Of a DNA stretch of 64,000 bases, positions 1-64,000 are shown one piece after another. Under the pieces are notes generated by a model, which was not told the origin of the DNA, made no database searches, and saw only the letters and a program-made list of their open reading frames with translations. The position numbers were made by a program, and so were the translations under genes. Within the stretch, counting starts at the first letter, position 1. The number at the start of each line of letters is the position of its first letter. Origin of the DNA: Bryum argenteum (Eukaryota > Streptophyta > Bryopsida > Bryales > Bryaceae); contig CM073322.1 in assembly GCA_037043015.1 (NCBI GenBank), forward strand, positions 4,227,601 to 4,291,600, in the 5' to 3' direction.

Positions 1-32
1 GTGTGCTGATAATACCGGATATATGGGTGCAG

Positions 33-214
33 CCTGTACGCGACCACTTCAAAAACGACCCCAAAGCTAAGGAACTCTTGAAAACTGTGAAGGTAATTTG
101 CACCCTGTACCTATCCTTTCGAATCCGAAACTACGTAGTTGTTGAACTGAAGCTACAAAGAATAAATCTGAACCGATGTGATTGTTTGTGCAGAGCTACA
201 AGGTAACGAGGTAA
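33..214 (+). CDS. Cytosolic tyrosyl-tRNA synthetase, 3' end (last two exons)
   Basis: Only the C-terminus of the gene lies in the window. The penultimate exon is 33-92, after an acceptor ending gtgcag, and reads PVRDHFKNDPKAKELLKTVK. A GT donor follows at 93. A tiny last exon at 194-214, after tttgtgcag, adds SYKVTR and a TAA stop. The phases fit (20 codons, then 6 plus stop). From memory of the family, plant cytosolic TyrRS ends in a very similar PVRDHF...LLK.VK.(Y/F)(K/R)VTR segment, without the extra C-terminal EMAPII-like domain of the animal enzyme. The enzyme charges tRNA-Tyr for cytosolic translation. The catalytic Rossmann domain with its HIGH/KMSKS-type motifs lies upstream of the window and cannot be checked. 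The identification rests on 26 residues. An upstream continuation through 3-32 instead of an intron acceptor at 32 is possible but fits the family less well. Confidence 0.72.
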
Positions 215-1020
215 CTTACGTTGAGTAGGTGATATTGAAGACAATCACTCGAGAACTATTTCGATCTGGGTCACATTTTCTGTAATTCCCAGCTATTGTG
301 AGAATTTATTATAGGATTTAGCAGAGCATTCAATATTCGGAGCATTCAGATCTATTAATGAGATGATGCTTGTACACACATTGTGGGAGTAGCATGTGAT
401 CAAATGGAGCCCACGCTTGATGGTTGCGGTCTCACTGTCAGGCTCATTCATGGTGCCACAAATGATTGTGCTGAGCCCCTTGTTCTCCAGCTCATCGTGG
501 AGTTGCAAAGTCAGAGCCTGCAACCTCTCTATTATACTATTCAACCAGATGATGGTTTTATCCAACCAGATAGATGAATGTGCTTATTACATTTTGGTGA
601 TGAAAGGCACCTGCAGATATTGTCCATGAATAGTCACCAAGATAGAGCGTACTTTAGAGTATGAGATTCTATGTAGTAGTTTGAACTTTTGTATTTTTCT
701 GCTATATCAACCGGAGAAAGAGGAACATGAGTTCGTTACAAGTTGTACTTTAAATGGTTGCAAATAGTATGATCTTACAAGCTTAGTAATCGGTAATTCT
801 AAATTTCGAGCGCACCCATTTGACTTAAGAAGTATAATTAGCAACATTAGGCAACACAAGTGCTTCAATTAAAGATGCCAATACCATATTTAAAACATTC
901 ACATTTTTAAAGCCGTTTGTTTTATTTTGAATGAGATATTATGATCTCGAGCACAATTCATTAGGCTGCGGCTGCACGACGTGGTGTTAGAAGCGGTTAT
1001 TTTTGTAGAGTTGTAGAAAT
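215..1020. other. Intergenic, TyrRS 3' flank
   Basis: AT-rich DNA downstream of the TyrRS stop codon. It should hold the 3' UTR and poly(A) site. I see no convincing coding sequence on either strand; the short reading frames around 293-629 have no recognisable family features. Confidence 0.5.
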
Positions 1021-1437
1021 TGTTGCATAAATAGAAATATATACTGCAAGTTACTAGTTACTGCTGCTACTAGAAACCATCCAAGTCTCATGGAGCCACT
1101 CAATACTGAGTGTTACTAAACTAGGAAATATCAATACTGAGTGTTACTAACTATGTTACTAACTAGAAAACTAGGAAATATCAATACTGAGTGTTTCTAA
1201 CTATGTTACTAACTAGAAAATATTGTATCTAGTAGTTAGGAGGATAGAAAGTTGGATGGAAGTTAAGTTGACTTATTGTTTACTTAGCTTTCTAACCAAC
1301 CTTCCATCCTCCTGACTTCTAGATATGAGATTTCCTAGTTAGTAACTCCCAGTATTGGATGGCTCTAAGAAAATCGAATTTTGGATGGTTCTAGTAGCAT
1401 GCGACAACTTGCAGTATGAGTTTCTATTTACACAACA
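1021..1437 (-). mobile_element. Ty1/copia solo-like 3' LTR with internal palindromes
   Basis: Read on the minus strand this 417-bp segment begins TGTTG and ends CAACA, the typical terminal inversion of plant copia LTRs. It directly follows a polypurine tract (GAGGAGGAG, at 1438-1446). The two ends are inverted repeats of each other over about 60 bp. Near the centre, around 1230-1320, arms containing AGGAGGATAGAAAG and its inverse make a smaller palindrome. A 50-bp unit beginning CTAGGAAATATC is duplicated in tandem at 1121-1170 and 1171-1220. It belongs with the RNase H remnant just to its right. GAAAT at 1016-1020 is a possible half of a 5-bp target-site duplication, but I did not find a partner. 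Confidence 0.6.
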
Positions 1438-1594
1438 CTCCTCCTCGAATACGAAAGTTATTACTCTAGTGTTTGGTCCTATATAAGTTATTACTCTAGT
1501 GTTTGATCCTATATATAACTCCTCCTCAAGCACAAGATACCTTATTAAAAATTACCTTTGAGTAAAAACCCATTTAATAGGAAAAACTCAAAGT

Positions 1595-1895
1595 GTAGAA
1601 AAGAGTATATTTAGCTCCGCATTCTAGTTGCTTGTATAAGTCGACGGTGAGTGTGGGTTGGCAAGGCTTTCGTAAGAATGTCAGCAACGTTATGGGTGGA
1701 TTCAATTTTATGCACTTGAATTTGACAATTGGTGACCAGTTCTTATTTGTAGCCGAAGATTTGAGATCAATCTTAAGTGTAGCCGAAGATTTGAGATCAA
1801 TGAGCTTGACTTGCTTTTGATAAATGCAACACCCGCTTGCGCTACACATGTTGTGTTATCCTCATATAAAATAGTTGCATTGATGGGAATGTTAA
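1595..1895 (-). pseudogene. Ty1/copia RNase H C-terminus (degenerate, minus strand)
   Basis: Minus-strand translation in two frames gives the copia RNase H signatures ILYEDNTTCVAQ and, nearer the end, KIESTHNVADILTKALPT, followed by ATRMRS and a stop. A short duplication around 1741-1800 (AGCCGAAGATTTGAGATCAA repeated) and frameshifts break the frame. This is the C-terminal end of a copia polyprotein, lying between the lost reverse transcriptase and the LTR at 1021-1437. It is oriented opposite to the gag-RT relic that starts about 330 bp to the right. Confidence 0.7.
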
Positions 1896-2223
1896 GTGTT
1901 GTCTTTTACTTTTACTTCGTTATGAGGGCTCCATTGCTAATCAAGCATCCTCAAGCCATGCTTTGAGCCGTTCCCCATTACATTGCTTGCATTTGTATAT
2001 CAGACCATCACATAGTAATGCAGTCATACCAAGGTTACTACACCATCTTTGAGTACTACCCTTCCTTTCATTGAAGTTGTAAATTGCACATACTAGGAAA
2101 CTAGAAGGAAATGCGTGTTGCATGAAGACTTTCTTTTTCTATCTCGGTATTTTGATTCTTACCTTATTTTTACTCTTACTTGATAGTATGGAATAGTATC
2201 TTGTCTTCCTGGTTTTGACTAAC

Positions 2224-4283
2224 ATGGCTGCTTCTACTTCTAAACCCATAGTAGATAACAAAGCCGATGGTAAAATTACTTCAGGTGGTGTCTTGATTTC
2301 AAGGTATATTTTATCTATGGCAAACTAGAAAAGCTTCTCGCTTATCCGGTACTAGCAAACTTTACAGTCGCACAGAAAAGCCGGACAATTGTCTTTATGC
2401 AAAAGCATATTGATGATTCAGTTCAACAGCAGTATTTACAAGTTGATGACCCAGCAGCCCTGTGGAGGCAACAGGAGGCGAGGTTTTGACATGGGACAAC
2501 AATCTTTCTGCTTAAGCCCCGTAGTGACTAGGCAAATCTCAAAGTTTATGACTTTGCAGATTTTTCATTATACAACAAACAAGTGTTCACAATTGTATCT
2601 CAGCTACATTTGTGTGGAGAAACTAAGAGCAATGAGGATATGATTGACAAGACTTTGTCAACCTTCCCAATGCGTCTGTATTGCTGGCCCAGATGTACCG
2701 GACTATGAGGTTCAAAATCTACAGCGAGCTCACACAATTTCTACTTCTCTCCGAACAACAACAACAATTGCTGCTTAAGAATAACAAAGCTAAACCGCCA
2801 CGTGAAACCAATGGATTAGTCATACCAACAAAGAAGCCCAACAGAGGCTGGAAGTCTAATTAGCAAAAGCAAGATCAGACTGCTTACACCACGCTGAACA
2901 ATGAGTCTTCTAACTCTGACTCTTGCTCTTCTAGCAAATCTGTTTCTCGCAAATGTTTCAAGTGTGGTAGAGACGGTCACTTACAGAAAGATTGCCGAAC
3001 ATACAAGTGGTTGCCGAACATACAAGTCATAATAAATGTGGTTGCCGAGAATATATAACTTGAGAGTGTGAATCCAATGTCTGTTAAAGATGTGGGAGAA
3101 TTGGACAAAAGACTTCTGATTGCCGGGCTAGGGCATACACAGAGAAGTTGTATAAAGAACTCCAAGAGCTGCGGAAGGGTCAGAGGGAGTCACACTCCTT
3201 AGTTGCCACATCTCTTGATGGCACTTACTCTGAGAACTATACAACTATAGTAGAGTCTTCGAACACTCACATCCAATCGGAGACGTCCGATGGAAACATA
3301 ACTTTGTTCTATAGTGGATCAATTCACAGAATCTTGCATAACGGACGCTACTTTGAGTTTCCCAGACATGGAGCCATGACTCTAGTGCTTCAAGACGTGA
3401 TTCCGAAGCATGGCGCACTTAGGAGCTCACCACAGTCACCGGAAAACGGAAGATGATCTTCCGTGAGTGTCGGGCGAGAGTGAAGCTCTCTAGAAGCGCA
3501 ATCTTCATCTCCTCCAATGCGATGTTTGACACTGACGCACACCAAAGTGTGATCACCCTTCTCAACCTCCGAGCACATGGAATTCATGCCCTGACGGCGA
3601 TAAGGGACGGTGAGAAGATTCTAAACTTGATGTATAGAGACAAGTGCCTAGCTACGACACACTACGGAGCTTAGGGCCTCTATGAAATTCTAATCTCTTG
3701 TGTCAATACAGGTGAACAAAACCATTCAACATATTCTGTTGTTATACCTCACAAAGTTCAACTTTGGCACTCGATGATTAGTCACCTAGGAGTCACCAAC
3801 TCACCATGTTCAAACAAACGATGCATATTTTAACGAGTCACGAGGTCTCTCTAAGTGATGCCAACAAGCTTTGAGTGTGAGAGGCGTGTGCTCAAGAAAA
3901 AATTATTCTTAAGCCTTTATAGTAAAAACTGTCGCAAAATCTCTTTATACCACTTCACAGGCTTCAAGAGGACATCTGTAGTTCCATCAATCCTCCGTTC
4001 AGACCTTTCAGCATGCAAAAAGGTTGTAAGATTATTAACCACCCGCTTCAAGATGAAGTTGTTACGAAAGACCTCCTATTGCCTTGACTTACATATTATA
4101 CATCTCCCTGATGGAAGCATATTTCTTCATCAAACGAGCTATACTCAAAAGATGTTGAATTTATTTTACATGGACAACGCCAACACTCTCTCAGCTCCAA
4201 TGATACGAAATGGTAGCACCAAGGATGATGACCATCATCCATGTCAAGACAAGGAAGAGGAGTTCACAGATAGGATGCACTAG
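2224..4283 (+). pseudogene. Ty1/copia gag-pol relic, internally deleted
   Basis: Plus-strand fragments occur in copia order. A candidate gag start at 2224 reads MAASTSKPIVDNKADG. A perfect CCHC zinc knuckle at about 2950-2997 reads CFKCGRDGHLQKDC (CX2CX4HX4C). A GAG-pre-integrase-like LWHSMISHLG lies near 3766-3795. A reverse-transcriptase C-terminal block at 4060-4280 contains TSYCLDLHI, HLPDGSIFLHQTSYTQKML and FYMDNANTLSAPMI. Integrase and most of RT are missing, and stops and frameshifts separate the blocks, so the element is dead. No matching 5' LTR or primer-binding site was recognised. It could be a second element or an inverted part of the one ending at 1021-1437. Confidence 0.72.
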
Positions 4284-4329
4284 AATATGAATGTATTTGG
4301 TGATAGCATTTTCACTTCAAAGTAACAAT

Positions 4330-4560
4330 ACTGGATTTCTATGACCTTTTTTGAGTACCAATCTATTATAATCTTTCAATCTATGAGGTCTCATGACTCA
4401 AAATTTGACTCACATATTTTACAATATGTCTATTAGAGAATTGTACACCTCAGGTCTATATAGCTTGCATTCATTTTCATTTATGACACTTTACGAAAAA
4501 AATGTGTATCTAGACTCAAGACCCCCATTGGGCAGTTAAGGATTAAACACTACTTAGTAA
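4330..4560 (-). repeat. Fragment of the 0.9-1 kb TTAA-ended repeat (minus)
   Basis: The run AATCTATGAGGTCTCATGA and the following CATTTTCATTTATGACA match, in inverse orientation, the 5' part of the long dispersed repeat seen at 6264-7198, 21758-22758 and 46435-47250. Only one end is preserved. Confidence 0.5.
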
Positions 4561-5809
4561 AAAGTGAAGAATCATAATTTTCATATACTCGTGTGACGTT
4601 TTTAAAAATTACATATCAATTCACGTATAAACGGAAGTCATTCCTTGTGTAGTTAGAGTCATCTCATACCATTCCACATTTACTTTGTCATTCTTCCTTG
4701 ACTCTTTTCTTTGCATGAATAAATTATACACACGCAAATGCTGCAGTTTGCTACACTAATTCTGATATTTCTACGCCAATGGGAAAAAATCAGGTCAAAC
4801 ATAAGACGGTACGGTAACACCATATCCCACTGTAGACAGTAGATCCTCGAAGATACTTGGTTCATGCGTCCCGCTGCCCGCCGTTGCTTCGATTGAGAAC
4901 CGGCACAGGTCAGGTCAGCAGTAATAAATGAGCACGGGGCTAGTGGGTGGGTCCACCGTCCTAAAGAAAAGGAGATCTGGATCTGCCCCTCCAAAAGGAT
5001 GTCAAATATAGCAATCAGATCTACCCTAGTTGGGTGAAAACCGAAAAGCGTCCATCCATACCTCGGGTGAAATCCTGACCCAGGGTTGGATGCTACCTTA
5101 GTCGAGTTCGCACCCCCCACTCCTGGTCATCAACGGTGAGCATCTTGGTGTAGTCCCATTTATGATGGACTTAATTATTTTCTGTAATCATTCATTTAAC
5201 TCACATGTGATGCGTGTGCCTTGCAAAAAGGCTAATAACATTCCATACCCTCTTGTATTATTCTCCTCAATACAGGGGGTATTGTATTGATTCCCAGATG
5301 CATGCCGCCAACAGTGATCATGGGGCCTACTAATCACAAATCACAACAAATCAATGGTTCAGATGGCGACATGAAAATGTGAGTAGATTCTCCATGCAAT
5401 GTCATGTTTTTATGATTATTTTTGGGTTGGAGTCCAATCAAGTCTACGATTTGTACTAAAAATTCAAGCCCACTGATAGATGTTAGATTAAATTGGCTGA
5501 ACCGGTGGGATTAGGGGAGAAAGGGAGGATTTCGTTTTCTGGTAGACTCGCTATTAACTTAGACTAGGAATGCCTTTGGTAGCCCACCAAACAGAGGCCC
5601 TCAACCCCCCAATGGCAACATCTATCCAAACCTTGCTACTTGATTGGTTATATACTCAACTCTTACTCCTTGTTCATAAGTAGTTGAATGTATCATCCCC
5701 TAACTTTTATAAAGTTTTAGTGAAAAGAGAGTATGAAAACCTTAGTGCTTTAATTATCTGGTGTGGTTTTTTTTTTCTTTTTTTTCTTTTTTTTCTTTCG
5801 GTCTATAAA
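4561..5809. other. Intergenic, no gene recognised
   Basis: Contains a moderately GC-rich stretch (4790-5130) with an open minus frame (4680-5120) that matches no family I know. Around 5425-5480 there is another weak piece of the long dispersed repeat. A T-rich stretch, (T)nC repeats, lies at 5768-5800. Confidence 0.4.
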
Positions 5810-6180
5810 CATCATCATAAATCTAATACCAAAGTAATATTGATATAAACTATCCACTTAGAATTTTTTTGGTATTCATCTTAAGATTCTTACACGTATA
5901 TAAAAATTTCATAAAATACTAAATTTCATTTCATATAATTGGCTTGTAGTGGTAAAACATGCTCCATGTTTAACAATCTTCCGTCACTATATTGCTATAA
6001 AGTAATACCAAAGTGAATCCATATTTACCACACTAAATAGACTTAATTTGAGATCCAACTCAACAAATTTCTTTATGAAGAGGCTTTGGATTAAAATATG
6101 GCTCTTCAAAGTTTCAACTTATCATAAAAAAATTTATTTTTAATATTTGACCATGTAGGGGTCAACCACTTGTTTTACTA
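5810..6180 (+). repeat. Partial copy of the 0.9-1 kb dispersed repeat
   Basis: The order CCAAAGTAATATTGATATAA..., TTGGCTTGTAGTGGTAAAACATG, ATATGGCTCTTCAAAGTTTCAACTT follows the 3' half of the copy at 6264-7198. No TTAA-type end is preserved on the left. Confidence 0.5.
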
Positions 6181-6263
6181 CCTTGTCGTATAGTATCATA
6201 GTATGAGAATCTAGTTTGATACAACGTACATATGAGGTTTGACAATCGTTCATAGACAATAGT

Positions 6264-7198
6264 TTAACCCCTAGAAGCATGGAGGTCTCTTTACTCTCAA
6301 ACATCTACGTGTTCGGATTGTAGCTATTAAAACAATAGTTATATATTTTTATTTCAATCGTCCGATCTTTTTGTTGACTTATTGTAGGTCACGTGAATGA
6401 AATTTTTACCCTTAGCGCCTCATCAATTGCAAGACCATAATGTATTCCTCACCAAAAAAATATTTTAAAACTCCATGAAATATAAATGCTACCAACAAAC
6501 CAACTGCTGTCACGAAATCTCCAATTTCTAAGTTATTTACCTTCATCTTATTAACAATCTTGTAAAAAATAAACCAACTAAAAATTTCTTGGCTCAATGA
6601 AATAGCTTTGCAATAGTAAAAAACTGCATTGATATTTCCGTAGGAAAATCAGTCCAAATCTATACATCTTGCACTTATATGTACGCCATGTCATTGTAAC
6701 AATTTTGATAAAAGTAACCTCTCTACCACAAGGAGTAGACATGTATTGGAATGCGAATCAACATACAAAGTTGAGATACAACAGTGGATGAGGGAGATAC
6801 AAGTTCTTGAAATCCACGCATTTCCTATGTTTTTTCTATACAAATACTTCCATAGAAATCTACCACAAAAATGATCATAGTGAACAAACCCTCAATTAAA
6901 ATAATGTTAGCTTTATCCAAAGATCACTCTTATGTATTAAAAATATCATGAAAGATTAAATGTCATCCAAATAATTGGTTCACAATGGCAAAACATGGCC
7001 CATGTTTCAAACCCTAATACAAAAGATGCCTTCACTAAAGTGGCCTCCAATTTAACCACACAAACTTGACTTGATTTGTGAACTAATTCAAGTGATTTGG
7101 TCCAAAACATGCTTCAAATTAAAAAGTTATGACACTTCAAAGTTTCAACTTGTCATCCAAAATGTCGAATTTTGACATTCTATACACTAAGGGGTTAA
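6264..7198 (+). mobile_element. Long TTAA-ended non-autonomous element, copy 1 (935 bp)
   Basis: Begins TTAACCCCTAGAAGC and ends CACTAAGGGGTTAA, so the outer ends are inverted repeats with TTAA outermost. The interior is co-linear with 21758-22758 and 46435-47250; shared blocks include AAAGTTATG.C(T)CTTCAA and CATCCAAAATGTC just inside the right end. There is no transposase reading frame, so it is non-autonomous. A TTAA boundary followed by CCC is the hallmark of piggyBac-type elements; the superfamily is inferred from ends alone. Confidence 0.6.
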
Positions 7199-7372
7199 GC
7201 ATTATGTCAACTAAATACTCTTCCATTGTAGTTGATGTGAAGCTGCAAGAAGAATCACATGACAAATCGCTCATCTTAAAGTAATGTAAGTAAGAGGAAT
7301 ATCCCTTGAAGTTTTTGAGTGAGCATTATCTAGATGAGAGAAAAAAACTCTAGTGTTCAACACCACCGTGAA

Positions 7373-7820
7373 TAAGGTAGGAGTCGTGAAAACCGTCCAG
7401 CCCCAAAAACCGCACAGTAGGTTTGTGGGTAGGGTCTGTAAAACCGTCTGTTCATGGTAAACTGACAGGTTTTGGGAACCATCCACTGTTTTTAGCTCCC
7501 ACCATGCATGCTGAACGGTTTTAGACAACTCCTATGTCAGTGTCCGAACCTATTTTAATTAATTTTGGGACATTCAATCCACAGTTTTCGGAATACAACC
7601 TTGCAAAAAAGCCAACACTCTATGTTCGGTTAGTGGGACTCCTAAGACTCGAGATTCAAAAATTCATAGGAAATTATAGGATTACTCAAAAAATGTTTTT
7701 TTTTTTTTTGGGATGGATTTGCACTAGCTTTGCAGATCATGGAAAAATAATTATAATTTTACACCACTATTCCAAGTATGCAAAGCTGAAATTCAGACGG
7801 TTTTCACCACTCCTACCTTA
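7373..7820 (+). mobile_element. TA-type MITE, AGGTAGGAGT family, copy 1
   Basis: Left end TAAGGTAGGAGTCGTGAAAA and right end, read inverse, TAAGGTAGGAGTGGTGAAAA form a terminal inverted repeat of over 20 bp bounded by TA. The interior shares blocks in order with 22901-23664 (GATTCAAAAATTCATAGG, GGATGGATTTGCACTAGC, CACTATTCCAAGTATGCAAA). A poly-T tract at about 7696 lies where copy 2 carries its TTTA array. A further internal end-like motif at about 7510-7535 suggests a nested or composite insertion. Confidence 0.65.
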
Positions 7821-8636
7821 CGGTAGAGGGGATAGCCAAACATGAAAGTAAACATTCACATGCGACGGGAAAGAACAACAAGCAGGTGAAACCCGGTGTC
7901 AGATACCCGGTGGAGGTGTGTCCAGGTCAGCGGGAATCCGGGTAACGGTTTCCAGTTACGGTGTGAAAGCGATGGTATCTCGGGGGCGGACCACGGTAAG
8001 TTAGAGTTCGATTCACCCTGCAAGTTTCCCCGTTTACCACGCCAACTGGCGGAGGGGAGGCGGAGAGGGCTGGGGCGCGGCAGCCGGCGGGATGAAAACG
8101 AAACGTGAGCGGCAGTAATAATTGAACGGCGAGGGGGAGCGAGTCGGAGTGAGTAGTAGTAGTAGTTGTTATTAGTACGACCACAGGCCAGGCCAGGCAG
8201 GGCCAGCGGCTGGTAGCGGCCACCCCGAACCCCGTCCGTCACTTCCCCTTTGCTCGCCGATTGCTCAGAACGGCTGGAGCACGCCTGTATTTAGTATCCC
8301 AGTCAAGAAGCTAGAGCATATTGTGCAATCACTCCACAGCTGCTTAGTCGGAATCCATCGGGAAGGGCAAAATCACTTTTCTCTGTTCACTGTGCCCCGG
8401 CGAGGGGCGTGCTGCCTACCTAATCCCCTTCCCTTTTGGACCTATGCAATCAGTGCGTAGTAGTTTGTAAGAAGAAGCAGTCCTTGCCCGCGAGCGCATC
8501 AATTCTCAGGTTGACTAGCGCTCCCTCCGATCTCTCCTGCCCTGGATCTGCTATTATGTGAGGTCAAGAGTTAGGTTGCGGCTGCTTGATAGCTGCGTTC
8601 TGTGTGTGTGAGAGCCGTGCTGTGTGAGAGTCAGTG
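7821..8636 (+). promoter_or_regulatory. Upstream region and leader of the PMT gene
   Basis: A GC-rich stretch between the MITE and the PMT start codon, likely promoter plus 5' leader. No clear TATA box is seen. The open frames here on both strands have no family features and look like composition artefacts. Just before the ATG is a GT-rich leader (8600-8636). Confidence 0.4.
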
Positions 8637-11600
8637 ATGTTGGGACGAGGTGCAGCGGCCGCCAGAATGCGGGGTCGCAACGATGGCGGCGCTCAGAAGC
8701 GCAAGGTGCTGGTCACCGTGTGCACTCTGGTGCTCATGTTCTCCGTTGTCTCGTTCTACCACGGCTCCTTCTTCAGCAATCGCAGCACCAAGACCGCTGT
8801 CGAGGATACATTTGATCCCTCCACTTCCGGTTGGAGCGCCAACCTCCTGAAAGATGAATCTGTGAAGTCTACTGGCGCTGATTTGAGCAGTGATGGACGT
8901 GCTGATGCTAAGGTGGCAAGAGACGAAGGGGCTTTGAAGGCTGATGACGATGCTGAAGTCAACAGTGTCGAGAAAGATGCATTTTCAGAGAAGATTGAAA
9001 CACCTGAGGAGGAATCCACATCCGACGGTGATTCGCCGAAAACCTTTCCCGTAAGTGCAACTGGATCTTGAATAAATTCAGTTATTAACAACTCGGAGAT
9101 TTGAATCTTTTGGTCTTGTCTGGAAGTTGGAGCTAGTAGTGTTTAACTGGGAAGGCATACCTTACACTCCGATCTTCTCTGCGGATCTACATTTTCGTTG
9201 ATCAGATGTTTCTTGCAATAGTGGAGCTTTCGGACATTGGTCCACCTCTTGTTGTCTCTTGATCTTTCATTTTTGAAATGCAAACAGTCATCATAGTGAC
9301 TTACGGAGGATTGATTTTTTCATTGTACAGGTTTGTGACGCTCAGTTCACTGAGATCATTCCCTGTCTAGACATCAGCATGAATAAAAAGCTGAAGCTGA
9401 AGCTCAATCATTCAGTCATGGAGCACTACGAGAGGCACTGTCCTCCAGCTGACCACAGACTCAATTGTGTTATTCCTCCTCCTCCTAATTACAAGGTACT
9501 AGATATTTTTGACTTTCATGACGTAGTTCATCTTGTGTCGTAAGGCTCTACTCTTCTTGTTCAGGATCCACCTAGCTGGGAGGATCGGAGCATTTTGTGA
9601 ACTTACAGCGAGCTCTCAGTCTGTCTCTTAATGATTGTTTCACAAATGCGCAGGTGCCTATCAGGTGGCCGAGAAGCAGGGATGAAGTCTGGCAATCTAA
9701 CGTGCCTCACACCTTTTTGGCAACTGAAAAGTCCGACCAGCACTGGATGGTCGTGGTTGGTCAGAAAGTGAATTTTCCAGGTGGTGGCACGCACTTTCCG
9801 AATGGTGCTGACAAGTACATTTCGTCACTCGCAAAGGTACGTCTGTATCCAGCAGGCTCTGTAGGGTACGCTAGATGTCACATGACCAACTCAATTATTT
9901 TCGATTCGTTTCCTGATTGCGGTAGGAAGAATCGAACTTCTAAAAGCTAAGAGATGTGGATCCTTCACATTTAGATCACCATAATTGTCTTTTCTCTACA
10001 CCTTAACAGAAGTTGACCATGTCGACAGCAGTCTATGGTTGGATAATTCACTCCTTTTGAGTGGTCCAGCTACGAGATCCGTAGTGCAATTTCCGAGTAC
10101 TGCATTTAGACATGATTTCGTGTTCCCCGGAAACAGTACTACTGTAGAAGAGTGCGGATTCATTTTATTTGTCTCGGTGATTACTTGTTCTGTAGGAAAA
10201 GAATATCGTCTACGATTTTTGGCCGCCATGGCAAAGTCTTTTACCTACCGGAATCGGTCAAATAATTTCTCTGCGGAATACCGTCAGCTTCTCGCAGTTC
10301 ATGATTGCAATTCTCTTTACCGATCGTGTTCTCCTTACACAGATGTTGAAAAACCCGGATGCGAACCTGAGCATGGATGGCAAAGTCAGGACTGTGCTGG
10401 ACGTCGGGTGTGGAGTTGCTAGCTTTGGTGCTTACTTGCTGCCTTTGGATGTAATTGCTATGTCACTGGCGCCTAATGACGTTCATCAGAATCAAATTCA
10501 GTTCGCTCTTGAAAGGGGTATTCCTGCCACCCTCGGGGTTCTAGGCACAAAGCGTCTTCCATACCCGAGCAAGTCGTTCGACCTAGCGCACTGTTCTCGC
10601 TGCCGTATTGAGTGGCACCAGAGGGATGGGATTCTTCTCTTGGAAGTGGATAGACTCTTAAGGCCTGGTGGATATTTCGTTTGGTCCGCTCCTCCTGCTT
10701 ATCGTGAGGACCCTGAAGACCAGCAGATCTGGAAGGAGATGTCGGCACTCGTGGCTTCAATGTGCTGGACTGTAGCCGCTCATCAAGATCAGACTGTGAT
10801 TTGGCAAAAACCCATGACCAATGAGTGCTATGAGAAGCGACCGGAGGGCCAAGAGCCCCTACTGTGCCAGAACAGTGATCCTGATAGCGCTTGGAATGTG
10901 CCTATGGAGGCTTGTATCACCCCTCTAACAGGTTGGTCACGAGCGCAATCTACCTTCATCTTCTTTCGACTCTATCACCATGAAGATTAGTGAGTACGAA
11001 TGGAGATGTTGGCTTCTTTGGTGTCTCGCAACTAGTTTTGGCAGCTCTTACTTCAGCACATTGACTGAGTTGTCTAAAGTTGAGACTTTTTGAGAACTCC
11101 ACATGTCAGCAAGTTTCATATTCACAGTTCTAGATCTTTTTACTGTGCAGAGGAAGGTAAGACTGTTGAGCCGTGGCCCAAAAGATTGCTGGCGCCGTCT
11201 CCTCGATTGAAAGATCTGAGAGTTGACGACAAGAAGTACCTTAGCGACACTGTAAGTTCTTGAACCTTCCCGCTTCTCGTACTTTCACAGAAGTTGTGTT
11301 TGGGTTTCCATTGTCCAGATGTGTATCGCACTGTTAAACTTAGTTGCGCTCTGACAGTTTCATTCTATGTACGTGCGCTGTCCACATGCATTTAATTTCA
11401 AGGCAACGTTGGTAGAGGCTTGACGCTTGCGGACGTATGTAACCTCGTGCAGAGCATATGGAAGAAACGAGTAGATTTCTACTTGAGAACTCTGAAGACT
11501 GCTAGCCAAATTGAGCAGAACAGCGTGCGGAACATCATGGATATGAAAGCGAATTTCGGCGGTTTCGCAGCTGCTCTCAGAGAAAAGGACATGCCTGTAT

Positions 11601-12280
11601 GGGTTATGAATGTGGTGCCATCATCTGGCCCCAACACTTTGGGGGTTGTCTATGATCGAGGATTTATTGGATCTCTACACAACTGGTAAGCATTTCTCAA
11701 CTTCCCAAGTTTCTTTTACTGTAAATAAGGTGCTGATTACACTACACGAAGTACGGCAGCATGTCAGATCAGGAAATGATTTTGATCCACTTGTTTCGTG
11801 TATACTTCGAATTCAAAATACGGACAGGACTACTATTATCACATCTGTTTCAGAGGACATTGTGTCCATTTCTCGATGCTGAAAGGACTCCCTTTGATTT
11901 TTTCAGGAACTTAGCAGTGTTTGCATTGACAAGGTTTTGAGAGTCGTTTCTACTTTGATATGTGTAGGTGTGAAGCCTTTTCAACATACCCACGCACGTA
12001 CGATATGCTGCATGCGTGGACCGTATTTTCAGACATTGAAAAGGAGCACTGCAGTATTGAAGATTTATTGCTGGAGATGGATCGTTTGTTGCGTCCGATG
12101 GGGATAGTTATCATCCGGGATAAGGCAGCTACAGTTGACCGTGTGAGCAAGTACTTAACAGCTCTCCGCTGGTCGAATTGGTCGAAGGTTGTCGACGCTG
12201 ATTCCGACGAGTTATCAGACGAGGATGAAAAGATCTTGTTTGCAAGGAAGGAGTTGTGGCAACCAGAAGACGCATTGTAA
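8637..12280 (+). CDS. Golgi PMT-type methyltransferase (PMT8/PMT9-like)
   Basis: Seven exons: 8637-9050, 9331-9495, 9654-9836, 10343-10931, 11151-11251, 11453-11685, 11968-12280. All have GT-AG borders and matching phases, giving 665 aa. It is a type II membrane protein: basic N-terminus, hydrophobic anchor at residues 24-42, an acidic stem, then a two-lobed DUF248/PMT methyltransferase domain. The family start CDAQFTEIIPCLD is in exon 2 and PIRWPRSRDEVW with FPGGGTHF in exon 3. The SAM-binding motif DVGCGVASFGAYLL is at 274-287 and EVDRLLRPGGYF follows. NIMDMKANFGGFAAAL is in exon 6 and WCEAFSTYPRTYDMLHAW spans exons 6 and 7. WKEMSALVASMCWT, QTVIWQKP and MEACIT resemble Arabidopsis PMT8/9. 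Related Golgi proteins (QUA2, QUA3) are linked to pectin homogalacturonan methylation; the substrate here is inferred. The first ATG in frame was chosen; an upstream GTG at 8634 was ignored. The sequence GATCCACC at about 9565 lies in intron 2 by this model. Confidence 0.9.
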
Positions 12281-14045
12281 CATGCAGGGGTCTACGGAGG
12301 GAAAGTATTGCAAGACAGTAGGGGAAGTTTTGAAATGCCTCACTCGGATTAAGATTTTCGGGGATTCAACATTCCAGGCAGTTTTGAGTACCTTCTGTGT
12401 TGCTTTGAGATGCTAGATGGTTTAGACCTTCAGTGTTGAAGGTATGGATAGTTGTCATGCTTCAACACTCTAAGCCGAAGATTAGAATATCGTAGGCCGG
12501 GTTAGTAGAGATGCTTGCTTCGTCTGGCACAGCATGCATACTAACAAAGGATTGACTAGGGATCATTCGGTAGGCCTTCTATATTTTACAGCCTCATTCT
12601 TTTTAGGTTTAGACATTGTAGGAAGTTGGTAGAACAACTGCGAGTTTTCATTGTTAGCCATGGCATCCTGCCGACAAAAATGTGAGACAGATCGGAGATG
12701 CTGTAACACTCTGTAAGCTGCATACGTGAATTCAAGTTGACGGTCTGTAATACTGGCCGATCACATTTGTGCTCGTTTTGCCCAACGAAGAGACACATGT
12801 TCCGCATACGTACTTTGAAGTTGTTAGCATGAGAACTGGCTGCACAGAAATGTGTACAGGATACGTACTAATTTTTAATCATTACTTCTTTGAATTTTGA
12901 TGTATGGATGTGTACAAACAGTGTTCATTATCTAGCATTGTAAAAGGGAAATAGATCCTTGTCAGAAGTGAAACCCTGTAAGTCAGTATAGACTTGGAAA
13001 GGAGATCTTCTATAACTGTCAATCTTCTACAGCGGCTAATTGTGTACGTTAAATCCATCGAAGTATTAAAAATTTGTCAACAATGGAGATGATACCGGTC
13101 GGCTTGGCAGCTTCCTCAAGGACGTCCAGTATTTTGTCCTATTGTTAAAATATGTGCACGGACAAACTGAAATAGGGTATGTTCAATATCTTCCATTGTG
13201 AGCTGTCTCTTCCTGTATCAAAGCAAGATAGAAGACTGATACAACTGTTGTTGGTTTGCTTGAGTATGAATACTTTCTATAGACATGTGCATTGGAAATC
13301 CGTATTCATTTTGCTAAAGTAATGGCGACCCTGACCAGAGTCGATGATGCTACATAAAACTGTACAGATTATTGTTAAGGTTGATGAACGATTGCACATG
13401 TAATTGAATAACAATGTACTATACGCTTGAGAAATACGTCAACAAGCAGAGTAATGTCTTGCTCGGGGAAGGATACAAGTAAATGTCCGATTCTCCTTTG
13501 GTTCGGGACAAAGATCATTTCATGCGTAAGGTGATAGATACAAGAACTTCATCGTCGTTAAGGAAGTACAGCCATCTCCATATCTGGATCCCATCGGACA
13601 TGTCGACGAGGTGATACATGACTGCACGGCTGTTTTAGAATACTAACAATGATTTTGTGAGAGCGTTCCTCTCAAACTTTCCCTGAGAAGTATCATACTG
13701 AGGAATCTGTGATTAGCACTAGATTTGTTGTCCAAACGACGACTTCCTTAAAGGGACAAATGTGGGAACGCCTCTTGAAAGAAGCGATTCTGGCACCTCG
13801 ATACCAAAAGTGTAATATGGTCCGTTCATTGTACAAGTCTTCCTTCAGTCTACTGTGAAGGAGATTCAAGGCCGTCAACTCATATCGATAGCGATCATGC
13901 TATCGATTAACTTATCATGTTTTGGGCTTCCATCATAGTTACTTTCATGATTGGAGAGACAGAAATGAGGACTGTCTGTGAATTTAAGGAACCTTGTGAT
14001 GAGAACCATACGATTGCTCGAATGGTAAGTAAACAGAGCCATTTC
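12281..14045. other. Convergent intergenic region between PMT and the FMC1-like gene
   Basis: Should hold both 3' UTRs. No coding sequence, repeat family or RNA gene was recognised. Confidence 0.45.
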
Positions 14046-14762
14046 TCATTTTGACTGGTCCTCTTCGAACAACTTCGGCATAGAAAGTCCCACTCTGTTT
14101 GCAGTGTCTTGCAAACGAGCTGACTGCTCTACCTCCCTATCGATACCAATGTTGTATGAGATCAGCAGATCCTGCAAAAACGAAATGACTATCCAATTAG
14201 ATCAAAGCAGCAAAACCCTAACCCTAATGTTGAAATCCAATCAACTATTCCTCGTCAAGGCTAAGAGCCACAGCCAATCCAGAACCGATTAACAATCCCA
14301 GAGAGCGAACGAGGAGATCAATATAGCACTGCGTTCTACACCCCTTGTGAGGAAGATGCTCAATAGGGGCTCTAGCAAGTGCGTCGTTTTAGCTAATATC
14401 GTGGCGTCATTTAACTCAGCATCTCACGTAAAAGAGAAGAGAGGTGATAAAACGCCACATTCACTCTGCGAGTTCGTTCAGCCGCCAGTCCCATCTGTAA
14501 ACGGGACCTGCGGATAGTTATGAACTCAGAAGGGAAGTGGGATCGAAACAGGCAAGATGCGCACCTTGTGAGCGTGTACACTCTTGACGAGATAGGAGTA
14601 GTCCTTGGCTAATGCGAGATTCTTCTGCAAGGCATCGACATCCTTGGCAGCGAGACTGTCGCGAAATTTCTGACCAATGAAGTCACTGAACTGGTCGCCC
14701 TTGATGTGCTTGCGGACAGTCCTCAGCAAGTCTCTATAGACGGGCTGTGCCTGAGCAGCCAT
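14046..14762 (-). CDS. LYR-motif mitochondrial assembly factor, FMC1-like
   Basis: Two exons on the minus strand: 14762-14565 (66 codons from ATG) and 14171-14046 (41 codons plus TGA), joined in phase 0 over a 393-bp GT-AG intron. The product is 107 aa. Exon 1 has the LYR-like VYRDLLRTVRKH near residue 8. Exon 2 reads DLLISYNIGIDREVEQSARL and ends near VGLSMPKLF. Length, LYR-like start and the closing VGL.(L/M)P match FMC1 (human FMC1 is about 113 aa and ends near VGLKLP). FMC1 works in mitochondria with the ATP12 chaperone in assembly of F1-ATP synthase; that role is inferred from the family. Another small LYR protein is the alternative. An exact telo-box (AAACCCTAA) lies 91 bp upstream, and AACCCTAACCCTAA lies in the intron. 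Confidence 0.75.
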
Positions 14763-14852
14763 GGCTTCCGAGATACTCTACAAAAGCACGAGGGATACAA
14801 AGAGCAGCAGGAAGTTGTAGGGCTTTATGGAGATTTTGAAGCAAAAGTCTCG

Positions 14853-14861
14853 AAACCCTAA
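14853..14861. promoter_or_regulatory. Telo-box upstream of the FMC1-like gene
   Basis: AAACCCTAA, 91 bp upstream of the start codon. Telo-boxes are known promoter elements of plant translation and growth genes. This is one of three in this window upstream of housekeeping genes. Confidence 0.5.
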
Positions 14862-14999
14862 TTGAAAGAGTGACACGGGTAGGGTTTCGTAATTTTTTCG
14901 ACCGGGAGTCCGGAGTGCCCGGCTGGAGGGCGGGCAGGTGTCAGGACGAGAATAATTGTTTGCAAAGGCTTCAGGGTCCCTTTACAATGGAGCAAGAGT

Positions 15000-15077
15000 C
15001 ATGACCATGAGCCATGTCCATGAGTCATATCCATGAACCATGTCCATGAGCCATGATCAAGAGCCGTGACCATGATA
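15000..15077 (+). repeat. 13-bp minisatellite, six units
   Basis: Six tandem 13-mers resembling CATGACCATGAGC fill 78 bp exactly (variants CATGTCCATGAGT, CATATCCATGAAC, CATGTCCATGAGC, CATGATCAAGAGC, CGTGACCATGATA). They lie about 240 bp upstream of the FMC1-like start codon. Confidence 0.8.
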
Positions 15078-15445
15078 AATCAAGTATGAAAGTTTGAGTG
15101 GCTTGGTCACTCTTGTGGTGTAAAGTGAATTTGGACCAGGACAAGATCAAGCTCAATATTCTAATATAATTCCTCATTATTCTCTCTCTTACCCTCTTCT
15201 TGTTCCCCATTTCTTTTTTAATTTTTGAACTCTAGCCAATCAATGAGCCTCATCATCTCTATGATTGTACTTGAGTTGAGGTATTTGCTTCAAATTATCT
15301 ATAATCAAGGAGACCATGTAAAAATTATCCACTATGCAAAATTTAGCATACTTTGGGGACCTTGAAGTTAGTGATCATTTTTTTATTTTTCAAGGTAGTG
15401 TAAAGCCAAATGGACCAAGAGCACTTTACTCTCCAATCATAAAAT

Positions 15446-15815
15446 TTAACCCTTAAACGCCCTTGGGGTCTAAAACGGGCAGCCCAAAATTGGATCACAG
15501 CATCTTTTGGACTTGGGCATCATGAATAGTGCACTTTTTGAACTTGGGCATCATGAATGGACCAATCAATGATGAGCTTGCAACCTCCTACAAGGTTATG
15601 TACCACCCCAACCTACCTACCACAATCCTTTCAAAGCACAAAATCCTTCATACAAATTGTGATTTGAATTGTAAAAATTCACTTTTTGAATGCATCATAA
15701 GATGGTGACCAGTTTGACATCAAAATATAAGTGAAAAGTTGGGTACAATGAGAGCTACAGGGAAGATTTTGTTGGAATCAAGCCCCTCGGGCTTGCTTGG
15801 GCGTTTAAGGGTTAA
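15446..15815 (+). mobile_element. 370-bp TTAA-ended MITE, family A copy 1
   Basis: Ends TTAACCCTTAAACGCCC and GGGCGTTTAAGGGTTAA are perfect inverted repeats with TTAA outermost. The interior (for example CAGCATCTTTTGGACTTGGG and ATTGATTGGTCC-type blocks) matches copies at 48328-48696 and, inverted, 49382-49752. A short direct repeat of GAACTTGGGCATCATGAAT lies inside. No coding capacity. TTAA|CCCT ends recall piggyBac. Confidence 0.8.
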
Positions 15816-16640
15816 AAGGCCATGGTCAATCTTCATGGTCCATAGTGTAAAGCGACCCTCATATGCACTTCCAAGATAAAACATTTGTTATTGAAAATTT
15901 TAAAATCACTTTGAAGTTGAGAATTTGTACAAGACAATGTTTTTGAGCTTCACAAAAGGCTATACTTGAACTTTGAATGAATTATCCTTTTGATTTGTAT
16001 GAGTGAATATTATCCACGTGATAGAAATTTTAAATTTGAACATGTACTTAATCTTTCCCTAATATCATTACTTTCTTTAAGTGAGGTATACCAAAGGAAA
16101 TCAACAATAAAAGCGGGAGACTAAATTTAAGGCCTAGAAATCATAAAACTCCCTTGATCATTTTATGCTAACTTATGAATCACATGGGGGCCCTTGTCCC
16201 AAATATTCACAAGAGCAATTTCAGAATTATATTGCACCTCTTCATAATCTCTATGAGATAAATAAATAAATTTTCGGAATGCATTTCAATGAAAATATTT
16301 TGAAAGGTAATTCTTTCAAATAGTAAGTTAATCAAGAGATGACATTTACCAAAATTGTAATATTCCTATACAATTCTATGGTTGTTCAATAGGTTCATAT
16401 GGTGAACCATCAGTATGTTTTAAGACCTTTGATTTTCCAATATCAATCAAATCGTGAAAACAATAGATATAAATACAATTGTTACCGTAATTCTCCAATT
16501 GTTACGTTCCATTGCATTCACACTCACTATCAGTCGATCAAAAAGCAAAAGTTTCATGAATATATCTTTCTTTTGGCTACTGAACAGAATCTGAGGGAAA
16601 CCTACCTTGTGAAAGGCAAAAGTTTCTAAGCCCTTCCTCT
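15816..16640. other. AT-rich spacer
   Basis: No gene recognised. The reading frame at 16399-16629 has no family features. Confidence 0.4.
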
Positions 16641-16666
16641 CTCGATTTGCTTTTGAAAGCCGGGGT

Positions 16667-16675
16667 TTAGGGTTT
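16667..16675. promoter_or_regulatory. Telo-box upstream of UTP18
   Basis: TTAGGGTTT (inverse of AAACCCTAA), 285 bp upstream of the chosen start and embedded in GGTTTAGGGTTTTAGGG. Typical of ribosome-biogenesis gene promoters in plants. Confidence 0.55.
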
Positions 16676-16959
16676 TAGGGCAATCCCCGGCAGAGCTCAA
16701 CACACAAGCAACCTTCTCGGCAGGCTCCCGAGTGATGCTGCTTGCCGTCGTCACTGTAGACGTTAATCTTTCTCGTAGTGCTCTTCTGATTCATAGCTGG
16801 TGCTAAGATTTTAGCAGCTGTATTGCTGTTAAGGTTCATCCTCTGTGCCTCCCGCTGATTGTTGCGTCCGCTCCACAATCTATTGTACCATTGGATCGAG
16901 AAGGGTTCAGTGTTCAGGGTTTATGCCCTTCTCCCCCGCATTCTCCCCAACCTTTCGGA

Positions 16960-18618
16960 ATGGACATTGTGGCGGTGCCCGCTGAGCAGGCAGAGGAGCA
17001 GCCGCTGAAAAAACCAGTGTGGGAAGATGAGCACGATGCCACAGCTGTGGTGGACGTTACCCGTGTCAGCCGCTTGAAGAAGCTGCGCACCACCGCTGAT
17101 GAGAAGGTCATTCCCGCGGTCGAGTATGCGGCTCGTTTGCGCGCTCAACATGCCAAGCTCAATCCGGGAACATCCTGGGCTGAGCTCCCTTGGCAGAAGA
17201 AGGCCAAGAACAAGCGCAGACGTGAGTCCGGAGACGACTTCGGTCTAGGGTTAGGAACAGAAGAACCTGAGGATGATGAGTACGATGAAGAAGGTAGTAA
17301 TCGGAAACTCTTGCTTGAGCAATCTGAACTAGTGGTGAAGAACAAGGGCCGACTTCCACAAGGAACGCTGGAAGTGACGCGCGTGAAGGACGCCAACATT
17401 GTCGAGCCCTCAGAAGCCGTGGTGCGATCAGTTGAATTTCATAAAAACGGCCAGTTGCTAATGACTGCTGGATTCGATAAGAAACTGAGATTTTTCCAGG
17501 TCTGTTTTTCACCCTGTAGCAAATTCTGCAACTGACGTGATTCCTATGATTGCAGTTCAAGTATTTGGTCATTACTTTTCGTGAATAAACTGAATGACTA
17601 TTGCACGATGGAAATCATACGCTAAATTTAGGTTTGGCGCTTCAGTTTGTCAACTGCTGCTCTAATTCATGGTCAATTGACGTGATGATTTACCGCCTGT
17701 GTGCAGATTGACGGGAAGAGGAATCCCAAGGTGCAAGGCATCTATCTAGAAGATTTTCCAATTGCTAAAGCGGCGTTTGTACCCGACGGGTCGGGAGTAG
17801 TAGCAGGTGCAAGGCGGAAGCACTTTTTTGTATATGACATACAAGCTGGCAAGGTGGACAGGATAAACCCCTTGATTGGTCGTGATGAAAAGAGCTTAGA
17901 GATTTTTGAGATTTCTCCCGATGGCAAGCTTGTGGCCTTTGCTGGTAGTCAAGGCTACATCATTTTAGCCTCTCTCAAGTCAAAGCAATGCGTCGGCACC
18001 TTGAAGATGAACGGTAAGCTCAAATTCTAAACGCTCTATCGTACGTTTGCAATCTGGTCATCCTACCATGGCACTCAAAAAAACACATCTTCTTGCACAG
18101 GTGATGTGAAGAACCTGTCTTTCGCAGCAGACGGGAAGGAACTGCTCAGCATCGGAAGTGACGGTGAGGTATACACGTGGGATTTAAGGTCACGAAGGTG
18201 CATTCACAGGGGCCCTGATGAAGGATGTGTGATCAACACTGCCATCGAAGTCTCCCCGGATAGTACGGTTTTCGCGACGGGATCAAACTTAGGCGTGGTC
18301 AACTTGTACGATAGGAAGAAGTTTATGGGCGGCGTGAGGACTCCAACGAGGGCGTTCATGAATCTAACAACCTCCATCGATGCCTTGAAGTTCAACTTCG
18401 ACTCTCAGATCCTGGCCATGAGTTCTGCAGCCAAAAAAGATGCCGTGCGCCTCATTCATGTTCCCTCCAACACCGTGTTCTCCAACTGGCCCACTTCCAA
18501 GACTCCGCTTCAGTATGTTCAATCCATGGCTTTCAGTCCCGGAGGTGGCTATTTTGCAGCTGGAAATGGTGCCGGTAAAGTACTCCTCTACAGACTTCAT
18601 CATTATGATCATGCTTAA
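16960..18618 (+). CDS. UTP18: U3 snoRNP / SSU processome WD40 protein UTP18
   Basis: Three exons: 16960-17499, 17707-18013, 18101-18618. GT-AG borders and consistent phases give 454 aa. The N-terminal third is charged: KKLRTTADEKVIPAVEYAARLR, LNPGTSWAELPW, then the basic-acidic stretch KKAKNKRRRESGDD and EEPEDDEYDEEG. From about residue 155 a WD40 propeller follows. Recognisable blades include VEFHKNGQLLMTAGFDKKLR, FEISPDGKLVAFAG, LSFAADGKELLSIGSDGEVY with TWDLRSRRCIH, and AFSPGGGYFAAGNGAGKVLL at the end. UTP18 is part of the UTP-B/U3 processome and is needed for 18S pre-rRNA processing in the nucleolus. The protein is shorter than seed-plant forms (about 540 aa), mostly at the N-terminus. 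I chose the first in-frame ATG; an overlapping upstream ORF starts at 16923. A telo-box lies upstream. Confidence 0.9.
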
Positions 18619-21600
18619 TCGTCAGGAACATTTCACACATTCGCAAGTATCAAAGTAGTTTAAACGATCTTCAGGTACTTGAAATTAGGAGCAAGTTTTG
18701 CATAGGGATTTAGAGATAGACAGACGTCTGGCAAAGGAAACTGTACATTATTCATGTTGAGTTCAGTTACATGTAGTCAATCTTTTCAAACTCAAGCCTT
18801 TCTCTGTGTCTGGCCATGATCATATTGGTAGCCCTGTCTTGTCACGAAGATGGACATGAGATTTTTTCTGATAACAATATTAATCGTTGATACTAATGTC
18901 TGTGTACTTGCTAGTATGACTTGTATCAAATTCTGTCGTCATGCCTTGCCTTCTGTTTTCTGAAACTTACTCATGGGAGCCATTTCTTGTATAGGAGACA
19001 TGGCTTTATGTCTATTATTGAAAGATGGGATGAATTATTGATTGAAGGGACTGCACTATCGCTTCCTAGAATAGGTTAATAATATAATGTACTTGTATTA
19101 TTCTGGTTGTACTAAGACTCGGACCTGCAGCATTTAGTTGATGATCTAACGTAAGGTTGGTGTAGCTGTAAAAACAATACCATGTACTGTACGGTGTGCA
19201 CACACTTTAACTGGCTTATCTGAGGACAAGAGGTGGAGCGCCTGAACAATCCATGCAAGTTACCCCTAAATGAGTAGCTCTGGCTCTTCATAGAATCATG
19301 CCGAATCAGTTTATTTTAATTTGCAGGTAGGCTGATGTACAATATATGAAGTCTAGGATGGGTTATGTATAGGGTAATCCACACGACAAAGGGAAAATGG
19401 AAATAAGTCCTTTGACCATTCGGGTAGAGCCCGATGAGGAGGGAGATTTATTTCTGGGTTGCCAAAGAGGTGGGAGTTGTCTGGCGTAAACACGAGTGAA
19501 GGTAAGGGAGTTTGGTATGTTTCTGAGATTTTCTTTTCATTTTTTTAAATTTTTGTTTTTTTTCTCAGTTGTCCATATTGACATTTTTCCACAGATGAAT
19601 ATGTTGGAAAGATTATTATAACATGTAGGCATTTAAAGTTGAGAAGTTAGGGATTACCGACAAGGTTGCTCTTTTCTTGTAAATAATGTGCCAATATAAA
19701 TTCATCTGTCAACGCCATCTGTATTCCCTGACCAATTCAAAACTAAATTCACTTATTATATATTTTTTCATACTGTATCAGATTCATGTGCTCTCTGAAT
19801 ATATCATGCACAAATTATTCAATAGTTCTTCAAGTATTAGTGAATGAAGAGTTGAAGTTAGTTTCTTGCATTTGCTCAACAACCTGTTTTCTTTCAATAG
19901 CACAACGGTGTGCTCAATGCATTTAGGCCCTAAATATATTTATCTTGAAGTCAATTGTTCGTTGGGAAAACCCAGAAACTTGGGCCCGTGCACATCCTTT
20001 ATAGATATTATCAACTTCCAATACAATTATCAAATCGACTTTGTTGATAGAAGTTAGAGAAGGTAAGATAGTTCAAGATTAGCAAGAGCTATTTGCAACG
20101 ATCAAGCATTGTAGAGGGAGTTTATGAATCAATGGATCTTGTTCTTCGTTAAAGTATTCTTGGCTTGAATGCGCTCCAATTATCTTGCCTAGTGAGTATT
20201 TGTATACCATCTTGAAACACCACCTACACTCCTTTGGATCACCTTAAGAGGTTTGGTTTTTGGATTGGAAGAAACGCTAAATGTTTGTCTAACAAAGAAT
20301 GGACTTCCCACCTCTAAGAGCTTAGGATTTGGGAAGCCATGGTTGATGCCATCAAAAAGGCTTGGGTTCGCACTTCCATGTTGATCACCAAGCACCCCGT
20401 TACAAGGACAAGTTTTTCAAAAGATTTTATAAGCTCTTGTGTCTGCAATTGGTCTATGTGGAAATATTTGAGTTAACTTTGTGTTGGAAAAGGGGGCAAC
20501 AACCTCTTGGAGAGTTTCTATGACCATTTTGTGTAAGGGACAAAATCAGGTTGAGGTGGTGCAGCGACAAGGCATGTCTTGGGGGCCAAGTTGGCACAGT
20601 TTGGAAGGACGCATATGAGTTGAGCTGGCAACGGGTAGGAGCGATGAGGAGCAACGACACCAAGCGCCGTAGGAGGCACGGGAGCGCATGAGCTCAAGGG
20701 AGGCAGTTTTGAGGGCGGCTTGAGGGACCATCGCCGAAGGCGTGCTAGCCTCAACAGTTGGCCAATTGCAGAGTTTCCTAGAGCTCGCTACATCTCCGCT
20801 TATATCCTAGAATATGGATGCAATAGGTCTTCTAGTGGTTTGATGTCGATTAGTCATTGTAGGCTAGTTTAAAAATCTAATACCGACTACCCAAAGCTTT
20901 GCATCATATGCAATATAAGAATAATTCCATAAATTTGAGGAACTGGTTGGTCACAAAATACTGTACCAAGATAATATGGTACTGTACCTGCACGACCAAT
21001 CCATCGGTTCAGTGTGGAATAAATATGGTAGTTGAATTGAGCTTCTGGCTTGGGCAATTTTATGTATTTACTTATCCAAACCAATCACTGTACTAAATGA
21101 GCCAAAGCAAATCAACTTCGGGAAAAGGAATAGCAGAAAAGGAATAGTTTTTAGCCAAATGAGTTGAAGACAATGTCAAGAGTCCATGGTCGAGAGCGCA
21201 ATGTATGACGGGATGATATGGTCAGGGCACCCTCATTGCCTGCCATGGACGCAGACACAATGGCCTGAGGGAGGAGAATATGGGATGATGCATAAGTGCC
21301 CCCACGGCCTCAGTACACCAGCTTTCCCAGCTGGATATAACATGGGCCTCCAGACCCCAGTCGCCCCTTCATTGACCTTTTCATCCACGCGCGGGCGGGT
21401 GTCCCAAATTCCTCTTTGTCCGGCCCCGGTTATGATGACCACCACGCTCTTAAATTATATCTCACAACATGGTTTCCTCTGCAAACTTGGTTGATAATTG
21501 TGGCTCATTCAAGAAACTCGTCACATGGAGAACTGACCCAACACCCCATCCCTCATTGCAAACGACCACTGCTTGACCTCCGTACAAAAACATCAACATG

Positions 21601-21757
21601 TGATATATGCATTTTCAAAAAGGAAATGAGAGTACAGTGACTTTTGGTACTTCAAAATTTAAGAATCTGATCCCTGGAGTTTAGTAACCGTTTTCTTTAT
21701 CCCATCCATAGCTGGTTGCAGCAAACAATCTAGGGCATTTAGCAATTGGATATGTGC
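18619..21757. other. Gene-free spacer downstream of UTP18
   Basis: 3.1 kb with no recognised gene or repeat family. Locally GC-richer patches at 20540-20770 and 21180-21560 hold short frames without family features. They could be fragments of unrecognised elements or non-coding transcripts. Confidence 0.4.
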
Positions 21758-22758
21758 TTAATTCCTAAACATGCTTGGCTATCTTTAGCCAAAAAACTCA
21801 ATTTTGAAAAAAATGTCATAGATGAAAATGAAGATGAGTTATTTAGATCTTAACTGTTCAAATTTGTAGTAAATCTATTGTAGGTCATGTGGACCAAAAT
21901 TTGATTCATGAAGACTCATAGATTGCGAGATCATAACGTCTTAGTCCTCAAACCAGACTACAAAATTCTATCATTTTCACTTTGAAGTGGAATGCTATCA
22001 ATAGACCACTTTGGTCCAGTTATTATTATTATTCTTGCAAGCGATCTTGGATTTGCAATGAAATTTTCACCGACTAGGAAGGTTTTCACCTTTATCTCAA
22101 TACACCCCTCTACCAAAAAAAGTCCTTGGCTCAAACAATAGCCTTGCAAGAATAATAACTGCAAAAACTTTTACAAATGAAAACTAGTCCAAAACTACAC
22201 TCCTTGTATTCAAATTCTTGCCTTACCTTTAAAACACCTTCAAATAGTTCAAGGTTTATACCACTAAAATTAAACTCTAGTTGGAATTCCTCCCACAAAA
22301 GAGTGTCAAAAGTCATCAGTGGATGAAGGAGGTATAGCTCCTCAAAAATTATCCTTTTTTCACTTTATTCATCGTAGAAACATCATTGCAAGTCCAATAC
22401 CAAATATATTTGGATCAAAAATCCTCCAACTAGAAAGTTTTCAGCCTATTTTTAGATTATGATCATATAAATTATTTTTTCATAAAACTATTTTTTTTGT
22501 CTTGCCATAATTACAATGGTAAATCATGCCCCATATTTTGAAAATCCAAAAATAAGAGTTGCCTTCACAAAAATGCATGCCATTTATTTATAGTTGATTT
22601 ATGGGTTTGAATTTTTACCACAAGAGTAGGCTATATTTAGAACCCAACCCAATTTATTTCATCCCAATTGAACTTTGGGTGAAAAAGTTATGGCTCTTCA
22701 AGAAATTTGCCCTTCATCCAAAATGTCATTTTTTGATATTAGGAGAGTTAAGGGTTAA
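21758..22758 (+). mobile_element. Long TTAA-ended non-autonomous element, copy 2 (about 1 kb)
   Basis: Starts TTAATTCCTAAACATGC and ends GAGAGTTAAGGGTTAA. The interior is co-linear with 6264-7198 and 46435-47250: GTAGGTCATGTGGACCAAAA, AGATTGCGAGATCA, then GGTAAATCATGCCCCAT and AAAAGTTATGGCTCTTCAAG. The left end has drifted more than the right. No transposase frame. Confidence 0.55.
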
Positions 22759-22900
22759 AGTTTGTTTTCACACAGTTCTTTGTAAAGGGGTATACAATAA
22801 TACTTAGCACCTCCACAATTTTGGGAGAAGTCTTTTCTTTGTAGGGAATGTGTAATCAATGAGGCTTGGAAGAGTGTGGTAAATAGTAGTCACACTCACC

Positions 22901-23664
<764 letters not shown>

Positions 23665-23879
23665 ATGGCTTCTCAATAGCCGCTTTAACGAAGACCATTC
23701 TTCGATTTTTAAAAGTTGAGAATCTTTCTAATAGTGTTGCTCCCTTAATAATTGCCTACGGTTGCTCAATTACTTTACCTTTGTTACATGTACTAAAGAC
23801 AAAACTTAGAATAAAAGTAAAATCTCAATTTTTGGCAAATATTTGAAGTTACTGCAAACTATTTGATTTTGGACAGATT

Positions 23880-24082
23880 TTGAAAATTCGGTATATGAGC
23901 ATATACCGGAGTTCGAGCAGTTTTGGGCAGATTTTGAAGCTCAAAATGACATTTAAGAAAGGTAAGGAAAAATTCTACAATGTGCAAAAAGTTTCAACTT
24001 CATACGATCTATATTTAGTAATTGAGAACATGACCATAGTCTAATCGACCCCATTAGGGCTCATTTCGACATTAGGGGTTAA
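23880..24082 (+). repeat. TTAA-ended repeat fragment
   Basis: Ends ATTAGGGGTTAA. Blocks GGTATATGAGCAT and CAAAAAGTTTCAACTTCATA correspond in order to 50880-51030 (GGTATATGCTCAT, CAAAATGTTTCAACTTTGTA). The left boundary was not found. Confidence 0.4.
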
Positions 24083-24357
24083 AACATTGCCACTCTACTG
24101 CAAAAATGCCCGTTCAATGTAAAGTCTACAATCTTGTGCTCGGGAAAGCAATGCCATGGCTCTCTTGGGAACACAATTGTCCCTCCGAGCCTGCTTTGGC
24201 CAACAATCTTAGCATGCACAAAAGCCAACTTCTAGACGTTCCCCTTGCCACCTCTATGCTTCTTACTCGAGGCTTTTTATTTCTGCTTCTTGCGGATATG
24301 GGTGGCCCTCAAAGTTTTCTAGACACTGGGGATAAAAAGTACCAAGAAAACTCAATT

Positions 24358-24625
24358 TTAACCCCTAACTCTCCTTGTTGCAAAACGGTCTAAGTCACAA
24401 AATTTGACCTTCCTTTAGATTAACCTCAAAAAATCTCAATCCAAGCATTATTTAAAAGATTCAACGGTAAGATCTCAAAGTTCACTTGACATTCTTCTCA
24501 CATACCAAATTTGAACCGTTCATTCTTCCTTATTTATGAGATTATAATGGTCAAAGTTGGCTGAGTTTTTCTCCTGCGGAGACCTCCACAACCAGTTTCG
24601 GGTTTTAAGGAGAGTTAGGGGTTAA
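24358..24625 (+). mobile_element. 268-bp TTAA-ended MITE, family B
   Basis: TTAACCCCTAACTCTCCTT and AAGGAGAGTTAGGGGTTAA are perfect 19-bp inverted ends with TTAA outermost. The interior is AT-rich and non-coding. Only one copy was seen in the window, though the right end of 21758-22758 (inverse TTAACCCTTAACTCTCCT) is close to it. Confidence 0.75.
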
Positions 24626-25379
24626 ATTAAAAATTTCTGCAGATGCGTGGCGATGCTTCTGTACGTGGACTCTTCATTTCTTTGCATTGAGAAAGTCCAC
24701 AATGTTTTTTCCAAACATGATGTTATTACCGTGTTGTCATTCTGGCGGTGAGAATCAAGTTCTTTATTCTTCATTTTTTCAAAAAGCAAAGTGCATGAAA
24801 TGGTGTTGGTAAGCAAAAGTGGGTGTAAACCTGGCCAGTCAACCAAAGGCAACAATTATAAGTTATAGTGACGTTGTGATGGGATTCTTGACTACCCACC
24901 CACCCCCACATGACATATCATTCTATACTCTCCCGTTTTACCCCTTCTATGCTCTGAGGTCCTTATTTTCCCATTACATCATGTCATACTTGCTACCATG
25001 TATCTTATTTCAACGACAATATCATAAGTGTACAGACTATTCCCCAAGTCATTGTACACAGATTCACCACGACTGTATGAGTGTATACATTCAACTTTTG
25101 GGAATTTCTATGTCAAGTGTAAGGGAAAGAGGGGCTCGACGAAACTTATGTAAGTTTGGAGTCAATCTTTCCTTCTTTTGTGTTAAACTGGTCAATGACT
25201 TTGTCAGAATTTCTTAATTCGGTATAACATGCGTGTAATTACACATATCATGTTCACCATGTAAACCATATGTACTAAAAATACCAGGGAATATCGTCAC
25301 GGATAGGTCGAAGGGGCATTTTACTCATCCCAACCCCACAAGGGTTTGGTGTTCTTATTTATTTACCAAAAATACCATA
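24626..25379. other. AT-rich spacer
   Basis: No gene recognised; the reading frame at 24819-25217 shows no family features. Confidence 0.4.
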
Positions 25380-26206
25380 TCAGGCTTACAAAATCGTTTG
25401 GGTTGGGTCCCAAATCAAGTCTACTTTGTGTTGTAAAATTGCAAACCCATACAATGAAGTGTGAATAAGTAAAAAGCACTTTAGTACAGGCGACTTTTGT
25501 TTTCCGGATTCCCAACATGGAGCATATTTTACCATTGCATGTCTATCATTTAAAACGGAAAATAGTTCTTCATGAAATAGCTTTCTAGTTGCAAGTTTTT
25601 TGATCCAAATATCTTAGGTGTTGGATTTGCAGAAACGCTTCTTCAATGAAGTTAGTGAAGAAATGGATGATTTTGATAAACCTTCTTCATCCACCGTTAG
25701 ATTTCAATATTATTTTTCCCGATGGATTTTGATAATAGTCTAGTTTCGTGGAGACCTTGACCTGATCAAAGATGTGTTGAAGATATGGCATGGATTCGAG
25801 TGCAAAGGGTCTAGTTTTGGAGTATTCTTCAATCGTGATTTTTGGAATAATATTCACCATTGAAAGGTTATTATTTGAGTTAAGATTTAATTTCTTGTAC
25901 AAATGTGTTTTTGAGATGAAGATGAACAACTTACTAGTTTGTGCTTTTTTTTCTTGCAATTTTTATGTTGGTATTTTCACTTTAAATTGAAAATGATAGA
26001 ATACTTAGCCTGTTTTGCATACTAATACATTATGATTTAGCAATCTTTGAGGTCTCATGAGTCAAGTTTTGGTCCACATGACTTACAACAAGTTATTACT
26101 CATCTGTATGGTTTAGATCTTAATTACTTGCCTTCGTTTTCATTTATGACAATATAAAAAAAAAAGTGTTATTTGCTAAAAATACCCTAAGGAGGTATAA
26201 AGATTA
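25380..26206 (-). repeat. Long dispersed repeat, inverted copy
   Basis: Read on the minus strand it shows blocks shared with 21758-22758 and 46435-47250: GTCATAAATGAAAACG, GTCATGTGGACCAAAA, GAGACCTCAAAGATTGC, then ATGGTAAAATATGCTCC and ATTTGGGACCCAACCC. Ends are degraded, so the borders are approximate. Confidence 0.5.
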
Positions 26207-28395
26207 AATAGAGTCCTTGGGTAAAAGACTTTTGCAAAGACTTTGTTTGTTTAGAGTGTATGATATATGGTATATCATCTGTCTAATTTATACATACTAT
26301 ATAGATATTATACCATATATACAAAATATGATCATTAAATATACACTAGTAGAAAGATTCCAAAAAATGATGACAGTAATGGCACGTTAGGGAGTCATTT
26401 TGGACAAATTATGGTGATAATAACACAACTTGTCGCCTGTCATAAGAGACAAGTCAGTATGGACATATTGTTATTACATACGCATTTGTTACCAAGGTTT
26501 ATATAGAAACTATGAAAACTTACATTTTTGCATTGTGTACATTGTTATAGCTTCATATATAGTTGGTTCTTTTCTTGGTTCTTTTGTAAATTTGCACATG
26601 AACATATTGTCTGGTTATGTGGTTATGTGTAGTGACCATTATTTATGTGAACAAGTTCTGAATATGTACATTTATAAAAAACTTGAGAAGCTTCTATTCA
26701 CAACAAGTGAACTTTGAACTAGTTTGCATATGTCACGAAATGTATTCAAATTGTTCATTGGAGACTCCCTTTGAGGTGACTTCCTTTTATGCATTCTTTT
26801 TCACGTTCAACAACAAAAATCCACAATTGGGCTTAGCCAAAACCCATGACAATATGATTCTTAGTATAATAAGTATTACAAGGTGTTAATATGGCAATTT
26901 GAGCTCAAAAAACCCTTGGTCCGTAAGACACACAACTTTTTCTTTCCTTAAACCCATTGAGTAAGGGCAGATGAGCATGAGGCAGATTATAGCTTTCAAC
27001 TTCAAAGTTCATCATGAACATGATATTTGACTGATCGATTCTAGGTACTCCTATAGTTTTCACTTCCAAAATAAATATCTAATTTAGGATAAAATTTAAA
27101 AAATATATTCCAATTAATCCAATTTCTCAAATATTGAACAAATAGCCACTTCCAACAAGCTTCGTGCGACTATTGAGTCTCCTACCTTAGCATCAAAGTC
27201 AATGAAAATTGTGTAACAATAAAAAACAGAAGCAATACCATATGGTTATCATGTCATCGAAACATAATAATTGAACATGAGGTGATGAAGTTACCTACTA
27301 CGCCAGGGCTGGTAAAGCCATTAATTCTTTTTTACCTCCGCTCCGTCACTGACGTACCCCAAGTAAAAGCACATTCAATAGGCGGGCCGCATGCACCAAT
27401 ACCAAACTTGCCGAGGTGGCGTGGACAGGTTCAAGCCAATCAGATAATAGAGCTGAGTTGGCAGAATGGTATATGAGCCAATAGCAAAGGCGAGTCGCTC
27501 TCACCACAATACAGGAGCGCGACCTCAAGCGGGGACTCTCAGCGCTCTTCCACCTCTGATCGATTTTGACATCCGGCCCTCCCCCGCTCACCAATCGCAA
27601 AGAATTTCACTTCTTCCCATTCCAGTCGACCCATTTTTGGGATTCATACGGTCCCCGTTCGACCCATATGAGTCTCTGGCGCAGTCACTGTATGTCTTGC
27701 CTGCAGCTCTTGATCCATGCCAATAGAGATTCAAGAGGATTTTGCAATGCAGGACAGGAACAACGACTCCGCGTGGTGGAAGGATTGGGAGCACCTTTTT
27801 TGGTGTCCGGAGTTTTAGAGTTTCCGTCAGTGATGGGCATGTCAAGGACGGGACAGGACAGGACCGGACATGCGAGTGTTTAATGCCTGGCCTGATTCTG
27901 CTAATTGGCGCTTGAGTGCATGTCAAGCTGGGTTAAGTCACGACGACGCTGTCCGCGGTTGGTGCGTCGTCATAGTTTTCGCTGTAGTTCTTTCTGATCT
28001 TACGAGCGAGCCAAGATTTCGCGTGCTCTCAATTACGTCTTCTAGTTTGGAAGCTCCGCCTCTGTGGGTTTGGAGGGCGGAGCTCCCAATTATTGACCTG
28101 TGTATTAGTGATAGTCATCGCGGAGCTTCGTAGGCCGGGAGATTTACAATCGAGGTAGGAATTTTGATATTTGCGAGGAACGGGATATCATCACGGAACG
28201 CTTTATATGCTATACGCTTTATAGCCTGTGAAGGTAAGCTACCTGACAATCCGAGCTCATTTACGTGTTCTCGGAGTCATCGAGCAGATTTTGAAGCTGT
28301 TGGTGGCGATGATGAATCTGATAGCCTGCACAGTGTATATAGAAAGCTTGTATTCTCGCTAATTGTATAGACAATTTTCAGGGCGTTGGAATTTG
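26207..28395. other. Spacer and upstream region of the GT47 gene
   Basis: AT-rich with short palindromes (for example GATATATGGTATATC at about 26261) up to 27.3 kb, then GC-richer from about 27.3 kb to the GT47 start. The GC-rich part is probably promoter and leader. A tandem GCTTTATA at about 28200-28222 is a possible TATA-like site. No independent gene recognised. Confidence 0.35.
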
Positions 28396-29829
28396 ATGGA
28401 CGCGTCGAAGGTGTATGCGAAGAAGCATCGGGGAGTGCAGTGGTTTTCGAAGAGGAGATGGGTGTCCAGGGGGCTGATCGTGGCCTGCATCGTGCTCGTA
28501 ATGACATGGATCAGCCCGAACCCGAGCAGAAGCTCTTTCCCATCGGACCCGCCTAACTTACTCTTCTCCCCGCAGGATATAGAATCGCAGCCTGAGGAAG
28601 ATCGCTGTAACGGCAGGCGCGTGCACATGTACAACATGCCGGGGAATTTCAACATCGATTTGCTGAAGCTTTGCGACGGCGGCCTGGTGGAGTGGATTCG
28701 CTTCTGCAAGCACTACAAGAACTACGGATTCGGGGAGCCTGTAAACACCACGGGTTACCAACTCGATTGGTACCGGACCGATGCGTACATGCTGGAGGTC
28801 ATCTTCTTCGACCGTATGCGCTCATACCCATGCCTGACGGATTCCCCAGAAAACGCCGATATCTTCTTCCTCCCATATTTCTCAGGCCTGGAAGCATTGC
28901 CCTACCTCTACAACGACACGATGAGGTCGCTCGAGCAAGGACATGGCGCCATTTCGTGGCTGCAACAGAACGCCGCAAATTCTTGGCTTCGTTTCGGTGG
29001 GGGCGACCACTTTATGATCTCGGGGCGCACAGGGTGGGATTTTGGTAGCGCGGATAAGGCCGTTGCAGGCGATTGGGGCACGCACTTATTCGATTTCGCT
29101 GAGATTCAAAATGTGACGTTCATGGTGCTGGAGCGGCGGCCATGGCGACATCAGGAGCAAGCCATCCCTTACCCCGTGGGGTTCCACCCTTCATCCGCGC
29201 AAAGCTTAAACCTCTGGATCGATCGGGTGCGGGCCTCTGATCGCACCGCGCTGTTTTCATTTTCCGGGGCATTGCGTCCCCAGATCGCGACTAATATCCG
29301 CGGCATACTGTCAAATCAGTGCGCGAATGCGTCCACGGATTGCGAACGGCTAGATTGCGCCAAGATCAGCTGCAGCCACAACCCGGAGCCGATCTACGAG
29401 AGTCTTCTGCGAGCGAACTTTTGCTTGCAACCGCGCGGTGACACAGCAACTCGGAGATCCACCATTGACTCCATCGTATCAGGATGCATTCCGGTATTGT
29501 TTCATGAAGACTCAGCGAAGATTCAATACTTGTGGCATCTTCCGGATGACTACAGCTCCTTCTCGGTGTTCATCCCGGAGGCTTGTATTATGAACGAATC
29601 GTGCAACGTACAGGAGATTCTGCGCAAGATTCCCCCTAGCCAGGTGCTGCGGATGCGTGAGAAGCTGATCTCCATGATTCCTAGTGTAATTTACAAGCAC
29701 CCTGGAGCTCTCGATATCTTGCAGAGTGACGCCTTTGATTTGACTATCGAGGGCATGGTCAGGAAGGTGGCGCTGCTCAAAGAATCCACAGTAGCAAAAT
29801 CCACCGGCCAAGATTTGACATCCAGCTAG
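28396..29829 (+). CDS. GT47 exostosin-family glycosyltransferase, MUR3-like
   Basis: A single exon encoding 477 aa from the first in-frame ATG. The N-terminus is basic, followed by a signal-anchor at residues 26-41 (LIVACIVLVMTWI), giving type II Golgi topology. The lumenal GT47 domain begins VHMYNMPGNFNIDLL at about 76. It includes FFLPYFSGLEALPYL, GGGDHFMISGRTGWDF, the core NFCLQPRGDTATRRS at 341-355, then GCIPVLFHEDSAKIQYLWHL and YSSFSVFIPE. These match the xyloglucan galactosyltransferase (MUR3/XLT2/KATAMARI) branch, which adds galactose or another sugar to xyloglucan side chains. The donor and acceptor cannot be read from sequence. Several NxS/T sites are present (NTT, NDT, NVT, NAS, NES). 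The length is somewhat short for MUR3 (about 600 aa), mainly in the stem. Intronless structure is common in this clade. Confidence 0.88.
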   Translation: MDASKVYAKKHRGVQWFSKRRWVSRGLIVACIVLVMTWISPNPSRSSFPSDPPNLLFSPQDIESQPEEDRCNGRRVHMYNMPGNFNIDLLKLCDGGLVEWIRFCKHYKNYGFGEPVNTTGYQLDWYRTDAYMLEVIFFDRMRSYPCLTDSPENADIFFLPYFSGLEALPYLYNDTMRSLEQGHGAISWLQQNAANSWLRFGGGDHFMISGRTGWDFGSADKAVAGDWGTHLFDFAEIQNVTFMVLERRPWRHQEQAIPYPVGFHPSSAQSLNLWIDRVRASDRTALFSFSGALRPQIATNIRGILSNQCANASTDCERLDCAKISCSHNPEPIYESLLRANFCLQPRGDTATRRSTIDSIVSGCIPVLFHEDSAKIQYLWHLPDDYSSFSVFIPEACIMNESCNVQEILRKIPPSQVLRMREKLISMIPSVIYKHPGALDILQSDAFDLTIEGMVRKVALLKESTVAKSTGQDLTSS

Positions 29830-31448
29830 CATCTCTCAAAGTAAGTGCCCTCTCACACTTTGTTAGGTCGTCAACCCGCCATTTCAGACCAAGATCGATA
29901 CATATCCTGATTCAACCAACTAGAGACTAATATTCTTGAAAGGGAGTTAACCAAGTTTCTGACATTTTCTTTGCTTGGCACAGCCCATCTTGGTACTGAG
30001 CCAACTTCTTACTATTGGCAAGTGTAGGCACTGCCAACTAAAATGAAAAGGGTAAGGCGGTGAGTGGTATGACAAAACTGGTTTCTTGCACTGCTTACCC
30101 ATTAATTGTTACGAGAGCAATTATGCTTCATTGATCGATAGAGAGGAAAGATAAAAGAGGTGGTGCTCTCCACAACCACTTGTATACATTTAGTTAGCAG
30201 TACCCTCCATGCGGGCATTTAAACGCACTCCACCAAAGTTTTAAGCTTCTTCTAGAGAGAGACGGGAGCAACCCTTAGTTCTGGTGAGAGGAAGCAAGCT
30301 GATCATAAGCTCAATTAGATGAGACTCCGGTGTCCGACTCATAGAGTGTAAGTTCATAGAACCCCAAGGTGCCTGTTCTTGATCCACTTCTAGAGCTCAA
30401 TTCTGAGCAATTCCTTTGTTCATAAAACTCCTTGTAGGATGGTATGTATGTAGCTAGGTAGGTCACGGCCTCTTGTACATGGACCATCAAAACTGAGTGC
30501 ATATTCTGCAACTCTTATTATCGAAGCAGAATGCTCAAGTTTGAGGAATTGTAACCTGATTGAGGAAATACATGAGATTCTTGGCATTTCATTCAAATTT
30601 TCAGGCATAATAATTAATCAGATTATTGCATATTGAGATTATTCACTCAGATTTGCATGCACTAATCGAAACTTATATTTAGTATTGAGTCCACCTCCCT
30701 TGTGAAGTACTTCTGCAGCTTTCTCTATAGGCTTGAGAGTTGCTATAATACTGACGTGACTGGACGAACAGCTGCCTATGGTGATGATTCTTGCTGTTGG
30801 AGGTACGAACAGATAATTGAGCTTTTTGGATTCTGAGGTGTTTTCCTGGCAGCTCCTTTGTGGACATTCATGTAAGCCATGCCCACATTTGAGGGCGAGT
30901 GAAGCAGTTGTAGTTCGAGAAGGACAAGGTGGCATTGTTTGGCTTGCTTGGAACTCGTCAGTGAGTAAAGCTGCTAATGTCTTGTGCCTCATGATCCGCA
31001 ATGTCAATAAAAGTCCTTTAAATGTTTGAAATGCAATCGAATACAAATTGGTTCACATTTTAGGAGTGGATGTCAGAAGGAGACAGTGTCTGCAGGCATG
31101 TCATGGAATTGAAAGGGGTCTTTGCTGCAGATGTCATGAGATTGATGAATAGTGTAGGTTTTGTAACCTACCTAGAGGCAAGAGCATAGTGACACGTTGA
31201 CAATCATTGACACTGTCATCATAATTAACCTTCCCTCCACATGAGTATTTATATAGCGTTGGAGATTCTACAAGCAAGGGTTTACCTGCATTCCTCCACC
31301 GTAGCTTTACTTTCTGTAAGTGATTGGCTGGCTCCGTGGCCTTCTTCGGGCCCATAACCTAAGGTGGACATGGCTTACATGAATTTTGTTACGCCCTCTG
31401 ATTTCGTAATTATTGATTTTCTGGGACACTGGAAATGATTGCTGACGT
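29830..31448. other. Downstream of GT47, no gene recognised
   Basis: 3' flank and spacer. The frames at 30639-31046 (-) and 30817-31029 (+) are moderately long but match no family with confidence. Confidence 0.4.
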
Positions 31449-31547
31449 GTGCACATAAGAATGAAGGAGGCCTTCGAAGTATAACTTAGGTCTTATTGTG
31501 CACATAAGAATGAAGGAGGCTTTTCGAAGTATAACTTAGGTCTTATT
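31449..31547 (+). repeat. 49-bp tandem duplication
   Basis: GTGCACATAAGAATGAAGGA and the sequence following it occur twice in a row (starts 31449 and 31498), differing by only a few bases. Confidence 0.85.
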
Positions 31548-31660
31548 TTTCTTGATAGGTCATTAGTACAAACATGGCTGAATATATTGGTCGGAAGCAT
31601 TTTATAGAATTTAAAAGCCCTACTTCCCCCTCCATGCGGAGGCGTGCCACTGCGTATATG

Positions 31661-31770
31661 AATGGAATACTGGAGAGCCCTTCCATGCCCACACAATAGG
31701 TAGGGCTTCCTTGCTAAATGGAATACTGGAGCCCTTCCATGCCCACACAATAGGTGGGGCTTCCTTGCTA
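31661..31770 (+). repeat. About 55-bp tandem duplication
   Basis: Units start AATGGAATACTGGAG at 31661 and 31717 and run through CCCACACAATAGGT(A/G)GGGCTTCC. They lie immediately left of the Tc1 element. Confidence 0.85.
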
Positions 31771-31810
31771 ATCGTTCTCCATGCTCTAATGAGAGGGAAG
31801 ATGATATATA

Positions 31811-33544
<1,734 letters not shown>

Positions 33545-34006
33545 TATGGAGGATGAAGTGCATGGGGGCTATATTGCATTGATGACATTGCATGGAGGAG
33601 ATTTTTTGCTCATTATGCCATTGACTACACTAGGAATTAAATCTGGTGTAGTGCAATGGTACATTCAACCAAGTTTTTAGAACCATGCAACAAGCTACGT
33701 AGACCTTTTTCTATGTTCACATTCTAATAATCACATCTGACTTTTGCTAATCATGTGTCTAAATAGGTATAGACGTAAGTGTATTTGTAGATGTATTAGC
33801 AAAGACATGGGCTTTTAAAAGATATGACTCCATGAATTTAAGTGGAGCATTTGTAAGACGAAGCCATAGACAGCCCATGGCATTCACATTTTAGGTTCTT
33901 TGTACCAACATGAAGACAAGTGATTCGTGGCTTTCAAACTCCCTTGTAACTTCTAATTTTGGGCTCCTCCTTGTAACAAAACCAATTGGGATACCTCCAA
34001 AGGTCT

Positions 34007-34497
34007 TTAACTCCTAGACTTCCTTGGCGTATTTGTGGCCAAAAATCACTTTTGAAAAAAGGGACATTGATGAGAATAAAGACGAGCTAAGCATATAATC
34101 AAATCTCAATCGTACAAACTTATAATAGACTTGTTGTATATCATGTGGACCAAAACTTGATATGGATATAAATTGAGCCAAGATATTTTTTTGATGTATT
34201 ATCTGATGCAATGGTGTATTTGAGCCGAAGGTGAACAACTTTACGGTTGGACTTTTTTCATTGGAATAGTTTTGATGGTAGAATTCTCACTCCAAAGTGA
34301 AAATGATGAATTTTGTAGTTTGAGTTGAGCACTAATATATTATAATCTTGCAGTCTATAAGGCTGTATGAGTCAAAATTTGGTCTACAATAAGTTTACTA
34401 TACGATGCCACGATTAAAATCTAACTATCCTACCTCCATTTTTTTCATAGTGTGTATTTTGGTTAAAGATAGACGGGGACGTTTAGCGGTTAGACTA
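34007..34497. mobile_element. Foldback-like element with long degenerate inverted ends
   Basis: Left half TTAACTCCTAGACTTCC...ACTTGTTGTATATCATGTGG and right half, read inverse, GTCTAACCGCTAAACGTCC...ACTTATTGTAGACCAAAATTTG are related. The arms are long and diverged, with CATTTTCACTTTGGAGTGA near the middle. It shares words with the long TTAA-ended repeat (GTAGGTCATGTGGACC). Probably a rearranged member of that group. Confidence 0.45.
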
Positions 34498-34551
34498 CTC
34501 TGCTAAGTGTCTTAATTTTGTATTTTTTGGTCAAGTTTTTACAAATATATC

Positions 34552-34795
34552 TAAGTTGGGTACGGTTCTGATATGGGTACCCCCTCCAAAATAGTGTGAT
34601 TTTATAAACTACTTTTTTGATAAAAAACAATATTGAAAAATTATTCTTACCAGATGGTATTATAGGTGACATGGCTATAGTTGTATACATGTAGTTAAAA
34701 AATGGATTTTCTGGCACATATATTATGAATTGCACATAGGTTACACATAATGAGACGCGTCTTAGTGGTACCCATATCAGAACCGTACCGAGTTA
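34552..34795. mobile_element. 244-bp TA-type MITE
   Basis: GGTACGGTTCTGATATGG at about 34559 and its exact inverse near 34788 are part of a 23-bp perfect inverted repeat; weaker matching extends outwards to TA on both sides. The interior is non-coding. Single copy in the window. Confidence 0.75.
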
Positions 34796-34899
34796 GCAAT
34801 GAAGGCTACCTCCTCTGTCCCAAAATGACAAATATATACACCCTTTATATTTTGTTCCAAAATATCTGGGCGGTTTCAAACAATAAGAGAATTGAGCAC

Positions 34900-35880
34900 T
34901 TTGATCTCCAAACTATAATGCATTGAGCCCTTTGATCACCTCATGGTACTACTTCACTCGTTCTATAATTGTGAATTATCAACTCTAAATTGGAAGAAAC
35001 AAAATTGCAACTCTCGATACCAACCGACAACATACACAACATGGGTGAAGGAGTTTTGCTTAACTTTTGGCAAACCACTTGTCATTACTAGACCAAATGT
35101 TATCAAATCAAATATTCCTACAATGCGCTCGGTGAGAGCTATCCACTCACTATCATTTCACCTCTCATCATCATCATCAATTACGCATATCATTCTTGAT
35201 AAGTTAAGTTTTGCACTTTCGCATGCCCAAAATTGTTTGGTAATTGAAGGAAATTTTATGAAATCATATATCATTATAGAGCTCTTGGTGAGTATTGTTC
35301 TCTTACTATCATTGCACCTCTTATTATCATCAATTGAGATTAGGTGGGGTGACTCTTGATTCATTGAATTGTGCCCAATCTTTGGCATGCCAAAACTTTA
35401 GATTAGTCAAGCAAATTTTATCAAAATATATCACTCCAAAGCTCTTCGAAAGAACTATCCATCCAACAAGAAAATTTTTAAGGTGATGATAAGATGAAGC
35501 AGATGTTATCTAAAGATTTTACTACAAAGTTCTTGGAGAGAGCTATCCATCAATTTAGACAATTTTTAGGGTGATCATAAGATTAATGATTTTGTTATGG
35601 TAAAATTTTTTGAAGAAAATTTCTATTCTGAATGCTCAAAACACACATTTAACTATTTCATAGAGTATCTAAGAGTTCAAAATTAGGAACCTAAAATTTA
35701 TGTATGTCCCTAGATTCTACATACATGAGACATTTTAGCTAGAACACTTGGACCCAATGTGCACAAAAGTCACAAAACCCAATGCGAATGTTTTAGAAAT
35801 TTGGGGGTTGATTGTACGCATCATTAAATTTTTTTACTGTTAAATAGTCAAAATCACACAATATTTCCAAAAGTGATCAT
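34900..35880. repeat. Degenerate tandem repeats upstream of eL24
   Basis: The phrase GAGAGCTATCCA recurs at about 35131 and 35537, with a related version near 35450. CACTATCATTTCACCTCTCATCATCATC (35147 on) recurs in altered form near 35308. The repeats are old and imperfect with no fixed period. Confidence 0.45.
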
Positions 35881-35972
35881 CTTTGCAGGTAATTGAATGC
35901 CTTTGAGTGAATTTCATGGGCTAGGGCTTAGAGGAGTGAGAGTTCGTGTGAACGGAGCAGGCGGGGCGAGAA

Positions 35973-35981
35973 TTAGGGTTT
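35973..35981. promoter_or_regulatory. Telo-box upstream of eL24
   Basis: TTAGGGTTT, 114 bp upstream of the start codon. Telo-boxes are common in plant ribosomal-protein promoters and leaders. Confidence 0.6.
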
Positions 35982-36094
35982 GGGGTGTTTGCCTTGAAGC
36001 TGAGGGATAGCGATGCGAAGGTCCTCTTTGCGGCTGCAACGCCCGCGCCCCCCCCCCCCCGTCGTCATTCGAGTTCAGGCCAGAGCTCGCCATC

Positions 36095-36580
36095 ATGGTG
36101 CTCAAGACGGAGGTTTGCAGGTTCTCGGGCTCCAAGATTTACCCGGGGCGCGGCATTCGGTTCATCCGTGCCGACAGCCAGGTCTTCCTGTTCCTCAACA
36201 GCAAGTGCAAGCGCTACTTCCACAACCGCCTCAAGCCCGCTAAGCTTTCCTGGACCGCGCTCTTCCGCAAGCAGCACAAGAAGGACTCGCACGACATCAC
36301 CGTCAAGAAGAGGCGCCGTGCCGCTAACAAGCCCTACTCGCGCTCCATCGTCGGCGCCTCTCTGGAGGTCATCCAGAAGAAGCGCACGGAGAAGACCGAG
36401 GTGCGTGCTGCTGCTCGCGAGGCTGCGCTGCGTGAGATCAAGGAGCGCATCAAGAAGACCAAGGATGAAAAGAAGGCCAAGAAGGTTGATACCGTCAAGT
36501 CCTCCAAGGGTCCCGGCAAGCAAGCCACGAGGGCTCCTCAGCCCAAGGCCGCCAAGACCGGCGCCGGTGGCAAGCGTTGA
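36095..36580 (+). CDS. RPL24: 60S ribosomal protein eL24
   Basis: 161 aa in one uninterrupted exon. The N-terminal zinc-ribbon-like domain reads [20 protein letters not shown] and [16 protein letters not shown], then [12 protein letters not shown]. This is followed by a long basic helix ([20 protein letters not shown]...[16 protein letters not shown]) and a Pro/Ala/Lys tail. This is full-length eL24, a component of the large cytosolic subunit at the intersubunit bridge. The four zinc-site cysteines of archaeal relatives are not all kept, as is usual in eukaryotes. The start ATG has a strong context (ATCATGG). An out-of-frame upstream ATG at 36013 and a 13-C run at 36048-36060 lie just before it. 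The intact frame and telo-box promoter argue against a dead retrocopy even though no coding intron is present. Confidence 0.96.
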
Positions 36581-37550
36581 GAATTTTAGTATGTTCTGAT
36601 TCATGTTTTTTTGCGACATACATTTTTGTCAATGAGATCAGAGATGTTTCTTGCTATATGTGATTTGTCCCGATTTGTCCTGCTTCCTCAATTAGGTCAA
36701 TCGTTCCTCTTTTTCCAGTGTCTTTTCGTTTGATCTGTCGCTCAACTTTCTCTTCGGAAGACAATTCGTGATGTTATGTTACTTCGCTCATTATCAGGAG
36801 GTCATCGCTATCATCTTCATTGTGTATGTGTACTTGCGATTAAGGCAAGATGAAGATATGAAGGTTTAGGGTTTAGGTCATCAAGGAAATTTAGACCCTT
36901 TCAGACAGAGTGCGATTCCATAGAGTCCTAAATTTTGTAGTAATTGCAATTGTTTATAGGGTGTCAGGATCCATGCGCACTCTAGTTTTCATTCAATAGT
37001 GACAATGGGAATTAAAAAAACTAGTCTTTATTCAATGTTGAAAAGTGCAGTGCCGGTAGTCTGTGAGTGTAGCGTACATGCTTACATTTCTGGAATCTGC
37101 TTCTTAGCTGTTATCATTGTCGAATTGTTGTTGCAGTTGAGCTCTCGTCGTGTTGGTTCAATGTTCCTGTGACCATCCATTTGATGCCTGCTAGTTTCGC
37201 AGGCTGCATTGTAGATGGTCATCATGTGAAGGAGCCTGTACTGGTCCCTTCAACCTCCCACATTCTGAATGTGCGGCCATGCAAAGTGCACTTGCAGCAG
37301 CGTTTTCGCTTTTGTCCTTGACTTATGAAGTGGATGGAAAGTGATAACATGAAACTGCTCTTTTTGCTTCTGAGACCTGTGCAGCAGTAGTCATGCTCAT
37401 TGGGAGTCCACCTTCATACAAATGTATATGGTACAGCAGCTGTGAAACCATGAGTGTTGCCATGAGAAGACCTTTTCTCATGAATTCTGGTAGGTCATCC
37501 TGATAACAAATTGTTCTGCTAAGGACTGTTATTGGTGAATCAACGCTCCC
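36581..37550. other. eL24 3' flank and spacer
   Basis: Downstream flank; no other gene recognised. Confidence 0.4.
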
Positions 37551-37575
37551 TGTTATTGTACAGTACCCTTTTGGT

Positions 37576-37625
37576 GAATTCTTGAAACTCTGAAAATATG
37601 TGGGAATTTCAAAAATATGATTGCA

Positions 37626-37710
<85 letters not shown>

Positions 37711-37805
37711 TTGTCCACATCTTTGAAAATCTGAAGATCTGTGGGAATTTCAAAAAATATGACTGCAACAATATACATAGATATATCATTGTTCACATCT
37801 TGATA
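37576..37805 (+). repeat. Tandem duplication, one unit carrying (AT)40
   Basis: GTGGGAATTTCAAAAATATG...CACCAATAT followed by TCATTGTCCACATCTT, and GTGGGAATTTCAAAAAATATG...CAACAATAT followed by TCATTGTTCACATCTT, are two copies of one unit. In the first the central ATAT has grown to about 40 AT units (37629-37708). In the second it is only ATACATAGATATAT. Confidence 0.85.
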
Positions 37806-38204
37806 TCACAAAGATGCACACTATGTAGGTGAAATTCTCCTTTTTGTGGCTGTGAAGTATTTTCACACTTTTCATTCAATCATATTCAAGACATTCAATC
37901 ATATTCAAGACTAGGCGAATTAAACTCATACACCTTATCAAAATCTTATCAAACATAGTCAAATAAGATATATCACAAAACTATTGTAATGCAAGGGCCC
38001 AATTTCATATGAAATCTACATAATGTCTTTCTCACTACACTAAATAGGTAGATTAGTGTTAAATACACTAATTTATATAAACATGCTACTTTGCCTAAGT
38101 AGCTAATTTTCACAATTTATTTTTATTTTGTGGTCCATTTTGTTGTATTAATTTGCTTTGACGCTTTCTCAATGGGATTAAGGTCAAGAAAATCTAGTGG
38201 TCAG

Positions 38205-38592
38205 TAGAGAAATCCGCTTAGTAGTCCCCAGTTTGGACCCCAGTTGGTCTCTAGTCCGTCGTTTCGTGCCTTGTTTTCAGTTATCTGCTAAGTAGAACGG
38301 ATTGGGGACCTAATGCACCCACATGGGGACCACATGTAAAGTAGGGACCTTCACACAAATTAACAACAATCGCGCTCCTTCGGTCTTCTGCGCATCACGT
38401 TGAGGACTCGGCACCAAGTTGAACTCACGACCAAACTCATAAGACCATCAAAATCATGCATTTTTGAGTTTAGTCCAGTCCCCAGTTCAATCTTAGAGTA
38501 AAAATTTGGTGGCCAGTTCGACGTTTGGTCCCGAGTCCGACCAAAACTAGGTGTTTTGGTCCCTAGTCCGTTGCACTTAGCGGATTTCTCTA
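38205..38592. mobile_element. TA-type MITE, GAGAAATCCGC family, copy 1 (388 bp)
   Basis: Ends TAGAGAAATCCGCTTAG and CTTAGCGGATTTCTCTA are inverted and bounded by TA. The interior matches 42925-43317 across its length (AGTCCCCAGTTTGGACCCCAG, GGTCTTC(T/C)G(C/T)GCATCACGTTG). No coding capacity. Confidence 0.85.
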
Positions 38593-39592
38593 ATGACTAC
38601 TGTTTTATACATCATTTGGCACACAAGCTCCAACATAGAGAATACTTACAATCTTAGAAAACTTTACCGTAGTTGCTTATCAATTTTAGCAAAGCTTAAA
38701 TTAGTTGGCTAAGATGCCGAAATGCTCTCAAACGTATGTTCACAGTTGAACTAAAATTTTGATTACTATCCGGTCTACAATGACCTCCAAGCACTCCGTT
38801 CTGAAATCAATAAATTATTCTTTTTAAAGTCTGAATTTGAAATTCCAACCGTGGGATCTTGTTCAAAGCCATCCAATTACTGTACCGACCAATTTTCATT
38901 AAATATGACCATACAAATCTTGAGATATATTGAGTCAAAGTTACAACTTTCGTAGAATCAGCATTTGTATTTCACAGAGACCAACTCCATTGACTATTAT
39001 GCCAAAATTCCTAAAAAATCCTTGATTGGTGTGCCAATTTTTTTTTAAAAATAATAAAATAGTTAAATATTCCGCAAGCCTTTGTGTGAAATTGATAATT
39101 TTTAAGAACAATACATGTGCAGAATGTAAAAGAAATATACGAAAAATAAATAAATTCACAAGAGGGGTGTCAAAGTTGGAAGCAATGAAATGGTTTCCCC
39201 CATTGTTTCCCACAATTTGGTAGACTATAGATTTCTCTTTTTGTATTTATCTTTTTTCCTTCAAAATTTTATCACATATTATTAACTTGAAGAGGTTTTT
39301 GTTCTTAGAATTATATGGCAAATAAAAAGAAAAGAAAAACTCAATCTCTTGGGAGGCTATCAAAGTTGGCAGCATGGAAAAAAGTTCCACAGCTATCAAT
39401 GTTGGTAGATTTTGAATAGCTTTTTTTTAGGAATTTTTTGGCCTTGAAATTTGGCAAATATGTAAGAAACTTAAAGAAAAGATTGAGGTAAAATACCAAT
39501 TATTGAGCTTTGAGGAGGCTTTCAAAGTTGGCAATATTGAAAATTTTCTCGCTTCAAATTCAAAAACGTCATTTTGTCTTGTACCCTATTAA

Positions 39593-40157
39593 ACAGTACC
39601 TTCCGTGGATGATTCACGAATTCAACACCTAGGGACAATTTTCCTATCAACTTTGCACATTGCCTGAGCACTCAAAAATAATCTGATTTCAAAACCGTAA
39701 AGTACGTCGTGTCCACAATGACGACTACTACATCTCCAATACAGTTGTACATATTCATCAATGGAAGGGAAAGGAATATAAACATTTAAAAATACTTTAT
39801 ACACTATCCACAAACAAGAGAGAAAGAGATATAGATCATGCATCACGAATGAGCAATAGTATCTAAAGAACAAACTTGCAAGCTCATTCCAAATTTGCAA
39901 GCTAGAATGAACATTGAATTTGAAGCAAAGAATGGTAACACTTGTTTGTGGATAGAGTAAAAAGTATTTTTAATCGTATATAATCCTTTCATTGATGAAT
40001 ATTTACAATTGCATTAAAGATGTAGTAGTCTTCATTGTGGTTGCAACGCACTTTAAAGATTTGAAATCTGATCATTTTTGAGTCCACTGGCAATGTTCAA
40101 AGTTGATAGACAAGCTGTCCCTTGGTGCTGAATTCGTAAATCATCTGGAGGGTACTG
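39593..40157. repeat. 565-bp inverted repeat (foldback)
   Basis: Left arm 39593-39819 and right arm 39941-40157 are inverse copies along their length, at roughly 80-85% identity by eye. Anchor words ACAGTACC, CTATCAACTTTG, CTACTACATCT and CCACAAACAAG all recur inverted. The spacer is about 120 bp and itself contains a repeated TTGCAAGCT. No reading frame. It may be a MITE with very long ends or a hairpin-RNA locus. Confidence 0.8.
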
Positions 40158-42924
40158 TGCTGTACATTCTTTCTACACAGAACAGTTCGTTCGCAGTTCT
40201 CCACGCTTGAGTCCTGTCTTCTGTAAAGTAGTTGTTTAGATCTTGAATGAATCCATAAAAATGTCACAATCTTCTGGAAAAACTCTTGAATTCAACCTCT
40301 GAATTCATAAATCTTGTCAAGTACATAAACAGAATAACTCCATGTTCTAATAATTTTGTGTACATACTCAGGTAAACAACTTTCAGATGTGAAGTGATGA
40401 ACTCATGGTAGTGTCATTAGAGAGGGCTAGGTGTTTGCATCTATGAAACTATTGAAAAGCAACAAGCAATGGATGTTAACAACAAAGATGTGATGGAGGC
40501 AGCCATGGAGGTTCAAGTAGTGCTTGGAGTTGACAAATGAGGGAAGTGTGGGATATTTGTTTGCCAAGTTCACATGAAGAAAAGGGGGAGGGAAGGGGGG
40601 TCCAGCAGCAACGGACCACTTGATGAGTAGTAATCCCACCTTTCATAATCACCTCCACCACCACGTTGCAGCTCGCCACTGGAGGCCATGGTGATGCCCA
40701 TGCGCAGAAAGACGCTCACTTGGGTTGCATGACTACTTCCAGTCAAGGGAAGGGCCCAACTCTGGTGGTATCTTTGCAACCAAAATGTCACCTTCTCTGC
40801 CGATGGGTGTCCCCCCCCTGGAGGTCATTACGTCATCACTGTTGAACTTGTTACACGTTAGGTCATGCGTCACCATGTCATTGGAGTCTCTCTTTCTGGT
40901 GGGTGTTAGTGGGTTCTTGAAGAAACATCAGGCTTTTGGTTTGCTTGCCAGTCTGCGACGGTGCTTGAAGATCTTGCTCACTCTCCATGTACTTGTGCAT
41001 AATTGCAAATAGAGACTTGTGCTATGCGATTGGTGTTGGCTTCTATGCCGTTGCCAATCGCATCTAGCAACAAAGGGTGTGGCATCATTCTGTCCATGTT
41101 TACATACGAGCTTACTCTAGTTCTCGAAGATCCTGTTTCAGCACAACGCTCATGGATGTATCTTGTATGTGATGTCATCCTGATGGTGAACAAAGAATTC
41201 TTATATTCAAGGGAGATGCCAATATCATGCGCATCTTGAGTAAAAATTTAAAATCAGAATTCGTACAAATGATAAAATGTTTCTCAATCTGTTTTGTTGT
41301 AAAGAAGCACAGTTTTGCCGCTTAAGCTGACTTGATGGACCACTTTCGAAGTTGGTAGGCCAGTATTACATAATACGGTATATCATATGTTTGATAATTA
41401 AAATCAAGGTAACAAACTGAAATGGCAATTTTCAAACCCCCCACGAATTCCTCATTATCTGCTTTGAGCTATTAGAGTTTTTGCTACCAATGATAGATTG
41501 TGGCAGAAGCAAAGTGGAACTGAGAAACCATAATGATATGAACTGACTGAGATTTTGCAACAAGCCATCGGGAGCCTCGAGGAGTTGAGTCCAATCCGCT
41601 TTATGATGTGCATTCTCCATGTCCTTTTCCACCCAGGATTCTCATACCCAAGATTCCCATTTGGGTTCACACGGGCCAACGTTTCTTCACTCGTGGAGTA
41701 TAATGCAATACAATGTGCATCCTGTTATGAGCCTTTTTTGCAACAAATTGTATGCCTCAAATCATTTCCTACCTTAATCATTGGAAAAGCAAGCAAGTTT
41801 CAGTTGTGTCTCATAGAAGAAGAAGCTATTGTGGTGAACTCATTCGGATGTGCAAGACTAGTTTTGGTTGATTGCATTACTTGTTTGATGTACATATCAT
41901 ATGGTGCCTGCATAACTTTGTAAACGATCGAAACTTCTAGGTGTTTATGAACTCAAAATTTGGTGCATGTATGAAGTTATGAGAACCTTGAACACTTGTT
42001 TTCATAAAAACAATCAACATGCTAAAAATAAAAAAAAATAAAAAGAAGATCCTCTAATTATATCATGAAAAAGATCAATTAATTCTTCATCTAGGCATTT
42101 TGTTCACACAAAACATTCTTGTCATTCACAACACTTCACTCATTGTGAGTGTAGAATAATTTTCCGCATGCGTAAGTCTCGTGACTAAGTAAAGATTTTA
42201 GTAGCTTAATCAGGTTCGAGTTGTAATTATCAAGTGACGTACCCAAATATTCTTCCGTATAAGGCAAAACCATCTTCGTAATTTACTTGTTCTACGGATT
42301 CTATGTTGGATTTACAAGTGTTGGCACCGCTTGTTATTGAACATCAACATCAATTGGGGGGGCCGGTTGCTTGAAAGGGTCCGCAGCTAGCGATGGGAAG
42401 AAATATCAAAATTCTTGGTCAGCAATCTTGAACTACCATGCGAAGTTGACATACCTCCACACGCTATTCACGATAATTTGGAGCCCCAATCCTTATTGAG
42501 CACATGATTATAAGGGTTACATCAAGCGATAGCGAGAGGGTGTTCACGCGTCACTAGCGGAACTCCCCTTGTGCCATCATGCAATTTCTTTAGCCATAAA
42601 CTATTGCCTCAGCTGTGGATCACTTTGTACACCGCGTTAAAAGCGTTAAAAGATTTGTAAGGCTGGGGTGAATGACTCTCATGGATAAGTCATTAATCGT
42701 AAGCAGTTTTTTCATGTTTCATTTTGATCGGGATCACAAGGGTGTGGCACACAATCACAGCATTTTCACTCCCTTCCTTCGTAGTAGTCAAGAGGTTACC
42801 ATTTTTGCCCAAAGCTTGTAACCTATCAGAGCATGCATAACAAAGCAATTCATCTGTTGTGATCGCCAATTCTGCAATTGGCCGTATGCCAACTGCCTAC
42901 AAAATGACAGCTTTTATATTGTAA
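40158..42924. other. Spacer with unassigned short frames
   Basis: Modest GC enrichment at 40440-41120. Reading frames up to about 120 codons occur (for example 41555-41923 +) but none shows a known motif. Non-coding transcripts or a decayed gene cannot be excluded. Confidence 0.35.
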
Positions 42925-43317
42925 TAGAGAAATCTGCTAAGTAGTCCCCAGTTTGGACCCCAGTTGGTCCACAGTCCGTTGTTTCGTGCCTTGTTTTCAA
43001 TTATCCGCTAAGTAGAACGGACTAGGGACCAAATGCACCAAATTGGGGACCAGATGTACACTAGGGACTTTCACACACAGATGAACAACAATCATGCCCC
43101 TTCGGTCTTCCGTGCATCACGTTGCGGACTGGGCACCGAACTGAATTCGGGACCAAACTCAGAAAACCATCAAAATCATGCATTTTAAAGTTTAGTCCCC
43201 TGTTCGATCTTGGAGTAAAAATTCGGTGCCCAGTTCGACGCTTGGTCCCCACTCCGACCAAAACTGGGTGTTTCACTGTTTTGGTTCCTAGTCCATCATA
43301 CTTAGCGGATTTCTCTA
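42925..43317. mobile_element. TA-type MITE, GAGAAATCCGC family, copy 2 (393 bp)
   Basis: TAGAGAAATCTGCTAAG and CTTAGCGGATTTCTCTA, TA-bounded, same orientation as 38205-38592 and co-linear with it throughout. Confidence 0.85.
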
Positions 43318-46300
43318 ATATTACTTGTCTTCTATAATGTCATCACTGCTCTCTATAATATTATTTGATATCTGGAATCTCATCAAAGTTTTCTATGATA
43401 ATACCTATAATTCCTTTTATATCACCTCTCTCTGAAATGAACAGCCTGGAAAATTGAGGTTTTGAGACAAATTCACATGTTTTTGGTGTTTTTCTTCTTT
43501 TTCGTTGCACTTAACTAGAACCAACCATTTCTGTGGACTACCTCCATTTCATTATTAATAGTTGAGAATTGTGATAGAGTACAGAAGGTGAGTACAGCTA
43601 AACTTGTAAAAAGTTAAGGTTCGAATAGGTGGTGAACGGTGATGTGTGAGATGCTACAGATAGTTCAAAAAGTTGATGCAATGGTCTTAGATGAGTGCTT
43701 GTGAAATATAGAATAGATGAGAGTGCAGATTGAATCTGTTATTGAAATCACAAAAACTAGAATGTACCCACAAACTCTGAAACATAAATAAAATGCTAGT
43801 AGTGGAGCTGGAAGCTGTTTGGTTTATGGACCATCGTTTAGTATTCATTGGATGATAAGATTGTTCAGAATCATGTAAACTATGTCGTTCCATCAAGTGT
43901 ATTAGATGTCATCCATGTTGCAGTGAACATGTATGGTTGATTCTGAACTCTATGTCAAATGAATAATGCAGTCATCTTTTTTCGATACACTTGGAAATTT
44001 CTCATGGTGTTCAACCCATATAGAAAATTAAAACCCAACACGGACCGAGGGGTTTTGAGGGTTTCCGCATGAACAACAAAACTTAGCCAATTTTAACATC
44101 TATAATCCCACAAATGAAGAAGAATCAACGCTTCAGATTTGGCTTGCATGTAGAATGTCAAGTTAAGTATAAGATCCTGCGGTTGGATTTTTAAAATATT
44201 TCTTAGATTGAGCTTTGTTTAGTCTTGAAATAGAAGAGGTCATTTTTTGTAATGTAAGCACTTTTGCACCAAAGATCAATCATTTGGTATGGCACTCTGA
44301 GGCAATGTGCAAGAAATATTTCAGTAAGATGTTAGATCCCAAAACATTCTTATGCATAAGTAGGATGGTGAGACAAATCCCGTACGGCACACACTCTAAA
44401 TTTTAAAAAAGTACACTAAGTGGAGATTGTGGGGGAAGTAAAGTGTAATAAGTATTTTAAGTGTCACTTAATACACACGGGCACAATTTCCGGGTTTCCT
44501 GCAAGAAGATTAAACCACATCGTGTATGAATGAAGGATAAGAAAGAAGTGGAGGTGCAAATAATGCTGCTTGGATCATGCATGAAGGGAAGAAGGGTGAC
44601 TCCTCATTCTGCAAGTATCAGGATAAAACTTCAAACTTCCAAGCAAGTCCCATGGACATGATTTTAGTGTAATTTGACACCCGTGGGCATTAAAGGGTTA
44701 AAGAGGCATGGATGATGCTCGTGATATGCACCGGCCCGGCCCGGCCCCGAGGGAGGGAGGGAGGGTCCGGGTCCGGGAGGGGTGGGTTGATGCTGGTGTG
44801 CATGGAAGCTGGGCAGCCTGGCAGAGTTGGCGCATGAAGGCAGGGTGAGGGACCACAGAGTAGTCGCTGGGCATGCCAAAAATTGGGCTCTCACTTTTGG
44901 GTGCTGCTTCAGCACGATCTGCAGTACCTCCCACCCCACCCACCTACCCATCAATTTGGGTTGAGGTCCCCGGCCCAGCCCCCTCGGCCCTCCCCCTCCC
45001 TCCGCTAGTCGTCCCTCCTCCTGATGTGGCATGTCGCACCCCACTGCATGCACACCCGCTTTTCCCCTTTGGCCCCTTTGGCCCCTTTCCAAGAATGAAG
45101 CCATGAGTCTCGCACTCTCGTTCTTCTTGTAGTTACCAAAAGCACATACACAATTCCATTCTCCAAATATTTTTATCAATTTTTCGATGCACTTTCCATT
45201 GACGCAGAATTCATTCTCATGTCATGTTTTGTTCTGCCCTCACTGTGGTCACTGTTGGTGAGCAACTTTTTCATGATGTATGATATATTTGTATATGAGC
45301 TGCAATACATTCTTGTCTAGATGGGAATTATTTTCTAAGTATTATCACTCAGTTGAATGTTGCTATTGACATGGTGGGTTAATGCTAAGACTTCTTCTCA
45401 TGTATGTAACTGTTTTACTAAGTAGATTGAACCTTATGTGTAAGGAAGATTTGTGATGGCCATTACGGTAGGTTGTTTCAACAAAAAGTTGGAATGTAGG
45501 TTATTCATTGAGATAACCTTTGATGTATTGGAGTAGTTACTATTGGCTTCTATTTCAACCAATATTTAAATGATTCTTGTTTCTTTACATATTGGTTTTG
45601 ATACTTTATGTTTGATGCATTGGCTAAAGTAACGTGATTAAAGTAACCAAAATATCATATACTTAGGTGTGAATAATGCAACTATAATCTTACCTTCTTA
45701 GGAGTTTGGGGTTGCTTGTAGGAGGAGGAATATGTTGTAGGAGTGGATCATGGTTATTATATAACAAAGCAACCACATTAGCATAGTGGATAAGTGTATC
45801 TTTGGTCAACTACCCAAAAAGTAAGTCAATTATACATGTTACTCTTGATATTGGACATGCGTGTTCAAAACAACAACCATCATACCAACTTGCCTTATAG
45901 TAGTCAACGACAAGACACATTTAGATACTGTATGTCAATTCTTCCGTTGTCTAGCAATGTTTTAGAATCTAAGTGCAAAAGGATATAGGTGCTTGACAAG
46001 TTTTCACCTAGTCAAGCTTCGTCAAAAGGTGCTTTAAAACAACTGCAAAGGTTGACCAAGTTGGAAAAGGTTGATACATGTTTACAATATATCCGAACTT
46101 ACTTGTACTATTCAGCCGATGTTGAAATAGTAGAAGAAAGAATCCAGTTTTAGAATTTGACCATAGTTTATAAACTGGGCCATTACTCATGACAATATAA
46201 CTTGTTCACACATTTGTAAAGTTATACCAACTGCAAAGAATTAAAGGTTGACCAAGTTGCTAGAATGAAATGTATATGCATTGGTGAGTTAAATTTTTGT

Positions 46301-46434
46301 AAGTGAAATTAAATAACTTGCAGACATATTTCTCTATCACAATTAAACAAGTAGTGTAATGCAATGATGTATCTAGCTAGTGCATGAAAAATCTTTGTTT
46401 GAAAATTTAATAATTTATCAACTCATTCTGAGAT
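43318..46434. other. Gene-free spacer with a GC-rich island
   Basis: Mostly AT-rich. The segment 44700-45090 is strongly GC-rich and low-complexity, with G-run tracts at 44751-44786 and C-rich text after 44930. Open frames there on both strands look compositional. Confidence 0.4.
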
Positions 46435-47250
46435 TTAACCCCTAAAAATCTCACTCTGTTTTTAACTAAAAAAAAACACATCTTAAAAAAAAGTGTCATA
46501 GATGGAGATGAAGGTGACTTATTTAGATTGGACATGTACAATCTTTATGGTAGACTTATTGTAGGTCATGTTGATAAAAATTGGAGTCATAAAGCCTTGT
46601 AGATTGCGAGATCACTAACACGGGATTACACATTAGTGCGAAAAAGAAACCACAAATTTCATAATTTACACTCCAGTGTCCAAAACTAGATCCTTTGTAG
46701 TCAAACCTATGTCGTACCCTCAAAACACCTTTGATCAAATCAAGATTTCTACCACTAAATAGACTCTTTGTGGAATCCATCCCAAAAATAAAGTTGAAAT
46801 CTAACGGTGAATGAAGGAGATTTAGATTCACAAATTTCATCCAATTTTCTACTTTTTTCATTGGAAAACATCATTGCAAATCCAATACCAAAGTTATTTG
46901 GATCAAAAATTGTCCAACTACTTTTTTTTAGAATTCATCTTAAGTGCATCCTTTTGTAAAAATAAATGAATCAGGTTAACCTATTTTGATTCCACATACT
47001 TGGCTTGCAATGGTGAAACATGCCTTCTGTTTGAAATCCCAAGGACAAAAGTTTCCTTCAATTCAATGGATGCCATCAATTCATACTTTATTTTATGGGT
47101 TCGAAGATTTTATCACAAAAAATAAACTCAATTTGAGGCTCAATCCAAGTGATTTCATCCAAAATGGACTGGAGATGAAGAAGTTATGGCTCTTCAAGTT
47201 GTTGCTTGTCATCCAAAATGTTGTTTTTCAATATTCGATAAGGCACCCAT
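46435..47250 (+). mobile_element. Long TTAA-ended non-autonomous element, copy 3
   Basis: Starts TTAACCCCTAAAAATCTCAC. The interior follows copy 2 closely: AAAGTGTCATAGATGGAGATG, TAGATTGCGAGATCA, TCAATTCATACTTTATTTTATG, AAGAAGTTATGGCTCTTCAAG, CATCCAAAATGTTG. The right end is eroded and its border is approximate. Confidence 0.55.
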
Positions 47251-47377
47251 TTTGGGCCTTGAGGTTTGAAAACCTTCCTTACCAAGCCCAAGTCTATAAC
47301 GAAGATATTTCAAAAAAATTTAGAAATGTGATGTGCAGAAATAATACTCATTCTTACTTATAAACGAGAATCAATGG

Positions 47378-47765
47378 TTTGGAATGTTTAGGGCACCACA
47401 AGCCTTGGCTTGGTGGTTAGGGCTTGGGCCCCCAATAAGGAGGTCGTGGGTTCCATTCCCCATGCCGGCGTAGTGCTCACCACTATAGTCCACCCAACTA
47501 TTGTGGGGGGTCTTAGGACCTTGTTGTATGGGTACCTCAAAGCCCTTTGGGGGGATACTATGTCAAGTATCTCCAAGGCATTAGTAACTAGGCTAGAAAC
47601 TAGCGTAGTTATAGTGTCCACCCTCGAGAGGGGGAAGTAGTATTGTTCCAATTTCCCTTTGTCCGGTGGCCATCGGGATATTAGCATTACGAACGGACAC
47701 TTCATTCACGCCGGCCCCTTAGAAAGGGACCGGAGTTTCTATCTATCTATCTTTGGAATGTTTAG
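47378..47765 (+). mobile_element. tRNA-derived SINE, copy 1, with 14-bp target-site duplication
   Basis: Body 47392-47751 (360 bp) between two perfect copies of TTTGGAATGTTTAG (47378-47391 and 47752-47765). The head is tRNA-like: an A-box-like TGGCTTGGTGG at 47406-47416 and a B-box-like GGTTCCATTCC at 47449-47459, at tRNA-like positions 15 and 58 of the element. The tail is a short TATC repeat rather than poly(A). The middle is not recognised. Its closest relative is the inverted copy at 61611-61994. Confidence 0.88.
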
Positions 47766-47810
47766 CAAATCCATGATTTCTATATTAATTTCTTGTACAC
47801 TACCTAACTC

Positions 47811-48331
47811 TTGAGGGCCCAAGGGCATTTTTGAGCCTTCAAAGTTGAGGTATGATTTAAGATATTTTTCCCATATGGTATTTCCAACAGCAAGAACTTC
47901 AAATTAACTACTTGCACTAACATCATGTAAAATTTCAACCGTTAGATCTTTCCCCTTTGTGAGATGATAACGTCCAAAGCTAATTCAAAAAAAAATTTGC
48001 GGAACTTTGGAGCTTGCTCTTGTAAAATGGTAAAAGCTTGAACTTGAATTTTTGTTGAAATTTCAGTAGTAGTATCATCATAAACATATTTCTCAAGAAG
48101 AAATCCAATAAAATACTAAATTTTGCTACCTTATGTGGGCTTCAAAACTAAAATTTGTGTTAAAAACTTTTAGTTAAGAATTTGACTTTGCAAATTCTCA
48201 CACACACATACCTTAGAGAATAAGAAACATCCAGTAAAAAACTAAAGCAAAAACAATAATTTAAACCCCTTCATCTAGGATGCACATAACAACAAAAGCT
48301 CATTTGGGTTTCTTGGGCTGGTAGGGGTTAA
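47811..48331 (+). mobile_element. TTAA-ended element, family C copy 1
   Basis: The right end GGTAGGGGTTAA is clear. The left end near CCTAACTCTTGAGGG is degraded. The interior is co-linear with 50117-50713: CAACCGTTAGATCTT, GCTTGCTCTTGTAAAAT, CTTCATCTAGGATGC, AAAAGCTCATTT. Its terminal TTAA (48328-48331) is also the first TTAA of the next element. Confidence 0.55.
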
Positions 48332-48696
48332 CCCTTAAAGGTCCTTCCACTCCTCAATGGGCAACCTACAATTGGATCTCAGCATCTTTTGGACTTGGGC
48401 AACATGAATAGTGCACTTTTTGAACTTGGGTAGCATGAATGAACCAATCAATGATGAGTTTGCAACCTCCTACAAGGTTTTGTGCAATCCCAATCTACCT
48501 ACCACAATCCTTTCAAAGTACAAATCACTCATACAAATTGCGATTTGAATTGTAGGATTTCACCTTGTAGATGCATCACAAAAAGATGACGAGAATGTAA
48601 TAAAAAAACAAGTGACAAATTGAGAATCGAAATAGCTACAGGCAAGATTCTGTTGGAAAACAGCCCGAGGGGCTGACAGGCGCCTTTGAGGGTTAA
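48328..48696 (+). mobile_element. 369-bp TTAA-ended MITE, family A copy 2
   Basis: Starts TTAACCCTTAAAGGTCC and ends CGCCTTTGAGGGTTAA; the ends have drifted but the interior matches 15446-15815 closely. It abuts the family C element on its left through a shared TTAA. Confidence 0.78.
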
Positions 48697-49146
48697 GTGC
48701 CAAACCAAATCACATTATTCTTCAACTTCGATTTGAAGGTTTGTTGAAATCCTAAGTACTAGTAGTCTCATTCCTAGCACAATACCTAATTCCTCACTAT
48801 ACTTCTCATACAATTACCACATAACTCATGAAGTCAACATGACATACATTGTATTTTGTGACCCACCAAGTTCACAAGCTAATGTTCTAATCTTGACAAC
48901 AATTTTTTTCTATATCAATCCTGGAGATATCCTAGATTCCAAGCTCATAGCAAGGTAGTTGGTGAAGATTTTTAGAAATTGACAAAACTCAAAGACGAGA
49001 GATGGGGGTGATAACAAGGTGAGGCACAAAATGTATCCATTAAGTTGTCTAGCAGCTGAGCCTCAAAAGTTAAGGCATCCTGAGAATCGGCTTGCCATTC
49101 CTCCCGAAGAGTCACAACTTGAGCATGTTTTGAAGATCTGGTCCAT
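48697..49146. other. Spacer
   Basis: No gene or repeat recognised. Confidence 0.4.
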
Positions 49147-49385
49147 TTAAGGGAGAGTGCTCAAAATTGGAGCGGTATCAATAATGGAGCACTATGCTTC
49201 AAGACACAGAGGTACATAATGGCTTCTTCGCTCAACTGTAGCATGTACTCACTGCAAACATTATAGTGTGCAGAATTAGGGCACCATTTTAGTAACACCT
49301 ACAAGATCGCCTTCAAAAATTCATATCTTCATTACAGATTGGGAAATCTGAAATTTTTTTGCCAATTTTGAGCACTCTCCCTTAA
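49147..49385. mobile_element. 239-bp TTAA-flanked MITE, family D
   Basis: GGGAGAGTGCTCAAAATTGG (49151-49170) and its perfect inverse CCAATTTTGAGCACTCTCCC (49362-49381) are each flanked on the outside by TTAA. This is the cleanest TTAA-target example in the window. The right TTAA is shared with the next element. Confidence 0.85.
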
Positions 49386-49752
49386 CCCTTAAACGCCCAA
49401 GCAAGCCCGAGGGGCTTGATTCCAACAGAATCTTCCCTGTAGCTCTCACTGTGCTCAACTTTTCACTTATATTTTGATGTCAAACTGGTCACCTCCTTAT
49501 GATGCATTCAAAAAAAGAAATTTTACAATTCAAATCACAATTTGTATGAGTGATTTTGTGGTTTGAAAGGATTGTGGTAGGTAGGTCGGGGTGGTACATA
49601 ACCTTGTAGGAGGTTGCAAGCTCATCATTGATTGGTCCATTCATGATGCCCAAGTTCAAAAAGTGCACTATTCATGGTGCCCAAGTCCAAAAGATGCTGT
49701 GATCCAATTTTGGGCTGCCCGTTTTAGACCCCAAGGGCGTTTAAGGGTTAAA
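49382..49752 (-). mobile_element. 371-bp TTAA-ended MITE, family A copy 3 (inverted)
   Basis: Starts TTAACCCTTAAACGCCC and ends GGGCGTTTAAGGGTTAA. The interior is the inverse of 15446-15815 along its whole length with few differences, so it is a comparatively young copy. It is directly joined to the family D element at its left TTAA. Confidence 0.82.
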
Positions 49753-50116
49753 GAAAGGAGGGTCTCAGCATTCGAGGGAGCAGTGATGGAACATAATCCC
49801 ACAGAATTATGGGATGCTCCATGGCTGATGTGAGAATTGCTGCGAGGCACCTGTGACCTCGTGATCTCCTCCAACTATTTTATGCTCTCCCTCCTTTTGC
49901 TTACACCCCAACAGTGTTCTGGAAGATGCATCGAGCTACTCCACAAGCATTCTAGTGTACGCAGCTAAGCAATTGATGTGAGAATTGCTGCGAGGAGATT
50001 GGATCAATTGGAATCATCAAATTTGGATCTATCTTGAACTAGTTATAAAGTTTGGAAGTGGAACTCATAAGTGTACCTATGACTAGTTGGTTTTTGTACT
50101 GCACATTGTGGGTACA

Positions 50117-50713
50117 TTAACTCCTAACTGTCCGTGTGTATTTTGGGAGCTTGAAACCTCAAAACTGCAATTTTCTAGCTCTATGTACTCCCAAAGATGT
50201 GAATCAATTTTCTATTTTACGTTTTGAAGCTTCCAACCGTAAGATCTTGTTACGTGAGACTATGTTTAGTTGTTGTTCCAAAAAATGACTGCTGCATGTC
50301 TATGTGTTGAGAGATCATAACATCCAAAGTTTGTCTTTCAAGTTTTTTTTGCACCTTGTCAAGATTGTATTTGAAACTTTTGGAGGTTGCCCTTGTAAAA
50401 TTGCAAACTTTTGACTAGAGGCCCTTTGAATCTTAGGTAGTGATGTGGTCATGTTTATTTCCAAAGAAAATTCAAGAAAAAGCTAAATTTAAACTCCCCC
50501 ATATCAGCCCGCACCCCAAGAGTTGTCCTAGAAGATTTCAAAATTGGAATTTGGCTTTGTAACTTTTACCACATACACTTTGCAGTATAAAGAGAACCGA
50601 GTAAAAAATATTTAAAAATAAAAAGATCAGCCAAGAATATTACTTTTAACACCTTCATCTAGGCTGCCCAAAATTGCAAAAAGCTCATTTCAGCGTTAAC
50701 TATCAGGGTTTAA
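50117..50713 (+). mobile_element. TTAA-ended element, family C copy 2 (about 600 bp)
   Basis: Starts TTAACTCCTAACTGTCCG and ends near CAGGGTTTAA. The interior matches 47811-48331 over its length (CAACCGTAAGATCTTGTT, AGATCATAACATCCAAAG, TTGCCCTTGTAAAATTGC, CACCTTCATCTAGGCTGCC). No coding capacity. Confidence 0.55.
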
Positions 50714-51175
50714 CTACTAAAAGTTTGTTTAGGGTCTCTTTATTTTTGTCGGGCGCTTGCCTATTGAATGTAGATTGTGAAGTTGGAACTTTTGAGGATT
50801 ATTAATTTTTCCCATACCTTTCAAACTTTAAAATTATCTGTACTTTTGGAAATATTCACTCTGAAAGTTCAAGAGTACCATAAGGGCATGGTGAAATTTG
50901 CCTGAAATTGTGGTATATGCTCATTAAACAAATTAGCAACAAAACGTCTTGTTGGAAAGGTATGAATAAACTTTACAATTTGCAAAATGTTTCAACTTTG
51001 TACAATCTATATTGAATACTTTTGGAACTTTTGTATCTTTGATGATTAAATCAAAAGTTGGCAGAAAAAAAATTATAGTAGTTGTGAATCAATAAATTAC
51101 ACTAATGTATCAAGAGTAAATGTTGGTCAACTACCATATCTTTTAGGGCTCCGCCGTCATTTTGGGGGCTAAGCA

Positions 51176-52834
51176 ACTTCATAAAATAATAGGAGAACAT
51201 TTGCCAACCTCACGACAAGGGTCATAAACAGTGGTGAAATGAGAAAAGTAGTAAAAAGGAATAGGGATTCAGGGAGATGGCAATATACAAATGAGGAAAG
51301 GCAGCCAATGCCAATGGGGGGGGGGGGTGAAGCTTGTCCACAGATGGAGAAGCATCAGATCGGATCAAGAGCAGTGTCCCGGGAACAACATGAGGAGCTG
51401 ACCTGCGTGCTGCTGCAGTGCTGCACTCTACCCACACTACCATCTCAAAGGAGGAGCGAATCAGGGACCGGAAATTTATTCCACCGAACCCACTTTGGTC
51501 TTTGTGTCACCCCATCTCTCGACACCACCTTCTTTCGTTTCCCATCACAATTGTTGAAAGTGAGGAAACTCCATTTTCCTATTCCATGTTGGATTGTGAA
51601 GATTTGGAAAACGTAGTGGATGACTAGGGAATGAAAACATAAACAATGTTTCAACATGGACGATCAAGAACATTGCATTCCTTGATGTAAGATCATCCTA
51701 AGGTTTTCTGCAATTATCATAAAAGGGTAATAAAAAGTAAACTGTTGATTCTTCTGTTGAGTACGTAATGAATCATTTGATCAATCTCAAAATGTTACTT
51801 AGAATAAGTGTGTGATATAAGTAAGAATGATTACGCACCATTGGTGTGATAACCTTCGAGCATACATTCAAGCATGGGTCAAATGAACACTCTATTCACA
51901 CTGGACTCAAAATAGGTTGGAGTTTCTCTTCTTCTTCTAAATATAAATATTTGAATATGCAAAATAGCATGATGATAAGAGGGGAAATTTATCATCCTTA
52001 TGGAATGAAACGAAGTTCTTAAGTGTCGCATTTAGAAGCAATTTCTTTTTTTGAGGATTGGCTCACATATGCCTAGCATCGGTTGCCAAACTAGGAAGAC
52101 ATGGGATAGAGGGAGGCTATTAATATCCCAGACAGAGAGACATGAGGACGGGCTGTTCCGGTGGCGCGACGGGGAGCAGGCAGTGGCGTGGATGAGGTGG
52201 CAGGCTGGTAAGGGACGTGGGGGGCTTCCGGGCGACGCGGCGGCCGGTCACCAGTAGGGACCCCCTTGTAGGAAAGCAAGCAAGCAAGCCTTTGCCTTGA
52301 TCTATCCTGTGCCGCAGTCTTCCTTTCCTTCACCCGATCGATCTCTTACCTGCTGCTTGCCTTTGTCACACCATTTGGCCGGCGCGCATGATCTATCAAT
52401 CCTGGCCCTTGTCCCCTGCCCCTCAAATTCATGCCCCCACTCCCACTAGCTTGCTCATAATCCAGCCTGCCTTCGTCTCTCCAGCATGCTCATGCATCTA
52501 GCCCGCATGCTAGCTTTGCTTTCTCTCATGCATCGATGTTGATTATCAATTCTTTCGAGCCCGCAATTAGCCCGAGGCTGTCTTAATTGTGGACCCGATC
52601 CCCAGGCTGTAAATCGCTTGACTCCTTCTCAATCGCAATGATTGTGCCTTGACAAACTGAGGCCGCTTTGGTGTGTAGTGAGTTACGTTGTAGCCAAAAG
52701 GCCAATTCATTGCATGTCACCAGTACGGCGGAATCGACCGGTGTGTTGTTTCGGCTCTAGCTTCCTCTTTGGTTGTCATCGGTCAAAGAGTGCCGAGACG
52801 TGTCATGCTTGTCCCGGCCAGCCTTGAATATCTC
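51176..52834. other. Spacer and distal upstream region of the NAC gene
   Basis: Includes a G run at 51317-51327 and open frames at 51239-51616 and 52051-52257 without family features. From about 52.1 kb the base composition becomes GC-richer towards the NAC promoter. Confidence 0.35.
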
Positions 52835-52842
52835 TATATATG
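52835..52842 (+). promoter_or_regulatory. Candidate TATA box of the NAC gene
   Basis: TATATATG, in the context CTCTATATATGCCTCACC, followed about 25 bp on by CACTCTTTCACAACC, a typical plant start-site region. It lies about 880 bp before the ATG. An acceptor-like TTATTATTCTAG at 53672 suggests the leader contains an intron. Confidence 0.5.
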
Positions 52843-53713
52843 CCTCACCTCACACTCTTTCACAACCATTTACCGATCTACAAACTCAGAATTGTCTCTG
52901 AATTGGTCGGCCTAGAATAGCAGTTTCTTGACAGAGCGGAACTTCTGAGGGTTTCCGTTAAGTGAATATTCCAGTCGGTATACGTGCAATCCCATCATCT
53001 AGTGATCGAGCACTTGGGTGTCTGTTGCGATCGAAGACTTGTCAGTGGGGTATTGAGCGTGAAGAATTGGAGGCCAGTAAGGCCGGGCCTGATTGAGGGA
53101 TCAATTGAGGATGTTGCAGTGAGGTCTGGGAAGGTTTCGAGGAACTTTTAGAAGTCAGTCGGAATCAAGTGGCTTGATCAAATGCGGAGATTTGGGAAAC
53201 CGATGATCACCAAGTTTCGCTCTCCAGTCCCACTGTACCATCTCACGCCTTGCCCATCGATTCTCTCGTATTCGTCTAAACCTACGTCGTCCAACCAGAC
53301 CCGCTGTTGCCAGAACCACCCGATTTAGCTTCAAAGCCTCACCGTGACTCCCTAGTGTCCAAATCTAGTTCATGAAATAAGTGGTAGGCTTTCCGGCCTA
53401 GTCAGACACATACGAATACACCACCCACAGTAATTGTTTAGCGTGTCCGTTACATACTTGCTTCGTACTTGCTGGGGAACCCGTTTAGTTTGCTATTGCT
53501 TCGTACTGCTAGCTAGTTGCAGTAATATAAAGGTCGGTGTGAAACTTTTTATTCTGCACTCAAAAGGTGCTGTCTTAGAGGTTCTTGACTCTACAAGTGG
53601 CAAAAGGAAAAAGAAAAGAGGCATTTTGGACTTGACCTCATAAATATCAGTGGTTTTAATTTATTATTCTAGGCGCTTTTGAATTGTATTGTGAGGTTGA
53701 GAGAGCTAGGAAC

Positions 53714-56674
53714 ATGGTGATAATTTCCTCGTCTGGCGGACCTGTCGCACAACTCCAATTGCCACCCGGGTTCCGCTTTCACCCGACAGACGAAGAGCTG
53801 GTGCTCCATTACTTGTGCCGGAAGGCCGAGTCGCAGGTCTTTGCAATTCCTGTAATTGCCGAAATTGACTTGTACAAGTTCGACCCGTGGGACCTCCCCG
53901 GTACGTCTCAGGCTCAGTCTCTTCACTTCTTCTACCAGTCGTTTATCGGAAATTGGAGTACATTGACAGTGTTCTTTCTCTTGTGACATTGTGAATGTAT
54001 GTGACGAAAGAAAGTGGCATGATCCTACTGTAAGTTGGGCATGAGAAACGTGCATGATAATGTTAGAGTTGGTATGTGCGTGCAGGAAAAGCTATCTTCG
54101 GGGAGAGGGAATGGTATTTCTTCAGTCCCCGGGACCGGAAGTACCCCAACGGCGCCAGGCCCAACCGGGCAGCGGCGTCCGGCTACTGGAAAGCAACGGG
54201 AACAGACAAGCCCATTCACACTTCCGTCGGGGGCATTCGGAAGATTGGCGTGAAGAAAGCGCTCGTCTTTTACAAGGGCCGAGCTCCCAAAGGTGTCAAA
54301 ACCAACTGGATCATGCATGAGTACCGCTTGGCCGAGGGCGTCTGTGCTTCGGTGCAAAACCACCGGAAAGGATCCCTTCGCGTACGTCATATTATCCCAT
54401 TCTTGACATACATAATCTTGTCAATACAATGAATGCATCTCATTTACACCATCATGTTATCATCGCGTTTGTGTTGGTTACTTAGATTGTGATAACTCAA
54501 ACTACATGTCGCTGTCAAACTACCACTTTGTGCTATAAATGGTACATGATACTGTCACTTGTAGGAAATCAATACTGCTGTTGAGGAAATTAGTTCTTCG
54601 TTAATATTGACTTGGTGAAGCTGTCATGGATGTAACGAGATCAGGAACATGAATACAGTTCTAGTACTCGTGGACAAGAAGTAAGTGATGTTTACGTAGC
54701 ATTGTGGGGTCATGTTCGTAACGCCTACTCTCCTGATTTGTTCAGCATTGGAACTATACATGTATCATAGCATTATCCGGTAACGAGAGCTCTCAGTTCT
54801 TGCCTGTCTCTTTGATAAGTTGTTGACGGCCTTTTATTTTGGATCAATTTTTTATGATTATTGACTGTTTCGCATCAAGTTTAAGTTGTCAAAGAACCAA
54901 TAATTTAGGACTTCGAACTTATCATCATCAACTTACCGTTGAAATAATCATGGGCGACCACTGCTGACTGTCTTAGTTTGATAATAGCACCTTATTAGTG
55001 TAGTATATCTATGAAGGCTTCTACATAGTCTCTTCTGTGAATTACTCACCACTTCGGCGAGAAGTGACCGCCTGAAACTTTTGCTGTTACTAATTATCAT
55101 CATAATATTCTTTTAGTTTCAACTCACGGTGTCTGAAACTTGATAGATGGTTCTAGCCAAATGCTTTTTATCCTGGTTGTGGTATAATGAGAAGAAATGT
55201 GAGACTTTGTAGTGTTGCTGTTGTGCAGTTGGATGACTGGGTACTGTGTCGGATTTACAAGAAGAGTACCAGTGCGCAGCGGACGGGCAAGGAGCGTGAG
55301 AGTTCCTCTTGCGTTGAAGAGGTATATATATGTTCATACATTCCCCATGATTTCTCAGTCTGTATCCTTCTCTCGGAACGAACATACTATTCGCGGCTTG
55401 CTTTTGTACGTCAAAGAATGTCACTTAAAGCCCCTCACTGCCGGTGTGCACTAAAGATCAGTGGCCTGCTATACTGCAAGGTCCAGTGAGAACATGAGCA
55501 TGACCCGTCCTCATGCTTGTATTTTTCTCGAACTGCAATCGTGATCGGAGTAGCTTATCATAGCTTCGTAGAATTCATGCATCTAGTAGATGAGTTGGTT
55601 GAGTCATCTACCTACTATTCTGTGTGCCTTGCAATGGTCACAAGATCGGTAGTGCTCGAACTTGTGAAGCATGTGATTTTCATTTAGAGCATGTGCAAAC
55701 AAAGATGGGCAGCCACTCGAATAAACTGCTAAATTTACATGCACGATGTCTGCCTCCACGCAAGCCGCATGAGTTTCATTCAAGTGGTCCCTTATTTCCA
55801 GTAGGTCATGTTTTATGTTTCTGCCAGGTAGCACACGGACCTTGCCTGGTGCCTTTCATATAACTTTGTTATGGTCAATTCGCTGACATGCATGTGGTCC
55901 CATCGATGCATGAAAATAAACCCCCGCACCTGGTAACAACAAGTATAGCTATTTACAACTATCAGAAGTTCGAAAAGTTAACGAAATGGGAATGTGCAGG
56001 TACTGGCGTCGTTGCCAGAGATCGATGATCCCAAGCTGGTCCTCCCTCGACTGGGGTCTTACACAGGCTTTCCGGAGGTAGGCGCGGAGCCGGAGAACTT
56101 CATGGAGGGATTGTTAACTGGGGAGAGACACAACAACAATGAAGCGTCGGAAACTTCACCGGAGCTCAAGAGCAGAATTTTGGCTTCGGCCGGACTGCAG
56201 CAGCGAGGACAGTTCATGCAACACCCGGGCCTGAATTACAAGCTAGGGCCGCCGGGCTGGAGGATGCCGAGCGCCCCATTCGAGCACCAGAACTTGCACC
56301 GCCAAGTGCTGGAGTTGGGGACGACGTCGCAGCGGCCGACCACGCTGACGCTCCGGCCGGCGTCCGAGAGCGCCATGCGGCAAGTGGAGAATGTGCTGAT
56401 GCCGCTGCGACCCGCCGGGTTCGACAGGTCCATCTCCGACGAGGAGGTCCAGAGCACGTTCCAAACCAGCGGCGGCCAATTCTCTGCTGCTGCCACTCAC
56501 AATGAGGGTCTGGAGTCCATATTCTCATTCAATTACGACCACCCCCGCTCCACCATAAATGCATTGCTGCCTGTCTCCTCTGGTCCCAATACTGAGCTCG
56601 GATTCTCAGGATCCCCTCAGTACACTAGAGCTCGCTCCAGTCCGAATTACGGCTACAATCCTTCTTCTACTTAA
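53714..56674 (+). CDS. NAC-domain transcription factor (ATAF/NAP-like)
   Basis: Four exons: 53714-53900, 54086-54381, 55229-55321, 56000-56674. GT-AG borders and consistent phases give 416 aa. The NAC domain spans about residues 16-174 with all five subdomains: [56 protein letters not shown] and [34 protein letters not shown] with [21 protein letters not shown]. The intron after DLPG is at the position typical of NAC genes. [20 protein letters not shown] points to the ATAF/NAP (SNAC) group, whose seed-plant members act in stress and senescence; that role here is inferred. The C-terminal 224 residues in exon 4 are Ser/Pro/Gly/Glu-rich, with acidic patches typical of an activation region and no membrane anchor. 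It is convergent with the SDR-like gene, with 526 bp between the stops. Confidence 0.93.
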
Positions 56675-57200
56675 ACTCAACATTCCACGACTTTCGTTCC
56701 GCAGGCTGCTATGACGTGCTCCCATGTGGTTGCATAGAGCAGATTGGGGTGATTTATTCATAGCTTCAATTAGCGGTTACTTAAGAAAACATCTGATTGA
56801 TTTTATAGTCTTGGAGTGTACATAGCAGAATAGACCCTTTTAGGGGCTCAAATATACGTTACATACATACCCACAGTCAACACACAATCTCTAGGTCTAC
56901 TCAGATTGTACATACGTAGAGAGTGGAACCAATTCAAGTTTACAGCAGGTCGTGATTGTATTCAAGACACGGCCCTCATATGATTTGAATATACTAAATT
57001 TTTATTGATTCGTCAACTTGAATATAATTTTCATTTACACAAACTAGACAAGACAGCTTCTTATGACCAAAGAGAGGCAACGATCGAAGTTGTCGATGCA
57101 TGGATACTTCGGCTTAACCCTGATCAACTATCAAATGATAAAAGACGATGAAATCGCCTTGTGATAATCTCTGGACAGGAGCGACTCGGTTCCGGGGCTT
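56675..57200. other. Convergent 3' region, NAC and SDR-like genes
   Basis: Should contain both 3' UTRs. AATATA-type AT-rich words near 57000 could serve the minus-strand gene. Nothing else seen. Confidence 0.4.
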
Positions 57201-59994
57201 CTACAAGGCGGACTTCATCCGAGGTCGAGGCAGAGACTGGCCTCCATCGGCGATGAAAACGTTGCACGTGAGGTAGTGGCCGTGGTCACTGGCCAGTAAA
57301 GCAATAAGAGCTTCAAGGTCATGCACGGGATCCGTCCATCTCTGCAACGGCATCTTCTTAGCCGCCCCCTCAACTTCCTGCTCGCTGCTTGAAGCCAGCA
57401 ACAGGTCTGTCTTGGACAACCCCCTCACAACAGCTGCCACCATCACTCCATACTTCCCCAGCTCCATTCCCATGTACTGCACATCAACATCATCACTCCA
57501 TATCACCATCTCCTCTTCATCACTGTGATAGAGCTAAGTGCCTTTCACGATAATATCATTTGTTTTCCACCAGAAAGTGCAATGTTCACCGTTCAGCTGT
57601 TATATTTCGATCAAGGGACCAGGCAACTTACCTTGGATAACTGATGGAGCCCGGCCAGGGCAGATCCGTGCACAGAAACTCCCGGATAGTAACCTCTGTC
57701 GAGGCCGGTGACGTAGGAGACGAAGATTATAGAGCTCGGTTGTAGTTTTTGTGATGCTTTCATTCGCTGAGCCACCGCCCTAGCCACTAGCCACGGTGCC
57801 TTCATGTTCAGTGTCATGATTTCGTCCCAGTCAGATTCCTTGTAATCTAGCGGAGACTTGAGATCACCTGCACAAGCCAAGAGGAACAATCAGACCACTC
57901 TAACTTCCACCTCCTCAGCCAAAGATGTCAATGAACCAATAAAGTTATCCTCCATAACTGAAAACCAATCCAATCAATCCGATCACTACTAGAACTAAGA
58001 GAGGCTTGCAAAATAAAACTGTAAAGTTTCATACAAATGTTCCTCAGGTGGAGCAACATCTTGCTTTAGCAACAACATCGAGTTATAAAAGTTCAGATGA
58101 TGTTACTTATCGAAACGATAGCATTGTTAATTTTGCTGAAAGCATAGTTACCAATAACATGTACAAAGACGTTGCTTCATTCAAATCTTAACAGTATGAT
58201 TCCAATGAAACTGATGAGAATATCAAATTCGTTTCATCTACAGGATAACTCTGTAGAGATTGACCTCTCCGACAGAGTACGGAGGCTTGAGAACGTTAAG
58301 TAACCTATTTCTCGCGAATCGAGAACAGTGCTCGCGAAGCGAGAACCTCCGGAGGACCACTACGTGCTTCGTAGTAGTAGATTCCAATAATGAAAACATC
58401 GAATCCCTCTCAGTCACAAGATAACTCTGATGGAAATTGAGAACGTTACAGAGTATGATGCTAAACAGTGCTCGCGAATCGAGAACCTCTGAAGGAACAC
58501 TATGTGCTTCATAGATAACCTGATATTGGATACCAGTCCCTCGTAACCAGAAAAAATGACATCCACAGTAACCAGCCAAATAGCATAATGGAGTGAGAAC
58601 CATGCCCTTGTAACACATGTGCTTAAACACTACCAGACGCTTCAGTAATATACACAAGAGTCGAGAATGGCATTTCTCAAACCGCAAAAGAAGGCAGGAT
58701 GATGATAATATTTGACCACGCTCTCACTCTCTTCTCTCTCTCTCTCCAAGATGACGAGGCAACTACGCATCGAACATGATGAACCCTCTTATTGCTCTTA
58801 CAAGTCATTGTATTGTGAGCATCGCCAACAACTTTGGTTATTCCAGTGATTTCAATGTCCATCTCCGTGATGGGCATATGTTAGTTCTCATATCAAGGTT
58901 GTACAAGGTTACTCCCTTGGTTGTTGAGGGTGACTATAGTAATCTGATATCGAACAAAAGCATGTCAGTTACCTGGAACGCTGGAGCAGTAAAGAAGGAC
59001 GTCAATAGTTCCAAACATGTCCCATGCTTGACCCACGGCTGCATCAATACTAGTCTCTCCCCCTCGAACATCCAATTCCACTTTCCGCACCGACTGTGAT
59101 CAAACACACATGCACAAATTCAGTCGGATACTAGAATCTTTCCACCTTTTTGAAATCCTTTTGACCCTCAACAGCAACATGGTCAACACGGTCAGCGCTG
59201 TCTCGGTAGTCACAACGGTTTGTTGTTCGCAGTGGAGACAGTGATCCTAAGTCTACAGCGTTGAATTTTTTAACCACTTTCTAAATTCTGGGTACTCCAA
59301 TGAATGAGTACAACCGTAACTGGACAAGAGAATCTAGGGTTAATATTGGTCCCATTCGTACTGTATTTGGACTCAGATACCGTAGGAAATCATGCATATA
59401 TCCCTCAAGCTCTAGGCGATCACCAACAAATTCAACGACACTTATAATGCGCAAGGACTAGAAAAGTACACCGTCTGACGATTAGTGATGTCCAAACATC
59501 TTGGAACGTTAGAGCTTCTTCTTGAATTCGGATACTTTCAGAACTTGTCAAAGAACTTATGGTTAGAATCCTCCTTCAATTGCTATAAACACCCCACAGT
59601 TCTTTAACAAAGAATTCATGCTAAGGACCGTTGAAATCCTCGTTCGATTGCTATAAGGGCTCTACAGTCATTCTGGATCGAACTTCTGGATCGATTCTTA
59701 GAATCCGATGCTTAGTTTCCGATGTAGATAGATACCGTAACCCTCAAATTCAACTGCCTGCATTGTAAGAAAGAAAGGCTAGATATTCAACGATACCTCA
59801 CTGAAAGCTTTGATGCTATTGTAAGCTGATTGAAGCGGCGACGATGATGACCTTCCAGCGAGAACGATTCGGCATCCCTGCTTGGCAAGAGGTGCGGCAA
59901 GCTCGTAACCCAAATCCTGTGCAACGCTCACCACCAGAATTGTCTTCCCTTTGAGAGCAGCGCCTACCCGACGCCCACCTCTGAATTCCGCCAT
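57201..59994 (-). CDS. Short-chain dehydrogenase/reductase-like protein, catalytic motifs degenerate
   Basis: Four exons on the minus strand: 59994-59797, 59093-58973, 57867-57632, 57476-57201. GT-AG borders and matching phases give 276 aa, the usual classical SDR size. Fold features are clear: KGKTILVV for the first strand, GCRIVLAGR after the cofactor helix, VELDVRGGETSIDAAV, AWDMFGTIDVLL, then DWDEIMTLNMKAPWLVARAV, GLDRGYYPGVSVHGSALAGL and a C-terminal LTCNVFIADGG. The family resembled is the plant SDR group with GINRGQLPG and MALELG motifs. The functional motifs are altered: TGxxxGIG is VSVAQDLG (23-29), NNAG is YCSS (101-104), and catalytic Ser, Tyr and Lys align with Y158, H173 and L177. 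Only the conserved Asn (N127) remains. The open frame over four exons suggests a working protein without normal oxidoreductase chemistry. No transit peptide is obvious. Confidence 0.85.
58242..58530. repeat. Tandem duplication with palindromes inside SDR intron 2
   Basis: GATAACTCTG...GAGAACGTTA...CAGTGCTCGCGAA(G/T)CGAGAACCTC...ACTA(C/T)GTGCTTC(G/A)TAG occurs twice, starting about 58243 and 58423. Within it are short palindromes such as CTCGCGAAGCGAG and CTACGTGCTTCGTAG. Confidence 0.75.
59540..59700. repeat. About 70-bp tandem duplication inside SDR intron 1
   Basis: GAATCCTCCTTCAATTGCTA followed by an ACAGTTCTTT word recurs as GAAATCCTCGTTCGATTGCT followed by ACAGTCATTC. Imperfect, two units. 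Confidence 0.55.
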
Positions 59995-61610
59995 GGCCAA
60001 TTCACAACGAAAAACACAACCAAGCCTGGACTCTAAATCTGTCTCTGATAGGAAGGCAATTCAGTAAGATATGAAAAAGTTTGTGATGACCGCGCCGGAA
60101 AACGGTGAATCTAAATTCTAGAATGCTGATTGGCACCGCTATCGGTGGAATTGCGATTGAATGTAGTCAGAGTAGCTGATGCAATCGAGGCGTGGCCTGG
60201 CCGGGAAATTCTGCCGCCACTGAGGTCGCAATCGAAGGAAAGCAGGCTGCTTCGCTGGAACATGGAGCCGTGACGTGCCGTGATGTACCGCGGCGGCTGT
60301 GGTGATGGTCGAGGTGTCCGCTTTGGATGAGTAAAGCGGTACCAACGAATGTCGTCCATCTCTATTTGGATGAGCTCTGTTTGGTTTAGTTCCGTGCATG
60401 CTCGAACTCTTGCTGGGTCCAAGGGTCACTTTTTGGAGAAACCTTGAAATCACCTATGACGGGGTGCCCCAGATTTTTCAATTGCTTGTGCTTATGAAGT
60501 GACTTTTGAGAATAGATTGGAGAGTATGAGTACAGTCCTCTGAAAAGAACTGAAGGGACCCCGAAGTAAGAAGGCTCTTGGGTGATCCAGAGGCATCTCA
60601 TTTTGCCAATTGATACTATGACACTAAATTTTACATTTGCATTCTCGTTGGCATTAATTAATTTGCAGTGAGATGAGGGGAATGATAGGGATATGGTATG
60701 GATGGTGTGGATGGTATGTATGATATGGTGATTCGGGAATTGTCCCTTATGGTTTGAGGATGAGGAGGTCTATTGGTGGACAAAGAAATTCAAAAGGGAT
60801 GGTTGAGTTGGCATGCTAACCCACCATTCCATACTAATTCAGCAACTCGAACTAATTCAATTTGCACTGCCATGTGAAACCCCCACAAGAGGGTCCATGT
60901 GGCACCCCACCATTAAGTAATTGTTCTTCCTTCTTCTATACCCTCATCTCACTGTGAGGGTATAATTATCTCACAATTAGAGAAGCTTACATATCTCATT
61001 TGCAAACTTACAGAGCAAAGGGAATCGTAATTTTGCAGTCTGTGAGGTCATTGCATGATACTTGATTTTCCTCATCGAAGAGAAAACAAATATCGTGAAG
61101 ATCATGTCTTGTCACTTTTGATTTAAGACATGAAAGAAGTTGCAACCACAAGCTTGTGGTATGGCAGTATTGATCTTGCAAGCGAGAAAGCAAATCACAG
61201 TACGTTAAGTGCTACTGCCACTGCCGGCAGCATGATGTAGAAAGCTCTAAATATGCTCTACCCACCTCATAATCACATCTTGGGCGGCCTGCCTTCTTTG
61301 TTGTGTAGTTGATTAGAGCATATCACTTGTGCTCTATCCAAATGCTTACCAAATGCTTACTTGTTGTCTGAATTGTGATTGTCGAAAGGGTGACTACAAA
61401 GAGGGAGAATTCATGTGCTTGAAAAAAGAACAGTATAGGTGGAAAGAAATCCATGGCCCATCTCTACGCCACACAACAAGTACTAAAGTGACTGTACCTT
61501 TGTTCAGATGTCGGAGGCATTTTAGATAAAGGCCATGTGTTGTTCTGGAAGCTCGGTACAACTCTTCAAATAAAATCTAAAACCCTAAACCTGAGCATGG
61601 CATGTTAAGG
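59995..61610. other. Upstream of the SDR-like gene, then spacer
   Basis: The first 450 bp are GC-richer and probably promoter and leader of the minus-strand gene. Around 60660-60730 lies a GGTATGGATGGTGTGGATGG-type simple stretch. No other gene recognised. Confidence 0.4.
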
Positions 61611-61994
61611 TCACTTTGGGGAAGAGATAGAGATAGAAACTCCGGTCCTTTCTAAGGGGCCGGCATGAATGAAGTGTCCGTTCGTAATGCTGATATCCCG
61701 ATGGCCACCGGATAAGAAAAATTAGAACAATACTACTTCCCCCTCTCGAGGATGGACACTATAACTACGCTAGTTTCTAGCCTAGTTACTAGTGCCTTGA
61801 AGATACTTGACATAGTATCCCCCCAAAGGGCTTTGAGTTACCCATACAACAAGGTCCAAGGACCTCCCACAATAGTTGGGTGGACTATAGTAGTGAGCAC
61901 CACGCCGGCATGACGAATAGAACCCATGACCTCCTCATTAGGGGCCTAAGCCCTAACCACCAAGCCAAGGCTTGTGGTGCCTCACTTTGGGGAA
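61611..61994 (-). mobile_element. tRNA-derived SINE, copy 2, with 13-bp target-site duplication
   Basis: Body 61624-61981 (358 bp, minus strand) between two perfect copies of TCACTTTGGGGAA (61611-61623 and 61982-61994). The head reads CCTTGGCTTGGTGGTTAGGG, as in copy 1, with GGGTTCTATTCG in the B-box position. The tail is CTATCTCTATCTC. Sequence is about 90% the same as copy 1 by eye across the whole body. Confidence 0.88.
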
Positions 61995-62972
61995 CATATT
62001 GGTGTTGCTAGCAAATCAATGGACAACACCATATCAGAATTTAAATATGTCCCATACAACATACATAAATCTCCATTACATATTCTAAGGGTATTCCCAA
62101 GGACATGGCTAAAGAACTCGCTATATGTAGTTAGGGAGGAGTGGTTGTTAAATATAAGATTCCTTTGAATTCACACCCTTTTCAGACGGAGTGGCAAAAT
62201 GACCTTGCTATATTCTCTCTTCTACCACACCATGACATAATCCAAAAGTACTTGAAGTCCAAAAGTTTTGAGGTTTTCCGTGGCATGTAGTCTCCCAAAA
62301 GTCAAGTTAACCTTGAAGTAAGTGACGTGTTTGAGTGAGAGTTGATGGGTAGCCACGTTATGGCACCCCTCGGTTTGTCGGTTGGAAGAAGAAGATGTCC
62401 GTTGGGAGAAGAGAATGATTGTGTCGGGCTAAATGTAGCCAATCTTGTCCCTTGAGCTAGTCCATTTAGAATGCCCTAAGATGTTGGGCCGCTTTATGTC
62501 ATTAGGAGTCAAATTGTTCATAAGACTCAAATGATGATAATCTTCTCATATGATTGGTCCATTTTTAAAATTTGACCCAAAGAGACTTAGATGTAGATTG
62601 AGAGTCAATTATTTGAATTTAAATATTAATATGGGGGGACAAGTTATGACATGGCCTATGCTCCAAATTTTGAGAGCCACAAGGATGTAAAGCCAATTCA
62701 TGGTCTTAGACCCTTTCTTGATTTCATTACAAGTATAAATTCATGTGTATGGTGAGGCGAAGGTCTCAAAGACTCCCAACACCAATTTCAAATTACATTG
62801 ACCCTCCTTATAAAATCTATGGAAAAAAAGCCTTTATGGTTTTGAATATATCTTAAGGAGATTCTAAAAAGCAACTATTTGAAGAGATGGCATTTACCAA
62901 ATCACAATATTCCTATGGAGAGTTGAGGTCTCGCCAACCGGATGATCTCACTTTATGTGTTATAGAATGCAG
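61995..62972. other. AT-rich spacer
   Basis: No gene or repeat recognised. Confidence 0.4.
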
Positions 62973-63564
62973 TTAACCCTTAATCGTCACCGATGACCAA
63001 ACTGGTCACCAAGGTCATTGTATTTGCTTTTAGGGTCCGACACAGTGGTAGGGTGCAAATCTTGTCCAAAGGCACCCCTATTCTTTTGTTTTTCCGAATC
63101 CAATGCTCCTTCCCGATCGCCTTCTTGAGGTTTGTGTGATTCGCGCGCAATTGTAGGGGCCACGTGATCCCATGGTCAATGCTCTTTGACTTGGCCTTTC
63201 TTTTTATTTTTTTGACGATTTTTTTTCAAAATAATAAAAAATCTTGATCTTTATCCCTATACCATGCTCTATGATGCCAATTTTCAGAAAAAATGACCTA
63301 AGGGGGGAAAAACCAAAAAAACAATATGATATTTCTCACTCATGATCAGCAACCAAAACATTTTTTTCTCAACGGTGCCATTTTTTGAGATTTTACCCGA
63401 TGTGATCAATCTTTTTTGCATTGGTCACATCACCAAGTTACCTTGATAATCACCGTTTCCGATTCTCAAAATTGTTTTACCTTAGTGCAGAAATAAGGCC
63501 AGAAGACAATGAGGTTGCATTTCTCTCCAATTTGTGGAAAACAAGGATGTCAATTAAGGGTTAA
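62973..63564. mobile_element. 592-bp TTAA-ended element, family E
   Basis: TTAACCCTTAAT and ATTAAGGGTTAA are perfect 12-bp inverted ends, with weaker matching inside them (CGTCACC against TGACATCC inverse). The interior is AT-rich and non-coding. Single copy here. Confidence 0.6.
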
Positions 63565-63736
63565 CATTACAATTCACAACATGGCCTTGTTATTCCTTTT
63601 ACGAAAGAGCCCTGTGGCCTTCTTCTTCAGGATGGCTGCAAATACACATAATGAAATTGGCCCCTTCAGAATAAAATTTTATAATATCTTCTCCAAACAA
63701 CTCAGTAAGCCGGTTGGGCTAAGAAATTAAGTAAGA

Positions 63737-64000
63737 TGTTGTAAGGCCTCAAAACTCCCAAAAAGCCTAAAAACAGCCCTCGCTCATTGCAAGGTGCAAA
63801 TTTTTAACTTCTGAGAAATTATTGAGTATGTAACCGTAGGATCTAGTACCCAACTTGTACATGTATGTGTGAATGAAATCTTAGATTCAAACTCCTCACC
63901 AATTGTGAAATCGTAGTGTTCAAAGTTGAAAAACAAGTTTTTTTTTTCAAGTTTGTAAAATGGGTTTGAAGTGATTCGGGAACCAAAAAAACTAATTTCA
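63737..64000 (+). repeat. Family C-like fragment, runs off the window
   Basis: GTAACCGTAGGATCT and GAAATCGTAGTGTTCAAAGTTG follow the order of ACCGTAAGATCTTGTT and GAGATCATAACATCCAAAGTT in 50117-50713. Right part lies outside the window. Confidence 0.35.

Follow-up and report, generated by a model that had tools for sequence, protein, structure and literature searches.

TTAA-flanked repeats in the moss Bryum argenteum as very probable non-autonomous piggyBac elements, with transposase-bearing relatives elsewhere in the genome

The piggyBac transposon, derived from animals, is a standard tool for scarless insertion, and the T. ni element has CCC ends, as do the elements described here. Among animals, the partial text of PMC2872659 describes piggyBac-related MITEs in coral that are short and non-coding; the repeats reported here are of the same kind, but their host is a plant. 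PiggyBac has been listed among the superfamilies present in every group studied (PMC4438587) and among the MITE superfamilies of angiosperms (PMC10004981), and its presence in plants as such is therefore not new. For mosses, the accessible part of PMC5505980 mentions piggyBac solely as a tool of animal origin that was "yet to be tested in P. patens", and a literature survey covering titles and the beginnings of abstracts, with subscription papers and preprints mostly outside its scope, found no description of a native moss piggyBac. An earlier reading of the present DNA, made from its letters alone (the sequence-only reading), had called piggyBac little documented in land plants, and its native biology in this group has indeed hardly been described.

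The current study concerns a stretch of 64 kb on contig C2 of the Bryum argenteum genome (the window) and the relatives of its repeats across the genome. We consider it highly probable that the repeat families A, B and E are non-autonomous piggyBac MITEs of a moss, and probable that the old long repeats are as well. They would be moved by the transposases of 4.9-6.4 kb elements located elsewhere on the same chromosomes. In such a system, the transposase would recognise the CCCYTAA inverted ends and cut the element out, leaving a TTAA that piggyBac would re-seal scar-free, and the element would then insert at another TTAA, which would thereby be duplicated.

The features of the window are collected in Table 1. 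Families A, B and E carry TTAA and CCCYTAA-type inverted ends exactly where the sequence-only reading had placed them, and the motif TTAACCCYTAA occurs at 19 sites in the window with at most one mismatch, whereas 100 shuffles averaged 2.74 and never gave as many as 19. Family A has 2760 first-look candidates in the genome; all but one of the 40 further matches listed share 98-99% identity with the copy at 15446, and the remaining one 95%. Its diverged copy has TTAACCCTCAA at one end, and the inverted copy has its left TTAA next to the right end of repeat D. The inverted ends of family B are identical over their first 14 bp, and the family has 1914 first-look candidates, with the copies that were scored mostly at 95-96%. 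The window copy of family E agrees with two others at 592/592 and 591/592 positions, and the insertion at 62973 thus appears to be very young. The three long repeats form one family, 70-78% alike over parts, and seem to be old and partly eroded. They had also been described as TTAA/CCC-ended, which is correct for both ends of the copy at 6264, but fails for the left end at 21758 and for the missing right end at 46435. The copy at 21758 is ~69% alike to the sequence L001, whose match also stops at the TTAA there.

Table 1. Repeats and repeat ends of the window, with positions counted from its first letter.
Feature	Position	Strand	Remarks
Long non-autonomous repeat	6264..7198	+	935 bp; TTAACCCC at both ends
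Family A MITE	15446..15815	+	366 bp plus TTAA target copies; TTAACCCTTAAACGCCC ends
Long non-autonomous repeat	21758..22758	+	1001 bp; left end eroded TTAATTCC, right end TTAACCCTTAA
Unpaired single TTAACCCCTAA end	24072..24082	-	
Family B MITE	24358..24625	+	264 bp plus TTAA
Long repeat, left end only	46435..47240	+	right end lost
L031-type element, left-end relic	48136..48331	-	71% to L031 1-196; abuts the A copy at 48328
Family A MITE, diverged copy	48328..48696	+	87% to the 15446 copy across 197 nt
Repeat D	49147..49385	+	AGGGAGAGTG ends; not assigned to piggyBac
Family A MITE, inverted	49382..49751	-	96% to the 15446 copy
Family E MITE	62973..63564	+	588 bp plus TTAA

The genome comprises 258.8 Mb in 25 contigs, of which eleven are chromosome-sized (7.0-44.1 Mb, 258.4 Mb in total), a chromosome number in keeping with a moss. 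Among its genes, an eL24 gene lies within the window; its six best matches are plant ribosomal proteins at 233-244 bits, and the rest of the 60 matches listed reach at most 118 bits, except for one 75-residue wheat chain. Elsewhere on the same contig, the gene at C2:13162170 scores 313-314 bits against chain 9 of both 7xqp and 8htu, while other chains among the 60 listed reach at most 182 bits, apart from multi-stretch chains of 9vfj. We take both structures to be the photosystem I supercomplex of Physcomitrium containing Lhcb9, which is an antenna protein restricted, to our knowledge, to mosses. A second antenna gene is only slightly closer to 7xqp/8htu than to other plants.

The sequence-only reading had noted that the window lacks a matching transposase and had placed the source elsewhere. 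Both points are borne out: tblastn with six of the transposases as queries revealed no piggyBac transposase within the 64-kb window (best E 0.76), and the genome contains piggyBac elements of 4.9-6.4 kb. Exact TTAACCCYTAA occurs 28,902 times in the genome (14,364 + 14,538), versus 745 (361 + 384) for the reversed pattern. The search for DDE_Tnp_1_7 (PF13843) that had been suggested at the same time returned 775 first-look candidates, of which 116 were scored, all at E <= 1.4e-69. The same profile found nothing in 14 control genomes (0/14), a weak control because those named are bacteria. Absence of the transposase or a different target duplication had been named as grounds against piggyBac; on both counts the opposite was found, with DDE_Tnp_1_7 present and a target duplication of 4-bp TTAA.

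Twenty transposase loci were fetched and searched for two TTAA sites enclosing mutually matching inverted ends, and 14 of them are bounded by TTAA and CCC inverted ends, with lengths of 4946-6395 bp. The TTAA of these 14 is partly circular and not independent evidence, because the bounding search required it. Twelve of the bounded elements begin with CCCYTAA; the exceptions are L028 (CCCCTCA) and L029 (CCCCAAA). For L021, the second-ranked TTAA pair was chosen because L022 shares that pair, and the weakest agreement between an element's own two ends was 11/16 (L029) and 12/16 (L030). The remaining six loci (L023, L025, L027, L034, L039 and L040) gave no clean TTAA pair in this search, although L034 was resolved later. 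Within this set, L033, L035, L036 and L037 are 99.8% alike across 5.7 kb, with the similarity ending at TTAA and the flanks beyond unrelated. L034 is 99.84% identical to L033 and has ATAA at both sides; since it lies between two copies of ATAA, the duplication must be 4 bp long and external to the element.

Near-identical transposase copies are found on C2, C4, C8 and C9. At annual substitution rates of about 5e-9 to 1e-8 per site, the ~0.16% divergence of the L033 group would correspond, as a rough inference, to an age on the order of 0.1 million years. Such near-identical full-length copies suggest recent piggyBac jumping in a land plant, and the system is presumably active today. The rival that survives best is that these elements are only a relic, with the burst already over and the identical copies owed to segmental duplication or assembly effects. 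Stops in some transposase copies, eroded ends in some, and the age of the long repeats all speak in its favor. However, the near-identical copies lie on four different contigs with unrelated flanks in those compared, and copies of E that are 592/592 identical occur on C2 and C5 within different flanks. Identical copies in different flanks are not expected from duplicating a segment, and we therefore regard a relic as unlikely, albeit with an appreciable residual chance.

How firmly the MITEs can be tied to these transposase-bearing elements differs among the families. The two ends of family A match those of L021/L022 at 24/30 and 27/30 positions in one orientation, which is the best result among the 11 elements compared; for the diverged copy at 48328, the match to L021/L022 is not clear. 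The interior of family B resembles portions of the right-end region in elements of the L031/L033/L024 type (71-76%), and its ends match the sampled elements only in part. Shared ends with a transposase-bearing element thus appear clear for A, its diverged copy excepted, and partial for B. Family E found no good match among the ends of the sampled transposase elements (best 18/30 and 16/30), and its exact 20-bp end, which occurs 38 times in the genome, was not seen near a transposase when these 38 sites were compared by eye with the coordinates of the 116 scored transposases. The missing partner for E is what could favor a second rival, in which A, B and E come from a different superfamily, for example Kolobok, which also targets TTAA, and the piggyBac transposases are merely unrelated neighbors. 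We consider this very improbable, as both ends of A match bounded elements encoding piggyBac transposases, the interior of B matches L031/L033/L024-type elements, and the CCCYTAA start is common to most of the bounded elements. The piggyBac kinship that had been proposed for the window repeats accordingly applies to A, B and E, and plausibly also to the long repeats; on B and E, the transposases would act in trans.

The target site provides a further test of this assignment. TTAA stands at both sides of all copies examined, i.e., 21/21 for A, 22/22 for B and 11/11 for E, the latter including the window copy. The A and B samples consisted of 20 stretches each, some with two full-length copies, and partial pieces were excluded. 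The copies examined were the best-scoring full-length matches, and a mild bias toward TTAA exists among them because the queries included it. Beyond the TTAA, no base is common to more than 12/21 A copies or more than 14/22 B copies, and tandem copies share a single TTAA (L060, L080). The duplicated target of A, B and E is the 4-bp TTAA.

Uninserted relatives of these sites were sought for 62 elements (21 A, 22 B, 5 from the window and 14 autonomous), whose two flanks were joined and compared with all fetched sequence. A spanning match was obtained for 14 of the 62 joins, and in four of the 62 an uninserted relative carries one TTAA. For A_L042, this is the case in three of five relatives, namely L030 (93.9%, 197 bp), L001 (87.8%) and L005 (93.3%, with a gap nearby); for A_L049 in its one relative (77.5%); for B_L066 in 21 of 28; and for the autonomous L031 in one of five (83.4%, with a gap nearby). 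For four joins, the tandem neighbor was the sole match, and the wA2 join is ambiguous because an element end forms its left flank. The spanning relatives of five joins (A_L059, B_L063, B_L067, B_L073 and wA1) contain no TTAA; this can reflect a target arising by mutation or drift of the relatives, and these five give the case no support. Among the E joins, 1/11 has a spanning relative (L096, 74%). Excision itself would be precise in such a system, leaving a single TTAA.

Repeat D was examined likewise without yielding a strict TTAA, and thereby offers a contrast to A, B and E from within the same window. It too had been counted as a TTAA family with piggyBac kinship, and the window copy does read TTAA-GGGAGAGTG...CACTCTCCC-TTAA. 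Genome-wide, however, TTAA precedes only 59 of the 446 exact GGGAGAGTGCTC ends (controls, 1 and 9, respectively), and none of ten fetched relatives, several of them degenerate, has TTAA at both sides; D was therefore rejected as a piggyBac family. TWA precedes 282 of its ends (TWA-GGGAG; control, 1), and among the first 100 of these listed, 97 have TAA rather than TTA. L089 reads TA-AGGGAG...CTCCCT-TA, with one A counted to the element. Since TAA is the usual sequence and any base may stand in front of it, D reads as having a TA target. Tc1/mariner Stowaway-like elements have a TA target, and the ends of D may follow this pattern, with many copies degenerate; a PIF/Harbinger-like assignment of D was dropped in its favor. 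Copies of D are mostly 77-87% alike, and the repeat would thus be older than the A and E copies. That A, B and E might themselves be PIF/Harbinger or Tc1/mariner elements whose 3- or 2-bp duplications mimic TTAA is the least credible alternative of all, since, despite plentiful PIF/Harbinger-type transposases (PF13359; 420 candidates, 150 scored) and the apparent TA target of D in the same window, it is contradicted by the TTAA at both sides of every A, B and E copy examined, the ATAA on either side of L034 and the uninserted sites with a single TTAA.

In six of the transposases, DDE_Tnp_1_7 is the sole Pfam match, and P0007 and P0008 have the same match plus one below threshold each. Against the PDB, P0006 and P0002 reach E 7.7e-24 to 2e-29 with piggyBat (9c0f) and T. 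ni piggyBac (6x67); the best match of P0006 is 9c0f (E 3e-26), with the cysteine-rich end included. D558, D649, D766 and D769 are invariant in all eight aligned transposases and align with T. ni piggyBac, whose catalytic aspartates we take to be D268, D346, D447 and D450. A C-terminal cysteine pattern, with predicted zinc binding, is found in six of the eight (P0002-P0006 and P0008); this end is missing from the P0001 frame and cut short in P0007. Open frames extend up to 1331 aa.

Upstream of the transposase, a conserved stretch of ~95 residues is found in 19 of the 20 loci, all except L025, with a profile built from nine of them. The profile also matches the diverged loci L027, L039, L023 and L040, which were outside it, at E 3e-19 to 1e-10. 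In L039 and L040, the stretch occupies residues 25-115 and 23-115 of one uninterrupted frame with the transposase, and is thus an N-terminal domain there. Its link to the transposase is uncertain in L023, where it lies ~3 kb upstream, and in L038 it is split across two frames. In L024, L026, L031 and L033, a GT-AG intron-like stretch, as read by eye, separates the domain from the transposase, and the frames do not join simply. Pairwise dN/dS of the domain is 0.06-0.35 in five of seven comparisons, although some of these have dS >2 and are rough, and the other two are saturated. AlphaFold, given 13 sequences, predicts a helical fold (mean pLDDT 87.5, pTM 0.78). The domain had no convincing Pfam family and no clear structural relative in the PDB, and it is possible that the moss piggyBac transposases have a new protein architecture. 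Extending this further, mosses could harbor their own long-resident piggyBac branch, which gained the ~95-residue helical N-terminal domain, perhaps as a plant-adapted DNA- or chromatin-targeting module, and in which at least two lineages still jump and keep up a population of well over ten thousand TTAA MITEs. We offer this as a tentative picture that falls slightly short of an even chance.

The mechanism of the moss piggyBac is ordinary, while its host and scale are unusual. Intact-looking, near-identical elements together with thousands of MITE ends would supply plant-adapted transposases and would allow the effects of TTAA insertion on plant genes to be studied, and they raise the question of the role of the added N-terminal domain. 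Compared with T. ni piggyBac (IFP2), as described in the available portion of PMC7351741, the moss elements share the TTAA target, DDE_Tnp_1_7, the same four aspartates and a C-terminal cysteine-rich domain. Their length of 4.9-6.4 kb is distinct from the 2472 bp given in partial sources for the T. ni element, and their N-terminal domain is predicted to be folded, whereas the corresponding T. ni region is disordered according to the accessible text of PMC9499001. The piggyBat of Myotis lucifugus is the best PDB match of P0006, though the sequence similarity is only distant, and the moss elements differ from it in their length, in frames of up to 1331 aa and in the predicted folded N-terminal domain. 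A related case is the domesticated PiggyMac of Paramecium, which, in the part of PMC8086355 that describes it, combines a piggyBac core with a long (220-aa) N-terminal domain; unlike PiggyMac, the moss genes reside within multi-copy elements with inverted ends.

L039 and L040, two genomic loci with piggyBac transposases, share with 17 further piggyBac loci a conserved N-terminal domain, roughly 95 residues long and predicted to be helical. At L039 and L040, the domain and the transposase share a single reading frame; at some of the other piggyBac loci, an apparent intron accompanied by a frame offset lies between them. Comparison with Pfam and the PDB yielded no convincing relative of this domain. 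L034, a copy of the transposase-bearing element L033 (99.84% identity), is flanked on both sides by ATAA in place of TTAA.

Within the window, repeat D (49147-49385, plus strand) has the ends AGGGAGAGTGCTC, preceded by TA, and 446 such ends occur genome-wide. It is probably a Stowaway-like family. The 268-bp inverted pair belongs to another repeat family. PIF/Harbinger-type transposases (PF13359) are likewise abundant in the genome, with 420 candidates, 150 of which were scored.

Coordinates of the domains, repeats and gene matches
Feature	Location	Remark
N-terminal domain	L039:952-1257	same frame as transposase
N-terminal domain	L040:956-1267	same frame as transposase
Inverted repeat pair, 268 bp each	window 47392-47659 and 61714-61981	93% alike
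Long (TTTA)n array	window 22966-23577	beside 21758-22758 repeat
Direct repeat pair	window 38205-38594 and 42925-43319	~85-88% alike, 4.7 kb apart
Partial antenna-domain matches	genome contigs C5 8.16-8.41 Mb, C5 14.73-14.76 Mb, C2 25.06-25.09 Mb	

Elsewhere in the genome, approximately 35 of the 90 antenna-domain matches cover only part of the profile, many of them in tandem arrays. These partial matches resemble early light-induced proteins, expansions of which are known from desiccation-tolerant plants.
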